This document shows positions 1-64,000 of a stretch of 64,000 nucleotides of DNA, one piece after another; within the stretch, counting starts at the first letter, position 1; the number at the start of each line of letters is the position of its first letter. The translations under genes were made by a program, and so were the position numbers. A model generated the notes under the pieces. The model was not told the origin of the DNA. It did not search any database and saw nothing but the letters and a program-made list of their open reading frames with translations. The DNA comes from a virus. The DNA is taken from positions 157,096 through 221,095 of the IMG/VR virus record IMGVR_UViG_3300045999_010033. One strand, given 5' to 3'.

Positions 1-3000
1 GATATTATTGATGTAAAGGCTACGCCTGATGTGTTTCCAAAATCAACCGTAGATACATCACTAACAACAGTTGATGCCCCAGACCACATCGCTATAAATT
101 GTCCCATTCTTGCATTAGAACCACTCCTAATTGTGTATTCAACAAACATTCCATCGTAAGAACCGGTACTCATACTATAAATTGTAGTTGAACCTGTTAT
201 AGATACACGCTTAGTTGTATTCAATACGGGTGCAATACTATCTCCCATCAATACCGTATCATCCGAAAATACTTCCAATATCGGAAGACCCGAAATATCA
301 TTCACAGAGAATAGTGAACCCGAAAGGTTATCAGTAACTGAAAATAGTTCACCTTGGCTGCCTAATACACTAAATATAGATTGAGAAGAACCTGAACCAT
401 GTATGATTGCACGTTGTACTCCGGAGCCGGATACTAATAGTGTGGATGATGTAAGTGATGTTGCAATTACGCTACCCGTTACATTTAATACACTACCATT
501 AAAATTAAGATTTGCTTCCGCAACTGCACTATTTACACTACCATCCGATGTTAATACTCTATTATCTGCAGGTGTCGCTATTGTGGTAAATCCGGTACCA
601 CTTGTTCCTGCAGTTCCGCTGCTTCCTGCTGTCCCGCTGCTGCCACTACTGCCGGTTGAACCGCTACTTCCACTGCTTCCTGCTGTCCCGCTGCTGCCAC
701 TACTGCCGGTTGAACCGCTACTTCCACTGCTTCCTGCTGTCCCGCTGCTGCCACTACTGCCGGTTGAACCACTACTTCCACTGCTTCCTGCCGTGCCGCT
801 GCTGCCACTACTTCCAGCGGTTCCGCTACTGCCGCTGCTACCGGTTGAACCACTACTGCCCGCACTACCACTGCTTCCTGCAGTTCCGCTGCTTCCGCTA
901 CTACCGCTTGTTCCCGAAGAACCTGCTGTCAATAGATTTGTTCCTACACCTGCTGCTGCTTCTGTTAAATCTATATATGCACCCCTTGCTGCACCTCCTT
1001 GTTCAAAAAATCTTAATTTATTTTGATAAGAATCGATAGTTATACCACTACCAGTGAGTGAGTTATTAGTAGCTGATTTATTTAGTAATATTTCACCACC
1101 CTCGTCACCCGATTGATATAATATACTTAATTTAGTACCATCAAATGTTAAAAGTGATTCTGCGTTCGCTTCCCCTTGAGTTCCCGTTGCGGTTAATATT
1201 CTATCATTAGCATTGTTTAATATGTTTGCAACACCACTCGTACCGCTGCTTCCGCTGCTTCCTGCAGTTCCGCTGCTGCCACTACTGCCGGTTGAACCGC
1301 TACTTCCACTGCTTCCTGCAGTTCCGCTGCTGCCACTACTGCCGGTTGAACCGCTACTTCCACTGCTTCCTGCAGTTCCGCTGCTGCCACTACTGCCACT
1401 GCTTCCTGCTGTCCCGCTGCTGCCACTGCTGCCGGTTGAACCGCTACTTCCACTGCTTCCTGCAGTTCCGCTGCTGCCGCTACTGCCGGTTGAACCACTG
1501 CTTCCGCTACTTCCACTGCTTCCTGCCGTCCCCGATGTGCCCGAAGTTGCTGCAGTATAAGATGTACCGTTTATTATCAGTGAACCGGATATACTAACAG
1601 AGCCGGTAAATTGATGTGTATTTGATACCAATGTTCCGAATTGTGTGGAACCGGTAATCAATTCGGTCGAAGAAGTAATAATTTGCGAAACTATTCTTTG
1701 TGCAACTAATGTATCTCTTACCGTAAAGTTATCCGCAGAAGATGCGGTTAGCGCCAGTACCGCGAGTGATGCGGTTTGTGCAAATGATGCGGATGTGGCA
1801 TTAAGTGGTGTACCATTTATCCAAACCCCACCATTGTAAACTAATGCCTGTCCATTTGTAGGAGTTGTAATATTTACATCCGATAAATCATCCAGAGTTT
1901 GTGTTATATTTGTAGCAGCTGAAGACCCACCCGATGTATTTCTAAAAGAACCCGCTTGTATAAAAATTGCTTGTGATGTATTTGTTAAATCACTAGCATT
2001 TCCCTGAACTAATAGGTATCCCGCAAAAATTAATGATTTAGCGGTAAACTCACCTTCTACAAAACTATCAGAAAGTAACGCAGATAAAGCGTTTGCTATT
2101 GATGTATATGAATTATGTCCGTAGTATATTACTGCACGCTTAGATTCGGGACTATAAAATATTCTTTGAATAGTAACGTTAGGACCAGATACACTTGATA
2201 ATCCATTTCCGTTATCATATTTTGTAGGATCCACTACGGTGTAATAGTTGCCATTATTACTGTCCAAATATATTCCAGATCCAGTTCTATACGCCCTAGC
2301 CATAGATGCAGTAAGAGCAGGTGTAGCAGTATAATGTGATGGACTATTAGGATTTTGTGAATAATATCCACCTAAAAAGAATCCCGTACCATCTCCTATA
2401 TTGATTCTTAGCGAACCACTTTGGCCCGATGGTGTGAATCCATTTACTTTTATCGGTCCGAATGACCTAATAAAATCATTTTGTTGTGTATCACTATTAT
2501 ATGTAGTTTGTACACTACTTGCGTATCCTGTTATACTTGAATAGTTTGGATGTGTAACTAATCCAAGAGGTATTGCCTCCTCGTATTGAGTTTCATCAAA
2601 ATAAGAAGTTTGTTGGAAGATTACTCCTGTCCCATCAACGTATAAATAAGTCGTTTGTGATGAAGTTATGTATTGTGCAGATGCAGTATAATCATTCCAA
2701 TTAACGTAAGTAATAATAGGATTGATTTCCGACCCGCTGGTGGCATTCATATTATTAATGATACCACTACCTTTTTTAACATATATTACACTGCCACTAA
2801 AAGAAATACCTCCACCATATAATATTCCCGAACTTAATCCACCTTCTAACCATTTGAATTTGGTTAAGTTACCATTTTGACGATAATATAAATCATATCC
2901 GGTAGCTGTGTTAGAAGCAGATGTAAATAAGTACGATGCAGTTATGTTATTGGGTCCTGGATCTTGACCTGGATCTAATCTTAAATGTCCTTGTAATGTA

Positions 3001-6000
3001 AAGTTAGCAGTTGCATTTAATGATCCAGATACATTAACACTACCCGATAGTACACTTATTCCTATTAAGGTATTAGACCCACTTGTTATTAAACTACCGG
3101 TAACTATTTGGTTTCCTACACTAACTGATGTTCCTATAAATGTCTGAGACCCCGATACGTTTATGCTGCCGGTTATGGTTTGCGTTCCTATAATCGTACT
3201 TGAACCCGTCAATCCATAAGAACCCGTTAATTGTTTAGAGTTTATCCAAACACTACCACTTCTAACTAAAAGGTCTCCCGATGTTATTCCATTAATTTTA
3301 ACATCATGCAGTTCATCTAATTCGTAACCATTATCTATTTTTACATATATCGAACCAACAGTCGCACTTACTCTTTCTACATATCCTAGTCTAACGGAAT
3401 GTAGTGGCGCTTGTGGTGTGGTTTGTGTGTATTGTCCTGCCGAACTACTTAAATATACAAGTCCGCCGGCAGTTAATCCTAATGTGTTTAATTCATTGAG
3501 TGGACCTTCGGTTTGTACGAATCCCTCCTCTCCCGAAAGTATTTGTTCTGCTACAAATCCTAATGTATTTGCCGAACCCAATTCAGCTGTCGCAGACGCA
3601 CGTTTTACTGAAACACGATTTCCTTGTGAACCAAAAATATAAACTACAGTTCCTTTTGTTAATGTTGTCGCTTCTGCGTTAAATGCACGTATGAATAATT
3701 CTTCACCAATTGCCAAGTTTACATTTCCACCTTTCAGTCCGAGATTCAATGTTCCGTATCCATCATCCCACCCCAATCTACCTTCTGCCTTTGGTTGGTC
3801 AGAACCGGTAACAAAATTAATTACACTTGCGTTATTAATTGAGCCTGATATTTGAAGATTTTCAGAATACGATGCGGACACCGCTCGTAATGCCCAACTT
3901 GCAGTACCATATAATGAGCTTGTAATATTTGTCGCATTTATAGACCCGGTTACATTTAAAACCGAACCATCAAATGTTAAGTTAGCTTCGGCATTAGCAC
4001 TATTTGCACTACCATCCGATGTTAGTATTCGATTATCTAAAGGATTTGATATTGTATTAAATCCTGTACCGCTGGTGCCTGCACTTCCACTACTTCCTGC
4101 AGTTCCGCTGCTTCCTGCTGTCCCACTGCTTCCGCTGCTTCCACTGCTTCCTGCCGTTCCGCTGCTCCCTGCTGTCCCACTGCTTCCACTGCTTCCTGCC
4201 GTTCCGCTGCTTCCGCTGCTTCCATCGGTTCCGCTACTTCCACTGCTTCCTGCCGTTCCGCTGCTTCCGCTGCTTCCATCGGTTCCGCTACTTCCACTGC
4301 TTCCTGCCGTTCCACTGCTTCCGCTGCTTCCATCGGTTCCGCTGCTTCCACTGCTTCCACTGCTTCCATCGGTTCCGCTACTTCCACTGCTTCCTGCAGT
4401 TCCGCTGCTTCCACTGCTTCCTGCCGTTCCGCTGCTTCCGCTGCTTCCATCGGTTCCGCTGCTCCCTGCTGTTCCGCTGCTTCCACTGCTTCCTGCAGTT
4501 CCGCTACTCCCTGCTGTCCCACTGCTTCCGCTGCTTCCGCTACTTCCATCGGTTCCGCTGCTTCCACTGCTTCCTGCCGTTCCGCTGCTCCCTGCTGTCC
4601 CACTGCTTCCGCTACTTCCATCGGTTCCGCTGCTTCCACTGCTTCCTGCCGTTCCGCTGCTTCCGCTGCTCCCTGCAGTTCCGCTGCTGCCGGTTGCTCC
4701 TACTGCTGCTATCCATTGAGTTCCATCCCAACGATATATGTCGGTATCGGATGTATTATAATATAAAGAGCCACTTTTGAATGAACCGGTCGGACTTGAA
4801 CTATAATTGGGTAATTTAAATTGCGTTTCTGCATCAATAGCAGATGCTGTCAAACTTCCTGAAAGTGAAAGTGAGCTTGTAAATATTATTGTATTTACAT
4901 TTACAGAAAATTCAGCTCCACCCGATATAGATACTGATCCGGTAAATTGATGTAAATCACTCCCACTTACTCCGAATTTAGATGAACCCGTAACAAAACT
5001 GATAGATGATGTAATAGTTTGGACATGTATTCTTTGAGCAACTATTGTATCACTAACATTTATCGAACCGGTTACCACTAATGTATTACCATCAAATGTT
5101 AAATTGGATTCGGCAACCGCAGTATTGGTAGTTCCATCCGATGTAAGTATTCTATTATTTGCTGGATTTGAAATTGTATTAAATCCTGTCCCACTCGTAC
5201 CACTACTTCCGCTGCTTCCGCTGCTTCCACTACTTCCTGCAGTTCCGCTGCTCCCTGCTGTCCCACTGCTTCCGCTGCTTCCATCGGTTCCGCTGCTTCC
5301 ACTACTTCCTGCAGTTCCGCTGCTTCCACTACTTCCTGCAGTTCCGCTGCTCCCTGCTGTCCCACTGCTTCCGCTGCTTCCTGCAGTTCCACTGCTTCCT
5401 GCAGTTCCGCTGCTTCCGCTGCTTCCTGCAGTTCCGCTGCTTCCTGCAGTTCCGCTGCTTCCTGCAGTTCCTGCCGCTGCTATCCATTGAGTTCCATTCC
5501 AACGATATATGTTTGTATCACCTATATTATAATATAATGAACCGGTGCTAAATGATCCCGATGGGTTAGAGTTGTAAGTTGGTAAAGTAAATCCGGTTGC
5601 AGCACCAATATAAGATGATGTGAAACTTCCACTAATTAACATTGAACCGGTAAAGGAAATACTATCAATATTTGCAGTGAACACATTCCCAACACTACCC
5701 GATATATTTATCGAACCAGTTACTTCGAGTCCTCCACTAATTTGAGTATTCGTGTTTACTTTGAATCCATATGCAGGGTCTACCGAGGCAGTAACACTGC
5801 CTGATGATATTCTTGAAAGGTTTAATCCTACTACACTTGATGCGGATATGTTTGTTATTCCTGCACCATTTCCTATAAATGAACCAGAGAATGAACCACT
5901 AAATATGCCATTACCGGTTTGCGCAAAAGATGCAGAATCGGACCAACTTGCAGTTCCATATACACGTTTGTTACTACTATCTACATATATGTCACCTCTA

Positions 6001-6830
6001 ATATGGGTTTTAGTTATATTTGTGTTTCCAATTGTAGTCGTATTAGAACCTTTACCAATTGTGTTATATCCTATTACAATTTGATTGGTCTCCGAACTTG
6101 CGCTTGGTTTTGTATTTGCTCCAATAAAAACCGATTGATTAGAATCTATGTTGTTTCCTGCTTCAGCAGCCTTTCCGGCATTTACACCAACCGCGACGTT
6201 GTAATCGCCCGTTTCCATAGCAATCAGTGCTTCAGACCCAATTGCTACATTGTAGTTTGTATAGCTAGATGAATGTAATGTATAAGACCCTATTGCAGTG
6301 TTACCATCACCTGTGTTTTCATTTAATGCGTATGAGCCTATTGCTGTGTTTTGTTGTCCGGTATTTAGTGATAGTGCGTTATTACCAACTACGGTATTAG
6401 TTGTGAAACTTCCATCCCCACGGCCGATTCTGACACCATGTACATATATGTCGTTATTTGTAGTTAGTGAGCCAGAAACATCTACAGAACCACTAAATTG
6501 TGAATTAAAATTTACCTTAAAGCCAAGTATAGAATCTACCGATGCGGTCACACTACCCGATGATATACTAGAAAGATTTAATCCAACTACACTCGATGCC
6601 GATATATTTGTTAATCCTGAACCGTTTCCAAAAAAGGAGCCGGAAAATGAGCCACTAAATGCAGATACCGTTGATCCAATCTCAATTATTTTTTCACCAC
6701 TAGAACCACTGGTTTTCATAAACAACTTACCATCGTAAGTGTTTATTGCCAATTCACCATAATCCAATGAAGATGTGGTTGGTACACGACCGGGTACTGC
6801 ACTTCTACGCAGTTTTATTATTTGACTCAT
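1..6830 (-). CDS. Giant Gly/Ser-repeat tail fibre protein, C-terminus beyond window
   Basis: The minus-strand frame starting at the ATG at 6830 appears open to the window edge (spot-checked at several places), giving at least 2276 residues. The N-terminus reads MSQIIKLRRSAVPGRVPTTS and then a GELAINTYDGKLFMK segment, a common start of phage fibre proteins. Next come several TAIG / VAIG / FIGAN / IVIG strands (about 6060-6420) resembling the repeats of YadA-type and long fibre proteins. Further on are repeated modules with YYNTSDTDIYRWDGTQW and SNLTFDG motifs, separated by four blocks of GSSGSSGTAGSS-type repeats. It is probably a trimeric host-adsorption fibre. The true C-terminus, where a chaperone or receptor tip would lie, is not visible. 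Confidence 0.85.
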   Translation of the reverse strand, partial: MSQIIKLRRSAVPGRVPTTSSLDYGELAINTYDGKLFMKTSGSSGEKIIEIGSTVSAFSGSFSGSFFGNGSGLTNISASSVVGLNLSSISSGSVTASVDSILGFKVNFNSQFSGSVDVSGSLTTNNDIYVHGVRIGRGDGSFTTNTVVGNNALSLNTGQQNTAIGSYALNENTGDGNTAIGSYTLHSSSYTNYNVAIGSEALIAMETGDYNVAVGVNAGKAAEAGNNIDSNQSVFIGANTKPSASSETNQIVIGYNTIGKGSNTTTIGNTNITKTHIRGDIYVDSSNKRVYGTASWSDSASFAQTGNGIFSGSFSGSFIGNGAGITNISASSVVGLNLSRISSGSVTASVDPAYGFKVNTNTQISGGLEVTGSINISGSVGNVFTANIDSISFTGSMLISGSFTSSYIGAATGFTLPTYNSNPSGSFSTGSLYYNIGDTNIYRWNGTQWIAAAGTAGSSGTAGSSGTAGSSGSSGTAGSSGTAGSSGSSGTAGSSGTAGSSGSSGTAGSSGSSGTDGSSGSSGTAGSSGTAGSSGSSGSSGSSGTSGTGFNTISNPANNRILTSDGTTNTAVAESNLTFDGNTLVVTGSINVSDTIVAQRIHVQTITSSISFVTGSSKFGVSGSDLHQFTGSVSISGGAEFSVNVNTIIFTSSLSLSGSLTASAIDAETQFKLPNYSSSPTGSFKSGSLYYNTSDTDIYRWDGTQWIAAVGATGSSGTAGSSGSSGTAGSSGSSGTDGSSGSSGTAGSSGTAGSSGSSGTDGSSGSSGSSGTAGSSGTAGSSGSSGTAGSSGTDGSSGSSGTAGSSGSSGTAGSSGSSGTDGSSGSSGSSGTDGSSGSSGTAGSSGSSGTDGSSGSSGTAGSSGSSGTDGSSGSSGTAGSSGSSGTAGSSGTAGSSGSSGSSGTAGSSGTAGSSGSAGTSGTGFNTISNPLDNRILTSDGSANSANAEANLTFDGSVLNVTGSINATNITSSLYGTASWALRAVSASYSENLQISGSINNASVINFVTGSDQPKAEGRLGWDDGYGTLNLGLKGGNVNLAIGEELFIRAFNAEATTLTKGTVVYIFGSQGNRVSVKRASATAELGSANTLGFVAEQILSGEEGFVQTEGPLNELNTLGLTAGGLVYLSSSAGQYTQTTPQAPLHSVRLGYVERVSATVGSIYVKIDNGYELDELHDVKINGITSGDLLVRSGSVWINSKQLTGSYGLTGSSTIIGTQTITGSINVSGSQTFIGTSVSVGNQIVTGSLITSGSNTLIGISVLSGSVNVSGSLNATANFTLQGHLRLDPGQDPGPNNITASYLFTSASNTATGYDLYYRQNGNLTKFKWLEGGLSSGILYGGGISFSGSVIYVKKGSGIINNMNATSGSEINPIITYVNWNDYTASAQYITSSQTTYLYVDGTGVIFQQTSYFDETQYEEAIPLGLVTHPNYSSITGYASSVQTTYNSDTQQNDFIRSFGPIKVNGFTPSGQSGSLRINIGDGTGFFLGGYYSQNPNSPSHYTATPALTASMARAYRTGSGIYLDSNNGNYYTVVDPTKYDNGNGLSSVSGPNVTIQRIFYSPESKRAVIYYGHNSYTSIANALSALLSDSFVEGEFTAKSLIFAGYLLVQGNASDLTNTSQAIFIQAGSFRNTSGGSSAATNITQTLDDLSDVNITTPTNGQALVYNGGVWINGTPLNATSASFAQTASLAVLALTASSADNFTVRDTLVAQRIVSQIITSSTELITGSTQFGTLVSNTHQFTGSVSISGSLIINGTSYTAATSGTSGTAGSSGSSGSSGSTGSSGSSGTAGSSGSSGSTGSSGSSGTAGSSGSSGSSGTAGSSGSSGSTGSSGSSGTAGSSGSSGSTGSSGSSGTAGSSGSSGTSGVANILNNANDRILTATGTQGEANAESLLTFDGTKLSILYQSGDEGGEILLNKSATNNSLTGSGITIDSYQNKLRFFEQGGAARGAYIDLTEAAAGVGTNLLTAGSSGTSGSSGSSGTAGSSGSAGSSGSTGSSGSSGTAGSSGSSGTAGSSGSSGSTGSSGSSGTAGSSGSSGSTGSSGSSGTAGSSGSSGSTGSSGSSGTAGSSGTAGTSGTGFTTIATPADNRVLTSDGSVNSAVAEANLNFNGSVLNVTGSVIATSLTSSTLLVSGSGVQRAIIHGSGSSQSIFSVLGSQGELFSVTDNLSGSLFSVNDISGLPILEVFSDDTVLMGDSIAPVLNTTKRVSITGSTTIYSMSTGSYDGMFVEYTIRSGSNARMGQFIAMWSGASTVVSDVSTVDFGNTSGVAFTSII
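598..912 (-). repeat. Gly/Ser/Thr-rich repeat block with 54-bp tandem units
   Basis: This is a coding repeat inside the fibre gene. Within it a 54-bp (18-codon) unit starts at 628, 682 and 736 and is almost perfectly copied. The encoded pattern is GSSGSSGSTGSSGSSGTA. Confidence 0.9.
1243..1533 (-). repeat. Second Gly/Ser/Thr-rich repeat block with 54-bp units
   Basis: The same 54-bp periodicity is seen here, with unit starts at 1264, 1318 and 1372. The codons are close to those of the first block, which suggests exchange between blocks. Confidence 0.9.
4066..4701 (-). repeat. Longest Gly/Ser repeat block of the fibre
   Basis: About 210 residues of GSSGSS units alternate with GTAGSS and GTDGSS. 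The GTD variant dominates here, whereas GST is typical of the first two blocks, so the four blocks form two sequence subfamilies. Confidence 0.9.
5194..5478 (-). repeat. Fourth Gly/Ser repeat block of the fibre
   Basis: About 95 residues of GTAGSS / GSSGSS units with one GTD variant. It is followed on its N-terminal side by a module resembling the one flanking the third block. Confidence 0.9.
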
Positions 6831-6832
6831 TT

Positions 6833-6883
6833 AGGTATATACCTTTAGTTAGTAATAGAATATGCTATATAGCACTTACTAAC
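6833..6883 (-). promoter_or_regulatory. Structured leader of the giant fibre gene
   Basis: Between the upstream gene and the fibre ATG lie a perfect 12-bp palindrome AGGTATATACCT (6833-6844) ending two bases before the start codon, and an 8-bp stem GTTAGTAA/TTACTAAC (6848-6855 with 6876-6883). The stem encloses another palindrome TGCTATATAGCA (6863-6874). No T-run follows, so it does not look like a terminator. It may be an operator or a translation-controlling RNA structure. Confidence 0.5.
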
Positions 6884-6892
6884 ATAAATATT
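6883..6892 (-). promoter_or_regulatory. Late promoter-like motif upstream of fibre gene
   Basis: Reads AATATTTATG on the minus strand, one mismatch class away from the recurring TATATTTATA motif. It overlaps the stop of the preceding gene and the outer hairpin arm. Confidence 0.4.
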
Positions 6893-7175
6893 AAAACTCC
6901 CCTAAATCAATTACATTTCCATAAAGACTACCCGATATAATTGGGTCAGATGGTGCGTTTGAACCGGATTGCATCCATATCATAGCAGGAACTACTGAAC
7001 CCGATTCCGAATCCAAGCTAGCCGATATATCGTATGAGGTTGCATCTACAACCGCAATTGCACCACTAACAATAAGAGAATATTGGTCATCGGTTAAAGT
7101 GGTGATAGTTACATTTTTAAGTGTGGCTCCATCCAAATCTAATTCAAGTTGTTTTGTTCTTATTCTTGTGGCCAT
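6891..7175 (-). CDS. Small virion-associated protein of unknown function
   Basis: A 94-residue protein starting MATRIRTKQLELDLDGATLK, rich in Ser, Ile and Thr with no membrane segment. It lies one base downstream of the 7177-7830 gene and just upstream of the giant fibre, so a role in fibre attachment or tail assembly is possible. I do not recognise the family. Confidence 0.6.
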   Translation of the reverse strand: MATRIRTKQLELDLDGATLKNVTITTLTDDQYSLIVSGAIAVVDATSYDISASLDSESGSVVPAMIWMQSGSNAPSDPIISGSLYGNVIDLGEF

Positions 7176-7176
7176 T

Positions 7177-7830
7177 TTATACGGGTTTTATTTTTCCAAA
7201 TATTTTAATATCTTGTGGTGGAACTCTATTATCTATTAACCAATAATCGTTAATTTTTATTTCAATATTAGAGCCACTTTGACTTATACTAAATATTCCC
7301 GGCATATGCAATCCATCAATAAATACTTCAAAGTTTTCAGGGCCGATGGTTTCCGTACCATAATCTAATGTTCTATTATTTATGATTAATCTATTTAATA
7401 CGGACTCATCTGCGGTGGCAGGTGTTTTATCTATCACACTTGCACTAACATAAATATATCTTGCACTATATTGTAGGATTTCTTTATGAAAGTCGTTTGT
7501 TATGTTATTGGTAAAAATATATGTAGTCGGCGATTCTGACACTTTTGTATTTGCCTGAAATGCTTTTGGTGCAGAAATCCCATCATTAATAATTTCTTGA
7601 ATACTTCCGGTTGCCGAATTTAAATTAGGTACATTATTTATATTTACTTTTGAAACCGATTGTTTCAATTTTTTTGTATTGGCTTGAAAATTTTTTGGTG
7701 AAGCAATGCCATCATTAATAATTTCTTGAATACTTGCAGTTGCAGAAAGTACATCTGGCAAATTATTAAAATTTATCTTTGATACAACTCGATTGAGTTT
7801 TTTTGTATTCGATGTGAATCGGTTAAGCAT
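7177..7830 (-). CDS. Tail-associated protein with an internal duplication
   Basis: A 217-residue protein. The first ~100 residues contain two copies of a ~43-residue unit, each with an ATxSIQEIINDGI core followed by a PK-x-FQANTK segment. The second half is non-repetitive and contains an FEVFIDGLHMPG segment typical of beta-rich virion domains. It overlaps the upstream gene by eight bases, so the two are probably translationally coupled. Function unknown; the position next to fibre and neck genes suggests a structural role. Confidence 0.65.
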   Translation of the reverse strand: MLNRFTSNTKKLNRVVSKINFNNLPDVLSATASIQEIINDGIASPKNFQANTKKLKQSVSKVNINNVPNLNSATGSIQEIINDGISAPKAFQANTKVSESPTTYIFTNNITNDFHKEILQYSARYIYVSASVIDKTPATADESVLNRLIINNRTLDYGTETIGPENFEVFIDGLHMPGIFSISQSGSNIEIKINDYWLIDNRVPPQDIKIFGKIKPV

Positions 7831-8152
7831 ATTTTTCTAAGTCTCCTCCAACTACAATTTCATCCAAAGTATCTAATGGATATTCAAATCTTGATTTAAT
7901 AAATTTAACTAAAAGTCCATCCGATGCCATTTCAGTAATATAATCTCTTGGATTGATATTTTGTGTATTAATTCTTATTCTTAATCGGTCTTGCTTAGTA
8001 CGATATTCTACCTCTCGTAATATTGGTGCAAACCGCCAACCTTTTGCAATCCAAATCCAATATGTAGAATCATTTAAATTATATGGAGTTAGAATTACTC
8101 TTGGAACATTTCGACTAATTACGTTTGTAATATCTAAAAGTGTTCGTTTCAT
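7823..8152 (-). CDS. Small conserved tail/neck-region protein
   Basis: A 109-residue protein beginning MKRTLLDITNVISRNVPR. It has a basic middle (YRTKQDRLRIRINTQ) and no transmembrane segment. It overlaps the genes on both sides by a few bases, so it belongs to the neck/tail operon. Family not recognised. Confidence 0.6.
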   Translation of the reverse strand: MKRTLLDITNVISRNVPRVILTPYNLNDSTYWIWIAKGWRFAPILREVEYRTKQDRLRIRINTQNINPRDYITEMASDGLLVKFIKSRFEYPLDTLDEIVVGGDLEKYA

Positions 8153-9246
8153 ATCAATTCAATATATTTTCCGGTTATTGTTACTTCATCAGTATTTACA
8201 ACATTCCATCCCAAAGTTATATTATTGAATGTAACCGTTAATGTACTTCCACTCATAGAATATGTATAATGTGTAGTTTCGTAATATCTGACACCATTTA
8301 TGTATATTTTTATATCGTATTGCGTCGCTATTACCGATGAAAATGCTGCGGGTGTTTTTATTAATTTTACATTTGTCAAATTAAATATATTATCCGAAAC
8401 ATAATTCATAAAATCCGAACTATTTAACGATAGATAATCCACAAGGTCTTTATTATCGTAGTATGGTGATTGTGTAGTGAGCATTGCTTCTAATCTGCCA
8501 TCTGCTGTCAAATCCGTTTCAGATGTAACAACCACACGATTAATTGATTGAGATTTCCTCGTTGTATTTTCTGATGCGAATTTTTCAGGTAGAAGATATG
8601 CCTTTACACTTAATGTAAACTCTAATCTATTTATGCGTTCTTGATTATCATTTACTTCATTTACTACATTGTAATCCGCAACACTGGCATAAAACTTAAA
8701 TCGGGCCTTATCACCCCAATATTCATCTGATGCGAAGTTTAATGCCTCAATTACAACGTTCATATGTTCGGTAAAACTTGTCCATGCCATGCAATCGTAG
8801 TTTACTTCGACATAATCCGGCATAGTTATATTATATAAATCATAAGCAGGAGTTATGCCATTTAGAATACTAAACCTGTCGTATCGGTTTCTTTTACTCC
8901 ACTTTGTTACGGTTGAATATGATACGTGTCTATTAAGCATTGGTATTGCATCATTTTTGGCAACAGTTGTCCTTCGTATCATCATTATAGGTAGCTGTAT
9001 TCTACCTTTATTATCTCTATATATACCCTGACGTCTTGCTCCATTCCATCTTTCAGAATTACCATAAATTACTGGTATCTTTATATTTGTATTTTGTGAA
9101 TCGGATAGATTTGGCAATGCCACATCTTCTAAATATGACATGATGGCGTAATCTACATCATATAGAGTTACCGATGGGTTAATATCCCCACCTTCCCATT
9201 TTCTTTGAAGTATTCTATCTGATTGTCTTAGTGGATTCTCTGCCAT
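8149..9246 (-). CDS. Tail completion / sheath stabiliser, gp15-like
   Basis: A 365-residue protein. The central part resembles T4 gp15: an IKIPVIYGNSERW strand, a PIMMIRRT strand, a region equivalent to the gp15 segment that binds the tail end, and a RLEFTLSVKAYLLPE strand. The protein is longer than T4 gp15 (272 residues); the extra residues are a C-terminal beta-rich tail with an IYINGVRYYE segment. It follows gp13- and gp14-like genes in the order known from T4. It would cap the tail and join it to the neck. The assignment rests on pattern and gene order. Confidence 0.6.
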   Translation of the reverse strand: MAENPLRQSDRILQRKWEGGDINPSVTLYDVDYAIMSYLEDVALPNLSDSQNTNIKIPVIYGNSERWNGARRQGIYRDNKGRIQLPIMMIRRTTVAKNDAIPMLNRHVSYSTVTKWSKRNRYDRFSILNGITPAYDLYNITMPDYVEVNYDCMAWTSFTEHMNVVIEALNFASDEYWGDKARFKFYASVADYNVVNEVNDNQERINRLEFTLSVKAYLLPEKFASENTTRKSQSINRVVVTSETDLTADGRLEAMLTTQSPYYDNKDLVDYLSLNSSDFMNYVSDNIFNLTNVKLIKTPAAFSSVIATQYDIKIYINGVRYYETTHYTYSMSGSTLTVTFNNITLGWNVVNTDEVTITGKYIELI

Positions 9247-9701
9247 TATTCAATTCTTTTTTCTATGTTAAGATCACTTATTCTACTCATAAATGCGGTA
9301 CACACAATACTGTAATTGTTATACTCCTGTCCTCCTATGAATTGAACTTCATTTGTATTATTGATTTCGTAATAAGATGTATCAAAATAAATGAAATCAC
9401 CAACTTCGGGATATATTCCTTTTTCTTGACACCTTTCTCTATCCAACTTGAATGTTATGGTTTGTGTAGTATCTGGTCCAAATCCTTCGTATGTTCTTTC
9501 AATACCATCTTTATCAATTAGGGCGTATATGGATACTCCACGATAGTATGTTTTATCAAGAGATTCACCATACAAGTTTACCTTTGATTGATAGATATTA
9601 AGTTTGTAGAGTATTATTTCAACTTGTATTACTTCATCTACCAACTCTCTAGCAATCCCTCTAAAAAATGTTACGTCACGTGGAGATATGAATTTTGGCA
9701 T
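9246..9701 (-). CDS. Neck protein, gp14-like
   Basis: A 151-residue protein. A VNLYGESLDKTYYRGVSIYALI segment and a GDFIYFDTSYYEI segment match the layout of T4 gp14, in which a phrase like GDLIYFP precedes an FEIN strand. It is shorter than T4 gp14 (256 residues). The stop overlaps the start of the gp15-like gene by one base and the gene sits directly after the gp13-like gene. It probably contributes to the head-to-tail collar. Confidence 0.6.
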   Translation of the reverse strand: MPKFISPRDVTFFRGIARELVDEVIQVEIILYKLNIYQSKVNLYGESLDKTYYRGVSIYALIDKDGIERTYEGFGPDTTQTITFKLDRERCQEKGIYPEVGDFIYFDTSYYEINNTNEVQFIGGQEYNNYSIVCTAFMSRISDLNIEKRIE

Positions 9702-9702
9702 T

Positions 9703-10890
9703 TCAACCTATATAAATTGTGAGTGGAATTTTTTTCAACATCTCTTGATGGTAATCGGCTTCGTTCTTTTTATATTCAAATTGCTTTGTACGTCCGAGTT
9801 CATCTAAATTTTCGCGTAGTTGAGTGATTAGTGTATCCTTTTCGGTTTGAGCTTCGGAACGAAGTGCCGCACCATCAAGTGATACTTCACCATCGGGTAT
9901 CGGAATTGTACTATATTTTTCACGAATAGCACCAAGTAATTCTTTAGCAAGGGCTAATGTGTATTTTCGTATCCATTGTTTTCCAACATCGTTTATGGAA
10001 TCATATGAAATAAAATCATATTTAATATCCGAATAGTCCGATACCTTATTATCTTTTATAGTTATCGCGTTTTTATCAAATTCATTACTTGAAAAATATT
10101 CAAAATAAATTCGTTTTGGGGTTCGAACCGTTGGGATTGGAAATACTTTTATTTTATCATTTACAATATTAAAAGTATATGCAGATTTACGAATTTGGTC
10201 GTTTAACTCAATGTGTTGAATTCTAAGTGCATCCTCAAATAGTGGCATCAATAGGAATTGTGCCGCAGGTGAATACTGTCCAAATCCAAATTCATCCAAT
10301 AAGTTTAGAGTACCTTGCGCACCAACTGAATATGGGTCAAAGAATCTTTGTATCGCAGGTGTTGATTCAAAAAATACTTTTGTAATTTCAAATTTAGATG
10401 CCGTGTTGAATAGAGTTGAAAACGATTGTGATGTGGCAGCATCCTTTGCCAATGAGGCGATATCGTATTCTTGCTTACCTACTTCCATATCAATATACGC
10501 CTTCTTAATATCCGTGTCACCACCAACATACGCAAGTGTTCCATATGCCTGCGACATTCTGAATATCGTAGGAACAAATGAGCCATCTACAAGTGTCTGA
10601 CTAAAGTTTTTGTTTTCTGATTTCGGATAACCACGGAGTATATTTAGATTATTTCTTATATTAAATTGATTAACTTGTGCCGAATATTCCGAAACGGCTT
10701 CTTCAAAGCAGGCATAAAATTGTGTATCTATCATTTCGATATCAACTGTTGGATATCCAAGACGAGTTGCACACCAAACTGCAGTTCTGGGTCCATCGGT
10801 TTGAAAATCCGCATCTGCATCATACAATGCGTATGGGGTTGAACCTGATATTGCCGAACCTGAACCGGGCCATTTTACGTTAAGAGACAT
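9703..10890 (-). CDS. Neck / head-completion protein, gp13-like
   Basis: A 395-residue protein. The N-terminal region has CATRLGYPTVDIEMIDTQF followed by an acidic helix, the signature of gp13-type neck proteins, which begin with a short helix pair of the form LGxPxxxIEvxDxQ. The C-terminal part has KQWIRKYTLALAKELLGAIR and a PDGEVSLDGAAL segment, also typical of this family. It lies immediately after the major capsid gene, separated by a terminator and a late promoter-like motif. It would sit on the portal after DNA packaging. Confidence 0.75.
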   Translation of the reverse strand: MSLNVKWPGSGSAISGSTPYALYDADADFQTDGPRTAVWCATRLGYPTVDIEMIDTQFYACFEEAVSEYSAQVNQFNIRNNLNILRGYPKSENKNFSQTLVDGSFVPTIFRMSQAYGTLAYVGGDTDIKKAYIDMEVGKQEYDIASLAKDAATSQSFSTLFNTASKFEITKVFFESTPAIQRFFDPYSVGAQGTLNLLDEFGFGQYSPAAQFLLMPLFEDALRIQHIELNDQIRKSAYTFNIVNDKIKVFPIPTVRTPKRIYFEYFSSNEFDKNAITIKDNKVSDYSDIKYDFISYDSINDVGKQWIRKYTLALAKELLGAIREKYSTIPIPDGEVSLDGAALRSEAQTEKDTLITQLRENLDELGRTKQFEYKKNEADYHQEMLKKIPLTIYIG

Positions 10891-10904
10891 AGTTAGTTAT
10901 TTAC

Positions 10905-10914
10905 TATAAATATA
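10905..10914 (-). promoter_or_regulatory. Late promoter-like motif upstream of gp13-like gene
   Basis: Exact TATATTTATA on the minus strand, 14 bases before the ATG at 10890. Confidence 0.65.
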
Positions 10915-10926
10915 AAAAATAAAAAA

Positions 10927-10945
10927 GGGGAGAATTAATCTCCCC
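10927..10945 (-). terminator. Rho-independent terminator after the major capsid gene
   Basis: A 7-bp stem (GGGGAGA/TCTCCCC) with a five-base loop, followed on the minus strand by six T's and a further T-rich run. It lies 30 bases beyond the capsid gene stop. Confidence 0.85.
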
Positions 10946-10974
10946 TAATTTATTTTTGGTTATCTAATCGGTGA

Positions 10975-12609
10975 TTAGAGAGTATGTAGACCCTCAACCA
11001 CAATCTTGCCATAGAATTCCGGACGGACTATCTTCTTAGCGTATCTCGTCATAACTCCACGACGTGGTGTGAAGTTAGTCGGGTCATACACAAGCGGAGT
11101 CATAATCAAAGGCACATATGGTGCGTAGACAGCTCCAGTTTCGAAGAAGTTAGAACCTTTGAAACCAAGAAGGATAACGTTCTCAGTCATGTATGGGTTT
11201 TTGTAAACATCATACCTGTTAGAGATTGAACCTACATTGGTTACACCAGCTGCAAATTGAAGAGCATCTTTACCAGGGTTAGCTGAGAAGCCATTCATTG
11301 ATTCGAGGATAGTACATACATCCGGGCTAGCCACGATGAAGTTTGCACCACCACGCATTGTCAACTGATGGATTTTGTTTGATACCTTTTGAAGTTTGAT
11401 ACCAAGTGTTTGATACCAAGTGTTCTTTTGGTAAGCGTTTGCAGATATAGTAGCAGAATCAGGTGCGAAAAGACCGGTTGTTGAATTGTAGTCGTATCCT
11501 ACTCTTGCAGACCAGTAATCAGTAGTCAATGCGTTAGCCTGAAGCATCTCAAGAATTTCCAAATCAATCTCAAGAGAGATGTATTCAGAAAGCATCTGAG
11601 TCAATTCAGCTTCTGCGTCGATACTGTGGTATGCGTTAAGGTCTTGCGCCAATTCAGGAGTCCAAACTGCTTTCAACTTACGAGTTTTAGCAACGATTGG
11701 TTCTGATTTGAGTTCAAGCTCAATTTCAGGAATACCAACATCAGCACCAGTTCTATCTTCAAAATCACCTCTTGAAGTAGCGGTTGGTTGTTTGTGATAA
11801 GATACTGTTGCAGTTGCACCATCGGAAAGGAATGCAGCAGTAGATCCAGTTACAAAGAATTCAACAAAGTTTCCGTTGATATTTGTGTATTGTGGATATA
11901 GTGTGACAGAGCCAGATGTAAGTACAAACGCTCTAACACCATTGAAATCCATTTCGGAAAGAATTGATGAAGATACTGCTACCTTCTTAATACCACCTGC
12001 TGCAACGGATGCTGAAAGTGCGTTTGAATAATCGGTATCTGCCCAAGATGCACTTGTTACAGTTACTCCTGCACCTATACTTCCTGTACCGATTGTTACA
12101 CTAACATCGTTGATGGAATATCCGAAACGACCAGGGCCATAAAGACCTTCTTCTGCTACTTGAGTAGAACCAAGTTTGTTACCTGCAGGTGAAAGAGAAT
12201 CTTTACCAACGGTACCACCTTTACCGAACATTGAAGAACCAGAGAATGCTGGCTTACCTGCTTGGTCGGTTGAATACTTGAAGTCCATGTAGAAGATAAG
12301 ACCTGAAGGTAAGTTCATCGGCTGTACAGAAACGAATTCTTTTGCAGCGATGCTACCAAAGATACGTCTTACAAGCGGAAGAGCTACACCTGCCCATTCT
12401 TCAGAACCAGCTGCGAAGCCAGTCTTTGTTGCTTCATCAAGAAGCTGCTTAGCTTGGTTTTCAAGCAATACTGCCATACCATGCTTTTGTGATTCAGAAC
12501 CTGCTCCTTCAAGAAGGCCTGTTTTTTCCCATTTGGATTTCAAACCCCTAGTTTGCTCAAGCATAATGCTTTGCGGGTTTGCACCATTCATTAATTTTTT
12601 TAAGTCCAT
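10975..12609 (-). CDS. Major capsid protein, gp23-like
   Basis: 544 residues from MDLKKLMNGANPQSIMLEQ. I use this ATG rather than the longer frame from 12678 because the longer one runs into the scaffold gene, and this start has a clean A-rich leader (repeated CAAAA). T4 gp23 features are clear: an LKSKWEKTGLLEG helix, an ENQ-containing segment, then LLDE59-A60, which corresponds to the gp23 maturation site, then LVRRIFGSIAAKEFVSVQPM, matching the conserved gp23 VQPM segment. The first 59 residues are therefore expected to be removed by the prohead protease. It forms the capsid shell. Confidence 0.93.
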   Translation of the reverse strand: MDLKKLMNGANPQSIMLEQTRGLKSKWEKTGLLEGAGSESQKHGMAVLLENQAKQLLDEATKTGFAAGSEEWAGVALPLVRRIFGSIAAKEFVSVQPMNLPSGLIFYMDFKYSTDQAGKPAFSGSSMFGKGGTVGKDSLSPAGNKLGSTQVAEEGLYGPGRFGYSINDVSVTIGTGSIGAGVTVTSASWADTDYSNALSASVAAGGIKKVAVSSSILSEMDFNGVRAFVLTSGSVTLYPQYTNINGNFVEFFVTGSTAAFLSDGATATVSYHKQPTATSRGDFEDRTGADVGIPEIELELKSEPIVAKTRKLKAVWTPELAQDLNAYHSIDAEAELTQMLSEYISLEIDLEILEMLQANALTTDYWSARVGYDYNSTTGLFAPDSATISANAYQKNTWYQTLGIKLQKVSNKIHQLTMRGGANFIVASPDVCTILESMNGFSANPGKDALQFAAGVTNVGSISNRYDVYKNPYMTENVILLGFKGSNFFETGAVYAPYVPLIMTPLVYDPTNFTPRRGVMTRYAKKIVRPEFYGKIVVEGLHTL

Positions 12610-12628
12610 TTTGTTTTGTTTTGTTTTA

Positions 12629-13777
12629 TTACTTAATAATACCAGCCAACTTCTTAAATCTATTTGCGAAGTCAGCATTTTCAGAAATTACTTGCTTTTG
12701 TTGAGCAGCGGTAGGTTTTGTTGATTTAACCGCTCTACTTGCAATACCTTCAGCGATAGCCTTTTTAGCAACTTTAGATACTGATGTGTACTTAAAGTTT
12801 TCTGCCAATGTAGAATATACTAATTTGACTTCTCTAACTGATTTTGTTCTATCCAAAGTTTCGATAACTTTAACCTTTTGCTCGTTGGTCATGTTATGTG
12901 CTCTGAACAATTTGTTTGCGAAAAGAAGTTTAGCGTTTAGAAGATTTACTTCATTGATAGTGCCCTGAAGTGATTTGATTGCCTTGTATGCTTGGTTAAG
13001 TTCGGATTTCAACTTTTTGTTTTCTTCCACTTTCTTTTCCATTTCATCATCATCTGCATCGGTCATATCAGCTTCCATTTCACGAAGAATTTCTTCTAAG
13101 TCAATGGTATCATCATCTTTTGCAGTATCATCTTCATCTTCTTCACTAACAACTACTTTTGGGTCTTCACCTTTATCGGTGCCGGCCTCTTCACCATCGG
13201 CTAGGGATTCCATAGCCATCTGGTCATCATCTTCATCTTCAGTTGATTCTTCTTCTGCGAGTGATGATTCCAATTCTCTAATGATTGATTCAAGATCCAT
13301 ATCATCTTCATCATCATACGCTTCTTCTTCATCTCCGGTGATTTCGTATTCCTCATCATTATCGGAATCAGTGTCATCGTCACCGAAATCCATATCATCG
13401 TCGCCGAAATCCATATCATCGGTATCATCTGTGTCTTCTTCTTCAGTAAGATCTTTTACTTTAGAATAGTCATCAAGTTCAGAACCGGGTTCGCCGGATT
13501 CGGTTTCAGTAGAACCACCTTCGAATTCGGTATCGGCATCATAACCCGAAGGTTCTTTCATGTCACCTGCACCGATTTCAGATGAATCTAATTCCTCGGT
13601 CTTCATTTCTTCTTCATCATCGCTCATTTCGGCTTCTGCTCTCAATTTTTGAGATAGAATTGATTGGAGGCGTGGAGTGAAGGCTTCTTCAAGAGCGAGT
13701 TTAGCATTTGCCAAAGCAGTTTCTTTAACGGCTTTAGCATCAGCAATTGCTTGCTTTAACAATTTTGAATTTGCCAT
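12629..13777 (-). CDS. Prohead scaffold (core) protein, gp22-like
   Basis: A 382-residue, strongly acidic protein. Residues ~50-230 are long runs of Asp/Glu/Ser, followed by a helical region (KKVEENKKLKSELNQAYKA) and a C-terminal RFKKLAGIIK. An acidic helical scaffold directly upstream of the capsid gene is the T4 gp22 arrangement. T4 gp22 is shorter (268 residues); the excess is the acidic repeat region. It should fill the prohead and be degraded by the protease before packaging. Confidence 0.85.
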   Translation of the reverse strand: MANSKLLKQAIADAKAVKETALANAKLALEEAFTPRLQSILSQKLRAEAEMSDDEEEMKTEELDSSEIGAGDMKEPSGYDADTEFEGGSTETESGEPGSELDDYSKVKDLTEEEDTDDTDDMDFGDDDMDFGDDDTDSDNDEEYEITGDEEEAYDDEDDMDLESIIRELESSLAEEESTEDEDDDQMAMESLADGEEAGTDKGEDPKVVVSEEDEDDTAKDDDTIDLEEILREMEADMTDADDDEMEKKVEENKKLKSELNQAYKAIKSLQGTINEVNLLNAKLLFANKLFRAHNMTNEQKVKVIETLDRTKSVREVKLVYSTLAENFKYTSVSKVAKKAIAEGIASRAVKSTKPTAAQQKQVISENADFANRFKKLAGIIK

Positions 13778-13901
13778 AATTTTTTACTTTTTTGATTTGT
13801 GAAGTTATTGTAGGGGAACTTCAATAGAATTTAGTTAGTTGTTCGGTCACCACTTATAGGGAAGGGTATTCATTAACTAACGAAGTTTAATCACATAATA
13901 A
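13778..13901 (-). promoter_or_regulatory. Long structured 5' leader of scaffold-capsid operon
   Basis: This region, together with the hairpin at 13902-13935, forms the only gap of any size in the window. It contains a 6-bp stem GAAGTT/AACTTC (13801-13806 with 13817-13822) and a 7-bp long-range stem GTTAGTT/AACTAAC (13834-13840 with 13875-13881). No open frame is convincing. It would be a ~140-base leader for the most highly expressed genes, and may control their translation. Confidence 0.5.
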
Positions 13902-13935
13902 AAAATGTGATATTTGAGTATAAATATCACATTTT
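13902..13935 (-). terminator. 12-bp hairpin, terminator overlapping a promoter-like motif
   Basis: A perfect 12-bp inverted repeat AAAATGTGATAT/ATATCACATTTT with a 10-base loop, just downstream of the 13956-14390 gene. The arms end in A/T runs on both strands. The loop and one arm contain the late promoter-like motif listed separately. Confidence 0.65.
13919..13928 (-). promoter_or_regulatory. Late promoter-like motif for scaffold-capsid operon
   Basis: Reads GATATTTATA on the minus strand. It lies inside the hairpin, about 140 bases upstream of the scaffold ATG. Confidence 0.5.
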
Positions 13936-13955
13936 ATAAAAAACATAAAATTAAT

Positions 13956-14390
13956 TTACCAATTTATATTATCTACTTTATTTTTTATAGTTGTTGCAAC
14001 TCCACGTTCTTTTGCTTCTTCGTTCATTGCCTTTGTTAACACCTTTCTTAACTCACGTATAAGTTCATCGTAATTTATATCAGTATTATTTTCGTAAGAT
14101 GTAAGTTGTGCCTTTGTTTCTGGTAGTTCCATTATATAATCTATAAGGTGTGTTCCTGCACCATTTTTTTCAACATATTTATCAATTTTTTTTAAAAAAC
14201 TATTTGTGTTACTAAAGTTTTTTAATATTTTTTTAAGTGCCCTTTGAACTTCAACACTTCTTCCGTTATAATATGCATCTATATTATCTGCAAGTTTACT
14301 AAACAAACCGGTTACCCAAGCTAGTATCAGTATTCCACCTAAAATAGCCACCAATGAAAATTCGTTCAATTGTTTTTTATTTGTTTTCAT
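13956..14390 (-). CDS. Small membrane protein of the head operon
   Basis: 144 residues from MKTNKKQLNEF. An ATG eight codons upstream exists, but this start comes right after the stop of the ferritin gene. The N-terminus has a basic stretch ending LNE, which matches the leader pattern seen in other head-operon proteins, followed by one transmembrane segment (FSLVAILGGILILAWVTGLF) and a helical, charged remainder. It could be a packaged or prohead-membrane protein; I do not recognise the family. Confidence 0.6.
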   Translation of the reverse strand: MKTNKKQLNEFSLVAILGGILILAWVTGLFSKLADNIDAYYNGRSVEVQRALKKILKNFSNTNSFLKKIDKYVEKNGAGTHLIDYIMELPETKAQLTSYENNTDINYDELIRELRKVLTKAMNEEAKERGVATTIKNKVDNINW

Positions 14391-14391
14391 T

Positions 14392-14922
14392 TTATTTGAA
14401 ATATATTTCTTCAAAGTGAAGTATATCCAATAGGTTTGTTGGGTCTATTAATTGTGCCGCATTTAGAAGGTCTGAAAATTCTGTTATTGATTCGAATTGT
14501 CCTTTTCTAAATTCTTCTAGAAAATCAAACGTTGTAATATCTTTTTGCATAATCTCAACTGAATCCGCATTGTATTTTGTGAATAGGTCGTATTCCAATG
14601 CGTAAGATTTATTTACTATATCAATCAATCCTGTGAAATTAATGTTTGGTTTTACGGCCGGCATAGTTGGATTTATATTCCAATCTACAAGGTATTGTTG
14701 AAGTTTTTCGGCATGTCCCAATTCATTGGCTGCTTCTTTTTCAAAGAATGCTGCAGCATTGTTATATCCAACACCTTTGCACCAATTCGATGCAATACGA
14801 TAAAAGAAGTGTGCAGTATATTCATCTACCAATCTATCGTTGATAATCTTTACCGATGCTGGGTTAAGCTCTTTTGGATTTAGAGCCTTTGCCATTGTCA
14901 ATGCTTTGATATTTGTTGCCAT
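14392..14922 (-). CDS. Ferritin-like iron-binding protein
   Basis: 176 residues from MATNIKALTMAKAL. A longer frame from 14973 exists, but its extra residues overlap the preceding frame and the ATG at 14922 lies four bases after that frame's stop. Ferritin features are visible: a first helix with NDRLVDEYTAHFF (Glu34), a second helix with EKEAANELGHAEK (Glu67 and His70 of the ExxH pair), and a third with SYALEYDLF (Glu110). The length and spacing fit a four-helix-bundle ferritin or bacterioferritin. It would oxidise and store iron. It lies inside the head-gene operon between a leader-bearing protein and the scaffold, an unusual place for a ferritin. Confidence 0.8.
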   Translation of the reverse strand: MATNIKALTMAKALNPKELNPASVKIINDRLVDEYTAHFFYRIASNWCKGVGYNNAAAFFEKEAANELGHAEKLQQYLVDWNINPTMPAVKPNINFTGLIDIVNKSYALEYDLFTKYNADSVEIMQKDITTFDFLEEFRKGQFESITEFSDLLNAAQLIDPTNLLDILHFEEIYFK

Positions 14923-14926
14923 AAAC

Positions 14927-15178
14927 TTAATGTAATTTTTGTTTTTCTCCTTTAATATAAGAAATAAATGCATTCATTGATGATGAATCTCTAAATACTA
15001 TTTGTTTCTTATCTTTATCGTAACTTTTTATATCTCTTTGAATTTGTGCCAACGCAGGATTTTGATACATTGTAGATAGTGTTTTCCATACTCTTTCCCA
15101 TACTTGCGGGTTTTGAATTGTTAGTGTACTATCGGTTGCCCCATCATTTGCGTTATAATCAAATTCTTCTTTTATTTT
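14927..15178 (-). CDS. Out-of-frame continuation of the 15172-15588 gene (-1 frame)
   Basis: An 83-codon frame, KIKEEFDYNANDGATDST through NPQVWERVWKTLSTMYQNPA to GEKQKLH, that looks coding throughout but has no ATG, GTG or TTG near its beginning. It opens at the ten-A run that ends the upstream gene and stops four bases before the ferritin ATG. A -1 slip on the A-run would fuse it to that gene (about 220 residues in total). The only internal ATG gives a 47-residue protein from 15070, which would leave clear coding sequence untranslated. Either programmed frameshifting or a homopolymer length error explains it. Confidence 0.6.
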   Translation of the reverse strand, partial: KIKEEFDYNANDGATDSTLTIQNPQVWERVWKTLSTMYQNPALAQIQRDIKSYDKDKKQIVFRDSSSMNAFISYIKGEKQKLH

Positions 15179-15588
15179 TTTTTTAGTCCAAGCCTTTCTT
15201 GCATTTGCTCATGTGAAATATCGGCGATTTCAAAATATCTTCCGAGAACGTGTCCCATATCTTCATATAGGGCTTCAAGTCTTTGTTCTTGCTGATGTGC
15301 TATACTTGATTCTTTTTCAAACTTTTCTTGTAAGGATTTTAATTCTTTCATATTACGTTTGATAGTAACACGGTCAAACCAATCTCCACCCTCTCTCAAT
15401 GTGTATTCTTGTGCAGCATCTGCAATAGCACCAAGTGTTTCGGCAATTTGACGAATATCAGATTTACGATTAATACTTTCTCTATGTGTGCCGAATGTAG
15501 ATATTATTTCCAAAAAGTGTTTTTTAACTTCGGAAGGTAATTGTTGAAACTCTTCGGATTCTTTCAGTAAATCTTTTAATCGTATCAT
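15172..15588 (-). CDS. Head-operon protein with capsid-targeting leader, frameshift candidate
   Basis: 138 residues in the primary frame. It starts MIRLKDLLKE, the shared leader ending L-K-E, followed by a charged helical protein that ends GLKKK at a run of ten A's. The leader suggests targeting to the prohead and cleavage after Glu10. The stop falls immediately after the A-run, and a coding -1 frame continues (see the adjoining entry). The body is alpha-helical and charged; its function is unknown. Confidence 0.7.
   Translation of the reverse strand: MIRLKDLLKESEEFQQLPSEVKKHFLEIISTFGTHRESINRKSDIRQIAETLGAIADAAQEYTLREGGDWFDRVTIKRNMKELKSLQEKFEKESSIAHQQEQRLEALYEDMGHVLGRYFEIADISHEQMQERLGLKKK
15175..15184 (-). 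promoter_or_regulatory. Ten-A slippery run, possible -1 frameshift site
   Basis: The codons CTA AAA AAA AAA TAA contain an A-AAA-AAA slippery heptamer. A -1 shift here keeps the downstream frame open for 82 codons. Eleven A's instead of ten would make one continuous gene. Confidence 0.5.
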
Positions 15589-15609
15589 TGTTTATATTTA
15601 ATATATTAA

Positions 15610-16164
15610 TTAAAACTCATCATTACCGTACGCCTTAATAAGTTGCATCAATCCATCGTAAGTTTTAGAAGAACCCTCTGGCTTATATTCACCATATCTA
15701 CTATTAAACTTTACTTTGACGGAATCTTTATCAGGATGACTTAACCAAACATTTTGTGTTGTATTTGATGTTTTTACAACAACTCCATTTTTATATTTTT
15801 TTGTATCAAACGCTTTCCACTCTCGGCCGGCTGGCTTTGGCTGTGATTTTGGTCTTTCAAATTTTTGGTATGGCTTATCACCCTTTCCGTACTCGCCGGC
15901 TGCAAATTTATTAACAAGATTATTTAAACCGGTTACATCACCACGATATCCATCTGCGTTTGCAGGAGTTCTCCATCTATCAGTTGCTGCTCCATCTTTT
16001 TTGAACTGCATAGTTCCATATTTTGGATGGCTTAAAGTTACATACTTATCGGCGGTTCTTACTGATACCCCATTTTTGAAATTTAATACACTTTCATTAA
16101 TGGTGGAGATTTTTTTAATCTCCTCACGAATTATTTGTCTTAATTGTGATACTGTGATTTTCAT
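15610..16164 (-). CDS. Leader-bearing head protein with two repeated beta domains
   Basis: 184 residues. The N-terminus MKITVSQLRQIIREEIKKI is the basic amphipathic leader common among phage head cargo; an STINE-S site follows at residue ~24. After it come two similar domains: NGVSVRTADKYVTLSHPKYG and NGVVVKTSNTTQNVWLSHPD share the pattern NGVxVxT...LSHP. A Pro/Lys-rich linker joins them. The leader predicts prohead packaging. No enzyme motif is seen. Confidence 0.65.
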   Translation of the reverse strand: MKITVSQLRQIIREEIKKISTINESVLNFKNGVSVRTADKYVTLSHPKYGTMQFKKDGAATDRWRTPANADGYRGDVTGLNNLVNKFAAGEYGKGDKPYQKFERPKSQPKPAGREWKAFDTKKYKNGVVVKTSNTTQNVWLSHPDKDSVKVKFNSRYGEYKPEGSSKTYDGLMQLIKAYGNDEF

Positions 16165-16190
16165 TGTTTTTTTTTTTGATTAATAAAAAT

Positions 16191-16658
16191 TTATTTTTTA
16201 TGAGATTGGTATCCTTTATTTTTCATCCAATTAGTTAATGCGTATGGATTATCAATGCCCGGCTTATCTTTCATTGCTTTAACGGTTCCTTCCCATCCTT
16301 CGGGTGCCTTTTCGGAAATATTTTCTCCTCTAAATCCACTCATTCCATCTCCTTTCGTATTTCCTTGAAACCCAGCACCTACATCATTTTTTTTTTGACC
16401 GCCGAATGCATCTGCTTGCTTAATCTTTTGGATAGCCCTCATTACTTCTTGCTTATCCATATTAAGGCCATCAATTATTTTTGCAATTACAAGTACTTCT
16501 TTTTTACGAGGAAGATTGTAAGTTTTTAATTGAGATGTAAGTTTTTCTAAAAATCGGTTTACAGCCGTTGGAAGATTAACATCCAAATCATCAAGTGCTT
16601 CTTTTTGAATTGGTTTTTTATTTTCTTTTATAAGGCCTTTTAGTTTTATTGGTTTCAT
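16191..16658 (-). CDS. Leader-bearing head protein with NWMKNKG C-terminal module
   Basis: 155 residues. The N-terminus MKPIKLKGLIKE ends I-K-E, fitting the leader pattern. The C-terminus has PEGWEGTVKAMKDKPGI and then NPYALTNWMKNKGYQSH, a module found at the C-termini of many T4-like marine phage proteins. A weaker relative of the NWM-NKG ending is on the 60672-61754 protein. The middle is a helical bundle. The function of the module is not known to me. Confidence 0.65.
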   Translation of the reverse strand: MKPIKLKGLIKENKKPIQKEALDDLDVNLPTAVNRFLEKLTSQLKTYNLPRKKEVLVIAKIIDGLNMDKQEVMRAIQKIKQADAFGGQKKNDVGAGFQGNTKGDGMSGFRGENISEKAPEGWEGTVKAMKDKPGIDNPYALTNWMKNKGYQSHKK

Positions 16659-16678
16659 ATTTTTTGATTATTATTTTA

Positions 16679-16951
16679 TTAGTTAACAACTATATCCCAA
16701 TACTTAGAAGTTTCTTTTTTTGGCATTGATGTGTTTGTATATTTTGGACTAAGACTGTATATACGACGTCCTCCATTAATAGTACGAGAATATGTATAGT
16801 ATTTCGGATTTGGTAGATCATTTGTTCCATCAACTTCAAGTGGTAGCATGCCTCGTTTACGTCTTTGCCTATGTAGCGGATTATGCTTTTCGGCTTCATT
16901 CAGTTTTTGTATTCTATTAGGAATGAGTTTCATTAATTGCATGCTAATCAT
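16679..16951 (-). CDS. Small basic head-operon protein with LNE leader
   Basis: 90 residues with starts possible at residues 1, 4 or 7 (MISMQLMKLIPNRIQKLNE). The N-terminal stretch ends L-N-E-A, the cleavage pattern, and the remainder is basic and Tyr-rich (RRKRGMLPLEVDG, NPKYYTYSRTINGGRR). A late promoter-like motif lies 20 bases upstream. Probably a packaged DNA-associated protein; inferred from charge and leader only. Confidence 0.6.
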   Translation of the reverse strand: MISMQLMKLIPNRIQKLNEAEKHNPLHRQRRKRGMLPLEVDGTNDLPNPKYYTYSRTINGGRRIYSLSPKYTNTSMPKKETSKYWDIVVN

Positions 16952-16970
16952 TTTATTTTTCTTTATATAG

Positions 16971-16980
16971 TATAAATATA
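16971..16980 (-). promoter_or_regulatory. Late promoter-like motif downstream of protease gene
   Basis: Exact TATATTTATA on the minus strand, 20 bases before the 16951 start. Confidence 0.65.
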
Positions 16981-16982
16981 CG

Positions 16983-17573
16983 TTAGTTCAATTCAACAAT
17001 TATTTCACGCATTAGGTCTTGTGCTTTACACCACTTACCACATTCGTCTGCAATTTTCTGCCATTGCTTACTCTCATTCATTGGTGCCATAAATGCTCCA
17101 TGCGTAGACGGGTTCGATACGAAGTCCCAGCCAACCAATTCGAAGTCGTCTTGCACCATTACCGTGCCATCCCTTTGCTCATTAACTGAACCAAGTCCAC
17201 GTGAACTAATACCAAGACGTATATTATTTTTAAGCAATTCTTTTAAGATATTGCCCGATGGTGTTGAAAGAATTTCTACCACTCCACAAACATCATCCCC
17301 TTCCCACCATATTTCACGAATATTGTGTGATACATTTTTAAGCTCGATTACTGGAGAATCCGGATGGTCTAATTCACCAAGTGCACGTCTTTCCTTAATC
17401 AATTGCTTATATTTTTCACACTCACGCTCTAATATCTCTTTTGGATAACGGCGATTGTTTTGATTGGGTGCACCTGCTCTTTGCAAAACGCCTTTAACAA
17501 GAAAAGTACCATTAGATTCTTCTTTGAGTTTTGCTTCGAATAGGTGGGTTTCTATTAATAGTTTTTTATTCAT
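16983..17573 (-). CDS. Prohead core protease, gp21-like
   Basis: 196 residues. The U9/S77-type protease features are clear: RRYPKEILERE, a GELDHPDSP block with the catalytic His, an SSRGLGS block with the catalytic Ser, and a FELVGWDFVSNPSTHGAF block near the end. It matures the capsid by cutting scaffold, capsid protein and internal proteins after Glu in an (L/I)-x-E context. It lies among the genes carrying that leader. Its own N-terminus has HLFE-A, a possible self-cleavage site. Confidence 0.93.
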   Translation of the reverse strand: MNKKLLIETHLFEAKLKEESNGTFLVKGVLQRAGAPNQNNRRYPKEILERECEKYKQLIKERRALGELDHPDSPVIELKNVSHNIREIWWEGDDVCGVVEILSTPSGNILKELLKNNIRLGISSRGLGSVNEQRDGTVMVQDDFELVGWDFVSNPSTHGAFMAPMNESKQWQKIADECGKWCKAQDLMREIIVELN

Positions 17574-17574
17574 T

Positions 17575-17769
17575 TTACATTCTTAATCTACCTTCAGACT
17601 TTGCTTGATATGCTTTGTCTACGGCATTAAAAAATTTCTTTTTTTCTTCGTCACTCATTGAGTTAATATCTTTCCCAGTTTTATCAAGCATAGTTTTGAA
17701 CAATTCTTGATAATCCTGCTCTTCTTTAATTACTTCTCTAACGAGTTCTTTTAGTTGTTGTAAGTTCAT
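17575..17769 (-). CDS. Small head core protein with leader
   Basis: 64 residues: MNLQQLKELVREVIKEEQDY and then a short acidic-basic helical body with MSDEEKKKFFNAVDKAYQAK. This small protein directly upstream of the prohead protease is a standing member of T4-like head operons, in the position of T4 gp67/gp68. The leader ends V-I-K-E. It probably is a prohead core component. Confidence 0.65.
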   Translation of the reverse strand: MNLQQLKELVREVIKEEQDYQELFKTMLDKTGKDINSMSDEEKKKFFNAVDKAYQAKSEGRLRM

Positions 17770-17781
17770 TTTATTGTGGTT

Positions 17782-18192
17782 TTATTCTGATATTTTTCTA
17801 ATATGTTGTTCTAACTTAATCAACCTTTCTTTTATTTTCAAAATGTTTCCATTTGTACGTTTCCAAAATTGGTCATTAGATACTCCGTTTTCTTGCTTCA
17901 ATTTACCATACCAATTTAGAAATTTTTCCATTTCTGCCAATTGCTTATTGATGTTAGAAACGCCTTTACCGATTTTTCGGTGAGCAGGGATATCTTCATT
18001 TTTTAGTTCTAACCAACGATTTTCTTTTACAACGGTATACCCAGTTAGGTCAGCTTGTTGTTTCGCACTTTGCTTTGTATCTCCTCTTTTTTTGAATGCG
18101 TTTGGTGACTGGTATCCTTGAACGTTCCCTGTCACATTCATTTCTCTTACAACCTTTCTTATAAATTCTTTTAATTTACTTTTGTGTTGCAT
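17782..18192 (-). CDS. Leader-bearing protein with GYQSPNAF motif
   Basis: 136 residues. The N-terminal MQHKSKLKEFIRKVVRE matches the basic leader ending V-R-E. It is followed by GNVQGYQSPNAFKKRG and TGYTVV, a combination I recognise from head-operon proteins of T4-like marine phages. The C-terminal half is a charged helical region. It overlaps the upstream gene by 17 bases. Likely a minor head protein, function unknown. Confidence 0.65.
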   Translation of the reverse strand: MQHKSKLKEFIRKVVREMNVTGNVQGYQSPNAFKKRGDTKQSAKQQADLTGYTVVKENRWLELKNEDIPAHRKIGKGVSNINKQLAEMEKFLNWYGKLKQENGVSNDQFWKRTNGNILKIKERLIKLEQHIRKISE

Positions 18193-19048
18193 TTTTCAAT
18201 TCTTTTATTAGTTCGTATGCCATCATAAGCGCGGATACGTGTTGCTCTTTAACACGTTTATTCTGCTTTATTTTTTTTATCTGCCCTATCGTTTCTACTA
18301 ATTTTATTTTTGTAACTTTATCGGTAATCTTCTTTCCAATTTCATTTAGGGATTGTGTAATTTTATTTACTTCACTTTGAATGTGATTTGAAAAGCCGGA
18401 ACTATTAGTCATTCCATTAATATATTCTCGTAGTAAAACCTTTTGCTCATTACTTAGGTCTTTATACTTTGTATTAAAACTTTCTATTAAAATTTTATAC
18501 GAAAGAGCCCTTACAGTTTCATCTTGTTTTTTGAATTGTTCCAATACGGCATCTTTTATTTTTGCATCTTTATTCTGTATTGATTTATTTATTATGTTTT
18601 CTGCAATTGTAAATCTTGAAGATACCACATCGGTTGGATCTAAAATTTCGGATTCATTTATTGATTCAAAAATTTTATAAATTGATGCAAGAACTTTGTA
18701 GTTTGAAACCGATGATTTTAATAAATCTTCTATATTATACGATTCTCTTATTTTTTTTACTAAATTATATTTTTCTTTTGTCAATTTAGCTTCATCAAGA
18801 CGTTTGCGTGCTTCACAAACGGTATCAATAAACTTTTCTGCTTTTGCTTCAGAATTATATTTTTCGTTTATAAGATACTGATATAATTTTAATTCTTTTG
18901 AAAGTTCTTTTTTAGAATTAAAAAATTCTTGTAGGATTTTTTCTGCTTTAGATTTATTTTCCGACATAATTTCGGAGGTGATTTGTCTAAGCAGTAATTC
19001 AAAAATGAATCCTGTATTTTTGAACTTAGAATGTTTAATTTTTTTCAT
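18176..19048 (-). CDS. Conserved helical protein beside the portal gene
   Basis: 290 residues from MKKIKHSKFKNTGF; the frame also allows a TTG one codon earlier. It starts KFKNTGFIFELLLRQITSEI, followed by a long charged all-helical body. Proteins of this type lie next to the portal gene in many T4-like phages of aquatic bacteria. No catalytic motif is visible. It may be an internal head or prohead core protein. Confidence 0.6.
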   Translation of the reverse strand: MKKIKHSKFKNTGFIFELLLRQITSEIMSENKSKAEKILQEFFNSKKELSKELKLYQYLINEKYNSEAKAEKFIDTVCEARKRLDEAKLTKEKYNLVKKIRESYNIEDLLKSSVSNYKVLASIYKIFESINESEILDPTDVVSSRFTIAENIINKSIQNKDAKIKDAVLEQFKKQDETVRALSYKILIESFNTKYKDLSNEQKVLLREYINGMTNSSGFSNHIQSEVNKITQSLNEIGKKITDKVTKIKLVETIGQIKKIKQNKRVKEQHVSALMMAYELIKELKNATQK

Positions 19049-19069
19049 CAAAGGGATAATTTATCTCTT

Positions 19070-19079
19070 TATAAATATA
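19070..19079 (-). promoter_or_regulatory. Late promoter-like motif downstream of portal gene
   Basis: Exact TATATTTATA on the minus strand, 21 bases before the ATG at 19048. It falls in the short gap after the portal gene. Confidence 0.65.
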
Positions 19080-19087
19080 TTTATTGA

Positions 19088-20836
19088 TTATTTAACAGCA
19101 GATTTGGTATCTGTTAGTATTATTTTTTTACCACCAAGCATATCTTTGTATATTTCTTTATAACTTACTTTACGTGGTTTGTATTTTACAGAACCTTCTT
19201 TTTGTTTTAGAGTTTTAATCCCAAGTGGGTCGCGACCAAGTGGATGATCATCTTTACCATATCTAACCGGGTCTTTTGGTCTTCCAACTTTTCCTTCTTC
19301 TTCTAATTCATCTTTAATTTTTTGAATTTCTTCTTCAACATTGGTTGGTTCTTCTGTTCCGGTTTCTTTAGCAGGATCAGTTCCTTGTGTTTCAATTTGT
19401 GTCAATCTGAACGCTTGCTTTGTATCTTCCAATACATCAATTGTCATGTCATCTTGTTCATCTTGCGCAAATTTCATAATATTTTCATACATCCACTTTT
19501 TAGAAAACAATTTTGTTTGTTGCATAGATTGTATAAGAGATACCTTTGATGTATATAATTCTATTTGCTCTTGCTCATATATTTTTGATGGAATAGTAAG
19601 TTCTAATTGAAAATCCAAATCTGCCGCGTTATCCATACCCTGCGCATATAAATGAACTATTGCTATCTTTGTCAATTCGGAAATAAGAACTTTTTGTATT
19701 CTTTCGATGGTTTTGGCGAACCTTACATCTTGCGCTGCCAATGTTGCTTTTCCGTTTACATCTTCTTCATATCCCAAATGTGATTTTGGAATTTTAAGAG
19801 CTGCGAACATTTTTCCTTTTAGGTAGTTGATATCATCTATTGCCTGATATTCCATGCCCTTCAAAGTATCTATGCTCGTACCACTATCGCTACCGCGGAC
19901 AGGAAGATAATAATCCTCAATAATATTTTGAATATTATATTTAAGATTGTAATCTCCGGTTTTTTCATCTACAAATGGTGTTTTTTTACTGCTGTTAATG
20001 ATTCGTTGCATATAATTATCAACTTCAGTTGGTGGTATATTACCAACATCAACTTTGAATATACGTTTTTCGGGAGCACGCATAATACGATGTATTAACA
20101 TAGCATCCTCCATAAGAGTTAGTTGTTTCCAAACCCGTCTTGCACCTTCTATCATTGATTTTCCATAAGGAAGAAAATTAGAATCAGAATGCATTCTGAA
20201 ATGCGCAATTTCATAATTTTCATATTCTTTTTTATTAGAAGCAGAAGACCCTCCGTATGGGTTTGTGTATGGTGCATATACAAACTTTACACGTTGTGGA
20301 TTTTCTATATCAAAGTTTTCAACACGTGTAACTTCATATACCGATATGGGAATTACATTAACAATTCCAAGTTCAGGTGCTACTTCTAATTGTAAAAAGA
20401 AATCACCATACTTTACCAAGTTTCTTGTCCAAGGCCAAAGTGTGAATTCTATGTTTACAATATCATAAAATAAGTTATGAAGAATTTGTTTTACATTTTC
20501 ATCTGAACAATGTATTTTCAGTACATCTCCATGTTCATTTTTTGTTGTACTTTCATCTGCGTAAATATCTAATGCCGCAGCAAGAATAGGGTCATGATCC
20601 ATTGAATCATAATCTCTAAATAGGTCAGCACGAACTTGCTGATACGACATTGCCGATTCCAACATTCCACCACTATATTGTGGGGTCTTCAATTTCATAA
20701 AACGGTCTACAAGGTTAGTCGTCATTGATTGATATTCATCAGTATCAATGACCCTTACGCCCTTTTTAGTTCTACGAATAATTGTGTTTGTAGAAAATAG
20801 TTTTTGTAACCTTCCAAAAATGGTTTTATCTGCCAT
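19088..20836 (-). CDS. Portal protein, gp20-like
   Basis: 582 residues. The layout fits T4 gp20: an N-terminal RRADLFRDYDSMDHDP-like segment (here QVRADLFRDYDSMDHDPILA), a WPWTRNLVKYGDFFLQLEV segment in the wing/stem region, and a C-terminal KIPKSHLGYEEDVNGKATLA block, followed by an acidic and Lys-rich tail. It forms the ring at one vertex through which DNA is packaged and leaves. The upstream gene ends 29 bases away. Confidence 0.9.
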   Translation of the reverse strand: MADKTIFGRLQKLFSTNTIIRRTKKGVRVIDTDEYQSMTTNLVDRFMKLKTPQYSGGMLESAMSYQQVRADLFRDYDSMDHDPILAAALDIYADESTTKNEHGDVLKIHCSDENVKQILHNLFYDIVNIEFTLWPWTRNLVKYGDFFLQLEVAPELGIVNVIPISVYEVTRVENFDIENPQRVKFVYAPYTNPYGGSSASNKKEYENYEIAHFRMHSDSNFLPYGKSMIEGARRVWKQLTLMEDAMLIHRIMRAPEKRIFKVDVGNIPPTEVDNYMQRIINSSKKTPFVDEKTGDYNLKYNIQNIIEDYYLPVRGSDSGTSIDTLKGMEYQAIDDINYLKGKMFAALKIPKSHLGYEEDVNGKATLAAQDVRFAKTIERIQKVLISELTKIAIVHLYAQGMDNAADLDFQLELTIPSKIYEQEQIELYTSKVSLIQSMQQTKLFSKKWMYENIMKFAQDEQDDMTIDVLEDTKQAFRLTQIETQGTDPAKETGTEEPTNVEEEIQKIKDELEEEGKVGRPKDPVRYGKDDHPLGRDPLGIKTLKQKEGSVKYKPRKVSYKEIYKDMLGGKKIILTDTKSAVK

Positions 20837-20865
20837 AGTTAATCTTTATTATATATATACTATTT

Positions 20866-21975
20866 TTACCACTTTCTGCATGACCAGTAACGCGCTTTCC
20901 ATCTTGGGCCAGGATTATCACAGTTGTGTCTAGCTCTGAATGATTTGCGTCTTTCAGGATTTGATTTTTTAATACGCATATTTGGGTCTCCGAAGTTTAC
21001 TTTAACAACGTTACCTTTATCATTTTTAACGTACACTTTAAATTTTTTAACATCACCCTGCATTGGTTTGCCGAGCTTTACTTTTCTACCCTGATATTCT
21101 GCTTCAAAAACGCAACCGCATCCTGCTTCATTTAGTGTTCGGTTATATTCTCTCATAAAGACAATAAAGTCTTTGTAGTCATCATAGTTTTCAACATCGT
21201 ATTCTACGGGTTGAACTCTTCCGTAATTAATTTCGGAATCTTTATCTCTACGTTCGGGATGATCTGGATATTCTTCTTTCATAGCTTTTTGTTTTGATAT
21301 TTCGATAGCAGCCAATTGTTTTTGCGCTGCAGATTTACTTGAATGTGTTCCTAATCGGTCTCCACCTTTCTTTGGATATACTGCGTACTTATCTCCTACT
21401 TTCTTAATAGTTTCTTTAACCGGCTCATATCCTTTTCTCTGATTATCTTTTGTATCGGATTGATATCCTGGCTCTACTTCTCTATCATCATCAAAATCAT
21501 ATGTATCTAATTCGGCAGGATATCCATAATCGGGTGTATATGAAGAACTCTTATGATGATGCAAAAAATTACCATCACCGGTCCCATGTGGTATGTGATT
21601 GCGGGAGTTAATTGCTTCAGAAACCGGTACACAATTTGGAACTTCTTTACCATTTTTGTCTTTCATTCCAACTTGCTTATATCCATCCCAGCATGGCCCT
21701 TCCAATAACTCATCATCATCTTTATCTAATGGATTTTCGACTGGAATACGTCCACTTGGCTGTACCCATCCACCTGCGGAAGGGTCGTATCCTTCATTAC
21801 AAGTACGCCATCCACCACCCTTTGATTTATAGTTTTTTGCAGCCCATCCATTTGCATATGCACTTGGGTAAACATCAAATTTACGTTTTGCCGCAGCCTT
21901 TGATGCTGACCATTTTGCTGGGTCAGTCGGGCAATTCTTTTCTAAAAATAATTCTAATCTTTCTTCTATTGTCAT
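20866..21975 (-). CDS. Multi-module virion cargo protein with internal cleavage-like sites
   Basis: 369 residues made of concatenated small modules: residues 20-60 with KWSASKAAAKRKFDVYPSAY and GGGWR (a DUF5872-like basic module), residues 89-116 with CWDGYKQVGMKDKNGK, a His-rich link, a KVGDKYAVYPKKGG module near 191-230, and a C-terminal basic module with NFGDPNMRIKKSNPERRKS and many Cys/Arg/Trp residues. Boundaries carry LLE92-G, VSE120-A and LNE283-A, the cleavage pattern of the prohead protease. It may be another packaged polyprotein. It lies between the portal and leader-bearing genes. Confidence 0.65.
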   Translation of the reverse strand: MTIEERLELFLEKNCPTDPAKWSASKAAAKRKFDVYPSAYANGWAAKNYKSKGGGWRTCNEGYDPSAGGWVQPSGRIPVENPLDKDDDELLEGPCWDGYKQVGMKDKNGKEVPNCVPVSEAINSRNHIPHGTGDGNFLHHHKSSSYTPDYGYPAELDTYDFDDDREVEPGYQSDTKDNQRKGYEPVKETIKKVGDKYAVYPKKGGDRLGTHSSKSAAQKQLAAIEISKQKAMKEEYPDHPERRDKDSEINYGRVQPVEYDVENYDDYKDFIVFMREYNRTLNEAGCGCVFEAEYQGRKVKLGKPMQGDVKKFKVYVKNDKGNVVKVNFGDPNMRIKKSNPERRKSFRARHNCDNPGPRWKARYWSCRKW

Positions 21976-21976
21976 T

Positions 21977-22618
21977 TTAGTTTACGGATTTAGATTTAGT
22001 ATCACGACCCGCCTGTCGGGCTTTTCTACCTGCACAGTGTGCTTTTTGGCTGAATCCTTTGGGGTTATCGCAATCAATTGATTTTTTGTAGCCTTTTGTC
22101 CATTTTTCATTTAGTCGGTTTTCGTGCTTTATGATTAACTCACCCAATACTTCTATTAGTCCGACCAATCTTTGAAACCCGATTTGGTCCATTTGAACTT
22201 TACCACCACATATTTCTTCCATATAACCATTAAATTCTTCACGAGCATCTTCTAAATTAAAACCGCCTTCGGCTGCTTTTTTATAGTGTGGAAGTTTTAC
22301 AACAAAATGATGATAGGTAAGAATTGCTACTCCACCCTTTTCTTTTGCATCTTTAGTTATTTTAGTAGCACCTTCTAATCTTTTCTTTGCAAAATCTTCA
22401 AAACTTTCTATTTTTGGAGAGTTTGATTTAACTAGATTTGCGGAAGTTTTTTTCTTTTCATCACCATAGGATTTACCCATAGCCTGCCCAGCGGTAGTTT
22501 CTCTTCCAGCTATCGTCACTTTTGTAGATGGACGTATATCATGCTGCTTTGCATAAGCATCAAATTCGGCTTGAGATTTAAATTCTAATTCGTTCAATAT
22601 ATCTTTAAGTCTAATCAT
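21977..22618 (-). CDS. Leader-bearing head protein with Cys-rich basic C-terminus
   Basis: 213 residues from MIRLKDILNELEF. A 19-residue N-terminal extension from an upstream start was rejected because this ATG carries the shared leader and starts right after the upstream stop. The middle is helical; the C-terminus is SIDCDNPKGFSQKAHCAGRK, a module seen repeatedly in T4-like marine phages. An additional LNE-K site precedes that module. Likely packaged in the head. Confidence 0.65.
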   Translation of the reverse strand: MIRLKDILNELEFKSQAEFDAYAKQHDIRPSTKVTIAGRETTAGQAMGKSYGDEKKKTSANLVKSNSPKIESFEDFAKKRLEGATKITKDAKEKGGVAILTYHHFVVKLPHYKKAAEGGFNLEDAREEFNGYMEEICGGKVQMDQIGFQRLVGLIEVLGELIIKHENRLNEKWTKGYKKSIDCDNPKGFSQKAHCAGRKARQAGRDTKSKSVN

Positions 22619-22619
22619 T

Positions 22620-22859
22620 TTATTTAATGGCTTTACCAAACTCTTGTGAAAAGTCCGTATCTTGTGATAAATCAATTGTTTGAACTCGGCACTTTTTACA
22701 TTCGTGTTTTTGTGTAAGTATTTCTATTACTTGTTTAGCTTCACTCATTGATTTAGCTTTTGTAAAAAGTATTTGTTCATCCTTTTTGCCAGGAGGAACA
22801 CCCCAAATAATATATTCAGTTTTAGTGGTTTCTTTTAATATATCTTTAAGTCTAATCAT
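22620..22859 (-). CDS. Small leader-bearing protein
   Basis: 79 residues: leader MIRLKDILKE followed by TEYIIWGVPPGKKDEQILFT, a beta-alpha module, and a CKKCRVQTIDL strand. It is almost identical at the N-terminus to its neighbour downstream. The body looks like a single small domain. Predicted to be cut after Glu10 and packaged; domain function unknown. Confidence 0.65.
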   Translation of the reverse strand: MIRLKDILKETTKTEYIIWGVPPGKKDEQILFTKAKSMSEAKQVIEILTQKHECKKCRVQTIDLSQDTDFSQEFGKAIK

Positions 22860-23200
22860 GTCGGCGGATTATATTTTTTATCACTTCCCTTTTTATCCCA
22901 ACTAACTCTTACTGGCTTTTTACCTTTACTGCCATCACCTTTATCGCCACGTCCTGCTTTGTTTTGTTTTGCACGTTTACGTCTTACGAAACTTGCTCTA
23001 CCTTTTTTTCCAAGCTTTTTTGCCGCTGCCGATGAAAGACATGCCGCATATGCTTCACCTTCTTCGCCGGCTCCACACTTTCCAACACGTTTACCACTGG
23101 AATCATATCTATCCCAGCCACCACCTCCTTTACCTCCCCATTTGCCCTTTCCGAACCACTTACGGAGGTCTTCGTCTAAAAGGTCAAATAGTTTAATCAT
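22856..23200 (-). CDS. Small basic leader-bearing protein, DUF5872-like
   Basis: 114 residues. Leader MIKLFDLLDE is followed by a Gly/Lys-rich stretch (GKGKWGGKGGGGWDRYDSSG), a KCGAGEEGEAYAACL segment and a C-terminal ASFVRRKRAKQNKAGRGDKG. The strongly basic body suggests DNA binding in the capsid. It overlaps the downstream gene by four bases and the upstream one by one base. Confidence 0.7.
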   Translation of the reverse strand: MIKLFDLLDEDLRKWFGKGKWGGKGGGGWDRYDSSGKRVGKCGAGEEGEAYAACLSSAAAKKLGKKGRASFVRRKRAKQNKAGRGDKGDGSKGKKPVRVSWDKKGSDKKYNPPT

Positions 23201-23523
23201 TAGAATACGGAATTGATTTGAGATGAAACCTCTTTACCATACTTTGATTGACATTGTTTCATCAATTCATTATAGATATTTGTTCTCAAATCTATAAGCT
23301 CTTTTGGAGTATGTCCAAACTCTTTCTGCATATCCAACATACTATTCAAAATGTTTTCAAATGCTCCCATTTTCATAAATTTGGCGAACTCAAGTACCGC
23401 TTCGGTATGCGCATTTCTATCGGTTAATTTTTCTATCTTTTTAACGATAGGGTCTACATTGATCGCTTCTTTTAATCCGGTAACTACCTTTGTTTCTGAT
23501 AGTATATTAGTTAGTTTAATCAT
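23200..23523 (-). CDS. Leader-bearing helical head protein
   Basis: 107 residues. Leader MIKLTNILSE is followed by a second possible site GLKE-A at about residue 19, then an all-helical body. It is the first gene of the leader-bearing group downstream of the terminase and has its own promoter-like motif. Function unknown. Confidence 0.65.
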   Translation of the reverse strand: MIKLTNILSETKVVTGLKEAINVDPIVKKIEKLTDRNAHTEAVLEFAKFMKMGAFENILNSMLDMQKEFGHTPKELIDLRTNIYNELMKQCQSKYGKEVSSQINSVF

Positions 23524-23549
23524 GCTATTTTATTTTAAGTGTTTCAATC

Positions 23550-23559
23550 TATAAATATA
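23550..23559 (-). promoter_or_regulatory. Late promoter-like motif downstream of terminase
   Basis: Exact TATATTTATA on the minus strand, 26 bases before the ATG at 23523, in the gap after the terminase gene. Confidence 0.65.
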
Positions 23560-23562
23560 CAA

Positions 23563-25167
23563 TTATCCTAATAACCATCTTATATCTTCAATCTCTCCGT
23601 TATTTCCATAAGAAATTTCATATGGGTTATTTTGTAAGTGGTTTTTAGTATAAACACTTTCGTATTGTTGTATTTTAGCCGAACTTAACATAGACTTTGT
23701 AAGGTCTACTCCTTCATTTCTAAGCCTCAATGCAGTATTTCTAACCCACAGTCCTATCGCCATAGCCATTGTCAAGTCATCGTTGTAGCCCTTCATTGCT
23801 TCCGCTCTACCATTAAACCAAATAAATGTAAATAATTCTTCTATCATACGAGAAGACCGTATTAATATCTCTTTTTCTCTAAGATACGTATCTAATGCAG
23901 AAATAATAAGTGGTCGCGTCCTTTGTGTTACCGAAAATCCAGCAACCATCTTGCGTTCCTCACGATAATATTTGTTGGTCATTTGCCTTTCTACATCAAT
24001 GTATTTCAAGTCATTACTCATGTAAAATAGATTACCATATCCACGATTAATGATTTGTTGTATGGCGGCCCAACCTACGTTTGAGTTTTCCACAACTAAT
24101 AGGGCATTATTGTATTCGGTAGCAAGTGAAACTAATAGGTTTCCAAAATCTTTTGTATTGATTTTACCACGATATTCTGCAACTTGTGAGCAATTATCTA
24201 AATCTATAACTTGTGCAGTTGAAAAGTCATTTGAATCACCACGTGAAACGTCCGCAGCAACCATATAGTTTCTTGTATAATCCGGATGTTCCCATCTCCA
24301 TAGGTTTCCATCGAAACCAGTTTTTTCAATTGGATCGATTACCCAAGTTTGCTTATACCACATTAGAAGTTGTGGGTCTATCACAGTATCACCGGAACTT
24401 ACAAAATCACAATCACACTCTTGCGCAGCTCCTTTTACACCAAGAACACGTGTTTGATCATCTCTCCACGTTTGATTTCTTTCAGGGTGCTCTGTCCAAT
24501 GAAGCATTATATTATTGAATCCATTTATTCCACTTTCTCCATCTACCCACATTTTATGAAACCAATTACCAACACCATTTGGAGTTGATAGTACAATAGC
24601 AGAACCACCAGTTGAAAGTGTAGATTGCGCCGATAGCCAAATTTCATCAATATCTCTAATGAACGCTGCCTCATCAATTACAAGCAATGATAGGGCTTCA
24701 GAACGTCCTGCATCAGGAGATGATGTGATTGCTTTAACTTGCGAACCATTTTTTAGTTTAAGAGATAATTTATTATCTTCAACTGATGCGGATGAGCCAT
24801 CTCTCAACCAAATTGGCAAAAGATCGTGCATCACTCTTACTTTTTCTACAAGGTTTTTTGCAACTGTTACTTTTGTAGCAATAACAAGTGCGTTAAAATC
24901 CGCATTGAATATCATTTTCCATAAAATAAATCCTGCGGATAACGTGGATAATCCAAGTTGTCTACTCTTTAAAATTATATTATAACGATTATCTTTAAAA
25001 TCAGTAATACATTTTTCTTGAAATGGAAAAAGGTGAAATGGAATTTTACCACGAGTAGGGTGCTGAATGACACAATACTTTTTCATAAAGTATATTGGGT
25101 CTAATGCACATTTTTTATACTCATCGGCAATTAGGTCTTTCAGGCTTCTATTTGGATTTATTGGCAT
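23563..25167 (-). CDS. Terminase large subunit, gp17-like
   Basis: 534 residues. The ATPase half has a Walker A-type KSRQLGLST (residues 67-75) and Walker B LLVIDEAAF (161-169), and LSTPNGVGNWF as the coupling motif region. The nuclease half has MVAADVSRGDSNDFS (near 312) with the first catalytic Asp and later acidic residues. It packages DNA through the portal and cuts concatemers. The ATG is preceded by A-rich sequence with no Shine-Dalgarno element. The small terminase is not recognisable nearby. Confidence 0.93.
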   Translation of the reverse strand: MPINPNRSLKDLIADEYKKCALDPIYFMKKYCVIQHPTRGKIPFHLFPFQEKCITDFKDNRYNIILKSRQLGLSTLSAGFILWKMIFNADFNALVIATKVTVAKNLVEKVRVMHDLLPIWLRDGSSASVEDNKLSLKLKNGSQVKAITSSPDAGRSEALSLLVIDEAAFIRDIDEIWLSAQSTLSTGGSAIVLSTPNGVGNWFHKMWVDGESGINGFNNIMLHWTEHPERNQTWRDDQTRVLGVKGAAQECDCDFVSSGDTVIDPQLLMWYKQTWVIDPIEKTGFDGNLWRWEHPDYTRNYMVAADVSRGDSNDFSTAQVIDLDNCSQVAEYRGKINTKDFGNLLVSLATEYNNALLVVENSNVGWAAIQQIINRGYGNLFYMSNDLKYIDVERQMTNKYYREERKMVAGFSVTQRTRPLIISALDTYLREKEILIRSSRMIEELFTFIWFNGRAEAMKGYNDDLTMAMAIGLWVRNTALRLRNEGVDLTKSMLSSAKIQQYESVYTKNHLQNNPYEISYGNNGEIEDIRWLLG

Positions 25168-25823
25168 TATTTTTTCAATTTTATTTTCCAGTAAACTGAA
25201 CCATTTACATATGGTGTGATTGTAGAGCCATTTTGTAATCCAACACCTAATCCAAATATTTTATTTTTTGGAGTTTGGTACATTAGACTTAATCCAATCG
25301 TATTTGGTAATTGGTTTTTTGTAAATCCACCATTTATTCCGAAATACAAAGTTGAAGTTGGTACCGGAGTTAACCACGTTGTATCGTGAATTTCTTTTTG
25401 ATTGATATTAGATAAATATGTTCTATACCAAATACGATTTTCTTTTATAGTATCAGTTAAAGTTACATATCCCAATGAATCTTTTAATTCAAGTGTATCA
25501 ATAGAAACTTTCTTTGCAAAATAGTCTTTAAGAATTTCTGCGGTATCCACATTTTCATATTGAACCGCAGTATCGTATTCAACTATAAATGTGTATATTT
25601 GTTCTTTACTACGATATTCAGTAAAACGATTTGGAATGTATTTAGTACTTGTTGTTTTTTTATTTACTTTATAAAGTTCTCCATCAATTACAACCGTATT
25701 TGATTTATCATATTTAGATTGTTGACATTGCATAAATGTCAAAAAAATTAAGAATATAACAAGTAATACTCCTTTCCAATCGAGTAGTGATTTGAAATTA
25801 AAATTTAACGATGAGTTCGGCAT
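25167..25823 (-). CDS. Membrane-anchored envelope protein, possible spanin
   Basis: 218 residues. An N-terminal hydrophobic segment (WKGVLLVIFLIFLTFMQC) ends in a Cys in a weak lipobox-like context, followed by a periplasmic-like charged region. The C-terminal ~60 residues are beta-rich (FGLGVGLQNGSTITPYVNG) like an outer-membrane strand protein. It overlaps its neighbours at both ends. A spanin-like or envelope-remodelling role is possible; family not identified. Confidence 0.5.
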   Translation of the reverse strand: MPNSSLNFNFKSLLDWKGVLLVIFLIFLTFMQCQQSKYDKSNTVVIDGELYKVNKKTTSTKYIPNRFTEYRSKEQIYTFIVEYDTAVQYENVDTAEILKDYFAKKVSIDTLELKDSLGYVTLTDTIKENRIWYRTYLSNINQKEIHDTTWLTPVPTSTLYFGINGGFTKNQLPNTIGLSLMYQTPKNKIFGLGVGLQNGSTITPYVNGSVYWKIKLKK

Positions 25824-26475
25824 GATTTAGTTTAATAAATTCTTCTTCTAATAATCGTTTTCTTTCTATTAATAATTCTATCACTTCTCCCGCATCGGTT
25901 ACTTCTTGCTCTAAATCTGCTTTTACTTTATTTATATCAATATCCCACGTCCATTTTTGTAAAGAACCATCTTCCATAACAATAGTAAAATCATCTTTTA
26001 CTGATGCCAATGCTTCTTCAAATCTTTGCTTCATTTCTTTTGAAAACGCTAATTTATTACGAGTTAGTTTGTAATCAACATATAAATCATAAACACCATC
26101 AATTCTCAATTGTGTTTCAAATTCAGCAAGGCAATTAATACATTTGCCAGTTTTCCTCAATACCTTTTTATCGGCATGGGAATACTTAATTGTTTTACAA
26201 CTTTCGTTTGAGCAAGTGTTTAGTTTTTGTAGATATTGTCTTACATCATCAAAATCCGAAACTGATTCTTTGAATCCATCTTGTTGCTTCCATGTCTTTC
26301 CATCCTTATCGGTCCAAACTTCTCCAACTTCTCTTTTTACAATTTCTTCTTTTTCTCCATCATAACCAAATACTCTTTTTGTATTATCTTCTCTACCGAA
26401 AACGGTATCAATTATTTTTTTACGAGATTTGTGAATGTACTTGTTTTTTTCATCCCAACTTTTCCTTTTTTGCAT
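25798..26475 (-). CDS. Zinc-ribbon protein of unknown function
   Basis: 225 residues. A central CSNESC ... CINC arrangement separated by about 25 residues (CSNESCKTIKYSHADKK then TGKCINCLAEF) predicts one zinc ribbon. The N-terminus is basic and the C-terminal third is a coiled-coil-like acidic helix. It lies upstream of the terminase where T4 has the small terminase, but no small-terminase features are seen. A DNA-binding role is only an inference. Confidence 0.55.
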   Translation of the reverse strand: MQKRKSWDEKNKYIHKSRKKIIDTVFGREDNTKRVFGYDGEKEEIVKREVGEVWTDKDGKTWKQQDGFKESVSDFDDVRQYLQKLNTCSNESCKTIKYSHADKKVLRKTGKCINCLAEFETQLRIDGVYDLYVDYKLTRNKLAFSKEMKQRFEEALASVKDDFTIVMEDGSLQKWTWDIDINKVKADLEQEVTDAGEVIELLIERKRLLEEEFIKLNHAELIVKF

Positions 26476-26504
26476 AGTTTGTTTTTTTGTAACTGTTAAT
26501 AAAA

Positions 26505-29500
26505 TTATTCATAAAATATTCCTAAAAGCTGATTTAATGGAGCGAATGTGCCTGTAAGTTTATAAGTCTTTCCGTTATAAACAAATACAATACCTTCTGC
26601 TGCTACTATTTTATCTACCCCACCCAATGAGTTTAATCTTTCTAATTCGTTTTTGAATTTTTTAATTATAGATGTGTCTCCGGTTTGTTTTACTTTTTGT
26701 GCAACTGAATCCAATTTCGTTTTCATAGCACGAATGGCAGTATCGGGGTGCACAGTTATTACTGATGTTACAAATTGTAAAACTTCAGAACCTACTCCCA
26801 AAAATATTTCTTCAAACGGTTTTATATTATCACGTTGTTGTTTTGGAACATTTATCTTATCGTGCTCTATTGTCCAATTTTGCAATGTTTTATCTGATAT
26901 TGTATTTAACCTAAAAGATTTTTCTCCAAATCCCCATCTGCGGATTAGTGCTTCTTTTGTAAGTTTATCGGGCTTAACGGGTGATTGCTTATCTATAAAA
27001 TCTGCCCACCATGCGTAGTGATAATCCGAAACGGAAGCAGAATCAGAAAGTCCAAATTTAGATTGTAGTTTGTTTAATTTTCCAAACCAATATCCTTGCT
27101 TCGATGAAAGCTCTTTACTTTTTGGAAGTTCTAAAACCGGAGGACCTGCTATCGTATATTTGGATTGCACATTTGCGTTGATTTGTTTTATCATGCCTGC
27201 CAATACTCTTGCGCTAGATTGGTCGGCGCTTATTGCCTTACCCGCATCATCATAACACACCGTTCCATGAAATACTAATAATGCCTGTCCGTATGGTATT
27301 ACGTTTACTGATTCTGGCCATATAACTTCAAGATTCATAAAACATTTCCCATTATTAAATATCTTTTCTTTTTGTTTTTCTGAAAGCCCACCTATTGCGG
27401 CGTTAAGGTCTTTCATTGCAAAATTATACGCATCGGTTAATCCACCACGACCTGCAAATTTAGATGCTACATCTTCTATACCCATTGCGTTTGCTCCTGC
27501 ATTTGCAAGATGTCCTTTGTTACGTGCGGCAATCAATCTTCCATTCTTCCAACTTATTGCCAAAGCCTGTCCGTCGGTTTTTTCACGAGCCAATTCCAAA
27601 CGACCACTTAGTGCGCCAGATATAATACGTTTAAGGTCACCAAACGTAAGCCCCATATCATCAAATGGATGTGACATGTGTCCATACGCACCACCTTCTT
27701 GTAATAGAGAAACTATACGATGCTCATATCCTCTTTCACGAATTACATCAACCGGTCTAATTGCCTTTGGTTTTACATATACATCTGGATAAGAGTATGG
27801 GTTTGGTCTTGAATTAAATGGATACATTTCCCATTTATCTGCTTTATCTTTTGCATATGCATCTCCTTTAGATGGATGAATTGTACGTTTAGCAGGTCCG
27901 TTTTCCTCTCTTGGATTATTAACCGGTATATTTTTTGCTGCCTTTTTAGCATCACGTTTTGAACTATATTCTAATACATCATATCCTACTATTTCAGCGT
28001 GCTTTTTTCCATATTTATCGTGCTTTTCCCAATCAGGAGAATATGGAGATCTGAAACTTTCCCCATTACTTGTCCCATCTACTACGGCTTCATTTACAAA
28101 ATTCTTTTTATTGAATTTAGTTGGTTTAAAATCAGTACGTGGTAAGTTCTTAACACGCCAAATTACATATGGTTGGTCTTGCTCATCATCACCGAATATA
28201 GTATCCGCAGTTGGGAAATCAATTTGAATATATCCGCCATTAGTAAACCACTCATCGGATTTATTTATACCATCATTGTTACCCAATTTTCTTTTATATC
28301 CTTTTGGTAAAAACATACCATCGGGTTGGTCATCATTAAATGCACCCTGAATACTTGTTGCTTCGTTTATAATTCCCTCTTGGAATATCTTTTTATTAAT
28401 CTTACCATATTCACGCATTAGTATTCCGGCCACCGCATGGGCTTTATTTTCAACAGAAGAGCCAGTCTTACCATCCTCTGCCCTATCTTTAATAATGCCC
28501 ATTTCATCTTGCTTACGATGTACCATTTCATGCGCAATCGTTCTTAAAATATCGGCAGTTAGGCGACCTTCGGTTGAAACGAATATTTCTTTTGTATTAT
28601 CATCGTATCCACCAAGAGATGTTTGTGATTCTGCGAACTCACCACCACCTACTAAATTGATTTTAGGTCTTTCATTTAGTTTCAATCGCTTTGTAGCATA
28701 TTCAACGAAATGATTTATTGATTCGGTTTTACTATCCAATGCATCTTCGGTTTCTCCGGTTTCGGGATTGTGATGTGAAAACGTTTTGTGCCAAATTTTA
28801 GATTTTTCTATTGCCCTTGCAGGATTAAGTTTATCTATTTTTTGTTGTGGTGATAATCTTCTATTAAACATTCCGGTAGCAGGAACATAATGTTCTTCAT
28901 TCAATAAATCTGCTGCGTTTCTTTTTGGTTCTTCTTTTTTATAACTTTTTATAGATTGTAATAATTGCGCATCGGTTAATTTGTATGTTTCTACACGTTT
29001 AATAACTTTTTCTAAAAAGTTTATTATAAATTTATTGTTACCATCTTGGGTTGATGAAATTTCGAACAAACCCATTGTTGCAGTAGATAGTGCCGCACCA
29101 CCACCCGCTGCTTGCGCACCACCAAATCCCAATGTTTCAAGTGCAGCATGCTTCACAATATCTTTTCCCAAATGAATACCAAACCCACCAAATCCATGTG
29201 TAAAAACACCAACTGAACCTTGTGCTGCTGCACTTGCAACTCCTAACGCACCTTGACCAGCGCTAACCGCTTTGGCCGCCGCTACACCTGCGCCACCTAA
29301 CATCATAGACCCCATTAACAATCCAACATCAATTGCAAAATGTTTGACATGATGTAATTGTTCTTTTCGTTTTTCATCGGAATAATCCCACTTTCCGGTT
29401 TGCTTATTTTTTACAGAACCAATCTTTTGTCCATTAGCCAATGCTTTAACTGCATCAACAGTTCCACCAATCATTTCTTTTTTGTGATGCGCCCACTTTT

Positions 29501-30800
29501 TTATTCCTTTACCAAAACCTTTAATGGCAGATTTTAATCTGGTCATCATTCCTTTTCTCTCCGGTGATTGTGGATTATTTATTTGTTCTATTGTTTTAGT
29601 TTCTTCATCAGATAACTTACTTTTTTCCGAATCCAATTGAGTTTTAATTTCTTCTTTTTCTTTTTCTGATTCCGGCTTTTCGGCATTTGTTTTAAAATCA
29701 GAACCTGATAGTTTATTAGGGTCTTCAGTTGGCTCTTCTGCTCCTGTCGTTTTTGGCTCTGAATCACTTGTGGGCTTTTCTGAAGCCGGTTTCTTTTCTT
29801 GATTGGTAGAGGCAGATGGTTCTTCTTTTGATGATGTCTTTTTATCTTTGCCAGTAAGCTTTTCTGCCTCTACGTGAGCTGGATGATCTTTGGCTAATCT
29901 AAGAGCTGCTCTTACTTTTATTTTTTTCTTTTCTCCTGCGGCGTTTGTATATTCAATTTCTTTATCCATTATAGGATTTTCCGATTCTGCCTCACCTAAA
30001 TAATTTGAAATAAAATCATTAAATATATCTTCGGCGGCAGCTCTTTCTATAATTGAAAAAATTGGATTGTATAATTCTGTCTCATCAATTGTTCTAAATG
30101 TAGTTGCCTGCTTTCCGTTTATGGTTGGCATTCCATGAGAATCTGATGATATATCTTTTACTTTCACCTTTTTGTTTTTGAATTTACCCATAAGAACGTT
30201 ATCTCCGACATCAACTCCTACTTTAATATTTTCACCGATTAATCGTTTTCTAATTAGGTCAAAAATACCTTTATCAAATTTTGAATATACTTTTTTAAAG
30301 TATTCTATGGCAGTTTTTTCATCTGCGCCACCAATATTTTTTCTTACATCAGTTCCACTAATTGCTTCTGCTTGTGGCGGCACTAAATACGTGTATCCAA
30401 TTTCTTTATAACCATAGCCCGCTTTACCACGATATGGTTTAAAATATGAACCACCTAATCTTTCTGCATCTTTTTCTCCAACTGCTGCAACGTATTGTGT
30501 AGTATCGGCATCAAACTTACTTAATATTTCAACTGGATTGTATGGATTTTTAACCATAACAAATCTATTAGCTGGAATATCAAACATTGTAGTTGCTATC
30601 TTTTTCTTTTCTTTAAAGTTAAAAGGAGATTTAGGTTGGGAAGTCGTATTTGAAGACCCAATGAAAACGTTACCAGCACCAAACTTACTAACTAAATTTT
30701 TATATGCTGCATAATGCCCTTTGTGGAATGGTTGAAATCTACCACTATATACTACTATTGTTTTTTTTACTTTTGGTTTATCTACTTCTGTTATATTCAT
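26505..30800 (-). CDS. Polyprotein: NMNAT-like, metalloprotease-like and ligase-like domains
   Basis: 1431 residues. Domain 1 (1-190): GRFQPFHKGHY (HxGH at 26-29) and ISGTDVR (148-153), nucleotidyltransferase motifs of NMN adenylyltransferases. Residues 191-270: a small beta domain (VGDNVLMGKFKNKKV). Residues 271-630: a Glu/Lys-rich linker and a Gly/Ala-rich hydrophobic stretch (~487-580), perhaps membrane-active. Residues 640-813: a metalloprotease-like domain with AHEMVH (HExxH at 757-761). Residues 1036-1431: a ligase-type nucleotidyltransferase with KTDG (1074-1077), RNKG, EGIV (1402-1405) and KTYKLTG. (L/I/V)-x-E sites E190, E270, E635, E813, E904 and E1035 lie at the domain boundaries. 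It probably is prohead cargo cut into separate enzymes. Its activities are inferred from motifs. Confidence 0.8.
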   Translation of the reverse strand: MNITEVDKPKVKKTIVVYSGRFQPFHKGHYAAYKNLVSKFGAGNVFIGSSNTTSQPKSPFNFKEKKKIATTMFDIPANRFVMVKNPYNPVEILSKFDADTTQYVAAVGEKDAERLGGSYFKPYRGKAGYGYKEIGYTYLVPPQAEAISGTDVRKNIGGADEKTAIEYFKKVYSKFDKGIFDLIRKRLIGENIKVGVDVGDNVLMGKFKNKKVKVKDISSDSHGMPTINGKQATTFRTIDETELYNPIFSIIERAAAEDIFNDFISNYLGEAESENPIMDKEIEYTNAAGEKKKIKVRAALRLAKDHPAHVEAEKLTGKDKKTSSKEEPSASTNQEKKPASEKPTSDSEPKTTGAEEPTEDPNKLSGSDFKTNAEKPESEKEKEEIKTQLDSEKSKLSDEETKTIEQINNPQSPERKGMMTRLKSAIKGFGKGIKKWAHHKKEMIGGTVDAVKALANGQKIGSVKNKQTGKWDYSDEKRKEQLHHVKHFAIDVGLLMGSMMLGGAGVAAAKAVSAGQGALGVASAAAQGSVGVFTHGFGGFGIHLGKDIVKHAALETLGFGGAQAAGGGAALSTATMGLFEISSTQDGNNKFIINFLEKVIKRVETYKLTDAQLLQSIKSYKKEEPKRNAADLLNEEHYVPATGMFNRRLSPQQKIDKLNPARAIEKSKIWHKTFSHHNPETGETEDALDSKTESINHFVEYATKRLKLNERPKINLVGGGEFAESQTSLGGYDDNTKEIFVSTEGRLTADILRTIAHEMVHRKQDEMGIIKDRAEDGKTGSSVENKAHAVAGILMREYGKINKKIFQEGIINEATSIQGAFNDDQPDGMFLPKGYKRKLGNNDGINKSDEWFTNGGYIQIDFPTADTIFGDDEQDQPYVIWRVKNLPRTDFKPTKFNKKNFVNEAVVDGTSNGESFRSPYSPDWEKHDKYGKKHAEIVGYDVLEYSSKRDAKKAAKNIPVNNPREENGPAKRTIHPSKGDAYAKDKADKWEMYPFNSRPNPYSYPDVYVKPKAIRPVDVIRERGYEHRIVSLLQEGGAYGHMSHPFDDMGLTFGDLKRIISGALSGRLELAREKTDGQALAISWKNGRLIAARNKGHLANAGANAMGIEDVASKFAGRGGLTDAYNFAMKDLNAAIGGLSEKQKEKIFNNGKCFMNLEVIWPESVNVIPYGQALLVFHGTVCYDDAGKAISADQSSARVLAGMIKQINANVQSKYTIAGPPVLELPKSKELSSKQGYWFGKLNKLQSKFGLSDSASVSDYHYAWWADFIDKQSPVKPDKLTKEALIRRWGFGEKSFRLNTISDKTLQNWTIEHDKINVPKQQRDNIKPFEEIFLGVGSEVLQFVTSVITVHPDTAIRAMKTKLDSVAQKVKQTGDTSIIKKFKNELERLNSLGGVDKIVAAEGIVFVYNGKTYKLTGTFAPLNQLLGIFYE

Positions 30801-30803
30801 ATT

Positions 30804-30813
30804 AATAAATATC
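30804..30813 (-). promoter_or_regulatory. Late promoter-like motif just upstream of polyprotein
   Basis: Reads GATATTTATT, only three bases before the ATG at 30800. If used, the mRNA would be nearly leaderless. Confidence 0.45.
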
Positions 30814-30871
30814 TTTTTTTATTGAAATATTATTATTACTATTTTTTTAATCGAACATACGAAATTTTTTT

Positions 30872-33800
30872 CTAATTACCAATTTTATTTTGTAACTCTT
30901 CTACTTTTTGAGTAAGTTCTTGTACAGCTTTCCATAAAACAAATACTAAATCGGATGTACTAATATTATCTATCTTTCCATCCATTACACCAACAAATTC
31001 TGGTAAGCCAATATCATGTAGTTCTTCGGCTATAATACCAATCATTTTCGCATCTCCATCGGATTGAGATTTAAAATTATATTCACGTATAGGTAATTCG
31101 TTAACCATAGATAATACAGATTTATCCCAATTTTTAATATTTTTTTTATATTTTTTACTAGATGTTCTCCTAACAATGTATCCAGTATCTGCTCCATTTT
31201 GAACCCATTGTACATCAACAAATGGATTCACTCCCGGTGATGAAACATCGGATGTTCTTAACATATTAGGTAAAAACAATGTTGGTCTAGTACTTTTGTG
31301 AGTTAATATTCCGATGTTTGCAGTTCCCCATGATATTGTGTTATCAACTGCAATTGATGAATAATTTGCTACTGCTCCTGCCGGCAAAATTATTTTTCCA
31401 TCGTTTAATCTTATATTTCCTTTTTGTATTACTAATGCATCTTTATTGGCATCATCAACCGTGTGTATAACCTTCCCGGCAATTCTAGCTGATACCAAAT
31501 CAGAACCGTCAGTATCATCTCTTTTTATTCTGAAATATTTGTTTTCATTTTTCAACATCTGAAACCCATCATTTGTTAATTCTATTAAATCAATTTCAGA
31601 TGTTGCAGTAAAATTGGCGTTATCCCAAATTGTTGAATTTATGTTTATACTCGGCTCTTGTGTTGTATTATTATTAGACCAAAAAGGACCGGATATAGTA
31701 TAAAAAGTATATAATGTATACACGTTATTCGGTGGGGTCGCAGTTGGAAAAGTTAATAATACATTTGAAGCAAATGTATTATCTATGGATACTACTTGGT
31801 TTGATCCAGATACAGTTACACCATTTCCAAATAGAGTAAAAATTGGTATATCGGCCGAATCTCTTATTTGAATTCCCCTATCAAAGCTTACATATCCTTC
31901 AAACGTATCGTTTGTTTCTATTAAAGGATTGCCAATGGAATCCCATCCAATTGTTAAATAGTAAGTTAGAGCACCATTGGGATTAATTGTTATCGTATCA
32001 TACGTTGGTGAATAATTAAAAGTACCATCAAAATAGTCAGTACCGGTCTTAGTTTCACCTTGTATTGTTATAGCAGGTGTACTTCCACTAATTGTATTAG
32101 TATTCGCAGATATAGATGATAACTCGCCATAACGTATATCTACACGCTTTTTAGAATTTTCATCAAATAATCCAATTGAAGGTATTTTGGGATTTAATAC
32201 AATTTTACTAGAACTATCTCTCAAAGAATCCCTATCGATAATCCATCCAGCAATTCTACCATCAGTTGCTACAACACTTCCGGATATTGTTAAATTTGCT
32301 CCATCCCAAAGAAGTGCGTTACTACCATTACGAATTGACATCTTTGGACTACCACTATCGAATCCTAAAAATATTCCATCGGTATTGTACGCAGAAGCGC
32401 TTATTTTTATACTTGGATTTTTACGTGTAGGATGATCGGAATCTAAAGCAATGACAGGAGTTCCACCTTTTGCACCTATATTAATTGTTCGGTTTGCATA
32501 AACATCTTGAGCAAAAAGAATATCAGTTGCTACCGAATCAAATTGTGCACTAAAATTATCCCAACTAGCAGACCATTGAGAGCCAACACTATTTCCCGTA
32601 TTATCATCGGATGGACGTGTACCAATTGTTGATGTATGACTTACTGCGCATAAATAATATCTATCAATCAAACTTGAGCCATTCCAATATTTTCCCAATA
32701 CAACATCACGTCGGGTATCGGTTCTATAATAATCGGTACTTGCCGACCATTCACCCCTATACACTACTCCTGGTCCGGTTTGTCCTACTTTACCTTCATT
32801 GAGTCTAAAAACTGTAGCGTATCTCTCAATGCCATCGGCAGACGCAGTATATGTTATACTACCAACCTTATATCCAGTTAATGACCCCGAAAAACTTTGC
32901 GATGTTAATATATAAAGTCCATCGTTAATTTTATTTAAAGTACCGGGGTATGGTGTTAGATTTTTTGGTATAAGACTTCCGGTATCATCATATGCAGATG
33001 AATAAAATGTTATAGAGCCGGTAATAGCAATTGGCTTTACTATAAAATTTATAAGATTAGGAAACGCTAAAGTACCGGATGCGTTAAATGCAAATGAATT
33101 ATTTGTTAATGTTAATTCTATGTCCTTTCCTGCCACTATATCATTACCACCTACAAATGTAAATGATTGCCTTAAATCTATTGGAACAAAATTATTGTTT
33201 ATATCGTAAAATTCAAACTTAAATTCAAACTTTTCGTTTGATATTTTATTTGGAACATTTACATTTAGTGTAACTTCGTTTGGAGAAAATGATGTTTCGG
33301 AAGCTGTAGATAATGATACATCTGTCAATTGCCAAACACCTGATTTAACTACAAAGAAAAGCCTACCACCACCAGTTTTATCTGCTTTAAAATTAATTTG
33401 TTGCTTATCAAATCTCCTAAAATTGGTGGGGGTTGTTATTGTAGTTAAACGCTTTCCATATCCAAAGTTAATATCGGTATCTACAAAAGAAGACCCGGTC
33501 ATATACACTTCTAAATTTCCGTAGTTTGCAACGGATGATGATAGTAATGGTGTAAAATCTAATTGATATTCAGTGCCCTCTGTAAAATTAATTGATTCGG
33601 ATGTAGCAAAATAAATCAATCCATTTGTGGTATTACTATCAGTTTGTGGAATTAATTTTACTGATTTATTTAAATACGTATCATCTACTTGCCAATCCGA
33701 TGGTGTGCTGATTGATCCAGTTATCCAAAACGCATCCAATATAGGGTCAGTAAATATTCCTTTTCTTACATTTAATGATGAAGAAAATGTTTCGGCAATT

Positions 33801-34813
33801 AATAAATCCGCACTCTCCAATTGAACATCTTCTAACAACTCAAAATCACCAAGCCAGTTTTGACTTTTGGCAAATACCTTTACACGATGCACATCACCGG
33901 TAAATGTATTCAAATCAGTTATTTTGATACGTGCAAAAGAACTATCAATATTTGAATCAAATACTAATGATGTATTTTCATATGAAGCAGTAAATGATGC
34001 AGATATAAAGTTTTTTACCTCTTGGTAATATGGACTAGTAGAACTTGTTTCATAATAAGGTATATTTACAACCGCAAGTTTGGATGTGTAAATATCCGAT
34101 AATGTAGGAGAAAAGGATTGGGGGAGTCCATCTACTTGTATTTGCAATCCTTCCATAGATTGAGAAAAAATTGTATCATCATTTATTCTCAATTGGTAAT
34201 TTACTGCACCATTGAAAGTTCTATAATCATCTCCTGGCGCAGGATTTATTGCGTATCCATCTATACTACTACTTACTGTTACTATTAATGGACTCCTATT
34301 ATATATTGGAAGTATTTGTTCTGTAATTTCAAACTTCGGAGTTTTATAAAATCTTATTTTAGTAGTGTTACGAAGATTTGGATTTACTTCAATTACCTTT
34401 TGCCACTTTACGTTATATGAATCTTTCCAAATATCCGGCACCGGTGTTATAGACCCATTTTGATCTACATAATCACTTAATTCTCCCAATATCGTTATGG
34501 TACACGGACCAAAGGCAGTATCGGGATAAATATGGACCGATACCACCTTTGATACACCATCGTATGGCTCTGGATTTCCTTTGGCAGGTTCATAGTAAAT
34601 GGTTTCACCTGCCGAATCCTTTATTTCTAGTTTTACTTCAGTACCGTTAACTAAAAATTCAGAACCTTGTATAAGGAATGCGTTTTTACCACCGGTAAAT
34701 GTATCCGGCAATTCAGTAACTCTAAAATATTTTGAGTTTGCATCCGTATCTAAAACCAGTGTGTTTACTCTATCTAAATTCTGTTTAAATAGTGTCTTTT
34801 TTAATATAGCCAT
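30872..34813 (-). CDS. Tail fibre with C-terminal S74 intramolecular chaperone
   Basis: 1313 residues. The first ~800 are beta-rich with many Thr/Ser/Asn and typical fibre N-terminus MAILKKTLFKQNLDRVNTLV. The last ~110 residues are a chaperone of endosialidase (S74) domain: SSKKYKKNIKNWDKSVLSMV, ELPIREYNFK, and AEELHDIGLPEFVG, with a terminal coiled coil. This domain assists trimer folding and cuts itself off at its N-terminal Ser. It is a receptor-binding candidate distinct from the fibre at 1-6830. Confidence 0.85.
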   Translation of the reverse strand: MAILKKTLFKQNLDRVNTLVLDTDANSKYFRVTELPDTFTGGKNAFLIQGSEFLVNGTEVKLEIKDSAGETIYYEPAKGNPEPYDGVSKVVSVHIYPDTAFGPCTITILGELSDYVDQNGSITPVPDIWKDSYNVKWQKVIEVNPNLRNTTKIRFYKTPKFEITEQILPIYNRSPLIVTVSSSIDGYAINPAPGDDYRTFNGAVNYQLRINDDTIFSQSMEGLQIQVDGLPQSFSPTLSDIYTSKLAVVNIPYYETSSTSPYYQEVKNFISASFTASYENTSLVFDSNIDSSFARIKITDLNTFTGDVHRVKVFAKSQNWLGDFELLEDVQLESADLLIAETFSSSLNVRKGIFTDPILDAFWITGSISTPSDWQVDDTYLNKSVKLIPQTDSNTTNGLIYFATSESINFTEGTEYQLDFTPLLSSSVANYGNLEVYMTGSSFVDTDINFGYGKRLTTITTPTNFRRFDKQQINFKADKTGGGRLFFVVKSGVWQLTDVSLSTASETSFSPNEVTLNVNVPNKISNEKFEFKFEFYDINNNFVPIDLRQSFTFVGGNDIVAGKDIELTLTNNSFAFNASGTLAFPNLINFIVKPIAITGSITFYSSAYDDTGSLIPKNLTPYPGTLNKINDGLYILTSQSFSGSLTGYKVGSITYTASADGIERYATVFRLNEGKVGQTGPGVVYRGEWSASTDYYRTDTRRDVVLGKYWNGSSLIDRYYLCAVSHTSTIGTRPSDDNTGNSVGSQWSASWDNFSAQFDSVATDILFAQDVYANRTINIGAKGGTPVIALDSDHPTRKNPSIKISASAYNTDGIFLGFDSGSPKMSIRNGSNALLWDGANLTISGSVVATDGRIAGWIIDRDSLRDSSSKIVLNPKIPSIGLFDENSKKRVDIRYGELSSISANTNTISGSTPAITIQGETKTGTDYFDGTFNYSPTYDTITINPNGALTYYLTIGWDSIGNPLIETNDTFEGYVSFDRGIQIRDSADIPIFTLFGNGVTVSGSNQVVSIDNTFASNVLLTFPTATPPNNVYTLYTFYTISGPFWSNNNTTQEPSININSTIWDNANFTATSEIDLIELTNDGFQMLKNENKYFRIKRDDTDGSDLVSARIAGKVIHTVDDANKDALVIQKGNIRLNDGKIILPAGAVANYSSIAVDNTISWGTANIGILTHKSTRPTLFLPNMLRTSDVSSPGVNPFVDVQWVQNGADTGYIVRRTSSKKYKKNIKNWDKSVLSMVNELPIREYNFKSQSDGDAKMIGIIAEELHDIGLPEFVGVMDGKIDNISTSDLVFVLWKAVQELTQKVEELQNKIGN

Positions 34814-34828
34814 TAAAGAATATTTTTT

Positions 34829-34838
34829 TATAAATATT
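34829..34838 (-). promoter_or_regulatory. Late promoter-like motif upstream of S74 fibre
   Basis: Reads AATATTTATA on the minus strand, 15 bases before the ATG at 34813. Confidence 0.6.
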
Positions 34839-34859
34839 CCTAAAACTGATTATATATCT

Positions 34860-37800
34860 TTATCCACGTATTGAACTATATCCACCTATCTTTTTAATCT
34901 CGACAATGCCATCAACCATATCTCTCATTTGGTCAAGGTGTGAAATAATCCAAATAAAATCAAATTGAGTTTTTAGATATTGCATCATCATAAATAGGGA
35001 TGAGATGTTATCTGAATCCAATGTGCCAAACCCTTCATCAATTACGAGGAAGTTGGGTCTAGGAAGGTTGCATATGTTAATTAGAGCCACTCTAATTGCC
35101 AATCCACTAATAAACTTCTCCATACCACTCGACATTTCAAGAGCCCATTCTTGGTCATCGTAAACGATTCTAGCGTTAATGTTCTTACCATCCACATTCA
35201 TAACGATATTGAAATCCACAACCTGTCCAAGAATGTTATTAACTTCACTTTCTATTATTGGTAAGGCTTTAGATATTAATTCATATGGTATGCCATCTTT
35301 TTTAACGGCATCCAAATAGCACTCATATAAATGATATTTATCTTCCAAATCTTTTACTTCTTTTATCTTTGCTCTACAACTATCTATATAAGATTTTATT
35401 GTTGCCATCTTTGAAGTTAGAGATGATAGTTCACTATTTTTTACCTTAATGATTTTATCCAATTCGGTATTGGTTTCTTCTAATGCAGAAAGTTTAATTT
35501 CAATTTCTTTGTTTTGCTTTATAGTTTCTTCATTTGCATAGTATCTCTTTATACTATCACTAATAGTTTCCAATTGATGATTATATAGCTCATTTTTAGT
35601 TTTCAAAGTTTTAATCTCTTCTTGAACTTTTTCTATAAATGAAAGTAGTTTGTTATATTTTAATTTATTTTCATTTAAGGTATTCCAAATCGTTTCTACA
35701 TCTTTTATGGATTCATATTTCAATTTTAACTCTTCGATTGTATTCAATTTCGATTGTAAATCGGATTCCTCTTTATCCACTTTTTCTTTTGTAGAAATTG
35801 CATCTTTTACAAAAACATTATTTATACAATATTTACAATTTGGGTCATACTCGTGCTTTTCTAAATGAGAAAGCTTTTCCTTATTTAGTTTTATTGATTG
35901 CTTCAATAATTGTATGTTGTGGTTTAGTGTAACAATTTGATTCTTACACGAATCCAATTCATCTTTAGCATCACTTATACTTACTCCATTTATAGTTTGT
36001 GTTTCGTTTATGGTATTAAGTAACGCCTCTGATAAATAATTCAAATCGTTTAACTGCTTTTGTTTAGCACCACTTTCCGTGTCTAACGATTCCAATGCGG
36101 ATAATATATCCTTCTTTTTAGAAATTAATTTATCAATATCATAAACCACATCAACTTTTGCTAATTGTTTATTCAATGATATTATAGATTCTATTACATT
36201 ATCTTTTTTATTAATAGTTTCTGAAATTAATGATTCTAATTCTGAAATTAAAGTTTGGGTTTGCCCCACTTCTAATATTTTATCATTTAATTCAGATGTG
36301 AAATCAGTTCTTTTGAAATTTTTAATTAGAGCACTTACCTCTTTTATTTCATCCGAAGCCGCTTCATGTAATTTATCAAATACATTTAATCCCATAAATT
36401 GAGCAAGTAACTCTTTCCTTTCCGATTGAGATTTATCAATGAATAGGGCGTTGTTTCCTTGCAAAGAAAGAGATGTCAATACAAAATCTTCATAACGTCC
36501 AACGTATTGTTCTATTATCAGATTAGTATCACGACGTTCTGTTCCATTAAGAGATTCGACTCGCCCATCTACAGTTCTCCAAAACTGAACATCTACTTTT
36601 ACATTTTTACCTTTGTTGACAGTGCGTGCTTCTCTACGAATTGAATATGATACACCATTTATTTCAAAATCCAGTTGACACCAAAACGTTGTTTTACGAT
36701 TGTTCATTATGTTGGTAGCCTTAAACGCTCGGCTACATTTATCGTATAGGCAAAATGATATGGAATCAAATAGAGATGATTTTCCTGATGCGTTTGGTGC
36801 AAACAATCCGGTCAATCCATTTATTTTTGTAAAATCAATTTTATTATCTTCACCATATGAAAACATATTACTAAACTCAAAACGAATTGGTTTCCAAAAT
36901 ATATTACGTTGAACATCATCGGTTGATATCCTTCCATTTATTTCGGTGTTTATTGTTTCTATTTTGCGTAAATCACCATCTGTTAGATGTGGAAGCATAC
37001 GATTTAGATAATCGTTTATTAATGAGTTTTGATAATTGATATCACTTACATCATCAAAATCCAATTTAGAGCTTCTATTGCCGGTCTTTACTTTTGAAAT
37101 TGAATCGGTGCGGATAATACTAAAATCTTTTATTTTGTATTTCCTTTTTATTTCCATTACTACTTTTTTAGTAGTAGCAGAATCGGTATTGGAAAGCTTT
37201 ACACGTAGATGCGCATACTTTGGCATATCTAACACATTTGGTACAATACCATTATCAACATTTAGAGTATAATATCCATAATCATTTTGGATATCAATTG
37301 CTTCATAGGTTAAGGTATCCAAATCCCAAACAAGAAACCCATGACCACTTACACTTTCTCCAAAGTTTTGTTGTACAAGAGAACCGGCGTAAACTGCTTT
37401 ACAACCACTTGATGAAATCAACTCTTGCCTTTTATGGATATCGCCCAATAGAGCAATGTCATACCCATCAAACATATCAACCGTGAAATGACGAGATGAA
37501 ACTACATATCCAACATCGGTTTGAGAATGATCAACTGGTCCATGAAATAATGCAATCTTTATTTTTGTATCAATATCATCTGCTTTGGGCCAATTATCTT
37601 TATTATCAAAGATACTGAATACACCAAATCCAACTCCACCATAACTCCAAACTTGTGTATCTTTTAAATAATAAAAGTTTGGCAGGTTAAGTGCATCTAC
37701 CATTGGTGTCAAAACATCAAGCCTATCGGTGTTGTTCATATTACAATCATGATTACCTGCGATAAGAATTGTTGGGCAATGTTTTGTACATTCGGTGAAT

Positions 37801-38003
37801 AACCAACTTATTTCTTTTATCAATTCGGGAGACATCTCAAGTTTAGCATGAGCGATATCACCTGCTAAATAAATGATAGAATCTTCAGTACCATGTTTGC
37901 GAATTTCTTCAAACATTTTATCAAACACCAATCGGTACTCTTTATGTCTTTTGATGTTACGAATGTGAACATCTGCTATGTGAAATATTTTTTTTAATCT
38001 CAT
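34860..38003 (-). CDS. Fused Mre11/Rad50-type recombination nuclease (gp47-gp46)
   Basis: 1047 residues in one chain. Residues 1-340 are an SbcD/Mre11-type phosphoesterase: ADVH (10-13), AGDI (47-50), AGNHD (82-86), and GDIH (187-190). Residues ~375-1047 are an SbcC/Rad50-type ATPase: LFAPNASGKSS Walker A (400-410), long coiled coil with a CKYC zinc hook at 724-727, then EMSSGMEKF signature and VIDEGFGTLD Walker B. In T4 these are separate genes 47 and 46 that resect DNA ends for recombination-dependent replication. The stop of the primase gene overlaps its start by four bases. Confidence 0.93.
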   Translation of the reverse strand: MRLKKIFHIADVHIRNIKRHKEYRLVFDKMFEEIRKHGTEDSIIYLAGDIAHAKLEMSPELIKEISWLFTECTKHCPTILIAGNHDCNMNNTDRLDVLTPMVDALNLPNFYYLKDTQVWSYGGVGFGVFSIFDNKDNWPKADDIDTKIKIALFHGPVDHSQTDVGYVVSSRHFTVDMFDGYDIALLGDIHKRQELISSSGCKAVYAGSLVQQNFGESVSGHGFLVWDLDTLTYEAIDIQNDYGYYTLNVDNGIVPNVLDMPKYAHLRVKLSNTDSATTKKVVMEIKRKYKIKDFSIIRTDSISKVKTGNRSSKLDFDDVSDINYQNSLINDYLNRMLPHLTDGDLRKIETINTEINGRISTDDVQRNIFWKPIRFEFSNMFSYGEDNKIDFTKINGLTGLFAPNASGKSSLFDSISFCLYDKCSRAFKATNIMNNRKTTFWCQLDFEINGVSYSIRREARTVNKGKNVKVDVQFWRTVDGRVESLNGTERRDTNLIIEQYVGRYEDFVLTSLSLQGNNALFIDKSQSERKELLAQFMGLNVFDKLHEAASDEIKEVSALIKNFKRTDFTSELNDKILEVGQTQTLISELESLISETINKKDNVIESIISLNKQLAKVDVVYDIDKLISKKKDILSALESLDTESGAKQKQLNDLNYLSEALLNTINETQTINGVSISDAKDELDSCKNQIVTLNHNIQLLKQSIKLNKEKLSHLEKHEYDPNCKYCINNVFVKDAISTKEKVDKEESDLQSKLNTIEELKLKYESIKDVETIWNTLNENKLKYNKLLSFIEKVQEEIKTLKTKNELYNHQLETISDSIKRYYANEETIKQNKEIEIKLSALEETNTELDKIIKVKNSELSSLTSKMATIKSYIDSCRAKIKEVKDLEDKYHLYECYLDAVKKDGIPYELISKALPIIESEVNNILGQVVDFNIVMNVDGKNINARIVYDDQEWALEMSSGMEKFISGLAIRVALINICNLPRPNFLVIDEGFGTLDSDNISSLFMMMQYLKTQFDFIWIISHLDQMRDMVDGIVEIKKIGGYSSIRG

Positions 38004-38941
38004 ATACTATTAATCTTACTCAACAATAGTTCATCCGATGTGAACTCTTTACTTTTATATACTTCTTTGTAAAAATTATCGTATCCCATTTCTGATGGGT
38101 CTTTTTCTTTCAAATAAATCATCCTTACCGCTATTCCTTGCTTTCTGAAATATTCTGCAACTTTAAGTGCTTCTGCTTTTGCATCATCATCCAATGCTAT
38201 AAACAGCTCTTTGACGGATTTGAAAAATATTTTTTCTACTAATTGCTTTGATGGAAACTTACCCAATAGTGGTATTGCATTCCTACGAATCGCTATGGCA
38301 TCAAACACACCTTCGCACAATATTATAGGCATATCCCAATTTATTTGGGAATCAAAGCATATTATATTTTTTGATATAGGGGGATTTTTATATTTCATTT
38401 TTGTATCCTCATAATACGAACGAGATACAAAATAATTTACAGAACCATCGGAATTGTATGATGGTACAATTAATCGTTTAGCATACATTCCATCCAAACA
38501 ATATCCTATATTGTATTTTACAATTTCTTTAATACCGATTCCACGTCGGTTTAGATAAGCGATTGCTTGACGATATTCCGGATTAAATCCACTCGGTTCT
38601 ATGGATAGTGATACAAACTCTTTTGGTAGTTGAATGAATACTTTTGTATCGGTATCGTTTTTTTCAGAAACGTATCCGGCATCCCCATAAACATCACGAA
38701 TGATTTTAATAGTATCTTTATCTACATCCAATTTACGAAGTAGATACGCAATTTTTTTCCCACCACTGTTACATACCCAACAATGCCATTTTTGAGTCTG
38801 AAGATTTATTTGTAATTTTTGCTTATGATGGTGGCAAAATGGACAATAAAACGCGTGTTCATCACCCTTTAAAAGAGAGTGTGAACCGATTACGTTTGTA
38901 AGTATTGATAGGACTTTATTTTTATCGAATTGTTTTATCAC
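38000..38941 (-). CDS. DnaG-type DNA primase, gp61-like
   Basis: 313 residues from a GTG start. Zinc-binding domain: CPFC at 33-36 and CWVC at 54-57. A linker region follows, then a Toprim domain with LCEGVFDAIAI (the Glu) and FIALDDDAKAEA (the Asp triad). It would make RNA primers at the replication fork. It shares the promoter below and a four-base overlap with the gp47-gp46 gene, so the two are probably co-expressed. Confidence 0.88.
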   Translation of the reverse strand: MIKQFDKNKVLSILTNVIGSHSLLKGDEHAFYCPFCHHHKQKLQINLQTQKWHCWVCNSGGKKIAYLLRKLDVDKDTIKIIRDVYGDAGYVSEKNDTDTKVFIQLPKEFVSLSIEPSGFNPEYRQAIAYLNRRGIGIKEIVKYNIGYCLDGMYAKRLIVPSYNSDGSVNYFVSRSYYEDTKMKYKNPPISKNIICFDSQINWDMPIILCEGVFDAIAIRRNAIPLLGKFPSKQLVEKIFFKSVKELFIALDDDAKAEALKVAEYFRKQGIAVRMIYLKEKDPSEMGYDNFYKEVYKSKEFTSDELLLSKINSI

Positions 38942-38945
38942 AAAT

Positions 38946-38978
38946 CAAATATACAAAAAGTATTTTGTATTTCAAAAC
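38946..38978 (-). promoter_or_regulatory. Bacteroidota-type promoter for primase and gp47-gp46
   Basis: Minus strand reads GTTTTG (38978-38973), 19 bases, then TATATTTG (38953-38946). This matches the TTTG / TAnnTTTG consensus of Bacteroidota housekeeping promoters. It lies four bases before the GTG. Confidence 0.55.
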
Positions 38979-39400
38979 TATTCTTCTAACCATTTTTGGG
39001 GAATCTGCTTATCAGCATAAAGAAACCCATTCTTCTCACACCACATAGCATAAGTAGTTTTTGAACCTTTGGATATTTTGTTTTTAGAATTTGTGAATAC
39101 AAATCGGATATCAAAATGTGGGTATTGCTCTTTTATTAACAAATGCTTTTTCCTATCCGCCAAAACAAACCTACCTTTAGTTTCAACTATTATCCCATTA
39201 GGTAATATAAAATCGGGATGATAGCTGTGTTCAGAAGCAGGTATAACATAATTAATAACTGACTCTTTTTCTTCGTATCTAATAGGTATCCCATTTTCTT
39301 TTAGCTGATTAGAGATTGATTCCTCCAACCCAGATTTAAAACCATATTTTTTTCCTACCCAATTTGATTTAGTACGCGATGTAACCTTAGATTTGGTCAT
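38978..39400 (-). CDS. Endonuclease I-type Holliday-junction resolvase
   Basis: 140 residues. Pattern of the T7 endonuclease I family: SGLEESIS near the N-terminus (Glu), YHPDFILPNG (PD motif) followed by IIVETKGRF (ExK), then a basic C-terminal part with KGSKTTYAMWCEKNG. It would resolve branched DNA before packaging. It lies directly upstream of the primase gene, joining recombination and replication genes. Confidence 0.82.
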   Translation of the reverse strand: MTKSKVTSRTKSNWVGKKYGFKSGLEESISNQLKENGIPIRYEEKESVINYVIPASEHSYHPDFILPNGIIVETKGRFVLADRKKHLLIKEQYPHFDIRFVFTNSKNKISKGSKTTYAMWCEKNGFLYADKQIPQKWLEE

Positions 39401-39401
39401 A

Positions 39402-39611
39402 TTATTTTTTAACTGTAGAAGAATACATCTTATCGTTTACGATACCACCTCTGGCTTGCTTTAATCTTTCTTCACTTACTGCCCCACTGTCAATCTTTTG
39501 TAAATCATCGGTGGAATATGGAGTCTTTCTAGCGTTACTGACATCTTTGCCGATTTTATCTGTACCAAGTTGAGTTTGTTGTGCTTTATAAAGGTCTACT
39601 ATTTGTGCCAT
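39402..39611 (-). CDS. Small hydrophilic protein of unknown function
   Basis: 69 residues, hydrophilic and without Cys, starting MAQIVDLYKAQQTQLG. It ends one base before the resolvase gene and has a promoter-like motif 14 bases upstream. The family is not recognised; it sits between structural and replication genes. Confidence 0.55.
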   Translation of the reverse strand: MAQIVDLYKAQQTQLGTDKIGKDVSNARKTPYSTDDLQKIDSGAVSEERLKQARGGIVNDKMYSSTVKK

Positions 39612-39625
39612 ATTGTTTTGTTTTA

Positions 39626-39635
39626 TATAAATATA
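39626..39635 (-). promoter_or_regulatory. Late promoter-like motif upstream of small gene
   Basis: Exact TATATTTATA, 14 bases before the ATG at 39611. Confidence 0.65.
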
Positions 39636-39637
39636 AG

Positions 39638-40822
39638 TTATGTATCAAAACGTACTATAAAGTTTAATGGAATATCTATTTCCGATTTAACCGGCTTTGG
39701 TAATTTTGCAACAGCAACTAAATCATTATTATCATCATATAATCCGATTGCAGTAATAAATGGGGTAAGATATGAACCCGTCATATCAATTGATTGGCTA
39801 TAATATCCATCACCAAACCCACCATATACCGATGCATTTACTTTTGATTGATATCCAAATTGTATTGTTGAACCATTATCCAGCGTTACCTGCTTTCTGA
39901 CGTATCGTACACCGGGATATGGAGTTACACGACGTGTTATTCCATTTGAATCTACAAAATCTTCAACAACTGACCCGGTTTCAATTATTGCGCTAGGATT
40001 TGTAGATACATTGAATTCATCTTCACCTACAACTAAAAGATATTCATTTTCATATATCGTAGTTGTTGATTTGTATTGTATATCCCAAAGAGCAGTAAGT
40101 CTTGTAGATGGTGAAAGTGTGAGTACAATTAATCCTTTATCATAAAAGATATTTCCTATTTTAGTGGCAGATTGTCCTGCTGGTAAAAATGTGGCGTTTT
40201 CTATAACCATTACGCCGGTTTCTGCATCAAAGCTAATAAGGTTTTCTAAATATGTAGTTGAATCTAAATCAAAACTAATTTCATTATCATTTATATTTAT
40301 ATAATTCAAAGATGCGCTGTATTCATTTCCTAATTGATCTGAAAAATTAAACTCATTTGTTTCATTATCAATTAACGATACCAATATACCATTGAATCCA
40401 CTATCTCCAACTATATTACCATAAGAATCATCTATAAACGTTCTATTATTATCTATAAGAGTAAAACTACCTGGCTTTATTCCCTCTCCAATATATTTTT
40501 GTGGTATAGAAATAATTTTAGCAGAATCGTTTAATAATCTTTCTTTTTCTAAATTATTAGTAGCATAATTTGAAGTTTTTCTGCCAATTCTTAAAAAAGG
40601 ATTATCTTCGTTTCCATTATAAAATTGAGCCCTAAGTTGGCCGTATAATGATAGTTTATTAAAAGATAAGTTAGTATCGGACGTAGTAGTGCTATTCGCA
40701 TAAGATGCGGTATATTGCGCACTTAGTGTATCTATTTCGGCAGACGAGTCCGTGAATGACCAATCTTTGTAAACTTTGAATGGTCTAATGCTAATATCGG
40801 ATTTTGGTATAGGTTTTAACAT
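39638..40822 (-). CDS. Virion structural protein, paralogous C-terminus
   Basis: 394 residues, beta-rich. The C-terminal ~45 residues (TAIGLYDDNNDLVAVAKLPK and then PLNFIVRFD) closely match the C-terminus of the next upstream gene's product (SVGLYNDASELLAVAKISKP). The rest differs. The shared ending suggests that both dock on the same virion partner. A tail or baseplate location is inferred from the neighbours. Confidence 0.65.
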   Translation of the reverse strand: MLKPIPKSDISIRPFKVYKDWSFTDSSAEIDTLSAQYTASYANSTTTSDTNLSFNKLSLYGQLRAQFYNGNEDNPFLRIGRKTSNYATNNLEKERLLNDSAKIISIPQKYIGEGIKPGSFTLIDNNRTFIDDSYGNIVGDSGFNGILVSLIDNETNEFNFSDQLGNEYSASLNYININDNEISFDLDSTTYLENLISFDAETGVMVIENATFLPAGQSATKIGNIFYDKGLIVLTLSPSTRLTALWDIQYKSTTTIYENEYLLVVGEDEFNVSTNPSAIIETGSVVEDFVDSNGITRRVTPYPGVRYVRKQVTLDNGSTIQFGYQSKVNASVYGGFGDGYYSQSIDMTGSYLTPFITAIGLYDDNNDLVAVAKLPKPVKSEIDIPLNFIVRFDT

Positions 40823-40827
40823 ACAAC

Positions 40828-40837
40828 TATAAATATT
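40828..40837 (-). promoter_or_regulatory. Late promoter-like motif upstream of 39638-40822 gene
   Basis: Reads AATATTTATA, five bases before the ATG at 40822. A terminator hairpin lies just upstream of it. Confidence 0.5.
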
Positions 40838-40850
40838 CCTAAACTAAAAA

Positions 40851-40869
40851 CCCACCATAATTAGGTGGG
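40851..40869 (-). terminator. Rho-independent terminator after 40894-42111 gene
   Basis: A 6-bp stem CCCACC/GGTGGG with a seven-base loop, followed by five T's on the minus strand. It lies 25 bases beyond the stop. Confidence 0.8.
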
Positions 40870-40893
40870 CTTTTAAAGTTTATATTTGAAATT

Positions 40894-42111
40894 TTAGAAA
40901 TCAAGTTTTACTTTTATTGATACTTCTTTATCGAAGGATTTTTCAATAGGTTTACTTATTTTAGCAACTGCCAATAATTCACTCGCATCATTATAAAGAC
41001 CAACTGATGTTATGTACACTTTTGGATCACGTTCAAACGTTGCTTGTGAAAATTGACCGGTGGAGCCAGTTACAAATGTTGGATTATTTGAGAAATTATA
41101 TTCTCTATTGTTTGCTCTTACAAAATAATGTGAAGTTGATACATTCTCAATTCTACGAGCTTGAAAATCATCACCGGCATCAAATGCTAAAAACAATTTT
41201 TTGTTGTTATCGTAGTATGTATCCGCTACACTTGCACTTGTTGGAATTAAACTAGATCCTACAGTGGCACCCAATGCAGCTGGATTCAAAATGAATATAC
41301 CCATATCAGGATAGAATAATCCAAATCCCTGTCCGTTTGATGATGTATATGTTGATATTGTTCCTTCGTTTGCGGTTCCGATATTCAATGCTCCACTTAC
41401 CATATTAAATACCCTACCAAAAGAACCAACAGTTTCAGTTTGTGCACTATCATCTATGAATGTATAAGTAGACCCTCCAGCTTGAAGACTTATTTGAATA
41501 TTTCCTGGATCCAATCTCTCTTTATATCTTGCTCTATTGATGGCTACTGCATAAAATTGATGTAAGTTATGAGCGCCTGCAGTAGAACCTGAATAAACAC
41601 TAAAGAACTCATCGTTGGTATCCAATAAAATGTTCCTAAATTGAGTATAAACTGCTTTGGTTTGCAATAGAGATGAATCGGTTTGAGAAAGTGTTGGAAC
41701 TCCACCACCACTTATATTTCCATAAGCAATTGAAAATTGAACTTCGGCGGTACTATCTGTTTGTGGATTTTTGTTGTAAACATCAAGATAGTATTTTCCA
41801 CTAACCGAACTACTTTGTGCGGAAGATGTAAAAAACCCAGTAAGTGAGCCAGATCCATCACTCCATATTCCTGAAGTTACTATTTCGGTACGATTTGTTA
41901 CTTTATCAATTGAACCAAATCTTTTATAAATACCACTTGATATTGTGGTTACATCGGGACTTATTTGCTCACCCTGTCCCAAAAATTGGTTAAGTATATT
42001 TACGAGCTCATTAGTATCAATCGGTGTACCGGCTGTGTTTGCAGCTGCGGCTAGATATTGCGAAAGATTACTTGCTAAAAGGGCTCCTCTATTATCTCTA
42101 ATTACTGCCAT
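40894..42111 (-). CDS. Virion structural protein, paralogous C-terminus
   Basis: 405 residues. Starts MAVIRDNRGALLASNLSQYL and contains an RYKERLDPGNIQISL segment. The C-terminal SVGLYNDASELLAVAKISKP is shared with the downstream gene. Composition is Ser/Thr/Asn-rich like a beta-structured tail protein. The terminator and new promoter separating the pair indicate separate regulation. Function unknown. Confidence 0.65.
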   Translation of the reverse strand: MAVIRDNRGALLASNLSQYLAAAANTAGTPIDTNELVNILNQFLGQGEQISPDVTTISSGIYKRFGSIDKVTNRTEIVTSGIWSDGSGSLTGFFTSSAQSSSVSGKYYLDVYNKNPQTDSTAEVQFSIAYGNISGGGVPTLSQTDSSLLQTKAVYTQFRNILLDTNDEFFSVYSGSTAGAHNLHQFYAVAINRARYKERLDPGNIQISLQAGGSTYTFIDDSAQTETVGSFGRVFNMVSGALNIGTANEGTISTYTSSNGQGFGLFYPDMGIFILNPAALGATVGSSLIPTSASVADTYYDNNKKLFLAFDAGDDFQARRIENVSTSHYFVRANNREYNFSNNPTFVTGSTGQFSQATFERDPKVYITSVGLYNDASELLAVAKISKPIEKSFDKEVSIKVKLDF

Positions 42112-42119
42112 AGTTTATA

Positions 42120-42743
42120 TTATTGAACGTAGTTTACGGTTACTGGTATTGTTTGAGAGCCACCCGTTTCATTACCATAAACAGTAATTGTTGTTCTTAC
42201 CGTTGATGTTAGTGATGGATTTGGAATGAATTTAAATGTAAGTCCTTTTGCTACCGCTGCCGTTGCTGAAACATCATCACCTATAAATACGGGGACAGTT
42301 CCTACATCTGCAGTTACACCCTCTCCTACTAAATCACCTGCATTTTTATTTGCAAGAATGACCGTGTATCCCAATCTTCTATTTCCGGAAGGGGAGGTGG
42401 TTGGTGAAAGAGCAACCTCACCACTTTTTTGATTAACCGTAATATTAGGTACACCAAATTCTACAACTGGGATTCTTGTAGTATTTTTTGGAAGTGTAAC
42501 AAGTTTGTATTTCATAACTTGTGTTTCATCCGGAGATGCTTCCAATACCGGCATATTTTTAATTGCGGAATCGTAATAAGCAGACCCAAGTGGATGTGCA
42601 GGTTCGTAGAGAGAGTAATCTACCTCATCATCGGCAAGTGCGAATTGTGTAATATTCAACCCCAATCCTGCCGCGAGTTTTTCCCTACCTTTTTTTGTTA
42701 GAATTGCATCTACTGTCAATTCAGTATTACTTAAATATCCCAT
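42120..42743 (-). CDS. Conserved virion structural protein
   Basis: 207 residues. N-terminal LTVDAILTKKGREKLAAGLG followed by FALADDEVDYSLY is a typical start of phage structural proteins of this type in T4-like marine phages. The C-terminal region is beta-sandwich-like. It begins a transcription unit with its own late promoter-like motif. Role in the tail unknown. Confidence 0.7.
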   Translation of the reverse strand: MGYLSNTELTVDAILTKKGREKLAAGLGLNITQFALADDEVDYSLYEPAHPLGSAYYDSAIKNMPVLEASPDETQVMKYKLVTLPKNTTRIPVVEFGVPNITVNQKSGEVALSPTTSPSGNRRLGYTVILANKNAGDLVGEGVTADVGTVPVFIGDDVSATAAVAKGLTFKFIPNPSLTSTVRTTITVYGNETGGSQTIPVTVNYVQ

Positions 42744-42763
42744 AGTGTATTGTTATCTTTTGT

Positions 42764-42773
42764 TATAAATATA
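42764..42773 (-). promoter_or_regulatory. Late promoter-like motif upstream of structural gene
   Basis: Exact TATATTTATA, 20 bases before the ATG at 42743. Confidence 0.65.
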
Positions 42774-42792
42774 TTATTCTAAAAAATAAGTA

Positions 42793-45700
42793 TTATTCAG
42801 TTTCCAAAATCGGTTCTGAAGAATCTCTTCCTGCTTTATTTACTTTCAATGTATTTGGATTGGTAGCAAACACTTCGACCGGTGGTGTTCCATCCAATGT
42901 AGTGGCCGAAGTGTTTTTACATCCTCTCCAATATGAATTTTCCAATCCACGAGTTAGATCAGATGTATTTTTATAATGTGTAGGCAGATATCCTCTAACC
43001 GGCGTTACTTCTACTATTCTATCATTCGTGGTTGGAAGTGATGATGGCGTTGTTGTACCTGGCTGATAAAATGGCTGAATATTTACACGTGTTTCATAAT
43101 AAACTTCAGTGCCAGTTAATTCACCACTACGAGGATCATCTCCTTGCTGATAGTATGTGAACTCTCTTTCTTTCTTTTCTTTTAGAATCGATACAAGTAC
43201 ACGCTCTTTTGCTACTTTTCCGAATCGGTCGAAATAAGAGCGAACCGCGTGACCATCTTCTCCGAATATACCAAATCCAATATCACTAAACTCATCTTGT
43301 CCGGCCACCGCCAATCCTGCGAAAGCCTCTCTTTCCTTTTGTGGGGTGCCCTCATCTAGATTAGCATCTACAACCGAATCCGCGGTTTCTAAATATCCTG
43401 TCTCACTTAAAGATGATACGTTGAATAGACCTTCGGTTTCTATATTAGAATCGAGTTGATAACTATCGGATTCCAAACTTTCAGAATAATCGGCATCAAT
43501 AATCGTTGTGTGCTGATTATCTTCACCCATTAATTCATATTCGGTTGCATCTATTTCGGATTCAATTATAGTTGTTTCAAAATTCAAAATCGGTGAATCT
43601 TTCAAATCAATAGTATCCTGATAGTTTTCGGCACTACCGGTTGGTTTTGTGTGCTGAAACTTACTTCTTTCCAATATGTGTGGTTCAATCAATAGACCAG
43701 ATGTGGCTTTAACCCTAGCCGGCAACATTTGCTTGATATCTTCAAATAGGGCCTTTTCATATAACTTTATAAGATTGATATATTGATAAATGTCTATTTT
43801 TGAATTTGCATATCTTCTAAAATAATATTGACGTAGTTTATCTAATGAATCGTAGTTTGGTTTGTATGTATCCGATGGGTCACCAATATAGTTATCAAAA
43901 TTCAAACCACCGAATGCTTTTATAATATCAAAGTTTAATTCTTTGTTTGGAGAGAAAAACAATCCAACTCTATTAGAATCAATCGGAGCGTTATCATACG
44001 ATTTAACTGTAGACCTATATTTCGGTGATAGTTGGCTTACCAATGTTTGTTCTTCAACCCTAACTTTGTTTCCTACAAATCGACTGGAGCCGATGGATGG
44101 AATGGGTGCGGACACTTTTCTTTCATATGGAAGGAATTGATATGGATACGTCGTTATATCAGTAAATCCACTAACAGATGCAGTAAGTGGAGATGCTGCG
44201 TTTCTTGTGTTCATATAAGTAGCCGGAGTTGATTCCGCTTCTACCATATTACGAGTATATCCTTCATCATAATAAACGTTTGCATCAACGTTTAGTATGC
44301 TTGTACTTACATAGAGATTCTTTGGATATTCAAAATCAAGTCTGAAAAATAAATCATCAGTTGAAGATGAATAGTTATTACCGTTAATCATCTCAGGCCA
44401 TGCAGCATGTTCGTAAAATACCGAACTACTTAATGGCTGTGACCACGTTCTGATTTCATCTATATATCCAGTAAATGTTGAACTACCAACAACGACGGTA
44501 CCGGTGCTAGTAGCCCAACTTGCGGCAGTAGAAAGTGATTGAGTAAATACACGTCTTTCTCCACTATATTTTGCAATATCCATACGAACATTACTACCTT
44601 GCTTTGTTAAGCAAACGGCAGTATATTCGGTATCAAACAATGGAAACTCATTACTTGTCAATGTACCTGCTCCATAATTCCAAACTAATTTACCAAACGT
44701 TGGTTCTAATTGTGAACTTGCAGACGCTCGTAATGTCCAGCTATTAGATAATATTGTTGATACACTACCGGTCGCTGTAGGTCTAAAGAACAATTCCAAA
44801 CTATCTGGTGTTCTACTATTTTCTGTTGTGGGCCAACTTAAATTAATTCTTGAACCAGTATCCATACCCAACACATAGGTCAATTCATCCATTACCAACT
44901 TTCCTTTGCCGGATGTGGTTGGTTCTGGTCCACCAAATTCCATTATAGAAAGATTTGATGAAGGAATGCCATAGCATGAAAGTAAAGCGTAGATACCACG
45001 ACGTGTGCCTTTATGTTTTAGAAGATATGGCAGGTTATTTAGAATACGTCTCCATACTTCATAGTTTCTTTTTTTGGATGGTGAAAGAAACTTCTCATCA
45101 CCATTGGAATCCAATCCTAATGTATATTCCCAAAGTGGAATGTTTGAATTTAGATTTTTGGCATCCCAATTATAAGATTTTAGTACATCAAATAATATTT
45201 TATCCGCGATACCATTGGTTATATTATAACTTATATCTCTACTCCTCTCAATGGATTTCGCGTAGTAATATATGTTATCGAAATGATGTCCCATCATTGA
45301 CATGAACAAAAGGAATTGTTCATTTTCATCGTAGTTTAAAACATACGATGGAATATTGTTTAATACATAATTAGCGTTATTGTTATCATATATAGTAGCT
45401 GCAGTTGAGGCACTATTGTACCAATTTATTACTTGAGATGATGTGCTGGAATATCTAATCGTTCCATTGAATGGCCAAGATAAAGATGAACTTGTAAATA
45501 GAAATTTTTCAAATCCATCAAATCCTTGGATTACTGCGTTTTTCTTTTGTGTTTGACGATTTATCTCATTGATGCCCGCAGTAGAACCGGTGTATGCCGA
45601 ACCATTTCCGGTATAATCGGTAGATGCCGATGTTATAAGTGTTTCATACGTTTCGATTAATTGAACCTTATAAACAAAATTATCCAATCTTTCTTTTGCA

Positions 45701-48135
45701 GATGAAAAATGAGTAAAGTTTTCCCATAGATACCCGGTCAATGCATTAGATCCACTTGCGTATTCTATATTAATGTCTTCCCAATCCAAGAGAGACGCAC
45801 TTGTATAATTTTGAACTAAAGTATTATTGTTAACTGACCCACTCAATAAAACATCATCCAATGTTTCATAACTAACCGATTGCCCCTGAACAAAGTTTAC
45901 TTCTATGTTAAAGTTTGGTCCTTTAATTGGTGGACATTCTAATTTGGCTTGTTCAGTAAGTATTACAGTTTCAACCAATGGATTGGTCATCAATTTAGTA
46001 ATCCAAGAAGTTGAATTAATTTGAATTGCAGGAGGAAGCGGATTATATAATTTTAATATTAAAGATTTAACTTCCTTGCCAGGAACTACGGCAAGTATTC
46101 CATCTGCGTTTTCTGCTTTTTCCGATAGAGTCCAATTATCTTCTTCCCAAGATGAAATTAATACTTGTTCGTTACCTCCGAAATTCAAAAGATGAGTTAA
46201 ATACTTACTATCTTTTTCGGGAGTTATTATGGATAGGTTTTCAGTAAATGCTTGCATTAAAGCAGATTCAATTATGGTCTCATTTAACTGAACCTTTGGT
46301 AAACGAATATCGGTAATAATTTCGTATTCATTTCCAATAAGATTTTCTGCTCCACCACGATTGTATGGTCTTAAAACCAGATACAATTTGTTATCGCCTG
46401 CGTTCCAATCGGGATATGCCTCGTTTAGTTTTTTAACATTAAGTTTGAAAGCAGAATTTGTACCTAAATTCTTAAAAACGTTTATTAGCGTTTTATCTTT
46501 TTTACGAAGGTCTACATCAACACTTGTTGCACCAAACGTATCATAATTTACGTTAATATCTATATTAAAATCTGAAAACGCAGGAATATCCAAAAATTGT
46601 GGATATGTTATATTTGTGATAGATGGAAAATCATTTACAGCAGTAAATGTTATTAGAACTTCAATTGGAGAACTTGTTCCATATCTTCCACTACGTGCTA
46701 CAAGTATAACTTTTTTACTACCATATATTTCTTCAAAGTCTTTTTGAAAAAATAGCGTTACTTCATTATCAGATGCATTTACTTTTACCGATTTATCTTT
46801 ACTAATATATGCGATTACCTCATCTGCTCTTATTGTAGTAAATGGAATCCTTACGCCTTTTTCTAAATCTGATTCTTTTACTTGTACATCAAATTTATTT
46901 TGAGGTAAACTCAACTCCGGAGCCAATATGGCAACCTCTTTGTATAATTCAGCAACAACCGCTATGCCATACTTTAGTTCATTAATAGATAACTCAAATT
47001 GTTGGGGTACCGTTTTCCAATTTGTATAATCTATTTGAGTATCTCTTGAAAGACCTTGTAATTTATTTTGATAAACGGCTTTGTACTTGTATTCGGCAGG
47101 TAGATTTCCAGTAATCCCTAATCGTACTTTACCATTTGTAAGTTCCGTAAAATTTAATTTACCTATATCACTGCCATCTTCTACACCAATTCTACCGCCA
47201 GCAACAACATCGCCGTTTGCTCCTTCAATTGAATATTCTAAAAATATTTTACCATTTAATTCAAGTCCAAAGTTAGTACCAAACGCGATTTCGTAATCCA
47301 ATTGACTTGATGCATCTTTTGGAACTTCCTCTATTGGAGTATCGGTAGTTTTCTTTTCTCTAAAATAAAATGTAAGATTTATTACATCACCGGTACTTTT
47401 ATAGTCTTTAGTTGATGATACAATGTATGTACCATCATCTTGCAATTCATATTCGTTTACTTGTAGGTTCTCCGTGTATATTTCTTCAAATCTTGTAAAC
47501 GGAGTGTTACGATTACCTCTATTGAAATCAAATGTATAATTGTAAGTTCCATTATTTTGATCCCAATATGGATATCTGCTTGTACCGAATGTATTTGGGT
47601 CCGGTATAACTCCATCACTACCCGGTTGCCATCTTATCACATCATCAAATGGATAATTTGAACTAACAAACGTTTTTACAACAGTAACTTCGTAATAGTT
47701 AGTTAAAACCTTTCCTGCCGATGTTGCTTTATATATTTTCTTATCACCGAATGAAAGTGCAGGAGAATATACTATACGAGTGTTATTACTGATACCTTTA
47801 GAAATATCATTTTCTAAAAATTCAACATCTACTTTTTCAGAGCTAGATAAAGATTCAGCAGATAGATTTACAATTATGTTCCCATTCAGCAAATCTTGTT
47901 GATTTGATGGTGGAACAAACGTACTATTTGGTGGTGTCGGTGGTGTATAAGATGTACCGCCTCCGCCAGTTCCACCGCCCAATTGATCAGTAAATAATCC
48001 TAATTGATTAAATGGAACATATGGTCTAGTCCCATCGTATGGATCCGAAATTCCTGCCCCTCCGAATTGATTATCAAATTCAAATGGATTACCATCTACT
48101 GGTCTCTGATATTGTCTATTTTGTTTTACTGCCAT
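42793..48135 (-). CDS. Very large baseplate/tail structural protein
   Basis: 1780 residues. It has a Gly/Pro-rich N-terminus, several beta-sandwich repeats (residues ~100-700) and a conserved core with EVWRRILNNLPYLLKHKGTR and then IYALLSCYGIP, a signature of large structural proteins of T4-like aquatic phages. A lectin-like (LamG-type) segment follows near the GYIDEIRTW motif. The C-terminus is acidic. Probably part of the baseplate periphery or a fibre anchor. The gene is eight bases downstream of its neighbour. Confidence 0.75.
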   Translation of the reverse strand: MAVKQNRQYQRPVDGNPFEFDNQFGGAGISDPYDGTRPYVPFNQLGLFTDQLGGGTGGGGTSYTPPTPPNSTFVPPSNQQDLLNGNIIVNLSAESLSSSEKVDVEFLENDISKGISNNTRIVYSPALSFGDKKIYKATSAGKVLTNYYEVTVVKTFVSSNYPFDDVIRWQPGSDGVIPDPNTFGTSRYPYWDQNNGTYNYTFDFNRGNRNTPFTRFEEIYTENLQVNEYELQDDGTYIVSSTKDYKSTGDVINLTFYFREKKTTDTPIEEVPKDASSQLDYEIAFGTNFGLELNGKIFLEYSIEGANGDVVAGGRIGVEDGSDIGKLNFTELTNGKVRLGITGNLPAEYKYKAVYQNKLQGLSRDTQIDYTNWKTVPQQFELSINELKYGIAVVAELYKEVAILAPELSLPQNKFDVQVKESDLEKGVRIPFTTIRADEVIAYISKDKSVKVNASDNEVTLFFQKDFEEIYGSKKVILVARSGRYGTSSPIEVLITFTAVNDFPSITNITYPQFLDIPAFSDFNIDINVNYDTFGATSVDVDLRKKDKTLINVFKNLGTNSAFKLNVKKLNEAYPDWNAGDNKLYLVLRPYNRGGAENLIGNEYEIITDIRLPKVQLNETIIESALMQAFTENLSIITPEKDSKYLTHLLNFGGNEQVLISSWEEDNWTLSEKAENADGILAVVPGKEVKSLILKLYNPLPPAIQINSTSWITKLMTNPLVETVILTEQAKLECPPIKGPNFNIEVNFVQGQSVSYETLDDVLLSGSVNNNTLVQNYTSASLLDWEDINIEYASGSNALTGYLWENFTHFSSAKERLDNFVYKVQLIETYETLITSASTDYTGNGSAYTGSTAGINEINRQTQKKNAVIQGFDGFEKFLFTSSSLSWPFNGTIRYSSTSSQVINWYNSASTAATIYDNNNANYVLNNIPSYVLNYDENEQFLLFMSMMGHHFDNIYYYAKSIERSRDISYNITNGIADKILFDVLKSYNWDAKNLNSNIPLWEYTLGLDSNGDEKFLSPSKKRNYEVWRRILNNLPYLLKHKGTRRGIYALLSCYGIPSSNLSIMEFGGPEPTTSGKGKLVMDELTYVLGMDTGSRINLSWPTTENSRTPDSLELFFRPTATGSVSTILSNSWTLRASASSQLEPTFGKLVWNYGAGTLTSNEFPLFDTEYTAVCLTKQGSNVRMDIAKYSGERRVFTQSLSTAASWATSTGTVVVGSSTFTGYIDEIRTWSQPLSSSVFYEHAAWPEMINGNNYSSSTDDLFFRLDFEYPKNLYVSTSILNVDANVYYDEGYTRNMVEAESTPATYMNTRNAASPLTASVSGFTDITTYPYQFLPYERKVSAPIPSIGSSRFVGNKVRVEEQTLVSQLSPKYRSTVKSYDNAPIDSNRVGLFFSPNKELNFDIIKAFGGLNFDNYIGDPSDTYKPNYDSLDKLRQYYFRRYANSKIDIYQYINLIKLYEKALFEDIKQMLPARVKATSGLLIEPHILERSKFQHTKPTGSAENYQDTIDLKDSPILNFETTIIESEIDATEYELMGEDNQHTTIIDADYSESLESDSYQLDSNIETEGLFNVSSLSETGYLETADSVVDANLDEGTPQKEREAFAGLAVAGQDEFSDIGFGIFGEDGHAVRSYFDRFGKVAKERVLVSILKEKKEREFTYYQQGDDPRSGELTGTEVYYETRVNIQPFYQPGTTTPSSLPTTNDRIVEVTPVRGYLPTHYKNTSDLTRGLENSYWRGCKNTSATTLDGTPPVEVFATNPNTLKVNKAGRDSSEPILETE

Positions 48136-48142
48136 GTATTAT

Positions 48143-49486
48143 CTATTGTTCTAATTGAAATACATCATTATTTATTCCATACCTAAATCCACTATCTATT
48201 GGGTTTTCCAATCGTGTTCCACTTCCACCACCTCCTCCACCAATTGGTGTTTGTATTGGAGGTTCTGGTAGGGGTTCTACCTCTCTTGTACCTGAATTAG
48301 GTGGAGTTATAACATCAATCGGAAATACACCTGGATCGGGCTCTACTATCGGTGGTTCTTGTGGCCTGAATGGTGCACCGGGTAATATATCCGGCTCCAA
48401 TTGTCTAATCGTAACAAGTGGATTTTCAATTGGTGTTGGGGATGGAGTTATTACCAATGATTCTTCTCTCCGGAGTTGAGCCAACTTCGGACTAAATATA
48501 TCAGTAGCATTTACCGTTGGAACTTCAAAACTTGCCAAATTATCTTTAACTGATTTTTGTAGCTGAACAACTGAAAATTCTTGTGGTAGTATCTGATATT
48601 CTACATTTCTTCTTTTGAGTGTTTTTATTTGAGATGAAACGCATTTATACAATATCTTTTCTACTTCCATTCTTATCATAGAAAAATCATATCTTTCCGA
48701 ATCATCAAATGTTGGAACTGATAATTGTCTTCCAAAATTTGATTGTTCTATATCGTAATATTTGTTTGATAGATAATATGTTACCGATGTTTTAAAGTTT
48801 TCAAAAATTCTATCTTTAAACGCATCAAATGATGATATTCCAAAATCTTTTTTTATTGTAGTAAAAAAATCATTACCAAATTTTGAAACCATAGTATCAT
48901 TTATCTTTGATAGATACTCTCTGCCAAATGAATCCAATGAATCCAAAATCCATTTTTTAACAAGTGGAAAATCTTTATCTTGCGCAATCGTTCTATTAAA
49001 CTCTTCTGCTACTTTCTTTGTTAGTTGCTCATCTTTAACTTTTAGTGGTAGGATTCTGACTTCTTCGCGTGTTGCGGAAATTTCTTGTATCCATACTTTT
49101 TGATATTCATTATCGTTTCCAACACGATTTCTTACAAAGTTTATATTAACTTTTAAAATTCCATTTGAGAATCCCAATCCATTCAACAACTTTTCCGCAT
49201 CAATCGCCAATTCCTTCTGCCCACCTTTGTTTACTACATTATAGATATAATTTTTAATATCACCACCCTTTATGTATGCAACATTTTTTCCCGATTTTTG
49301 TGGAAGTAAATTATTATTAACATCATAAACCGATACCTCCATAACATCATATTTGGAATCTCCAAACTCTGATATTTCGGATTCATCTTTTGAAACGATA
49401 AATAGGTCTTCGGGTTTTAAGAACTGCCCCTCATTTTCTAGCCTACTATTTATTTGTTCAATATTTGTATATTTGTTTATTGCCAT
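48143..49486 (-). CDS. Baseplate-region structural protein with Pro-rich tail
   Basis: 447 residues. The N-terminal two-thirds are mixed alpha/beta (with REYLSKINDTMVSKFGNDFF); the C-terminal ~110 residues are Pro/Gly-rich (PTPIENPLVTIRQ, GGGGGGSGT). It is followed by the 1780-residue protein in the same operon. Family unknown; possibly a baseplate wedge or connector. Confidence 0.6.
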   Translation of the reverse strand: MAINKYTNIEQINSRLENEGQFLKPEDLFIVSKDESEISEFGDSKYDVMEVSVYDVNNNLLPQKSGKNVAYIKGGDIKNYIYNVVNKGGQKELAIDAEKLLNGLGFSNGILKVNINFVRNRVGNDNEYQKVWIQEISATREEVRILPLKVKDEQLTKKVAEEFNRTIAQDKDFPLVKKWILDSLDSFGREYLSKINDTMVSKFGNDFFTTIKKDFGISSFDAFKDRIFENFKTSVTYYLSNKYYDIEQSNFGRQLSVPTFDDSERYDFSMIRMEVEKILYKCVSSQIKTLKRRNVEYQILPQEFSVVQLQKSVKDNLASFEVPTVNATDIFSPKLAQLRREESLVITPSPTPIENPLVTIRQLEPDILPGAPFRPQEPPIVEPDPGVFPIDVITPPNSGTREVEPLPEPPIQTPIGGGGGGSGTRLENPIDSGFRYGINNDVFQLEQ

Positions 49487-49491
49487 AATTA

Positions 49492-50655
49492 TTAATCGTT
49501 ACTTGCGTATGATTTTGGATGTGATTTTATCATCAATGTTTTGAATGCTTTAGTATCTTCACTTTTATCAGAACGAATTACTTTTACTCTTAATTCGCCT
49601 GTATAATTCTGACTAGATCCGTATCCTAAAAATATAGGTTTACTTTGATATCCATTTGCCGCTCTTCCTCTTAAATTCAAAGATACTTTTACATCTCCGT
49701 TCGGAGGAACTTCAAAGTTAGTATTATCCGGCTCAAACCAACGCAATCTTCCATTTTCAGGATATGATACATCTATAATTATTTTGACTGGCAATTTATC
49801 GTTATTTACAAATTTAATAGATTCACCATTTATCCATTTACTTTCTGGCTCTTTATTGTTTCTATTTTCTTGAATCTTGGCATAGATTCTGTAATCGGTT
49901 GTAGTTGATAGTGTTCTATCAAATGATGCAACAACAACATCATTTATAACTTCACCTTTTGCCGCAAGTGCTTGCGCTTGCGTTCCTTGCTCAATTGCTT
50001 GTTGTTGTTGAACTGCTCCCAATTGTGCCTGCAATCCTTCTATAATAGAATTAAGAGAATCAATCTGCTTTATGAGTGCTTCTATCTGAGCTTTGAATCC
50101 AGAATTTTGTGCTTGTAACGATGCACGTAGTATGGATTCATCTACTGATTTTTGAACTGCAGTTTGTATTTGACTGGCAAAGTCGGCAAGTGTTTGAGAA
50201 AGAGTTTCTAACTGATTTACCAATACATCATTTAGCTGATCAGTTGCAAGTTTTTCATTTCTGGCTACTTCTATTTGCGCATTTAATACACCTATTGTTG
50301 ATTCTAATATGTTGATATTTTCTCTAAGTAAAGCAACTAATGCACGCAAATCTTCAATTTCACTAAGAGCCTGATTATATAATTCTAAATCAACTTTCGG
50401 TGTAGTTTGTATCGGAATATTTGGTTTTAACTCCGTTATCTCTATATCAATTGCTTTTACAAGCTCATCGTTATCAAATTTATCCTTTGATACATTTTTG
50501 AATATCAATGATGATGCGGCATTTTTTTCATCAACTATCGTTGTATTATATTCAGTTTTTGAAATAGCATTACTGCCGGAAACCTTTAGAATTTCTTCTA
50601 ATCTTTCTCTCTTTTCTATTTCTAATTTTTCTTTTATGGCTTCAATGGATAACAT
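49492..50655 (-). CDS. Coiled-coil baseplate-region protein
   Basis: 387 residues. Residues ~95-235 form a long coiled coil (heptads around ALVALLRENINILESTIG and QIEALIKQIDSLNSIIEG). The C-terminal third is beta-rich and contains RGRAANGYQSK. The coiled coil suggests a trimeric connector or fibre-like part. It belongs to the tail operon. Family unknown. Confidence 0.65.
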   Translation of the reverse strand: MLSIEAIKEKLEIEKRERLEEILKVSGSNAISKTEYNTTIVDEKNAASSLIFKNVSKDKFDNDELVKAIDIEITELKPNIPIQTTPKVDLELYNQALSEIEDLRALVALLRENINILESTIGVLNAQIEVARNEKLATDQLNDVLVNQLETLSQTLADFASQIQTAVQKSVDESILRASLQAQNSGFKAQIEALIKQIDSLNSIIEGLQAQLGAVQQQQAIEQGTQAQALAAKGEVINDVVVASFDRTLSTTTDYRIYAKIQENRNNKEPESKWINGESIKFVNNDKLPVKIIIDVSYPENGRLRWFEPDNTNFEVPPNGDVKVSLNLRGRAANGYQSKPIFLGYGSSQNYTGELRVKVIRSDKSEDTKAFKTLMIKSHPKSYASND

Positions 50656-50656
50656 C

Positions 50657-51733
50657 TTATACTATTTCAAATAAAAACTTGTCATCAATAATGTTGTCAA
50701 TTCCGTCGGACGTAATTTTTAGTTTAAGTCTATAAATACGTTTTTGAGGTAATGTGTTTAAATCCATAACAAAATAACTACCACTTTGGTCGCAACTTAT
50801 TTTGGTATAATCTCCAAAAGGAAATAATATATCACCACTTACTTCATCTTGCAATTGATAATAACTCGATGTTGGTAAATATTTACTTTGGTCGTATTCA
50901 AAAGCCGTAGTGGTAAAAGATTTTAGAGGATATAACTCTCTACCTTTCAATCTTACTTTTACTTTTGAATTTTTATCGTATTTTGATTTAAGGTTTGTGA
51001 ATACAACTTTGTAATCACTGGTTGGCATCGAAGATAATGACCCTGTTGTAAATGAAAAATCATTCCAAACAAATTCCAATTTTGGTTCGTATATGGTTGA
51101 GGTTTCTTTTGAAAACCATTTTAGCAAACCATAATCGGTTGTATTTTCTTCATTTTGAAGACTATGATGTATAATAAATCCTTCATTTGGAACACTACCA
51201 CTTAACCACAATCTTACTATACCACTTACATCCATACGAACATCATCGGATGAATATGAGTATGATTGACTGGCTTCGGAACCGGTGTACCAAGTACCGC
51301 CTTCTCCATTAGCAGAACCAGTCGTGCCGGCAGAATAAACCGCAGAACCACCAATAGTATTAGTCATCCAAGCGGTTATACCATCACGATATTTCCAACT
51401 TACACCATTTGATGTTATATTATCAAATTTAGTACCGGTGCCCATTGTCCAGCTTTGTGATACGGCGTTAGCATATATTGTATAGTTCAAAGGAATTTCC
51501 TCTGAATTTGCCGACCTTAAAACTAAGTAAGATGTGAAGCTTGAACTAATAGCCCCTGCCGAAATACTTTGAGATATAGAGGTGATATCAAACTTTATAA
51601 GGGTACGCGTGACATCGCGGGTTGACCCATAATACGTTTTACCAACTTCTATTATCTCATCTAATCCGCTATTTTGTTCGGGTTGCTGTAGATATACACT
51701 CGCATCATACGATGCTGTAAAGAATTTATGCAT
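50657..51733 (-). CDS. Structural protein with DNRLRE/CBM96-like domain
   Basis: 358 residues. The start (ASYDASVYLQQPEQNSGLDE then TLIKFDITSI) resembles DNRLRE-type carbohydrate-binding domains, which begin with an ASxDAxV...GxDxxLxV pattern. The rest is a beta-rich second domain with YKVVFTNLKSKYDKNS. It may contact a surface polysaccharide; it sits between gp6 and the coiled-coil gene, so a baseplate place is likely. Confidence 0.65.
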   Translation of the reverse strand: MHKFFTASYDASVYLQQPEQNSGLDEIIEVGKTYYGSTRDVTRTLIKFDITSISQSISAGAISSSFTSYLVLRSANSEEIPLNYTIYANAVSQSWTMGTGTKFDNITSNGVSWKYRDGITAWMTNTIGGSAVYSAGTTGSANGEGGTWYTGSEASQSYSYSSDDVRMDVSGIVRLWLSGSVPNEGFIIHHSLQNEENTTDYGLLKWFSKETSTIYEPKLEFVWNDFSFTTGSLSSMPTSDYKVVFTNLKSKYDKNSKVKVRLKGRELYPLKSFTTTAFEYDQSKYLPTSSYYQLQDEVSGDILFPFGDYTKISCDQSGSYFVMDLNTLPQKRIYRLKLKITSDGIDNIIDDKFLFEIV

Positions 51734-51734
51734 T

Positions 51735-53756
51735 TTATAATACCTTTCCTTTTATGTCTTTATTTGGATACTTTACTTCAAATACACATGGGTCTAATGA
51801 TGGATACACTATTTTACCCATAGTTGCCGCCTGAATGTTATATTCATTTGGTGAGTATAATCCATCATTCGAACAAATGTTTTTAATAGTGACGGATGGG
51901 ACACTCATAACCCCATCAACGTTTGCTAATGTTAATTCTATATCGGAAATGTTTATGGGTTTATTGAATGTCCAATTATCAATATTAAAATAATCTTGCA
52001 ATTCGGTCAAACAATTTGCAAGAACTTCACGTTTATTATAAGATGAATAAACTATTATATCAAACTCAACTCCGATGTTTACAATAAATCCATCAATTAT
52101 ATTCACACCATCGGTAAGCATTCTATATTCGGAAAGGTATGTTTTAAGATTTTGTTTTACTGCAGAATTTAATGTAGTTAATTTTTTATTTACATCATAT
52201 CCTAGCACATAAAGATTAACTGCAAAGGGATTATTCAATTCCGTTGTAGAACCTTTCTTCTTTGAAATAAATTCATTTACTTGTCGTTGCATTTCCTCTT
52301 TAGGAACATCTTTAAGAGATTCTATCAAATTCATAAACTCCGATAAGGAACTTGGATTTGAGAGGATTGTAGACGGGTCATTTGCGTTTATTTCACCATC
52401 TGCGGATACATATACTTTCGCTACACTGCCATACCTTTCAGGCATACTCAACGCTCGTATCGAATAATCTTGTCTAGTCACTGCACGATTTTGCGAACCA
52501 AACATTGCCAAAGCATTTTGACGTATTTCTTCAACACTTTCTGCACCACGACCACCGGTGGCAGGTTCAAGATTTTCAACTGCCAAAGAGTTTTTTACTG
52601 TTTGATAAATTCCCGCATCAATAGTAGAAAGAGATAATAGGTCTTCTTCGTATTCAATTCTTGATACTGTAATCAAATCGCCTTGGTTTACATTCGATTG
52701 AATTCCTCCGCCGGTAAGATATTTGACAGTAAGTGTCTGTCCCGCAGGAGCAATACCAAATGTATTTGTTTTTAAAAAATTAGACGGGTCAATTGAATCG
52801 TTTAATCGGTAAACTGAATTTGCCAATCCTAATCCTATGTTTTTTGTATTTGGAAGTATTATATCATCCGATAGAGCAGTGTTGCCACTACCGAATTGTA
52901 TTTCCATTGTAGAATCGGTATTTACTTTAATAGAAAATCTGCGTGGAACTTTTTGTATTTCCAACATATAAGGAACTGAACCAGAATATTGTGCATATTC
53001 AGAACTGAACTTTGTAGTGTTTGCATTTTCTACAAAAATACTTTCTTGTGCCAAATAAGGAACTTCATAGTATTTGTTTCCATTTGAATCTGCTACTGAA
53101 ATTATCTGAATGATATTGGTATCGAATAATGTGGCAGTAGGATATTCGGTTGTATTTGGTATTGTAATTGTAGTTTCAGTTTCGGTCGCGGATATAGCTT
53201 TAACTGTTTTTGTTATAAGATAAAATGTAGGTTCACCATTTGAATCACGTTCATATACATCTATTTCTCTCCCACTTGAATTTCCAAAATCAAGCCCATC
53301 AACCGTTCGAAAAATTACGTTAGAATTTGAGGTTGAAATAACCTGCATGCCATCTTTTATCTTTAGATAAAATCTATCATCTGGTCGGTTATTAGCACCC
53401 ACCCCGATTGATGGAACCAATTGATATACGGTTAAGTTTACGGCGGCAGGTGTTGTCACTTTTGGTTTATATCCTAAAGTTTGAGCAAGTGCCATCACAT
53501 TTTTTCTTTCCGTTGCAAATGTTAGAATGGATTCCTTTAATTGTGTATCTAAATAAAAAGAAAGTACATCTCCAATGTAGGATGCCATTTCAATAAACAT
53601 CATACCGGGTGATGCCTCGTTAAAATCGGAGTAAGTGTTTGGAAAGTAAGTTTTTGCATAATCAATAAGGTTTTGCCTAAAACTTCCAAAATCTTTTCCC
53701 AAATAGTTTATTGTTCTATTTTCACCCCAATTTTTATTTGTTGGTTTTAATGCCAT
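51735..53756 (-). CDS. Baseplate wedge protein, gp6-like
   Basis: 673 residues. An N-terminal GENRTINYLGKDFGSFRQNL and FNEASPGMMFIEMASYIGDV segment, then FYLDTQLKESILTFA, are clear gp6 hallmarks. A GAESVEEIRQNALAMFGSQN segment typical of Baseplate_J proteins follows. It forms the inner wedge ring that holds the baseplate in the extended state. The gp25-like gene is five bases upstream. Confidence 0.9.
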   Translation of the reverse strand: MALKPTNKNWGENRTINYLGKDFGSFRQNLIDYAKTYFPNTYSDFNEASPGMMFIEMASYIGDVLSFYLDTQLKESILTFATERKNVMALAQTLGYKPKVTTPAAVNLTVYQLVPSIGVGANNRPDDRFYLKIKDGMQVISTSNSNVIFRTVDGLDFGNSSGREIDVYERDSNGEPTFYLITKTVKAISATETETTITIPNTTEYPTATLFDTNIIQIISVADSNGNKYYEVPYLAQESIFVENANTTKFSSEYAQYSGSVPYMLEIQKVPRRFSIKVNTDSTMEIQFGSGNTALSDDIILPNTKNIGLGLANSVYRLNDSIDPSNFLKTNTFGIAPAGQTLTVKYLTGGGIQSNVNQGDLITVSRIEYEEDLLSLSTIDAGIYQTVKNSLAVENLEPATGGRGAESVEEIRQNALAMFGSQNRAVTRQDYSIRALSMPERYGSVAKVYVSADGEINANDPSTILSNPSSLSEFMNLIESLKDVPKEEMQRQVNEFISKKKGSTTELNNPFAVNLYVLGYDVNKKLTTLNSAVKQNLKTYLSEYRMLTDGVNIIDGFIVNIGVEFDIIVYSSYNKREVLANCLTELQDYFNIDNWTFNKPINISDIELTLANVDGVMSVPSVTIKNICSNDGLYSPNEYNIQAATMGKIVYPSLDPCVFEVKYPNKDIKGKVL

Positions 53757-53761
53757 TTAAT

Positions 53762-54199
53762 TTATCCGTTTACGTTTATTGTTACTGAATCTCTTATAGC
53801 AGGATTAGATGTCAATGAAAATTGTAATTCAAGGTTTACTCTATGATTATCAATATCGTTTTCATCATAATCAAATAATATTTGGTCTACATTTATATAT
53901 GGTAACCAAATGTTTACTGCTTCTGTTACTGTTCTTTCTATTTCTGCATCAATTTGCCCCTCAATAATTGGTTCAAAAAGTATCCTCCATATATCACATC
54001 CAAATTCGGGTTGCATTACGCGTTCACCTTTTTTTGTTAGGATTAGATTAATCAAATTATATTTTACTTGAGATAGAGTAGTATAATTCACAGCAAAAAC
54101 ACCATTGCTATTCGATGTTTGGTTTATGGATATCCCTAACGATTTGTAATCGTTTTCGGAAAGGTCTTGTACACTTACTCTACCAAGTTCTATTGCCAT
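53762..54199 (-). CDS. Baseplate wedge protein, gp25-like
   Basis: 145 residues. LILTKKGERVMQPEFGCDIW followed by IWRILFEP is the gp25/W-type signature, a remnant lysozyme-like fold. It joins gp6 and the sheath. It overlaps its upstream gene by one base and is five bases from gp6, giving a wedge operon. Confidence 0.9.
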   Translation of the reverse strand: MAIELGRVSVQDLSENDYKSLGISINQTSNSNGVFAVNYTTLSQVKYNLINLILTKKGERVMQPEFGCDIWRILFEPIIEGQIDAEIERTVTEAVNIWLPYINVDQILFDYDENDIDNHRVNLELQFSLTSNPAIRDSVTINVNG

Positions 54200-54711
54200 T
54201 ATTTAAATCTTTTAACTAACTCAGTGTAATCTCTAGTCAATGCTTTTGCTACAATATCGACTGCTTCATTACCAGTGCTTTCAACCGTCACTTGTGGTGC
54301 CGGTTGATAATTCATATTTTTTGTGGAAAGATTTATCTCTCCCCAACCATTTTCCGAATCTCTATGGATAGCATCTAAAACTGACCCACCCATCATTCCG
54401 GCTAATCCACCACCATCACGTCTTTGATCTGCGGTAAATGGTGTAGTTGAATTTAGAATTTCGTTAAGCATAGGATCTTTTGATAAAGTTCTTTGCTTAG
54501 TATTACTTCTATTAATTCCAACCGATGGAGAAGAAGCAGTTTGTTTTTTTACACTAGATTTTATAGTTTCATTCGTATTTGACTTTTTATTTATTGCCGG
54601 AACTAATACTCCTGATTTAATAAGTTTAGCTACTTCTTCTTTTACTTGTTGTTTTACTTCATTTTTTACAACCTCTTTAATAAGAGTTATTAATACATCC
54701 GATTTAGACAT
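54199..54711 (-). CDS. Baseplate-associated protein of unknown function
   Basis: 170 residues. The N-terminus is a coiled-coil-like charged helix (KNEVKQQVKEEVAKLIKSG); the middle is Ser/Thr/Lys-rich and flexible, and the C-terminus has STTPFTADQRRDGGG and a final helix. It starts the gp25-gp6 operon with its own promoter-like motif. I recognise no family. Confidence 0.6.
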   Translation of the reverse strand: MSKSDVLITLIKEVVKNEVKQQVKEEVAKLIKSGVLVPAINKKSNTNETIKSSVKKQTASSPSVGINRSNTKQRTLSKDPMLNEILNSTTPFTADQRRDGGGLAGMMGGSVLDAIHRDSENGWGEINLSTKNMNYQPAPQVTVESTGNEAVDIVAKALTRDYTELVKRFK

Positions 54712-54725
54712 AGTTTTTTCTTTTT

Positions 54726-54735
54726 TATAAATATT
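54726..54735 (-). promoter_or_regulatory. Late promoter-like motif upstream of baseplate operon
   Basis: Reads AATATTTATA, 14 bases before the ATG at 54711. Confidence 0.6.
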
Positions 54736-54779
54736 GAAAGAAAAAGTTTACTTATAAAACCTTTTTACCAATATTGATT

Positions 54780-55850
54780 TTATTGTTTGATTTGGGATTT
54801 TGTAAGCTCTTGTCCATCTTTTATGGAAGCTTGCAAACGAGATTTATTATCAAATATTTGCTCTCTCACAGATTTTATTGAATTTTTTAAATTTGATGCA
54901 AGTTCTTCACCTTCGGCACTTCCTCTTAATAATTCAACCAATCTATCCGATGTTAATAGTTGTTCGTTATCACCAACCCCCTTTGCACTAATAAATCCGC
55001 CGCCTAAACTTACACTTGAGCGTGCAGTAATACTTTCCAAAGAAAACGCTTCCGAACTTTTTTTATTTTCTGAAACTATTTCAGTTACGGCTGGAAGAAT
55101 TGTATTTGTCACCGTGGCGATTGCCAATCCAATAAAATCACTCTTATCTAAACTTTTTAGAGGATTAACACTACTAAGTGGTGGAACAAAATAACCAACA
55201 TATGGTAATACTCCTGGCGCAGGAGGTGCAGGTGGTGGATACGCGCAATTGCACACAAACAACCCACTAATTGTAAGTAAATGGAGGTTTGCCGAAATTA
55301 TAAAATTAAGTAAAAATGGAGAAACACTTTCAAATAATGGAGGAACTATAATTGGAGTCCAAACTCCGGGAAATAAATTTATCGCGGTAGTTGTTGATAT
55401 ATTTTGTACTGCACCTATACATGGGATTGTAGGAGGAGGAAACCTTTTTAGTCTTGCACCCAACCAATATGATTGAACCGATGGACCAATATCCCTCAAT
55501 AGGTCTCCATTTTCATCTGATTCGGTTTTGCCTAACAAAGTAAATAGTAATGATTGCATTACACTAAAATTACCCGATTGTAATCCAACCCCTCCTATTA
55601 ATGTTTTTCCTGCATTTGTAACTAACTTATCATATTCATTTGTAAGATTGTAAGCAAACCAAAAGTTATCATTCAAGTTTATCAACTCTTGCTGTAATGC
55701 AGTATCATCTACTCCACCTAATGCAAATTTTGAAAATTGTTGAATTGCAACATTTTCTCCCATTTCTAGTGCCATATTTACATAAAAATCTGTCCACGAT
55801 GTGGATACTGCCGTTTTTTGTAATATTGATTTTTTTAAATTTATGGCCAT
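54780..55850 (-). CDS. Hydrophobic tail-region structural protein
   Basis: 356 residues. The centre is hydrophobic (FLLNFIISANLHLLTISGLF) and Pro-rich (YPPPAPPAPGVLP); the C-terminus is a charged helical region. It has a Cys-containing VCNCAYP segment. It lies next to the spike-like gene, so it may be a tail-tip or hub protein. Family unknown. Confidence 0.55.
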   Translation of the reverse strand: MAINLKKSILQKTAVSTSWTDFYVNMALEMGENVAIQQFSKFALGGVDDTALQQELINLNDNFWFAYNLTNEYDKLVTNAGKTLIGGVGLQSGNFSVMQSLLFTLLGKTESDENGDLLRDIGPSVQSYWLGARLKRFPPPTIPCIGAVQNISTTTAINLFPGVWTPIIVPPLFESVSPFLLNFIISANLHLLTISGLFVCNCAYPPPAPPAPGVLPYVGYFVPPLSSVNPLKSLDKSDFIGLAIATVTNTILPAVTEIVSENKKSSEAFSLESITARSSVSLGGGFISAKGVGDNEQLLTSDRLVELLRGSAEGEELASNLKNSIKSVREQIFDNKSRLQASIKDGQELTKSQIKQ

Positions 55851-55851
55851 C

Positions 55852-57093
55852 TTACTTACTTAGGTAATTACTCTTTGATAATATTACATCTAATCTATTT
55901 TTTATTGCTTGAAACTGTGGAAAGTTTTGAGGTTGTTTTTTTGAACCACCTGCAGGAGTTAGAAACCACATTTTAGTTACCTCATCAATTAAATCTTGTA
56001 ATATTTTTACAAGTTCACCACCCAAAACCATTTTTTGTACATCGGCACCTGCTGCTCCCTCACCCTTATTTTTACCTAAATAAATCTTACCATTTTCAGA
56101 ATTAAGAAATATTTGATTTGATCCTTTTGTGTGTAAAATTATATTACTTTCGTTATGAATATAAACTTCTTTTTTAGCATCAACCGAAAAATTTGCATCA
56201 GTTACTACACCAGTATTTCCTTTTCCAAAAATAATAAACTCTTTACTTTTTGCGGATAAAATAACTTGGTCGGAATTGATGTATATTTGGTTCCCTTTAA
56301 ATGAATCATCGCTTGGAAAATCCTTAAAAGCAATTCTTTCTTTTGAAACATTCTTATAATCAAATGGAATTTTAACTTTTTCAGAGACAATATAAATTGA
56401 AGAACCATCTTTATTAATATCTTCTTCGATTAATTCTCCTATTTTTTTATTTTCAGAATCGTTACTTTTTTTATTACTGATAAAAATTGATGGTGAAGAT
56501 GTTTTACCATCTTCGGTTAAGAAAAATTCCGAAAATCTAATTGATTGACCGGTCCGGCCAGTTATGATAGTATCTCCTACGTATGGTTTTAGAAATTTTG
56601 GCTTAGTATTTACTTTATAATTTTGTGTGGTTTGTTTTTTTTGATTTGAATTTGCGGTGTTTGTTATTCCTGTCTTTTTTAACCTTCCATAATTTTTTGA
56701 TTTTTCGGGAGAAATTTCATCTACTTCTTTTTCTTCTGTTAATTTTGAAATAGAATATAGTTCTCTAAAATTTGGATAAATAGTTCTTGAATACGGTAAC
56801 CAATAGTGATTGTTTTCTATTTTAAAAATTATAACAGTTTCTCCCTCAATTGGAAACGTCATTTGATTTTTATCAAAAGGATACGCTTTTACATTTTGAC
56901 TAGTAGATTCGTGATAAAACAATATAGCACCAAGTGCACTTGTATCAATATCACCAAATGAATCCGATTCATTGTAAACTATAACATCATCTGCTAATTT
57001 TCCATTTTCTTTTTGTAAAGGAAATTCAGACATGGATTCGCCATACCCCATATAAACAGTAACTACTTTTGCCAAAAAAGAATCTATTCTCAT
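55852..57093 (-). CDS. Baseplate central spike/hub, gp5-like
   Basis: 413 residues. An N-terminal OB-fold-like region (MRIDSFLAKVVTVYMGYGES), then a NHYWLPYSRTIYPNFRELYS segment, then SIRFSEFFLTEDGKTSSPSI, and a C-terminal series of strands with SVDAKKEVYIHNESNIILHT, like the spike beta-helix of gp5. It is adjacent to the M15 peptidase gene. It lacks an obvious lysozyme domain, so cell-wall cutting may be done by the neighbouring peptidase. Confidence 0.72.
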   Translation of the reverse strand: MRIDSFLAKVVTVYMGYGESMSEFPLQKENGKLADDVIVYNESDSFGDIDTSALGAILFYHESTSQNVKAYPFDKNQMTFPIEGETVIIFKIENNHYWLPYSRTIYPNFRELYSISKLTEEKEVDEISPEKSKNYGRLKKTGITNTANSNQKKQTTQNYKVNTKPKFLKPYVGDTIITGRTGQSIRFSEFFLTEDGKTSSPSIFISNKKSNDSENKKIGELIEEDINKDGSSIYIVSEKVKIPFDYKNVSKERIAFKDFPSDDSFKGNQIYINSDQVILSAKSKEFIIFGKGNTGVVTDANFSVDAKKEVYIHNESNIILHTKGSNQIFLNSENGKIYLGKNKGEGAAGADVQKMVLGGELVKILQDLIDEVTKMWFLTPAGGSKKQPQNFPQFQAIKNRLDVILSKSNYLSK

Positions 57094-57105
57094 ATAGAAT
57101 TATAA

Positions 57106-57642
57106 TTAAATTTTTACATAACCCGTACCAGGAATAAAATCTTTTTTATCCCATTTAGCTTTTAGTTGTCTCCAAGTAAATCCAAAATTTTTTTCAAAGT
57201 GAGGAGCATCTTTAAAACGAGTCCAATCACCTCCCCATGTCCATCCATTTGCTTTGAAGATGTTTGTTACTTCCATCCAATCGGATTTTCTATCTCCATC
57301 ATAATCTGCAACCGTATTATATGAACCTTCTTCGTATCTGCCATCACGATTGTTATCAACTAACAATATAATATCAAATGCCAATCCATAATTGTGAATA
57401 GATTGACCGGCGGCTGCTTGCGTTACAACACCCAATCGTTGTCCTTTTTCATCGAACAATTTGGTTCTACCACGTGAATAAATTTCTGCCTGCTCATCAA
57501 ACGTCCTAAGAGTGTAAGCAAAGCGACACATTGCTCTACCGGTCAGAGCAGGAACAATTTGTGCACGATAAATATGTTCTACTTCACTTCTAACTTTTGG
57601 ATGAAGTAGTTTAATTCTTTCTAATGTAAGTTTATCTTCCAT
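57106..57642 (-). CDS. M15-family D-Ala/L-Ala peptidase (lysin)
   Basis: 178 residues. Zinc-site pattern: SIHNYGLAFD (His83, Asp90) and DAPHFEK (His148), as in VanY/M15C L-alanyl-D-glutamate peptidases. A DNNRDGRYEE segment (96-105) resembles a calcium-binding insertion. There is no signal peptide. It lies between the spike-like gene and the coiled-coil gene, so it may be a structural entry peptidase or the main endolysin. Confidence 0.85.
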   Translation of the reverse strand: MEDKLTLERIKLLHPKVRSEVEHIYRAQIVPALTGRAMCRFAYTLRTFDEQAEIYSRGRTKLFDEKGQRLGVVTQAAAGQSIHNYGLAFDIILLVDNNRDGRYEEGSYNTVADYDGDRKSDWMEVTNIFKANGWTWGGDWTRFKDAPHFEKNFGFTWRQLKAKWDKKDFIPGTGYVKI

Positions 57643-57645
57643 AGG

Positions 57646-58050
57646 TTAAAATTTTGATTTTATTTCATCAATTTCTATTTCCAAATCAATTAACTTTTCT
57701 TTACTATCCCTTTCCATTTCGGAAACGGTATGTTCTATTTCGGAAAGTAATTGAGATTTTTCTGCTTCAGATAAATAACCTTCTTGTCCTTTTTGTTTTC
57801 CTGCAGCTGCTGCTAATCTCTGTGCAATGGTTGCTAACTTAATTAGATGATCATCATTCTTTACTGAGACTTCAATAAGGTCTTTTACTATCGGTGCAAT
57901 TACTGCTGCCTCTCCCACGTTTTTAATTAATTTTCGTAAGGATTCGATGAGTTCTGAAATGTTCTTCTTTTTATTTACTTGGTTTGTGTAAATATCTTGA
58001 AAAACATCAGATAGAGTTTTGCCGGGAAACAATTGAAAATCTACTGACAT
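57646..58050 (-). CDS. Small helical protein of unknown function
   Basis: 134 residues, almost entirely helical and charged, with a coiled-coil C-terminus (KEKLIDLEIEIDEIKSK). The N-terminus is FQLFPGKTLSDVFQDIY. It follows the sigma-factor gene after a leader and may belong to the tail. I do not recognise the family. Confidence 0.6.
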   Translation of the reverse strand: MSVDFQLFPGKTLSDVFQDIYTNQVNKKKNISELIESLRKLIKNVGEAAVIAPIVKDLIEVSVKNDDHLIKLATIAQRLAAAAGKQKGQEGYLSEAEKSQLLSEIEHTVSEMERDSKEKLIDLEIEIDEIKSKF

Positions 58051-58111
58051 TTATTTTTATTTTTAATTACGTGTGAAATATATTCTTTATCCTAAATAGG
58101 ATACTCACACA

Positions 58112-58121
58112 AATAAATATA
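58112..58121 (-). promoter_or_regulatory. Late promoter-like motif upstream of 57646-58050
   Basis: Reads TATATTTATT, 61 bases before the ATG at 58050. The leader contains a weak nested inverted repeat (58071-58110). Confidence 0.5.
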
Positions 58122-58135
58122 GTTAATCAATAAAC

Positions 58136-58828
58136 TTACATTTTAATATCACCCGTATCTTGATATTCGTTAAATAACTCCATTTGTTTCTGTCGCATTT
58201 TGTTTACCACTTTTGTAATATAATGAGTGGGGCAACCGGTCATTTCTCTAACTAAAAGATATAGACTTTTCTTATTGAAATTTTCTATGTATTCGGCACG
58301 ACGGAACAATTCCAATACTGAATCTGCAATTTGAATATCACGTTTTTTCTGAAAATATGTTTCTAAATTCTTATCCCAATAAGCTAGCATTAACCTATTA
58401 AATACCTTATATTCGGAATCTTTAACCTCATCGTGAAAATTATTTTCTACATCCCATTGTTCGGGCATTTTGGAGATTATATCGGTATCTTTGTACCTTT
58501 TGTAATTAGAATTGTTATTCAATATAAGGTAGTTTCTCGCTACAATTGTAAAGTAACTATACGCCTTTCCTTTATTAGGGTCATTGTACATATGGATTTT
58601 CTCTACCATAAACGCAACAACCTGCGACATAACATCTTCCGGCTCATCATCGAAATATGTAAACTTCCATTTATTGTAAACAATTTCGGCAAGCTTTTCA
58701 AATGATTGCTGGATTCTTTCTTTGTAGATTCTATCTCTAATTTCTTTTTCTGAAGCCGTATTATATTCCAATATGGCGTTCTCCGTGTCTTTTGTGAAGT
58801 ATTCTCTTACTACTTTTTTTCTTGGCAT
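58136..58828 (-). CDS. Late sigma factor, gp55-like
   Basis: 230 residues. An N-terminal helix is followed by a conserved sigma region-2 core with DDEPEDVMSQVVAFMVEKIH and YSYFTIVARNYLILNNN, then a C-terminal KMRQKQMELF. This is the architecture of T4 gp55, which directs host RNA polymerase to late promoters. Presence of the recurring late motif in this genome agrees with that role. It is two bases downstream of a small membrane protein gene. Confidence 0.88.
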   Translation of the reverse strand: MPRKKVVREYFTKDTENAILEYNTASEKEIRDRIYKERIQQSFEKLAEIVYNKWKFTYFDDEPEDVMSQVVAFMVEKIHMYNDPNKGKAYSYFTIVARNYLILNNNSNYKRYKDTDIISKMPEQWDVENNFHDEVKDSEYKVFNRLMLAYWDKNLETYFQKKRDIQIADSVLELFRRAEYIENFNKKSLYLLVREMTGCPTHYITKVVNKMRQKQMELFNEYQDTGDIKM

Positions 58829-58830
58829 AT

Positions 58831-59094
58831 TTATTCGAAGTTTTTGTAATCTTCTATTAACTCCTTTATGCCTTGAAAGGTTGATCCAACGTCATCATCT
58901 TTTTCAAAGATTTGACGAGAATCAATCTCTCTCATTTTCTCCAGCAGTTGCTCATATGCCAAAGCCTTCTTAGAAAGAAATTCATCGTATGATTCGAATA
59001 TATCTTCGTATACTTCTAATTTAGAAAATAGATTCCAAATCAAATACAATGAGGCAATAAGGAATATAGAAAGTATAAAAATTATTATTTCCAT
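58831..59094 (-). CDS. Small membrane protein next to the sigma factor
   Basis: 87 residues. One N-terminal transmembrane helix (IIIFILSIFLIASLYLIWNLF) and a charged helical tail with REIDSRQIFEKDDDVGSTFQ. I recall this type beside gp55 in T4-like phages of aquatic bacteria. Function unknown. Confidence 0.6.
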   Translation of the reverse strand: MEIIIFILSIFLIASLYLIWNLFSKLEVYEDIFESYDEFLSKKALAYEQLLEKMREIDSRQIFEKDDDVGSTFQGIKELIEDYKNFE

Positions 59095-59095
59095 T

Positions 59096-59725
59096 TTAAA
59101 CTATTTCATATCCTTTTAAATAAAACTCATTTGCTTTTTTATGTTTTACTTCAATCAAATCTCCATCGGGAGATTTCATAATGATAATATCATTTCTTCC
59201 ATAATTAATTTTTTTAGTAACCTGAGTAGTATACACACGTTCTTTTATAGTTATTCCATCCAAATGGTCTATCTCATGTTGCACAACTACAGTTTGTAGT
59301 GTTTCGATTGAAACCGAATCTTTATCACCATCGGGATTAATAGAAAATTGCATTTCACCGAAATTATCAGTCATTACCGTAACAGAGTTAGAACGAAGTG
59401 TTCTTATTGGTTTGTTTATTGTTTTAGGAATAGATAAACACCCTTCATAAAATATGAATCCCTCTTCATCACGTTTTACGATGTATGGATTTAATAAAAA
59501 TAGTGAAGTATCTCTAACACGTATTAGGCATGCACGTTTTTGAATACCTAACTGATTTGCAGATATACCCACTCCACCATATTCATCAATGGCGCTAGAA
59601 AGAATGGATTCCAATTCATCTGCGGACTCTTTTGTAAATTCAGTACGTGGTACTGATGTTTTTAAATTTTTATCAAATTCGGGATTTGATAATCCATTTG
59701 CTTTTTTGTCTACAATTAATTTCAT
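59096..59725 (-). CDS. Phage peptide deformylase
   Basis: 209 residues. The three family motifs are present: GVGISANQLG (51-60, a variant of GxGLAAxQ), EGCLS (94-98, metal-binding Cys96), and HEIDH (150-154). It would remove the formyl group from new proteins' N-termini. Its overlap with the UVDE gene by four bases places them in one operon. Phage-encoded deformylases are known in marine phages; the role here is probably to aid fast host takeover. Confidence 0.92.
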   Translation of the reverse strand: MKLIVDKKANGLSNPEFDKNLKTSVPRTEFTKESADELESILSSAIDEYGGVGISANQLGIQKRACLIRVRDTSLFLLNPYIVKRDEEGFIFYEGCLSIPKTINKPIRTLRSNSVTVMTDNFGEMQFSINPDGDKDSVSIETLQTVVVQHEIDHLDGITIKERVYTTQVTKKINYGRNDIIIMKSPDGDLIEVKHKKANEFYLKGYEIV

Positions 59726-60621
59726 ATAACTTTGTTTATAAATGGTAAAATAGCTAACTCTTTTGCTTTCGCTTCAACCATAATATCTACATCCAATTCG
59801 TATGTATTGGGGAGTGAATTAATATAATTAGAGTGAGCTTGTGGTTTTTCTTTGATGTTGTTTTCGTGCAATGCTTTCGATTCGGAATAATGCACAACTG
59901 GCGTTATGCCTTTTGGCCAAGTGGTAGCTGCTGCTTTCAGTGCTTCTTCTTCCGTCCAATCACTTGTACAAAATTGATGGTGATGATAATCGAACACAAT
60001 CGGAATACCGATTTTATTGTGTACGTATAGTAAATCTTTTACAGAATACATAGATGCCTTATCATCATTCTCAACGGTAAGCCGAGAACGAACCGATTCC
60101 GATAATCTATCAAAATTGGTACAGAATCTATCCATTGCCTCTTTCTTGTTGCCATAAACGCCGTTACAGTGTATGTTTATCTTATTGTAAGGAGAACGTT
60201 CTAGCCCCATTAGGTCGAATATTTTAGCGTGTAGTTCCAAATCTGCGATTGCATTGCGGACTACACTTTCTTTAGGGGATGTAAGAACTACAAATGGACC
60301 AGGATGCGATGTAATACGAACACCCATCAATTGGGCGTAATCACCTGCCTTTCTGAGCTCGGTTGCAATTTGTTTGTAATCCTTTAAGGCAGTAATATCA
60401 ATATGGTCACCCCAAGGAATGATGGCAGATGATAGTCTGAAAAAGTAAATATCGTTTGCTACGTTCCATTCCAATATTTTGATAATATCACTTGCGTTTT
60501 TAAGTGCAAGTTCTGACACGTAATCCAATCCTTTACTATCAAGAGTTTTTTTAACCATACTTCGATTTGTGGTAATCTTTTTACCCAATGATAAGTTTAT
60601 ACAAGCGTAACCTAAATTCAT
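59722..60621 (-). CDS. uvsE: UV damage endonuclease (UVDE/UvsE)
   Basis: 299 residues. Typical UVDE layout: MNLGYACINLSLGKK start, EWNVANDIYFFRLSSAIIPW, SHPGPFVVLTSP, NIHCNGVYGNKKEA, ENDDKASMY and FDYHHHQFC blocks with His/Glu/Asp metal ligands of a TIM barrel. It nicks next to UV lesions for repair. Upstream sequence has a related TATATTTAGG motif. Confidence 0.9.
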   Translation of the reverse strand: MNLGYACINLSLGKKITTNRSMVKKTLDSKGLDYVSELALKNASDIIKILEWNVANDIYFFRLSSAIIPWGDHIDITALKDYKQIATELRKAGDYAQLMGVRITSHPGPFVVLTSPKESVVRNAIADLELHAKIFDLMGLERSPYNKINIHCNGVYGNKKEAMDRFCTNFDRLSESVRSRLTVENDDKASMYSVKDLLYVHNKIGIPIVFDYHHHQFCTSDWTEEEALKAAATTWPKGITPVVHYSESKALHENNIKEKPQAHSNYINSLPNTYELDVDIMVEAKAKELAILPFINKVI

Positions 60622-60635
60622 AATATTAATTATTA

Positions 60636-60645
60636 CCTAAATATA
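60636..60645 (-). promoter_or_regulatory. Promoter-like motif upstream of UVDE
   Basis: Reads TATATTTAGG, intermediate between the late motif and the Bacteroidota TAnnTTTG element; 14 bases before the ATG at 60621. Confidence 0.4.
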
Positions 60646-60671
60646 ACAAAATTTTATCAAAAAACCAAATA

Positions 60672-61754
60672 TTAATAATTACCGAGGCCCTTATTGTTCA
60701 TCCAATGGTTGACTGCCTTTTGGTCATTCTGCCAAAGATGTTTTTTATCCCACGGAAACTCAGGATTTGTGTAGTATGGTTGCCCATTGTAAGCATTTAA
60801 CCAATCTTGCTCAGGTTTTTCGTTTTTTTCACTTTCTACCACGTTTTTATACTCATCTGCCGCAGTTTTTAGTGCATCATTCGGAATTGGGGGATTTTCT
60901 AATGTTTCTTCAAGTATTTTTGAATCTTTTTCGGATAAATTTATGATATTATCGTCTTTATCATCACCATAAACCTTAAATACTCTAATTCCATCGTTTG
61001 GAGTTGATTTTTTTTCGGAATTTTGTCTAATTAAGTTATTAAACGCGATGACCAGAGCAATTGCCAATGGGTCAAACACAAAAACTATCAAAAATATGAA
61101 AAATTTTACAACCGAGTTCAAATCTACTCCAAATGCTTCGGCAACAAAACGAAATCCACCCACTTCTCGCTCAATATCTATGTTTGCATTCTTAATTTTG
61201 TTAATAGTATCGTTATATTGTACGATTTCACTTTGCAAAACATCAATTTTTTCAGAAGTTTCGGTGATTTGTCTATCTCTATTATCAACTGAGCGTAAAA
61301 GTCTACTATTCGCGCGATTACCTTGTTGTAAATCAATTATTTTACCCTGATTTTGCTGGAAATTATTTAATTGTGTGTTAAAAATTTCTATTTGTTCTTT
61401 GTTCGTGTTGATTTTTTGCTCCCAAATGGATATTTCACGTTCAACTTGTTGAATTTTTAGGTTTTGCTGTTGAAACGCGTTAGAAAGATATCCAAAAATA
61501 CCCGCTGAAGTTATTATCATTAAGATAACTACGGCCAAAACCAAATAAATTTTTAATACTTTACCAATTGAATCCCAAGATTGTTTTAAATATGACGCTG
61601 CTACCAATTTTGAAAACTCTAACGCAGATGCCATTACCATTACGGCGATTGATGCACCACTGAATAGTATTCCCAAACCGGTTACTGAAAAATATGCAGC
61701 GCAACCAGCTACCACAAAGGCAGCTAACGCCACTAAAAATTTAAGCCAATTCAT
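60672..61754 (-). CDS. Membrane protein with coiled coil and NWM-NKG-like end
   Basis: 360 residues. Three N-terminal transmembrane segments (first at ~5-27, then ~33-50 and ~70-90), a long coiled coil (~95-200), a further membrane helix (FFIFLIVFVFDPLAIALVIA), and a C-terminal HWMNNKGLGNY that resembles the C-terminal module of the 16191-16658 protein. The VGGFRFVAEAFGVDLN segment before the last helix is characteristic of a phage membrane family. Function unknown; perhaps an inner-membrane partner of infection. Confidence 0.6.
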   Translation of the reverse strand: MNWLKFLVALAAFVVAGCAAYFSVTGLGILFSGASIAVMVMASALEFSKLVAASYLKQSWDSIGKVLKIYLVLAVVILMIITSAGIFGYLSNAFQQQNLKIQQVEREISIWEQKINTNKEQIEIFNTQLNNFQQNQGKIIDLQQGNRANSRLLRSVDNRDRQITETSEKIDVLQSEIVQYNDTINKIKNANIDIEREVGGFRFVAEAFGVDLNSVVKFFIFLIVFVFDPLAIALVIAFNNLIRQNSEKKSTPNDGIRVFKVYGDDKDDNIINLSEKDSKILEETLENPPIPNDALKTAADEYKNVVESEKNEKPEQDWLNAYNGQPYYTNPEFPWDKKHLWQNDQKAVNHWMNNKGLGNY

Positions 61755-61755
61755 T

Positions 61756-61932
61756 TTATCTTTCTATGGATATGAGTTCACTAATTTTTTCTCTGATTCT
61801 TTTACAATCTTCGATAACAAATATAAGGTCATTCGTATCCAATCGCATGCGACCATTCGCCACATTTTCAATTATAGACATTTTAGATTCGAGAGATTCT
61901 AAAAGAGATTCTATTTTATCTTTATAATTCAT
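61756..61932 (-). CDS. Small coiled-coil protein
   Basis: 58 residues from MNYKDKIESLLESLESKMS. A longer start at 61965 was rejected because the late promoter-like motif lies inside that extension. The rest is a helical, acidic-basic protein with LIFVIEDCKRIREKIS. I recall such proteins in T4-like aquatic phages; function unknown. Confidence 0.6.
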   Translation of the reverse strand: MNYKDKIESLLESLESKMSIIENVANGRMRLDTNDLIFVIEDCKRIREKISELISIER

Positions 61933-61950
61933 TTGTTTAAAGTTTATAAG

Positions 61951-61960
61951 TATAAATATC
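61951..61960 (-). promoter_or_regulatory. Late promoter-like motif upstream of small gene
   Basis: Reads GATATTTATA, 18 bases before the ATG at 61932. Confidence 0.6.
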
Positions 61961-61973
61961 CCCATAAAACAAA

Positions 61974-62004
61974 AATGGGTGAAGTTTTTCTGACTTCACC
62001 CATT
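61974..62004 (-). terminator. Strong hairpin terminator after the Hsp20 gene
   Basis: A perfect 12-bp stem AATGGGTGAAGT/ACTTCACCCATT with a seven-base loop. T-rich sequence follows on the minus strand. It lies 21 bases beyond the Hsp20 stop. Confidence 0.85.
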
Positions 62005-62025
62005 AATATAACACTTTTTTGTGAA

Positions 62026-62418
62026 TTAATCAACTTTAATTTCCACACTTTTTGGTTTTGCTTCCTCTTTTTTAGGAATGGTAAGATAGAGAACACCATT
62101 TAAAATCTTTGCTTCGGCTTTTTCTCCATCAAATTTTTTACCTACGGCAATCTTTTCATTAACTTTTGAAATTAATTGCTTTTGGATAGATGTCATTTCC
62201 TTTTCTGCCGATTTTACTACAATAGAATCTTCGTGTAATTCAATTGTAATATCATCTTTAGAGTGTCCTAATACTGATAAAGCAATCTGTGCTTTATCAT
62301 CTAATACTTCAATTGCCAATTTGGAATTTTCGTATTGATATTCAGTTGTAGTAAATATCGTATCGTTAAAAAACGAATCAAAAATCCTATCAAGTGCATC
62401 GTATTTTTTGTAATACAT
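62026..62418 (-). CDS. Small heat-shock protein, Hsp20/alpha-crystallin
   Basis: 130 residues. N-terminal MYYKKYDALDRIFDSFF and then an alpha-crystallin domain with IALSVLGHSKDDITIELHED, and a late ILNGVLYLTIPKK strand in place of the usual GVL-x-V/I-P motif; ends in EIKVD. It would hold unfolded proteins during rapid virion protein synthesis. T4-like marine phages are known to carry Hsp20. Confidence 0.9.
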   Translation of the reverse strand: MYYKKYDALDRIFDSFFNDTIFTTTEYQYENSKLAIEVLDDKAQIALSVLGHSKDDITIELHEDSIVVKSAEKEMTSIQKQLISKVNEKIAVGKKFDGEKAEAKILNGVLYLTIPKKEEAKPKSVEIKVD

Positions 62419-62477
62419 AGTAATTAAGTTTTTAAGGTTATTTAATGCCTATTATAATTCAATTACTATACCAAATA

Positions 62478-62506
62478 AAAAAGTATGACAATACGTCATA
62501 CTTTTT
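62478..62506 (-). terminator. Hairpin terminator after the putative holin gene
   Basis: A perfect 12-bp stem AAAAAGTATGAC/GTCATACTTTTT with a five-base loop, ending in T-rich sequence. It lies 27 bases beyond the 62533 stop. Confidence 0.85.
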
Positions 62507-62532
62507 AAGTTTTACCTGAAATAATTTCTGAA

Positions 62533-62811
62533 TTACTTCTCGTGAAGAGCATCAATTTTAGTAGCTACCTCTGGGTCTTTGTTTGTTAATTGTGCCAATA
62601 TAAGAGCAACTACTGATCCAACCATTACATTTGCATTACCGACGGTTGCAACCCACTCTGGTAATTGTACTGATGTTGTTTGTAGATAAGAAATAATTGC
62701 AGAAACACCACCAGTTACGATGGACAACCATTGGATGGTTACGAAGAACTTAGGTTTTGAAGAAAAAGTTCTCAAAACTAATTCAGAAATAAAAAGTGAA
62801 AGTGCGTTCAT
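62533..62811 (-). CDS. Small two-helix membrane protein, possible holin
   Basis: 92 residues from the ATG at 62811 (an upstream TTG would give a seven-residue extension). Two hydrophobic segments (VTIQWLSIVTGGVSAIISYL and NANVMVGSVVALILAQL) and a charged C-terminus. It lies just downstream of an exported NlpC/P60 lysin, which makes a holin role plausible. No family match by eye. Confidence 0.55.
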   Translation of the reverse strand: MNALSLFISELVLRTFSSKPKFFVTIQWLSIVTGGVSAIISYLQTTSVQLPEWVATVGNANVMVGSVVALILAQLTNKDPEVATKIDALHEK

Positions 62812-62833
62812 AGTTAAAAGTTTTTGTTTCAAT

Positions 62834-62843
62834 AATAAATATC
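62834..62843 (-). promoter_or_regulatory. Late promoter-like motif upstream of holin-like gene
   Basis: Reads GATATTTATT, 22 bases before the ATG at 62811. Confidence 0.5.
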
Positions 62844-62849
62844 AGAAAA

Positions 62850-63296
62850 TCACATAACACGTTTGAAACCTCTTATTTTTTTAGAATATTTTTCTTCACT
62901 TAAATTGTTTACATAAACACCATTCGATGTTCCCGAATGTAGAAACCATCCATCTATTAGGTAAACACCAACGTGCCAACCCGATGGACCTGAACTTCTA
63001 AAGAATACTAAATCTCCAGTATTTACTTCTTCTTTTGTAATCGTTTTACCTACTTTATATTGTTGAGATGCTACTCTTGGTATATTAACATCGTATACCT
63101 TTTTGTACAAAGATTGTGTAAATGCTGAACAATCTATTCCGCGCTTACTACTACCACCATACCGATATGGTGTGCGCCACCATTCGTTTATAAATTTATA
63201 TAATGATTTAGTTTCTTCGTTTAAGAGAGAATCGGGTATTTGAGCTTTTACCGATATGGATAAAAATAATAAGATTCCTAAAAATAATGTTTTCAT
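62850..63296 (-). CDS. Exported NlpC/P60 peptidoglycan peptidase
   Basis: 148 residues. A signal peptide (MKTLFLGILLFLSISVKAQ) is followed by an NlpC/P60 domain with catalytic Cys56 (GIDCSAFTQ), His108 (GWHVGVYL) and a third polar residue near His120. It would hydrolyse peptide links in the cell wall from the periplasm. A self-exported lysin fits a Gram-negative host and needs no holin to reach the wall. It precedes the holin-like gene by 38 bases. Confidence 0.88.
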   Translation of the reverse strand: MKTLFLGILLFLSISVKAQIPDSLLNEETKSLYKFINEWWRTPYRYGGSSKRGIDCSAFTQSLYKKVYDVNIPRVASQQYKVGKTITKEEVNTGDLVFFRSSGPSGWHVGVYLIDGWFLHSGTSNGVYVNNLSEEKYSKKIRGFKRVM

Positions 63297-63337
63297 CTTA
63301 AAAATTTTATGGTTAACAATAAACCAATAAAACTTTA

Positions 63338-63802
63338 CTATTGTTTTCTAAACAAACCCTCTAAAGATGAAACCTTATTTCCGTTATTATCATTTAACTG
63401 CCTTTCGTAATACAATTGTTTGAGAGTTTGTAAATCTCGCGAGTTTTGATTAACAAGTCTATTATTTTGATAAGTTGCGTTTTGCAAAATATCAATTTTC
63501 TGATTTAATAGTCTTATAGAATCAAGTGTAGAGCCCGTAAAATTATATTGATTTTCTATAATGACATCAACCTTTTCATGTAAAAGGTTTTGTCCAGTTT
63601 TTACACTATCTATTTTTTGGTCAATCGTAGAAACGTTTGTTCTTATTGTACTTACATCGGTAAGCCCTTTTACGAAATTAGGAAATAGCAGGTAAACCAT
63701 CCCCAAAGTGATAAGTAATGTCGTAGTATATAGGATAATGGTATCCATAAACTCCTTCTTACTCATTTTAATAAAATCAAAATTAAAAGATTTCCAATTC
63801 AT
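63338..63802 (-). CDS. Membrane-anchored coiled-coil protein
   Basis: 154 residues. One N-terminal transmembrane helix (IILYTTTLLITLGMVYLLF) followed by a coiled coil with many Asn/Gln (LDSIRLLNQKIDILQNATY). The shape (one helix plus periplasmic coiled coil) fits an inner-membrane spanin-like or structural protein. It lies upstream of the lysin gene; function unknown. Confidence 0.55.
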   Translation of the reverse strand: MNWKSFNFDFIKMSKKEFMDTIILYTTTLLITLGMVYLLFPNFVKGLTDVSTIRTNVSTIDQKIDSVKTGQNLLHEKVDVIIENQYNFTGSTLDSIRLLNQKIDILQNATYQNNRLVNQNSRDLQTLKQLYYERQLNDNNGNKVSSLEGLFRKQ

Positions 63803-63835
63803 AGAAGTGCGCGTTTTATATAAGTATTTAATTCT

Positions 63836-64000
63836 TTAAGAATTTTTCCATTGAGAATTTTCTTGTCTGCAAGACATGTGATCTGCCCAATGAATAATGT
63901 ATGGCAATTCGGTTTTCAATCTAAAATCTTCGTTGTATACTATAAAATATTTTTCATTTGCTTTATTATAAAGTCCATCTGCCAAAAAGATTCCGAGCAT
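63836..64000 (-). CDS. Partial gene at right edge, possibly HD-type phosphohydrolase C-terminus
   Basis: The last 54 residues before a stop, too short to list as a complete gene. The sequence includes LKTELPYIIHWADHMSCRQE, and the ELPxIIHxADxM pattern resembles the C-terminus of HD-domain phosphohydrolases of T4-like phages. The frame reaches the window edge, where an in-frame ATG happens to lie, so the start is probably beyond it. Confidence 0.5.
   Translation of the reverse strand: MLGIFLADGLYNKANEKYFIVYNEDFRLKTELPYIIHWADHMSCRQENSQWKNS

Follow-up and report, generated by a model that had tools for sequence, protein, structure and literature searches.

A recurring TATTTATA element probably marks the late virion genes of a large T4-related phage

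Introduction

In bacteriophage T4, the late sigma factor gp55 reads TATAAATA, and transcription starts 6 bases after this box. Variation within the T4 family has been described in the accessible text of PMC2988020, where the consensus of the Aeh1 late promoter is altered at -13/-12 (a/gC) and gp33 is reported to be poorly conserved even among T4 relatives. For phage pf16, the accessible text of PMC5587285 describes only T4-type late promoters, and that of PMC7029224 states that published methods failed on the late promoters of pelagimyophages. According to the accessible part of a T4 review, no single-chain late sigma has been found. In Bacteroidota, the primary-sigma promoter is given as TTTG / TAHHTTTG with nearly invariant T-7 and G-5, and AT-rich stretches near -18 and -28 are reported, as far as the accessible part of PMC6847099 goes.

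Here we analyse a 221-kb virus record, of which 64,000 bases (the window) had received an initial annotation. Its sequence suggests that a DNA switch, TATTTATA, probably marks the late virion genes of a large T4-related phage. We consider it likely that the sites are late promoters of such a phage, whose host is probably a member of the Bacteroidota, and that they are read by the host RNA polymerase together with a phage sigma factor encoded at 58136-58828. The T4-type late promoter system is already known, and what is new is its own consensus here; no earlier report of the element was found in the literature searched, most subscription journals being outside its reach.

Results

The initial annotation listed 14 sites of the form DATATTTATW in the window, and all 14 are present on the gene-bearing minus strand; two further copies, at 19076 and 40292 on the plus strand, bring the total to 16. 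Dinucleotide shuffles of both strands gave a mean of 8.2 copies, with 1 of 100 reaching 16, and on the gene strand 14 copies were observed, where 200 runs of an order-3 Markov model gave 4.6 +/- 2.2 and never more than 12. By themselves these counts are a modest excess, and the raw window numbers, just 2- to 3-fold over shuffles, could still suit a chance origin in AT-rich DNA. What decides the matter is placement, since 13 of the 14 sites lie between called genes, though intergenic DNA makes up 1,608 of the 64,000 window bases. The lone exception on our reading is 61951, which drops out of the upstream sites as its ORF has been called from an ATG further upstream (start 61965). The distances first given also hold, the 9-base core lying 3, 5, 14, 14, 14, 15, 19, 20, 21, 22, 26, 61 and 141 bases from the called start at 13 sites. 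Strand, intergenic placement and conservation refute chance, to which we leave a practically negligible probability.

Along the minus strand, the first listed core is GATATTTATT at 62834-62843, followed by GATATTTATA at 61951-61960, with an ATG 18 nt downstream and, by eye, a hairpin-like repeat before it, and by TATATTTATT at 58112-58121, which adjoins the sigma gene on its downstream side and stands 61 nt before gene 57646-58050. Cores reading AATATTTATA precede gene 54199-54711 (core at 54726-54735; a baseplate wedge is the next gene down), gene 39638-40822 (40828-40837; 5 nt before the gene and 3 nt past a terminator-like hairpin and T run) and gene 30872-34813 (34829-34838; the C-terminus of the product is virion/tail-like). 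Those reading TATATTTATA, at 42764-42773, 39626-39635, 23550-23559, 19070-19079 and 16971-16980, precede genes 42120-42743, 39402-39611, 23200-23523, 18176-19051 and 16679-16951, respectively, and another at 10905-10914 lies just past the capsid gene, with a terminator-like hairpin 3 nt upstream, and before the neck gene 9703-10890. GATATTTATT recurs at 30804-30813, the weakest of the listed sites, 3 nt before gene 26505-30800, and GATATTTATA at 13919-13928, 141 nt before gene 12629-13777, with the major capsid protein as the next gene down. This T4-type gp23 gene (10975-12678, minus strand; Pfam E 2.9e-77) was the query for fetching relatives. Two variant cores on the same strand were absent from the first list, ATATATATA at 20850-20858 before the portal gene 19088-20836 and ATACTTATA at 63819-63827 before gene 63338-63802.

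From its position, the element appears to be placed before virion (late) genes. Among 23 scanned proteins behind sites, eight matched virion components (sheath, tube, baseplate hub, tail fibre, baseplate/virion protein, portal, neck and tail/minor head), 13 were without known function and two were enzymes; the share of 8/23 is not a fair sample, since the 15 unscanned genes are those at 61756, 62533 and 16679 within the window and, of the 22 beyond it, 12 that are mostly short and lie in the other genome half.

Enrichment extends to the whole record, where an unbiased 8-mer search upstream of genes put ATATTTAT first (30 of 99 upstream regions versus 0.73 expected); the same pipeline, run on 50 kb of T4, found TATAAATA (12/27 versus 0.15 expected). 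The motif is clearly not equally frequent inside genes: besides 13/14 sites in the window, 25 of 31 gene-sense copies of ATATTTATA in the record are intergenic, compared with none of four antisense copies. For TATTTATA, 25 of 39 gene-sense copies are intergenic, against 2 of 26 for TATAAATA, and it is far ahead among the 16 TATNNATA octamers, every other one having 0-5 copies so placed (TATATATA, with 5 of its 8 copies intergenic, is among them). The part of the record at 120-221 kb, home of the identified capsid, tail and baseplate genes, holds 19 of the 25 intergenic TATTTATA copies.

The element is conserved in relatives, 79 of 80 capsid loci having an intergenic ATATTTATA. TATTTATW occurs 58-138 nt past the end of the capsid match in 67 of 76 stretches (as ATATTTATA in 57), versus 11.6% of 320-nt windows drawn at random from these loci, and TATAAATA in 0 of the 76. 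Upstream regions of relatives carry ATATTTAT in 138/248 and 79/179 cases, the core being kept although the flanks differ; near their sigma gene, by contrast, only 4 of 41 non-redundant sites are the exact ATATTTATA.

The initial annotation described the element as a mirror of the T4 late box. That a late-promoter-like element recurs in a T4-like phage is borne out, but the mirror proves to be a coincidence: TATNNATA, TAT..ATA, is palindromic, and therefore reversing TATAAATA amounts to swapping its central AA for TT, which yields the direct TATTTATA. The reverse complement of the sites does give TATAAATA, as expected of T4-type late promoters that face the other way and drive antisense or plus-strand RNA. 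Yet past about 6.9 kb the called genes of the window are on the minus strand, the intergenic ATATTTATA copies in the 80 capsid loci number 210 on the capsid strand versus one on the opposite strand, the core is mostly a short distance before a start codon, and a purine-biased position follows it in the gene sense, all of which makes the opposite orientation extremely unlikely.

Alignment of 44 late sites suggests a core of (A)TATTTATA in the -10 position that looks like a late promoter core: core columns hold 0.83-1.67 bit and upstream columns at most 0.47 bit, as in a single -10-type box, and a -35 sequence is absent from the alignment. Further upstream, AT content is highest near -18, -28 and -38. 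The base 4 nt past the core is A at 90, G at 64, T at 38 and C at 0 of 192 non-redundant sites, and because of this purine bias we place the likely transcription start, itself purine-biased, 4-5 bases past the core. The leaders between core and start codon are A-rich. Such leaders, and a distance of usually <=30 bases to the start codon, would also suit an element of translation or of the mRNA leader, and to our knowledge Bacteroidota hosts are without Shine-Dalgarno sites; however, the core stays constant while its distance to the start codon ranges from 3 to 141 bases, the two window sites noted above (3/39 sites record-wide) stand 3 nt past a terminator-like hairpin, and the purine position downstream is base-specific, so that we judge a leader element very unlikely.

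A likeness to the Bacteroidota -7 box had been noted as well. The resemblance exists in another register, with TATTTATA and not TATATTTA laid over TAHHTTTG, T-12 and A-11 aligned and the start assumed four bases downstream of the box. In that register T-12, A-11, T-8 and T-6 are common to both, and the AT peaks near -18 and -28 are as in host promoters (accessible part of PMC6847099), which would fit a degenerate TAHHTTTG read by the host primary sigma. The two share a TA upstream end, T at -8 and -6 and AT-rich stretches upstream, but the late element is without T-7 and G-5, which are replaced by A in 42/44 and 38/44 sites, and without the -33 box, no column conservation of TTTG being seen upstream of the 44 sites. 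Moreover, the record has separate host-type boxes: 13 of 16 intergenic TAHHTTTG copies lie below position 120,000, in the half with only 6/25 late boxes, and 3 of 16 at 120-221 kb. Phage immuto likewise keeps its early-type promoter, GTTG-N~19-TATATTTAG(G/A)TA, apart from TATTTATA. Because host-type boxes occur separately and mostly in the other genome half, the simple G-to-A drift first suggested is not the best account, and a variant host promoter seems quite unlikely.

The 230-aa protein at 58136-58828 (minus strand), proposed from the start as the phage sigma, is supported as likely in this role, profile and fold comparison pointing to a divergent gp55-type late sigma factor. Its sigma region 2 (about residues 10-115) is followed by helices at the C-terminus (about 137-225) that form a possibly sigma-4-like domain. 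By hhalign, 33 aligned proteins matched nine T4-type gp55s over region 2 with a probability of 84-88% (E 3e-6 to 8e-6), and a smaller alignment of seven reached 76-87% (E 4e-6 to 2e-5), where the reversed control gave 0.2% and the best of 40 column shuffles 2.3%. T4 gp55 (7d7c_F) tops the PDB folds for both models, with Z 10.8 (112 residues, 10.9 A) and Z 10.3 (113 residues, 3.6 A); these values lie within 1 of those of other sigmas, and the fold therefore does not single out gp55. In a second fold search, the titles of the 50 entries listed name sigma factors or polymerase complexes that include a sigma. Foldseek alone gave no E below 0.05 for the sigma models, no single-sequence gp55 match was significant by phmmer and none was found by hmmsearch of PDB, the PHROG late sigma profile reached E 0.22 in 1 of 16 family members, and phrog_234 and Pfam Sigma70_r2 had no matches across the record. 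In T4, the adenine at -9 is flipped and gripped by gp55 through N13 and H95. This position is among the two central bases where TATTTATA departs from TATAAATA, and 32 of the 33 sigma proteins have threonine opposite N13. At the C-terminus, where gp55 has its clamp-binding motif, a QMELYNEF-like stretch is conserved in the window clade of the sigma and not in the immuto clade.

The link from protein to motif is co-occurrence only, which leaves room for a real late promoter with another reader, either a second sigma or a phage RNA polymerase. RM378 has a second, ECF-type sigma, because of which its motif cannot be tied to its gp55-like protein, and in LR756508, whose sigma is the closest among named phages (44%), the 40 kb examined showed neither the motif nor any 8-mer enrichment. 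Against this, the multisubunit polymerase signatures PF00562 and PF00623 are absent from the record (controls match 14/14 each), and the sole sigma-4 Pfam trace, below cut-off, falls in a 179-aa ORF that is HNH-like by eye; a T7-type polymerase search matched nowhere, controls included, and is hence uninformative. We regard a different reader as unlikely, and a T4-like late promoter with its own consensus, used by the host RNA polymerase and the 58136-58828 sigma, appears to be the best reading of the sequence.

Discussion

The reader of the late element is probably a distant relative of the T4 late sigma that the phage itself encodes. We propose that this protein, as a distant counterpart of T4 gp55, would dock on the host RNA polymerase core via its sigma-2 domain and open the DNA at TATTTATA, and that RNA would start 4-5 bases past the last A of the box, giving short leaders. 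In common with the T4/gp55 system are a single 8-bp TA-rich box in the -10 position, without a -35 element and before virion genes, and a phage-coded protein with sigma region 2. The T4 consensus is not shared, however, the box being TATTTATA instead of TATAAATA; the likely start, judged from base bias, is about 4-5 bases past the box versus 6 in T4, in a register that is ambiguous by two bases; and the phage sigma, unlike gp55, continues into an additional C-terminal domain. Pfam found neither a T4-type nor a bacterial sliding clamp in the record, the T4-type search (PF02916) being without a T4 control. The Aeh1 variant is likewise a T4-family late element with a changed consensus, at -13/-12 there and at the central AA here.

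More tentatively, and with more doubt than confidence, we suggest that T4-superfamily phages of Bacteroidota and Rhodothermota may share a fused sigma (a gp55-like region 2 joined to a sigma-4-like part) and the consensus TATTTA(T/A)A, without the T4 sliding clamp. If so, late transcription would lack the T4 type of coupling to replication, and the question of why a single-chain late sigma was unknown would be re-opened. The element would allow late genes to be mapped across a large T4-like branch, known here mainly from metagenomes. Together, the sigma/promoter pairs for TATAAATA, CTATTTATA, ATATTTATA and TTATTTAA would offer a natural set in which to follow how a sigma-2 domain shifts its base preference, and unbiased 8-mer-type searches may help in other groups, such as pelagimyophages.

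In three named phages, immuto, Mel-JY01 and RM378, a homologous sigma occurs together with an element of this type. Flavobacterium phage immuto and Rhodothermus phage RM378 both have T4-type head genes and TATTTA-type elements before genes, CTATTTATA or ATATTTATA in the former and TTATTTAA in the latter, and their sigma homologues (36% in immuto; by profile, E 2.4e-8, in RM378) are annotated as hypothetical proteins. In the window, a host-type or early-type box, TATATTTA within TATATTTAGGTAATAATTAA, lies at 60638-60645 on the minus strand before gene 59722-60621; it is not a late site, and its form matches the early-type promoters of immuto.

A conserved late-promoter-like element

The late boxes, TATTTATA-type elements that recur in front of genes, are a real and strongly conserved late-promoter-like class, and together with a divergent gp55-type sigma factor they make up a variant of the T4 late system with a new consensus. 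All 14 sites listed in the initial annotation proved to be real and to lie on the gene strand, with two more copies on the opposite strand; the gene-strand count is a moderate excess over chance (4.6 ± 2.2 expected under an order-3 Markov model), and 13 of the 14 sites fall between called genes, in a window where 1,608 of 64,000 bases are intergenic. The initial annotation had also proposed enrichment across the complete genome as a check, and over the whole record, with no prior motif, ATATTTAT emerged as the top upstream 8-mer (30 of 99 regions versus 0.73 expected); as a positive control, the general form of the same script recovered TATAAATA, the T4 late promoter consensus read by gp55, from 50 kb of T4 (12 of 27 versus 0.15). 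Across the record, ATATTTATA has 31 gene-sense copies, 25 of them intergenic, and four antisense copies, none intergenic. When gene-sense copies of the 16 variants of the pattern TATNNATA were compared, TATTTATA had the most intergenic copies (25 of 39), the next-best variant was TATATATA (5 of 8) and the remaining variants had at most five, with T4's TATAAATA intergenic in 2 of 26 copies. Nineteen of the 25 intergenic TATTTATA copies lie above record position 120,000, in the half with identified virion genes. Among 23 scanned proteins behind late sites, a choice that favoured the virion half and covered 10 of the 22 genes outside the window and all but three within it, eight had virion matches, two were enzymes (a cytidylyltransferase-like protein at 26505-30800 and a methyltransferase) and 13 had no known function; this virion share agrees with the predicted late expression.

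The element is also conserved among relatives, represented by at least 80 loci on viral contigs whose capsid proteins are related at 62-80% identity. ATATTTAT and TATTTATA are the top-ranked upstream 8-mers in each of the two subsets of listed capsid loci: ATATTTAT occurs in 138 of 248 upstream regions of the first, and the two lead the second with 79 and 76 of 179, counts that keep near-duplicate contigs in (the 'farther' subset, L068-L096, labelled 62-68%, contains four loci at 72-74%). Intergenic ATATTTATA is present in 79 of the 80 listed capsid loci; 210 of these copies share the strand of the capsid gene and one is opposite. Once four of the 80 with too little DNA past the capsid gene had been dropped, TATTTATW was found 58-138 bases past the end of the capsid match in 67 of 76 listed loci, compared with 11.6% of random windows, and TATAAATA in the same stretch in none of the 76. 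TATTTATW stood directly before the capsid gene in 1 of 73 relatives' loci; the element in relatives is thus located after the capsid gene, not directly before it. Around the sigma gene (80 loci), ATATTTAT again came first (56 of 195 upstream regions), and the exact ATATTTATA 9-mer occurred in just 4 of 41 non-redundant sites.

At the 44 sites that match ATATTTATA exactly or with one mismatch, the upstream sequence is AT-rich only, with no conserved block. The column four bases downstream of the core is biased (A 31, G 11, T 2, C 0), as it is in 192 non-redundant sites from the record and relatives (A 90, G 64, T 38, C 0), left after removal of 108 of 300 as near-duplicates. From this base bias, transcription likely starts at that column or at the following base, and short leaders would therefore be usual. 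Terminator-like hairpins lie within 60 nt upstream of 3 of 39 sites record-wide, and two window sites lie three bases past such a hairpin. Upstream of late sites, AT-rich stretches show a 10-bp phasing that beats random rotations (p 0.0003); we give it no weight, because column permutation yielded p 0.08 (detrended) and 0.15 and the detrended data favour a 14-base period.

Relation to the T4 late promoter

The initial annotation described the element as a mirror of the T4 late promoter, a reading that does not survive as a meaningful reversal. Outside its two central bases, TATAAATA is its own reverse complement; because the rest of the box is self-complementary, its reverse complement TATTTATA is the same box with the central AA replaced by TT, and no reversal is left to explain. 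The changes fall at -10 and -9 when the two elements are aligned box on box and at -9 and -8 when aligned start on start, and position -9 is altered in either register. In the T4 structure, gp55 pockets take the flipped adenines -12, -9 and -8 (PMC7892883). The T4 residue in contact with -9, N13, is N in seven of nine T4-type gp55s and K in the other two; of the 33 proteins aligned from this group, 32 have T there and one has D. At T4 Y97, the residue stacking on -12, all 33 have Y, and the T4 type has Y in seven proteins and F in two. T4 H95 and T99, which vary inside the T4-type set as well, are little informative. The apparent match of residue and base change is a correlation from a single profile alignment. 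The late boxes would probably work as T4 late promoters do; because the defining TATAAATA consensus was tested and not found in them, we do not file them as such.

The candidate late sigma factor

For the candidate sigma, the protein at 58136-58828 (minus strand), a search of viral contigs confirmed 259 relatives and 80 of them were retained; a scan of genome contigs returned 63 pattern matches and no confirmed relative. Homologues occur in the named phages LR756508 (44%), Mel-JY01 and immuto (both 36%), all with E < 1e-33, the immuto protein being QQO92070.1. That of RM378, at noise level by sequence (E 6), is firmly matched by profile, with E 2.4e-8 along 202 columns. Alignments were hand-picked for spread, taking 15 of 80 (A1) and 32 of 162 (A3) fetched homologues, each plus the window's own. 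Against nine T4-type gp55s, a 33-protein profile matched along region 2 with a probability of 84-88% (E 3e-6 to 8e-6) and a 7-protein profile with 76-87% (E 4e-6 to 2e-5); the reversed control reached 0.2% and 40 column shuffles at most 2.3%, and a single-sequence comparison with T4 gp55 gave a weak 0.8%. T4 gp55 was the first fold match for both AlphaFold2 models of this sigma type (mean pLDDT 71 and 78), with Z 10.8 over 112 residues at 10.9 Å and Z 10.3 over 113 residues at 3.6 Å, other sigmas following within one Z unit. The identification worked only through this fold comparison and profile-profile comparison with a purpose-built gp55 alignment. Foldseek on the model gave no E < 0.05, phmmer and hmmsearch against PDB chains gave no identification, and neither did a PHROGs search with the homologues, in which phrog_15577 (function unknown) was touched by 7 of 16 (best E 0.00074). 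Searches of the record with phrog_234 and PF04542 found no match, and Pfam Sigma70_r2 touched 15 of 33 homologues (best E 0.01), the window's own protein not among them.

C-terminal to region 2, the modelled protein has about 90 extra residues forming four helices, and the RM378 profile match runs through this domain. Many sigma matches reach over it toward their own C-terminal end at large overall rmsd, and because of that rmsd a sigma-4-like identity is only a suggestion from the model. T4 gp55 differs in having a helix-loop-helix and a clamp-binding tail in place of this domain (PMC7892883); a T4 review raises the question of why a fused late sigma has not turned up (PMC2988020). A sigma-4 trace below cut-off at record 76200-76280 was dropped, its ORF looking HNH-like by eye.

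The late boxes would most likely be transcribed by the host polymerase core. The record had no match to the T4-type clamp PF02916 (searched with no T4 control), the bacterial clamp PF02768 (control matches 11 of 14), the multisubunit polymerase families PF00562 and PF00623 (controls 14 of 14) or the T7-type polymerase PF00940 (none in any control genome either, which makes this negative uninformative), negatives to be read knowing that Pfam overlooks the sigma too and that the record may be incomplete.

Other box types and named phages

The Bacteroidota host -7 form TAHHTTTG has 126 gene-sense copies in the record, among them TAACTTTG, TATCTTTG and TATATTTG; 16 are intergenic, 13 of these below record position 120,000. 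The form of the promoters and the relatives make a Bacteroidota host probable. TATATTTAGGTAATAATTAA precedes the gene at 59722-60621 and has the same form as TATATTTAG(G/A)TA of Flavobacterium phage immuto, which occurs there at 18 of 27 upstream TATATTTA sites, usually with TTG about 19 bases before. Immuto separately holds TATTTATA in 25 upstream copies, 24 preceded by A or C; a few of the copies overlap the TATATTTA list. In 80 immuto-type loci, CTATTTATA occurs in 53 of 432 upstream regions against an expected 1.08, a count that keeps in many near-duplicates; in the site alignment 109 of 127 were removed as such, which left 18, one of them misaligned. In immuto, 11 of the 18 early-type TATATTTAG(G/A)TA boxes also have a common leader, tcAATAATTAAAA, ahead of the start codon, perhaps a leader-RNA signal.

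Among other named phages, Microcystis phage Mel-JY01 has ATATTTATA in 5 of 30 upstream regions (0.07 expected), and Rhodothermus phage RM378, where 10 kb was too little for a motif search and 100 kb more was added, has TTATTTAA in 17 of 49 (0.28 expected), with 19 of 32 copies intergenic; LR756508 had no enriched upstream 8-mer in 40 kb. Although Mel-JY01 (PP395634.1) bears a Microcystis label, it belongs with the Bacteroidota-type group by its late element, its sigma (36%) and its capsid (54%), and the assigned host may deserve a check. RM378 carries two candidate readers of TTATTTAA (Rm378p144 and Rm378p020), an annotated ECF-like sigma and a gp55-like protein labelled hypothetical.

The virus record and its genes

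The record comprises 221,095 bases, the window being bases 157096-221095, and a simple ORF caller placed 272 of 301 genes on the minus strand. Megablast of 14 kb of the window against 50,697 phage records found no match, and a search of the record for DNA polymerase family A gave a sole match, below cut-off, at record 123183-123458. The record's ends are alike over about 700 bases (14-711 versus 220397-221095, the window end; 98.6% identity), through either terminal redundancy or assembly overlap, and because of this sharing the record may be near complete. Both ends carry the same ATACTTATA element and gene. Besides terminase, baseplate and portal genes, the window encodes a major capsid protein of T4 type (Gp23 in Pfam, E 2.9e-77). 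On the minus strand, a reading frame of 2301 aa begins at 6830 and continues just beyond the left window edge (1-6830), and the 1431-aa protein at 26505-30800 has its cytidylyltransferase-like domain at the N-terminus. A single 1047-aa protein at 34860-38003 combines an SbcD-like phosphoesterase with an SbcC-like ATPase, and a phage peptide deformylase is encoded at 59096-59725, two genes upstream of the sigma gene.

Follow-up and report, generated by a model that had tools for sequence, protein, structure and literature searches.

A candidate modular head cargo polyprotein with prohead-protease-type sites at its module borders in a T4-like phage

The window, a stretch of 64,000 nucleotides from a T4-like phage, contains a head gene cluster that includes a long open reading frame (ORF) (table 1). 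The ORF at 26505–30800 had been described in the original prediction as a single chain of 1431 residues, and this was confirmed (minus strand, ATG start). The product of the prohead protease gene was aligned to T4 gp21, with GELxHP and SSRG conserved, and the alignment of the major capsid protein places LLDE-A (hyphens mark presumed cleavage points) where T4 gp23 is cleaved. The 369-aa precursor consists of segments that match phrog_27331 (residues 23–50), phrog_9737 (79–123), phrog_3684 (177–261) and phrog_7595 (292–369) and that are encoded as separate leader-bearing genes in relatives. The module of the ORF at 22856–23200 is also found inside the polyprotein of relative L021, where it follows QINE. 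The same genome encodes a nicotin(amid)e phosphoribosyltransferase and a PRPP synthetase; these NAD salvage genes are located elsewhere and carry no leaders.

Table 1. Features of the head gene cluster and of the 1431-aa ORF (window coordinates).
Feature	Coordinates	Strand	Basis
Major capsid protein	10975..12678	-	phrog_138, 9e-74
Small head ORF with leader MIRLKDLLKE-S	15172..15588	-	
Small head ORF with leader MKPIKLKGLIKE-N	16191..16658	-	
gp21-type prohead protease, presumed processing enzyme	16983..17573	-	phrog_207, 5e-54
Small head ORF with leader MNLQQLKELVRE-V	17575..17769	-	
Second, smaller mosaic precursor, 369 aa	20866..21975	-	segments match separate PHROGs, sites in between
ORF with leader MIRLKDILNE-L at internal start	21977..22675	-	
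Small ORF with leader MIRLKDILKE-T	22620..22859	-	
Small ORF with leader MIKLFDLLDE-DLRKWFG	22856..23200	-	
Small ORF with leader MIKLTNILSE-T	23200..23523	-	
Whole candidate cargo precursor, 1431 aa	26505..30800	-	ATG start; relatives
Ligase-like domain, residues 1036-1431 (KTDG, LEVIW, EGIVF, KLTG)	26508..27695	-	motifs, relatives
Module 905-1035, ends at LLQE-GG	27696..28088	-	relatives; low pLDDT
Module 809-904, ends at FVNE-A; second site INE-A at 813	28089..28376	-	relatives; low pLDDT
HExxH zincin-like module, residues 636-808, ends at IFQE-G	28377..28895	-	H757EMVH
Residues 271-635, end at LLNE-E	28896..29990	-	sequence and model
Short helical segment, residues 241-270, ends at YLGE-A	29991..30080	-	pLDDT <50 at 234-274
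Mobile "KFKN" beta module, residues 191-240, between sites 190 and 240	30081..30230	-	recurrence in relatives
NMNAT-like nucleotidyltransferase, residues 6-190, ends at RLIGE-N	30231..30785	-	profile, PDB and Foldseek matches
Short N-terminal leader MNITE-, residues 1-5	30786..30800	-	pLDDT <50 at 1-4

The 1431-aa chain carries motifs of several unrelated domains (NMNAT, zincin-like and ligase-like), and the motifs that had been predicted to occur together were all recovered (H26KGH, S148GTDVR, H757EMVH, K1074TDG, E1402GIV and K1411TYKLTG). The N-terminal module matches PF01467 (1.9e-5), phrog_395 (1e-14), the archaeal NMNAT 1f9a in the PDB (1.8e-7) and, by Foldseek, NadD/NadM; it displays the GRFQPFHxGH and ISGTxxR motifs and the nucleotidyltransferase fold of the archaeal/NadM type. 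It is classified here as NMNAT-like; motifs alone do not predict the substrate. Standalone NMNAT genes in two relatives (L017 and L018) stop at the point that matches site 190. The KFKN module was identified in 55 distinct occurrences and starts exactly after hydrophobic-x-Glu in 48 of them, with a non-hydrophobic P3 in five of the 53 scorable occurrences; a tblastn search of phage records with this module (53 aa) returned no matches. After the site that corresponds to 270, the module is a different one in three relatives (L003, L035 and L036). Residues 271–635 comprise a small beta module, a disordered linker (319–371) and a Gly/Ala-rich hydrophobic helical region. The HExxH module, which contains HEMVH and a downstream ENxAxA, matches an IrrE-N-like BFVD model in a Foldseek fold search (7e-8) and, weakly, jannalysin in the PDB (E = 0.37), and it stands alone in L028 and L029. 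The module at 809–904 is placed elsewhere in the chain in L005, L016, L034 and L036, and the counterpart of module 905–1035 is relocated in L032, L038, L045 and L056.

The "ligase-type" label of the C-terminal domain holds as far as the motifs, which are present, and its identity goes no further than these. Motifs I (KxDG), III, IV (EGxV) and V of the covalent nucleotidyltransferases occur in order, III and V being assigned by eye, and the K, D, G, R, E, EG and KLTG positions are invariant in the alignments. Relatives of the domain were detected in at least 543 viral contigs, and standalone genes with leaders occur in L018, L027, L073, L084, L085 and L090. None of the Pfam, PHROGs or NCBIfam models used names the family. 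Pfam RNA_ligase gave a weak match in one of 13 members (E = 0.069), a PDB sequence search yielded spurious ribosomal-protein matches only, and a fold search with the C-terminal model, which is of low confidence over 813–1047, found no ligase and returned weak zincins as top matches. Kinship to T4 RNA ligase 2 was tried with hhalign, with that ligase alone or as a 5-member profile, and dropped as too weak for a claim (Rnl2 profile, five members: E = 0.027, probability 1.8%, motif I in register). The domain probably repairs nucleic acid, and this is the weakest step of the interpretation.

The six (L/I/V)-x-E sites listed in the original prediction (190, 270, 635, 813, 904 and 1035) are all present, four of them followed by Ala or Gly, but the list overlooked site 5 (MNITE-V), site 240 (TIDE-T, where 55 alignments end) and site 808 (IFQE-G, the conserved partner in the 808/813 pair). 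The number of sites was ruled out as evidence within a single protein because it does not exceed chance: the chain contains 16 [LIV]xE matches (18.4±3.7 in shuffles) and four [LIV]xE-[AG] matches (3.1±1.8). It is the position of the sites that carries the evidence, with seven out of eight homology borders lying no more than eight residues from [LIVFM]xE (random mean 1.9, P = 0.00025). The predicted location of the sites between domains agrees with the AlphaFold models, in which pLDDT falls below 50 at nearly every border site (residues 1–4, 191–194, 234–274 and 625–640 in the N-terminal part; 626–648, 813–968 and approximately 995–1047 in the C-terminal part), and an attempt at refutation by searching these models for border sites buried in domains failed. 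The low values over 813–1047 may stem from a shallow alignment and not from disorder; residues 813–1035 are homologous modules that lack a confident fold, and 904 is hence a border by homology only. Approximately ten further hydrophobic-x-Glu matches sit inside well-folded domains, where cutting is not expected, and matches at 944, 1022 and 1224, outside the cited set, also lie in low-confidence stretches.

A comparison with approximately 90 related viral ORFs revealed the same modules in changed orders, joined at junctions that bear a site of the T4 protease type. The P1 residue is Glu in 66 out of 68, 37 out of 37 (KFKN) and 16 out of 16 (HExxH border) distinct deduplicated contexts at three module borders, P3 is mostly aliphatic (Leu/Ile conserved) and P2 is free. 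Cleavage may not be universal, given that P3 is non-hydrophobic at some borders and P1 is Cys at two ligase borders. One of the three patterns used to scan contigs for the ligase contained [EC]GG at the ligase border, a possible bias, but 92 of the 93 ligase ORFs also match a scan pattern without this border. Hydrophobic-x-Glu is enriched approximately 4.5-fold at alignment breakpoints, whereas the control motifs (hydrophobic-x-Asp, -Lys or -Gln/Asn and polar-x-Glu) show no enrichment there. Modules are also found as genes of their own that carry a T4-like capsid-targeting leader (MIRLxKxLxE), and the split L073 and fused L083 constitute a natural experiment in which the split form gains such a leader. 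Hydrophobic-x-Glu is present in 46 of 51 distinct N-termini of relatives; the leader of the clade to which the window protein belongs measures merely 5–6 residues, compared with about 10 in split genes and in sister polyproteins (e.g., MNELSQFLVE-). The cassettes between the NMNAT and ligase-like ends range from 29 to 1353 residues.

From the modules, sites, border conservation, leaders and protease, all evident at the level of sequence, we infer that the 1431-aa precursor would be cleaved, packaged and injected. It is quite likely that the gene encodes a head cargo polyprotein that is cut by the gp21-type prohead protease and whose products are delivered with the DNA. The long precursor would enter the prohead core, where the protease, encoded 9 kb downstream, would cut at roughly eight hydrophobic-x-Glu sites in linkers (5, 190, 240, 270, 635, 808/813, 904 and 1035), in each case after the Glu. 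The products freed within the head would be the NMNAT, one small beta module, one hydrophobic helical stretch, the zincin-like domain, two more small modules and the ligase-like domain, and they would leave it together with the DNA. Relatives reshuffle or drop the modules or encode them separately, each with a capsid-targeting leader, and fusion would therefore spare each module a leader of its own. Because the genome encodes the phosphoribosyltransferase and the PRPP synthetase, the NMNAT, with a predicted NMN adenylyltransferase activity, probably completes NAD+ salvage. Processing of a head cargo precursor by the prohead protease, as originally predicted, is backed by border conservation that does not depend on context, by split and fused pairs, and by the gp21-type protease and T4-like capsid genes of the cluster.

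Alternatively, the chain could be an uncut multidomain ejection protein similar to the N4 virion RNA polymerase, with linkers that retain the fossil leaders of gene fusions. An internal fossil leader does occur in L108 (SIEMIRLKKILKEVLLKE-GG), and the N4 enzyme is packaged without processing (PMC5512222). However, fossils should decay, yet the P1 Glu is kept in nearly all of the contexts counted above while adjacent linker residues vary, and breakpoints show no excess of the control motifs, which makes this explanation unlikely. Cleavage of the chain by its own HExxH domain is very improbable: among polyvalent proteins of phages and plasmids no domain is more frequent than the zincin, for which autoprocessing was proposed (PMC5512222), but of the 54 complete relatives that have both NMNAT and ligase, only 21 include the module, which by this comparison is dispensable, the sites persist in the others, and the site type fits gp21 specificity. 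Equally improbable is a cytosolic NAD+/RNA repair multi-enzyme that is neither packaged nor cleaved, which would suit the enzyme-like domains and the leaderless NAD salvage genes but not the location in the head cluster, the capsid-type leaders of split forms and sister polyproteins, or the protease-type borders.

Beyond the single gene, the cargo polyprotein reading extends, with fair though lesser likelihood, to a modular platform in a widespread T4-like phage lineage, in which the NMNAT and ligase-like ends are fixed, the cargo cassettes inside are exchangeable, and the sites act as points of cleavage and at the same time as borders that tolerate recombination. Since the cassettes are flanked by prohead-protease sites, new injected effectors could join this platform even if they lack a targeting signal themselves. 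The production of enzymes as polyproteins is not a known trait of tailed phages. If the reading is correct, the prohead protease takes on a further task, the release of a mixed cargo of enzymes, and border sites offer a means to list injected phage proteins by sequence only, with the relatives of one module already spread over hundreds of contigs. The cargo could then restore NAD+ and possibly repair nucleic acid in the opening minutes of infection, while defences that deplete NAD or cut RNA are active. Literature searches brought up no phage polyprotein that is cut by a head protease, in line with the original claim that the combination has no described example; T4-type processing itself is known, and it is the cargo polyprotein cut at prohead-protease borders for which no published description was found.

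One of the closest parallels is T4, where the protease recognizes L/I-x-E and processing is determined by residues 8 and 10 of the leader (PMC9026906). The internal proteins and Alt and the core proteins gp22, gp67 and gp68 of T4, all processed by gp21, share with the window protein this rule, a gp21-family protease and a head gene cluster (PMC9026906). T4 uses a capsid-targeting leader of approximately 10 aa (PMC9026906), whereas the window protein has MNITE only and its sisters the full form. Packaged T4 enzymes are encoded by separate genes and their leaders are trimmed, and cutting into multiple pieces is limited to scaffold and core proteins whose pieces are mostly lost; the window protein instead joins several enzyme-like domains in a single precursor. 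In phiKZ and SPN3US a relative of gp21 cuts many head proteins after x-x-Glu (PMC10052503), but mainly N-terminal propeptides are removed from single proteins, the specificity is S/A-x-E or A-x-E, and fused cargo is not described for their head ejection proteins in the literature compared. Polyvalent proteins, described from phages and conjugative elements and presumed to accompany the DNA, likewise combine unrelated enzymatic domains in one long chain, often with a zincin (Iyer et al. 2017, PMC5512222). The domains of that study are others, the zincin is the proposed processing enzyme, no NMNAT and ligase-like pairing was found in the passages compared, and prohead-protease sites at every border are not described (PMC5512222). 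The NAD+ restoration protein of Vibrio schizotequatrovirus NARP2 is reported in virus particles, membership in a polyprotein not being described (PMC12028318). A homologue from a cultured phage, Microcystis phage Mel-JY01 (WWT39297.1, "cytidylyltransferase like protein"), fuses NMNAT and ligase-like modules with IIAE-GG at the border and lies in the same head cluster, which also includes a prohead protease, but at 639 aa it consists of the two end modules only, compared with 1431 aa in the window. Finally, the way in which this phage appears to load an injected toolkit and take it apart is much like the polyprotein processing of RNA viruses.

The ORF proposed to encode a polyprotein of head enzymes is intact, contains all motifs and sites cited in the original prediction, and lies within a cluster of head genes on a 221-kb virus record. 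In an alignment, the sequence QLLDE/ATKTG of the capsid protein (slashes mark putative prohead-protease cut points) occupies the position of SFLTE/AEIGG in T4 gp23. In T4, gp21 cleaves after L/I-x-E; the capsid-targeting leaders of this phage have about 10 residues, of which residues 8 and 10 govern processing (PMC9026906). The ferritin-like protein of the cluster is possibly virion-associated, and the repeat region probably encodes a large repetitive structural protein that continues past the window edge.

Features of the window and their positions
Feature	Positions	Remarks
Candidate polyprotein	26505-30800 (-)	1431 aa
Terminase	23563-25167	Head-gene cluster
Series of small ORFs	15172-23523	T4-like capsid-targeting leaders
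Second mosaic precursor	20866-21975	369 aa
Portal	19088-20836	Head-gene cluster
gp21-type prohead protease	16983-17573	Head-gene cluster; aligns with T4 gp21 through GELxHP and SSRG
Ferritin-like protein	14392-14973	Head-gene cluster; PF00210, 2.6e-19; without clear leader
Major capsid protein	10975-12678	Head-gene cluster
Tandem repeats	1-6740	Units of 9-54 bases; G+C above neighbouring stretch

Judged by number in the single sequence, the predicted site pattern is no better than chance: the protein contains 16 [LIV]xE motifs (18.4±3.7 in shuffled versions), four of them followed by Ala or Gly (3.1±1.8 shuffled). Site position was therefore tested using relatives collected in two IMG/VR scans (23 and then 80 loci), in which relatives of the C-terminal ligase-like domain are encoded on at least 543 contigs. 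In 54 complete ORFs, an NMNAT-like domain close to the N-terminus and a C-terminal ligase-like domain enclose a variable set of modules spanning 29-1353 residues. Modules known from the window protein are reordered or absent among the relatives, and GNAT-like and DUF5661 segments are among the additions. Another polyprotein type (loci L019, L021 and L022) combines NMNAT-like, HExxH and P-loop kinase modules (LTE/GINDPG..GGPGSGK).

Hydrophobic-x-Glu immediately precedes the ligase-like start GGxxGH in 93 out of 96 ORFs, irrespective of the upstream module, and lies exactly at the start of the KFKN module (window residues 191-240) in 48 of 55 distinct occurrences. Since the relatives are not independent, the fair figures are those from deduplicated contexts (contexts sharing P12-P7 removed) and from control motifs. 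After deduplication, P1 is Glu at 66/68 ligase, 37/37 KFKN and 16/16 HExxH borders, P2 is free, and P3 is Leu/Ile at every ligase border and mostly aliphatic at the others. The two ligase exceptions (L013 and L082, LLLC/GG) carry Cys at P1 and may not be cut. In an unbiased breakpoint test of 42 non-redundant polyproteins, alignment starts showed a 4.4-fold and alignment ends a 4.6-fold enrichment of hydrophobic-x-Glu, with no comparable peak for hydrophobic-x-Asp, -Lys, -Gln/Asn or polar-x-Glu; Ex[LIVFM] and [LIVFM]xxE were also raised, as tandem sites such as NE/SLLLE/ predict. In the window protein, a site is found no more than 8 residues away from seven of eight homology borders (P=0.00025). 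The main rival explanation is an ejection protein that stays uncut and whose linkers are fossils; the persistence of P1 Glu at the borders speaks against it.

Modelled with AlphaFold in two parts (residues 1-640 and 626-1431), the protein has sites 5, 190, 240, 270, 635, 813, 904 and 1035 within or adjoining stretches of pLDDT <50; these include the six originally cited (190, 270, 635, 813, 904 and 1035). Site 808 is at a helix end, and matches 64, 109, 700, 710, 797, 1141, 1293 and 1331 are inside confident folds; residues 813-1047 were unmodelled and have no assigned fold.

The ligase-like domain is fused in L083 (..QSVKE/SLLKE/GGAYGH) and a separate gene in the near-identical L073, where it starts MIRLHKILNEVLLKE/GGAYGH, a leader of the type found on small ORFs in the window head cluster (MIRLKDLLKE/, MIRLKDILKE/, MIKLTNILSE/). 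A leader-pattern search of the window's genome gave six matches, whereas the forward strand and a reversed control gave none; in the fetched loci, position 10 of ORFs starting with the pattern is Glu in 38 and another tested residue in two. Standalone leader-bearing modules reappear within polyproteins: the 22856-23200 product matches an L021 module downstream of QINE/, and a leader gene elsewhere in the window's genome (L110) matches modules in L006, L007, L008 and L054. L108 retains an internal fossil leader, and sister polyproteins carry full 10-residue leaders (MNELSQFLVE/SILGE/A, MKGLAKFLVE/TILGE/A). A purely cytosolic enzyme would leave these capsid-type leaders unexplained. The leader-bearing small ORFs are likely unannotated head cargo. 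Four different PHROGs match segments of the second mosaic precursor; hydrophobic-x-Glu lies between these segments, and relatives encode them as individual leader-bearing genes. In Synechococcus phage S-SRM01 (L029, 4932-8553), an HExxH protein and a cytidyltransferase with a T4-like leader (MKNFHQFITE/A) are adjacent separate genes.

Sites, borders, leaders, protease and gene context are established from sequence. The interpretation that fits them best is that the precursor would be translated as one chain, built into the prohead core and cut at linker sites by the gp21-type protease, and that the pieces would be kept in the head and delivered at infection. Cleavage by the zincin domain itself is unlikely because only 21 of the 54 complete relatives have a zincin. 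The NMNAT-like domain is securely a nucleotidyltransferase of NMNAT type, the HExxH domain resembles minimal zincins/IrrE, and the ligase-like domain has signature residues of the ligase superfamily and gave no significant match in profile and fold searches; their enzymatic activities are presumed. Adjoining a PRPP synthetase gene, the genome carries a gene for a nicotin(amid)e phosphoribosyltransferase (NF006629, 6e-161; G000:C1:27285-28058, L117); neither product has a leader, and the two probably form an NAD+ salvage pathway. NAD+ synthesis would be completed by an NMNAT, and PF01467 has a single other match in the genome, a small TagD-like protein.

Literature searches of an open-access library turned up no mosaic of enzyme modules split by prohead-protease sites, an absence that is no proof of novelty. 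Vibrio phage particles are reported to contain a NARP2 protein (PMC12028318). Each ingredient is already known, from the leaders and gp21 cleavage of T4 and from polyvalent multidomain proteins.

Follow-up and report, generated by a model that had tools for sequence, protein, structure and literature searches.

The window analysed here, a stretch of 64,000 nucleotides from a viral DNA record, carries on its minus strand a long polyprotein ORF that lies within the head-gene cluster of a T4-like phage (Table 1). The region 30201–30800 on this strand encodes residues 1–200 of the ORF. Several unrelated domains are joined in this single phage protein, which stands in a packaging-gene context. Homologues of TerL, portal and a third gene were observed downstream of the polyprotein in 42/42 loci that have at least 5 kb of downstream sequence.

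Table 1. Features of the polyprotein ORF and of the neighbouring head genes, in window coordinates (a slash marks a predicted cut).
Feature	Coordinates	Strand	Basis or conservation
Polyprotein ORF, 1431 aa: NMNAT-like N-terminal domain, variable middle, ligase-like C-terminal domain	26505..30800	-	
Capsid-targeting-like N-terminus MNITE, predicted cut after E5	30786..30800	-	L/I-x-E, 65/65 testable
NMNAT-like HIGH-superfamily nucleotidyltransferase domain, residues 13-187	30240..30764	-	profiles, alignment, model
Motif GRFQPFHKGH, residues 20-29	30714..30743	-	G20-P24, H26, G28, H29 invariant 35/35
Motif ISGTDVR, residues 147-153	30342..30362	-	S148, G149, T150, R153 invariant 35/35
Predicted cleavage site I-G-E, residues 188-190, just past the NMNAT-like domain	30231..30239	-	
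Small recurring bead, residues 191-240, VGDNVLMGKFKNKK...GMPTINGKQATTFRTIDE	30081..30230	-	core pattern in 63/66 middles
Zinc-peptidase-like bead, residues 690-797, HEMVH at 757-761	28410..28733	-	
Predicted cleavage site I-N-E, residues 811-813	28362..28370	-	
Predicted cleavage site L-Q-E/GG, residues 1033-1035, abuts the ligase-like domain	27696..27704	-	
Ligase-like domain, residues 1036-1431: EKTDG with candidate nucleophile K1074, EGIVF, YKLTG	26508..27695	-	
Terminase large subunit	23563..25167	-	PHROG 2 E=9e-48
Portal protein	19088..20836	-	PHROG 213 E=1.6e-67
Prohead core protease, T4 gp21 type, presumed processing enzyme	16983..17573	-	PF03420 Peptidase_S77 E=3e-29
Major head protein, N-terminal part with LLDE/ATKTG	10975..12678	-	PHROG 138 E=9e-74

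The N-terminal domain had been called NMNAT-like in the earlier note from motifs at residues 21–29 and 148–153. Both motifs are real, and the Pfam, PHROG and structure-profile matches of the domain exceed chance. The alignment behind the invariant positions contains 35 sequences and includes the domain of the study ORF itself. Residues 1–200 match PF01467 (CTP_transf_like) at 25.3 bits against a cut-off of 21 (E=1.9e-5), and the domain matches TIGR00125 at 29.7 bits (cut-off 27.7) and PHROG 395 (cytidyltransferase) with E=1.2e-14. Against solved structures, the 35-sequence profile finds archaeal NMNAT (E=3.6e-7) and Francisella NMNAT (E=4.5e-7), compared with 0.016 for phosphopantetheine adenylyltransferase (PPAT), in alignments that cover the middle of the domain poorly. 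Comparison of family profiles (NadM 2.8e-8, CoaD 0.068) likewise favours NadM by orders of magnitude. The AlphaFold model (pLDDT 86, pTM 0.83) aligns 166 residues with NadM 2r5w (Z 12.7, 3.3 Å), and among the matches listed by VIA the PPAT 3pxu ties with it (Z 12.3). None of the NMNAT equivalog cut-offs listed is reached by the study domain (33.4 bits vs 397, 27.8 vs 181.2), and the domain is therefore not classed as NadM. Residues 1–200 are assigned, by sequence, to the HIGH-superfamily nucleotidyltransferases, with the NadM-type NMN adenylyltransferases as the closest group; NMN as the substrate is unproven.

The ligase-like domain carries, in order, motifs I, III, IV and V of the covalent nucleotidyltransferases. 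K44-x-D-G, N126-x-E128, E372-G-x-V-F and K384-L-T-G are invariant in all 26 aligned sequences, the study ORF included. With the model of this domain (pLDDT 82.6), ranks 1–17 of the Foldseek matches listed are all RNA ligases, with weak scores (E 0.059–0.94). Among the VIA matches listed, none of which exceeds a Z of 5.5, RNA ligases stand at the top together with the DNA ligase of African swine fever virus, these being ATP-type enzymes. Judged from the starts of the aligned ranges, model K44 coincides with the nucleophile position of Rnl2 and of the ligases from P. pacificus and Naegleria. The hhalign alignments to two RNA-ligase sets are weak (E 0.0037 and 0.066; probability 9% and 0.8%), although motif I lies at their centre, and an RNA-ligase family of PHROGs appears at E 0.069 in two of the 26 members. 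The Pfam matches listed for these members (11 families, E up to 10) contain neither a ligase family nor PF01653, the NAD-type adenylation domain. Ribosomal protein eS6, the best PDB profile match (E 0.0027), was taken as a chance hit. The assignment as a candidate ligase rests on the motifs and the weak structural matches.

The two enzyme-like ends are consistently linked. Complete ORFs that contain both number 114 (68 at <90% identity), and wherever a ligase-bearing ORF is closed at its 5' end (146 cases), the NMNAT-like domain lies either in the same ORF (137) or elsewhere in the same locus (9). Of 175 ORFs that carry the NMNAT-like domain and are closed at the 3' end, one (L017) comes from a fetched locus in which no ligase-like domain is present. 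Relatives used in the searches were the best 80 of 143, the best 80 of 221 and the best 80 of 304 confirmed. The ligase-like domain that the earlier note had placed in the same precursor is present, at the opposite end of the ORF. The middle, by contrast with these fixed ends, is exchanged: 326 pairs drawn from 64 proteins (L001, L002, L061 and L137 excluded) have both ends at least 80% identical, and 142 of these pairs have middles at least 100 aa different.

Junction and module counts refer to 66 proteins, which remained from the 68 after removal of L001 and L002. The small recurring bead varies in its position within the middle, and module clustering chained it with the peptidase bead into a single cluster. 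An HExxH of the zinc-peptidase-bead type is present in 34/66 middles, and two of the 66 weakly match DUF6782, a putative metallopeptidase family, in Pfam. Stand-alone homologues of this bead were found in Synechococcus phages B23 and S-SRM01, and that of B23 (gp332) begins with MNYKQFLRES. No Pfam match to Nudix was found anywhere in the ORF (26505-30800).

Each of the three fixed junctions bears [LIVMF]xE in 66/66 proteins. At the end of the NMNAT-like domain this relaxed motif lies within 12 aa of the boundary and strict [LI]xE is present in 63/66, and [LI]xEGG stands directly before the ligase-like domain in 66/66, compared with a frequency below 0.1% for EGG-type motifs in random 20-aa windows. 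At the N-terminal tag the 66th protein, L137, could not be tested, as it is without the start of the NMNAT-like domain. Because the proteins are related, these counts do not represent independent events. Strict [LI]xE occurs in 27% of random 24-aa windows of the middle, 1.8% of those of the NMNAT core and 7.9% of those of the ligase core. Counts of the four-residue site [LI]xE[AGS] fall below expectation within the two enzyme cores (4 against 9.9 and 15 against 44.5) and above it in the middle (139 against 93, sd 9.2). The breakpoints give mixed support. Of the module ends, 34.5% fall within 5 aa of an [LIVMF]xE (21.8% for random positions) and 9.0% within 5 aa of the four-residue site (4.6% for random positions), but with a median distance of 72 against 63 they stand farther from the four-residue site than random positions do.

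Tags of a similar kind occur outside the polyprotein. Split-off ligases, encoded by their own genes, bear capsid-targeting-like N-termini (MIRLGKILNEVLLKEGG... and MKFLKSYEEFLNENLILEGG...); the N-termini in T4 are MELITE in Alt and MKTYQEFIAEA in IPII and IPIII. A tag pattern drawn up once examples were known, and with a p-value that is therefore exploratory, gave six late matches, two of which (MTIEERLELFLEK and MHLFLILKEK) look doubtful. Head genes, an S77 protease, tags and junction sites together provide strong, though indirect, comparative support for the packaging supposed in the earlier note and for proteolytic release. A literature search found no virion proteomics for the polyprotein group; only the cyanophage homologues are in print.

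A second clade shows the same layout with altered catalytic motifs. GRFQPFGPHH-type motifs replace GRFQPFHKGH, and this clade may accordingly catalyse another reaction or none. G-x-H-H instead of H-x-G-H is found in 42 more distant sequences (a redundant set). In the second clade [LIVMF]xE precedes the NMNAT-like domain in 25/26 proteins (last 40 aa scanned), follows it in 30/30 and precedes the ligase in 29/30; at the first of these positions only 14/26 have the strict form [LI]xE. The LR756500 homologue also passes the Pfam cut-off of citrate lyase ligase. A search for a solved relative of the N-terminal part of its neighbour gave a single chance-level match (E 0.2), and no relatives of the LR756508 protein were found in viral contigs. 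A cellular origin was rejected; three relatives were confirmed among 34 candidate stretches of genome contigs, all on MAG contigs and probably binned phage.

Taken together, the NMNAT-like domain is probably the first bead of a cleavable, injected cargo polyprotein and works jointly with the ligase-like enzyme. The precursor would be made late as capsid cargo, carried into the prohead core by its short N-terminal tag and cut by the gp21-type protease at the L/I-x-E sites between the beads. The NMNAT-like enzyme, the small middle modules and the RNA-ligase-like enzyme would then be free to enter the cell with the DNA. The first domain would act as a HIGH-type adenylyltransferase that shares one task with the ligase-like enzyme; most likely the two would, at an early stage, repair or protect the ends of RNA or of other nucleic acids that host defences have attacked. 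No single reaction is likelier for the domain than the conversion of NMN and ATP to NAD+, although we stop just short of calling it probable.

Two alternatives concern the nature of the enzyme and the fate of the precursor. NMNAT may merely be the nearest name for a domain with another HIGH specificity, directed to phosphopantetheine, flavin or nucleic-acid ends, an alternative that we regard as possible but somewhat doubtful. The tie between PPAT and NadM in VIA, the missed equivalog cut-offs, the citrate lyase ligase match of the LR756500 homologue and the G-x-H-H of the second clade all favour it, whereas both sequence-profile comparisons favour NadM, and HxGH and SGTxxR are intact across the alignment of the study ORF's clade. 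It is decidedly unlikely that the product is a late cytoplasmic polyprotein, neither cut nor injected, in which the L/I-x-E motifs are chance or structural. The motif is short and frequent in the middle, and detection in cyanophage virions may reflect carry-over, as its authors state; however, sites at the three junctions are present in nearly all proteins, including the second clade, such sites are depleted in the enzyme cores, the genome encodes an S77 protease, and tags are carried by the split-off ligases and by homologous stand-alone proteins.

The earlier note had suggested for the packaged domain a role in NAD supply, either rebuilding NAD on entry or feeding an NAD-using ligase. That NAD+ made on entry offsets a host NAD-depleting defence is unlikely, even though NadM is the closest family by sequence, packaging is plausible and NAD synthesis has been proposed for the NMNAT-like proteins of cyanophage virions. 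The cellular NAD pool is large relative to the copy numbers of T4-type cargo. A T4 head holds 40 copies of Alt and 360-370 of the internal proteins (PMC9026906). NAD-depleting defences yield ADP-ribose and nicotinamide rather than NMN (PMC12774641), and these products are not usable by an NMNAT alone. In addition, the Namat signature GSFTYQYNTRD, which SPbetaL1 has in identical form, is present in the genome's own NAPRTase-family homologue, which has an Adps-like gene as its neighbour; the phage thus carries, as judged by sequence, a NARP1-like Namat/Adps pair, a route to NAD that needs neither NMN nor NMNAT. Every NadM phage found in one survey has NadV (PMC9503650), whereas an NMN-making gene of the NAPRTase family occurs in 1/27 of the relatives' records, many of which are fragments. 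NMN supplied by a NadV of the phage was rejected as the main reading because of this Namat signature and because 26/27 records show no member of the NAPRTase family. The NMNAT-like domain is tied to the ligase-like domain and not to NMN-making genes. This linkage, seen in all 146 ligase-bearing ORFs that are closed at the 5' end, would also suit a supply of NAD+ to an NAD-dependent ligase in the same precursor, which is nevertheless very improbable. No NAD-specific feature was found in the ligase-like domain, in which PF01653 is unmatched. The NMN-binding Ia domain of LigA needs more than the roughly 38 residues that separate the predicted cut from the motif-I lysine, and the best structural matches are to RNA ligases and the viral DNA ligase. 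An NAD-dependent ligase has no support from these comparisons.

For cyanophages, both the occurrence of NMNAT-like proteins in virions and the idea of NAD synthesis have been published; a cleavable polyprotein whose enzyme ends are fixed and whose middle is exchangeable looks new. With some reserve, we consider it possible that at least two phage clades possess a modular delivery polyprotein whose NadM-like and divergent ligase ends enclose exchangeable beads, each freed by the capsid protease and injected. Recombination at the cleavage sites could then add cargo that needs no capsid-targeting tag of its own, and the two end enzymes would jointly carry out a novel nucleotide or RNA-end chemistry ahead of all phage gene expression. 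If the joint-cargo reading is true, a ready-made enzyme kit would be in the cell at time zero, its pieces quickly traded, and the recurrence of NMNAT-like proteins in cyanophage virions would be explained. The tag and L/I-x-E would then form a readable rule by which the injected cargo of T4-like phages could be predicted. Two questions would become directly testable: which of the many unknown small late proteins enter the cell, and what role a NadM-like enzyme has next to a ligase.

The closest enzymes in known systems differ in setting. The NadM (NMNAT-Nudix) and NARP pathways of phages contain the closest sequence family to the N-terminal domain; unlike in those systems, there is no Nudix match, NAPRTase is rare among the records and the gene is located among head genes. 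The RNA ligases Rnl1, Rnl2, Rnl3-like and Trl1 share K-x-D-G, E-G-x-V-F and a final motif with K in the same order, whereas in the ligase-like domain the third motif is separated from the fourth by about 170 mostly helical residues, the scores are very weak and no Pfam family matches.

In cyanophages, NMNAT-like proteins were detected in virions by mass spectrometry, and the published accounts propose NAD synthesis during infection while allowing for carry-over (PMC9602691, PMC10665884); S-CBWM1 and S-SZBM1 are also named in one of them (PMC10665884). S-SCSM1 ORF91 (QFG06348.1) and S-CREM2 gp154 are HIGH-type nucleotidyltransferases like the polyprotein domain and match its family profile, and their N-termini, MKSFLQFLKEAA and MKNFSSFLTEAD, resemble the T4 capsid-targeting tag. 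They differ in being single proteins of 409 and 286 aa, with GRFNPPTVGH and GRYNPPHKGH, and not multi-bead precursors; a ligase profile search of the two genomes, run without a positive control, found no ligase-like partner.

The proposed delivery route resembles that of Alt, IPII and IPIII of T4, for which a short N-terminal tag, gp21 cutting after L/I-x-E and ejection of the cargo are described (PMC9026906), but T4 uses one gene per cargo, whereas here many beads are contained in one precursor. Polyvalent proteins are likewise late products of great length and many domains, among which a metallopeptidase is often present; they are associated with portal/terminase phages, and their entry into the cell along with the DNA has been predicted. 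The sections of that account drawn on here mention no NMNAT-like/ligase-like pair (PMC5512222). Their release is credited there to embedded peptidases, whereas the sites described here fit a separate S77 prohead protease, and, unlike in polyvalent proteins as presented in those sections, both ends of the polyprotein are fixed and the middle is exchanged.

The N-terminal domain of the 1431-aa polyprotein carries NMNAT motifs where the earlier note had placed them, as confirmed by the ORF translation (GRFQPFHKGH, residues 20–29; ISGTDVR, residues 147–153). Its score against PF01467 exceeds the cut-off (25.3 versus 21 bits), and it matches PHROG 395 (E=1.2e-14). A 35-sequence profile matches NadM-type NMNAT structures at E=3.6e-7 and phosphopantetheine adenylyltransferase (PPAT) only at 0.016, and the AlphaFold model adopts a HIGH fold (pLDDT 86). 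Motifs, matches and fold together indicate an NMNAT-like nucleotidyltransferase whose active site is intact, and nucleotidyltransferase activity of the domain is highly probable. The substrate assignment is tentative, and NMN has a little under an even chance. NadM-type NCBIfam models hit every one of the 35 members and rank highest for the window domain, which nevertheless scores far below their equivalog cut-offs (33.4 versus 397 bits), and the fold scores of NadM (Z 12.7) and PPAT (Z 12.3) are tied. In 42 sequences of the more distant set, G-x-H-H replaces H-x-G-H while SGTxxR is mostly retained, which suggests that the exact reaction may vary among relatives. In the loci of this second clade (L183–L262), GRFQPFHKGH is replaced by GRFQPFGPHH/GLHH-type motifs, the EKTDG of the window clade is mostly EKLDG, and modules are found ahead of the NMNAT-like domain too.

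At the opposite end lies a second conserved region, residues 1036–1431, in which K-x-D-G, R-N-K, N-x-E, E-G-x-V-F and K-L-T-G are invariant across all 26 aligned sequences, including the window. Foldseek ranks 1–17 for the model of this region (pLDDT 82.6) are all RNA ligases, each a weak match (E 0.059 to 0.94). In the VIA-align ranges, Lys44 of the model (Lys1074 of the polyprotein) falls on the nucleophiles of the P. pacificus (Lys92) and Naegleria (Lys170) ligases, as named in the entry titles, and on the residue that we take to be the T4 Rnl2 nucleophile. Approximately 170 residues, mostly helical, separate the third and fourth motifs. Pfam assigns no ligase family to the 26 members, and the sole PHROGs ligase match is a weak one to an RNA-ligase family (E 0.069, two members). 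We refer to the region as ligase-like, a candidate ligase.

Features of the polyprotein, its genome (G000) and related loci (L numbers)
Feature	Location	Strand	Remarks
NMNAT-like domain	residues 1–200 of the 1431-aa ORF (window 26505–30800)	minus	
Small recurring bead	residues 191–240		core pattern in 63/66 proteins
Gly/Ala-rich stretch	residues about 480–590		polyprotein middle
HEMVH peptidase-like bead	residues 690–797		
Additional bead	residues 814–904		
AT-rich leader	window 30780–30880		upstream of polyprotein start; obvious Shine-Dalgarno not seen there
gp21-type protease	window 16983–17573		PF03420, E=3e-29
SbcD-like phosphoesterase/SbcC-like ATPase fusion, 1047 aa	window 34860–38003		N-terminal PF00149; PHROG 77, PHROG 100
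1780-aa ORF	window 42793–48135		no PHROG match at E 0.01
Phage-encoded polypeptide deformylase	window 59096–59725		PF01327, E=3e-20
NARP1-like pair: Namat (GSFTYQYNTRD) and Adps-like PRS gene	G000:27105–31145 (L166:7105–11145)	minus	adjoined by RNA ligase (PF09414/PF21189)
Second RNA_ligase match	G000:44902–45348		
Second PF01467 match	G000:90925–91200		
Huge-phage homologue	L002:7587–10334		ParB_N-like stretch (PF02195, E=4e-4, below cut-off) ahead of NMNAT-like domain
Neighbour of stand-alone ligase-like gene (LR756500)	L003:9259–11220 (same protein in L263)		NMNAT-like domain C-terminal; N-terminal half with ENLDGSTVYV stretch, ligase-like in appearance, no lysine

Complete ORFs bearing both end domains number 114 in the first set of loci and span 644 to 1844 aa from stop to stop; at <90% identity, with the window's duplicate locus, L005, excluded, they come down to 68. 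The ends are alignable over their full length; between them lies a series of modules, or beads, that recur at different positions. Among 64 proteins, the middle differs by at least 100 aa in 142 of the 326 pairs whose two ends are both at least 80% identical, and in 56 of the 326 the shared part makes up under 0.6 of the longer middle. DUF5661 (PF18905) occurs in 23 of 66 middles; the window's has no match. A TIKKVG..YPKKGG..RLGTH stretch, found in a late protein (window 20866–21975) and inside some relatives' middles, is a further sign of bead exchange.

T4 gp21 cleaves after L/I-x-E (PMC9026906). In all 66 proteins, [LIVMF]xE lies ahead of the NMNAT-like core and again no more than 12 aa from where that core ends, and [LIVMF]xEGG directly precedes the ligase-like domain. 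The strict [LI]xE form is retained at 65/65 testable sites (L137 lacks the domain start), 63/66 and 66/66, respectively, compared with 27%, 1.8% and 7.9% of random 24-aa windows in the middle, NMNAT core and ligase core; the EGG form occurs in <0.1% of random 20-aa windows. [LI]xE[AGS] is rarer than expected in the NMNAT core (4 versus 9.9, sd 3.3) and ligase core (15 versus 44.5, sd 7.2) and commoner in the middle (139 versus 93, sd 9.2). Module breakpoints lie within 5 aa of [LIVMF]xE more often than random positions (34.5% versus 21.8%), as they do for the four-residue site (9.0% versus 4.6%), but their median distance to the latter exceeds random (72 versus 63). None of these counts are independent, because the polyproteins are related. 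In 30 second-clade proteins at <90% identity, [LIVMF]xE occurs within 40 aa ahead of the NMNAT-like domain in 25 of 26 testable cases (strict, just 14), after it in 30/30 (strict, 27) and ahead of the ligase in 29/30.

Terminase, portal and one further cluster gene lie downstream on the polyprotein strand in 42/42 loci whose downstream sequence reaches 5 kb or more. T4 internal proteins reach the core by short N-terminal tags (PMC9026906). In loci with a split precursor, a tag opens the separate ligase ORF, reading MIRLGKILNEVLLKEGGAYGH (with variants) in L018, L019, L023, L046 and L050, MKFLKSYEEFLNENLILEGGSYGH in L263 (= L003) and MKTLSEDLIKRFLKES in L194, by our judgement about three split lineages (L061, broken within the ligase domain, was left out). 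Further small late genes in the window also have tag-like starts (MIRLKDLLKES, MIKLTNILSET, MIKLFDLLDED), and an exploratory tag pattern was found in 6/21 head-region ORFs, two of them doubtful, compared with 5/207 others. Candidate capsid-targeting tags, adding MIRLKDILNEL, MIRLKDLLSET and MNLRSLLKES to these starts, mark further potential cargo at window 15172–15588, 22856–23200, 23200–23523 and 21977–22675 (internal Met) and G000:2220–3044 and 77079–77789. In phage B23, the peptidase-bead homologue is a separate gene starting MNYKQFLRES. Packaging and processing of the polyprotein are, as predictions, very likely.

The earlier note had proposed that the packaged domain might rebuild NAD on entry, or feed an NAD-using ligase-like domain. 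Its central idea is already in print for cyanophages: PMC9602691 and PMC10665884 report virion mass spectrometry detecting S-SCSM1 ORF91 (annotated NMNAT) and an S-CREM2 cytidylyltransferase, with carry-over conceded as possible by the authors, and suggest that NAD is affected during infection; S-CBWM1 and S-SZBM1 are further cases (PMC10665884). The two detected proteins start MKSFLQFLKEAA and MKNFSSFLTEAD and match the profile built for the polyprotein's NMNAT-like domain (E 5e-7 and 9e-10 in an eight-protein set). For the window's phage, NAD supply against NADases is improbable as the main role. NAD-depleting defences yield ADP-ribose and nicotinamide (PMC12774641). NMNAT requires NMN, and the phage's own NARP1-like route circumvents NMN; the same points leave the rebuilding proposal unsupported. 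That route comprises a NAPRTase-family protein 49.8% identical to SPbetaL1 Namat, encoded in the 221,095-base genome, and an adjoining gene with 30% identity over 207 aa to the SPbetaL1 Namat neighbour, taken for Adps. A NAPRTase-family gene occurs in just one of the 27 records that contain the polyprotein or its split form; many of the records are fragments, but it is absent also from those of 190, 274 and 484 kb.

The partner that the domain does follow is the ligase-like domain, unlike NadV. A survey found NadV in every NadM phage (PMC9503650), a rule from which the NMNAT-like domain departs. As the earlier note stated, the two domains share a precursor: the NMNAT-like partner lies in the same ORF for 137/146 ligase-bearing ORFs with closed 5´ ends, redundant ORFs included, and elsewhere in the locus for the other nine. 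The ligase is absent from the fetched locus for one of 175 NMNAT-like ORFs with closed 3´ ends (L017:2–4552, 5´ end open).

The best account is a capsid-delivered enzyme pair: the head protease would free the NMNAT-like and ligase-like enzymes from a single precursor, and the two would work jointly shortly after entry. A precursor with fixed ends, exchangeable beads and sites suited to the prohead protease that the phage itself encodes was not found described in the literature searched, which left most subscription journals outside its coverage. The concept of a capsid-delivered precursor belongs with the polyvalent proteins (PMC5512222) and with the T4 internal proteins.
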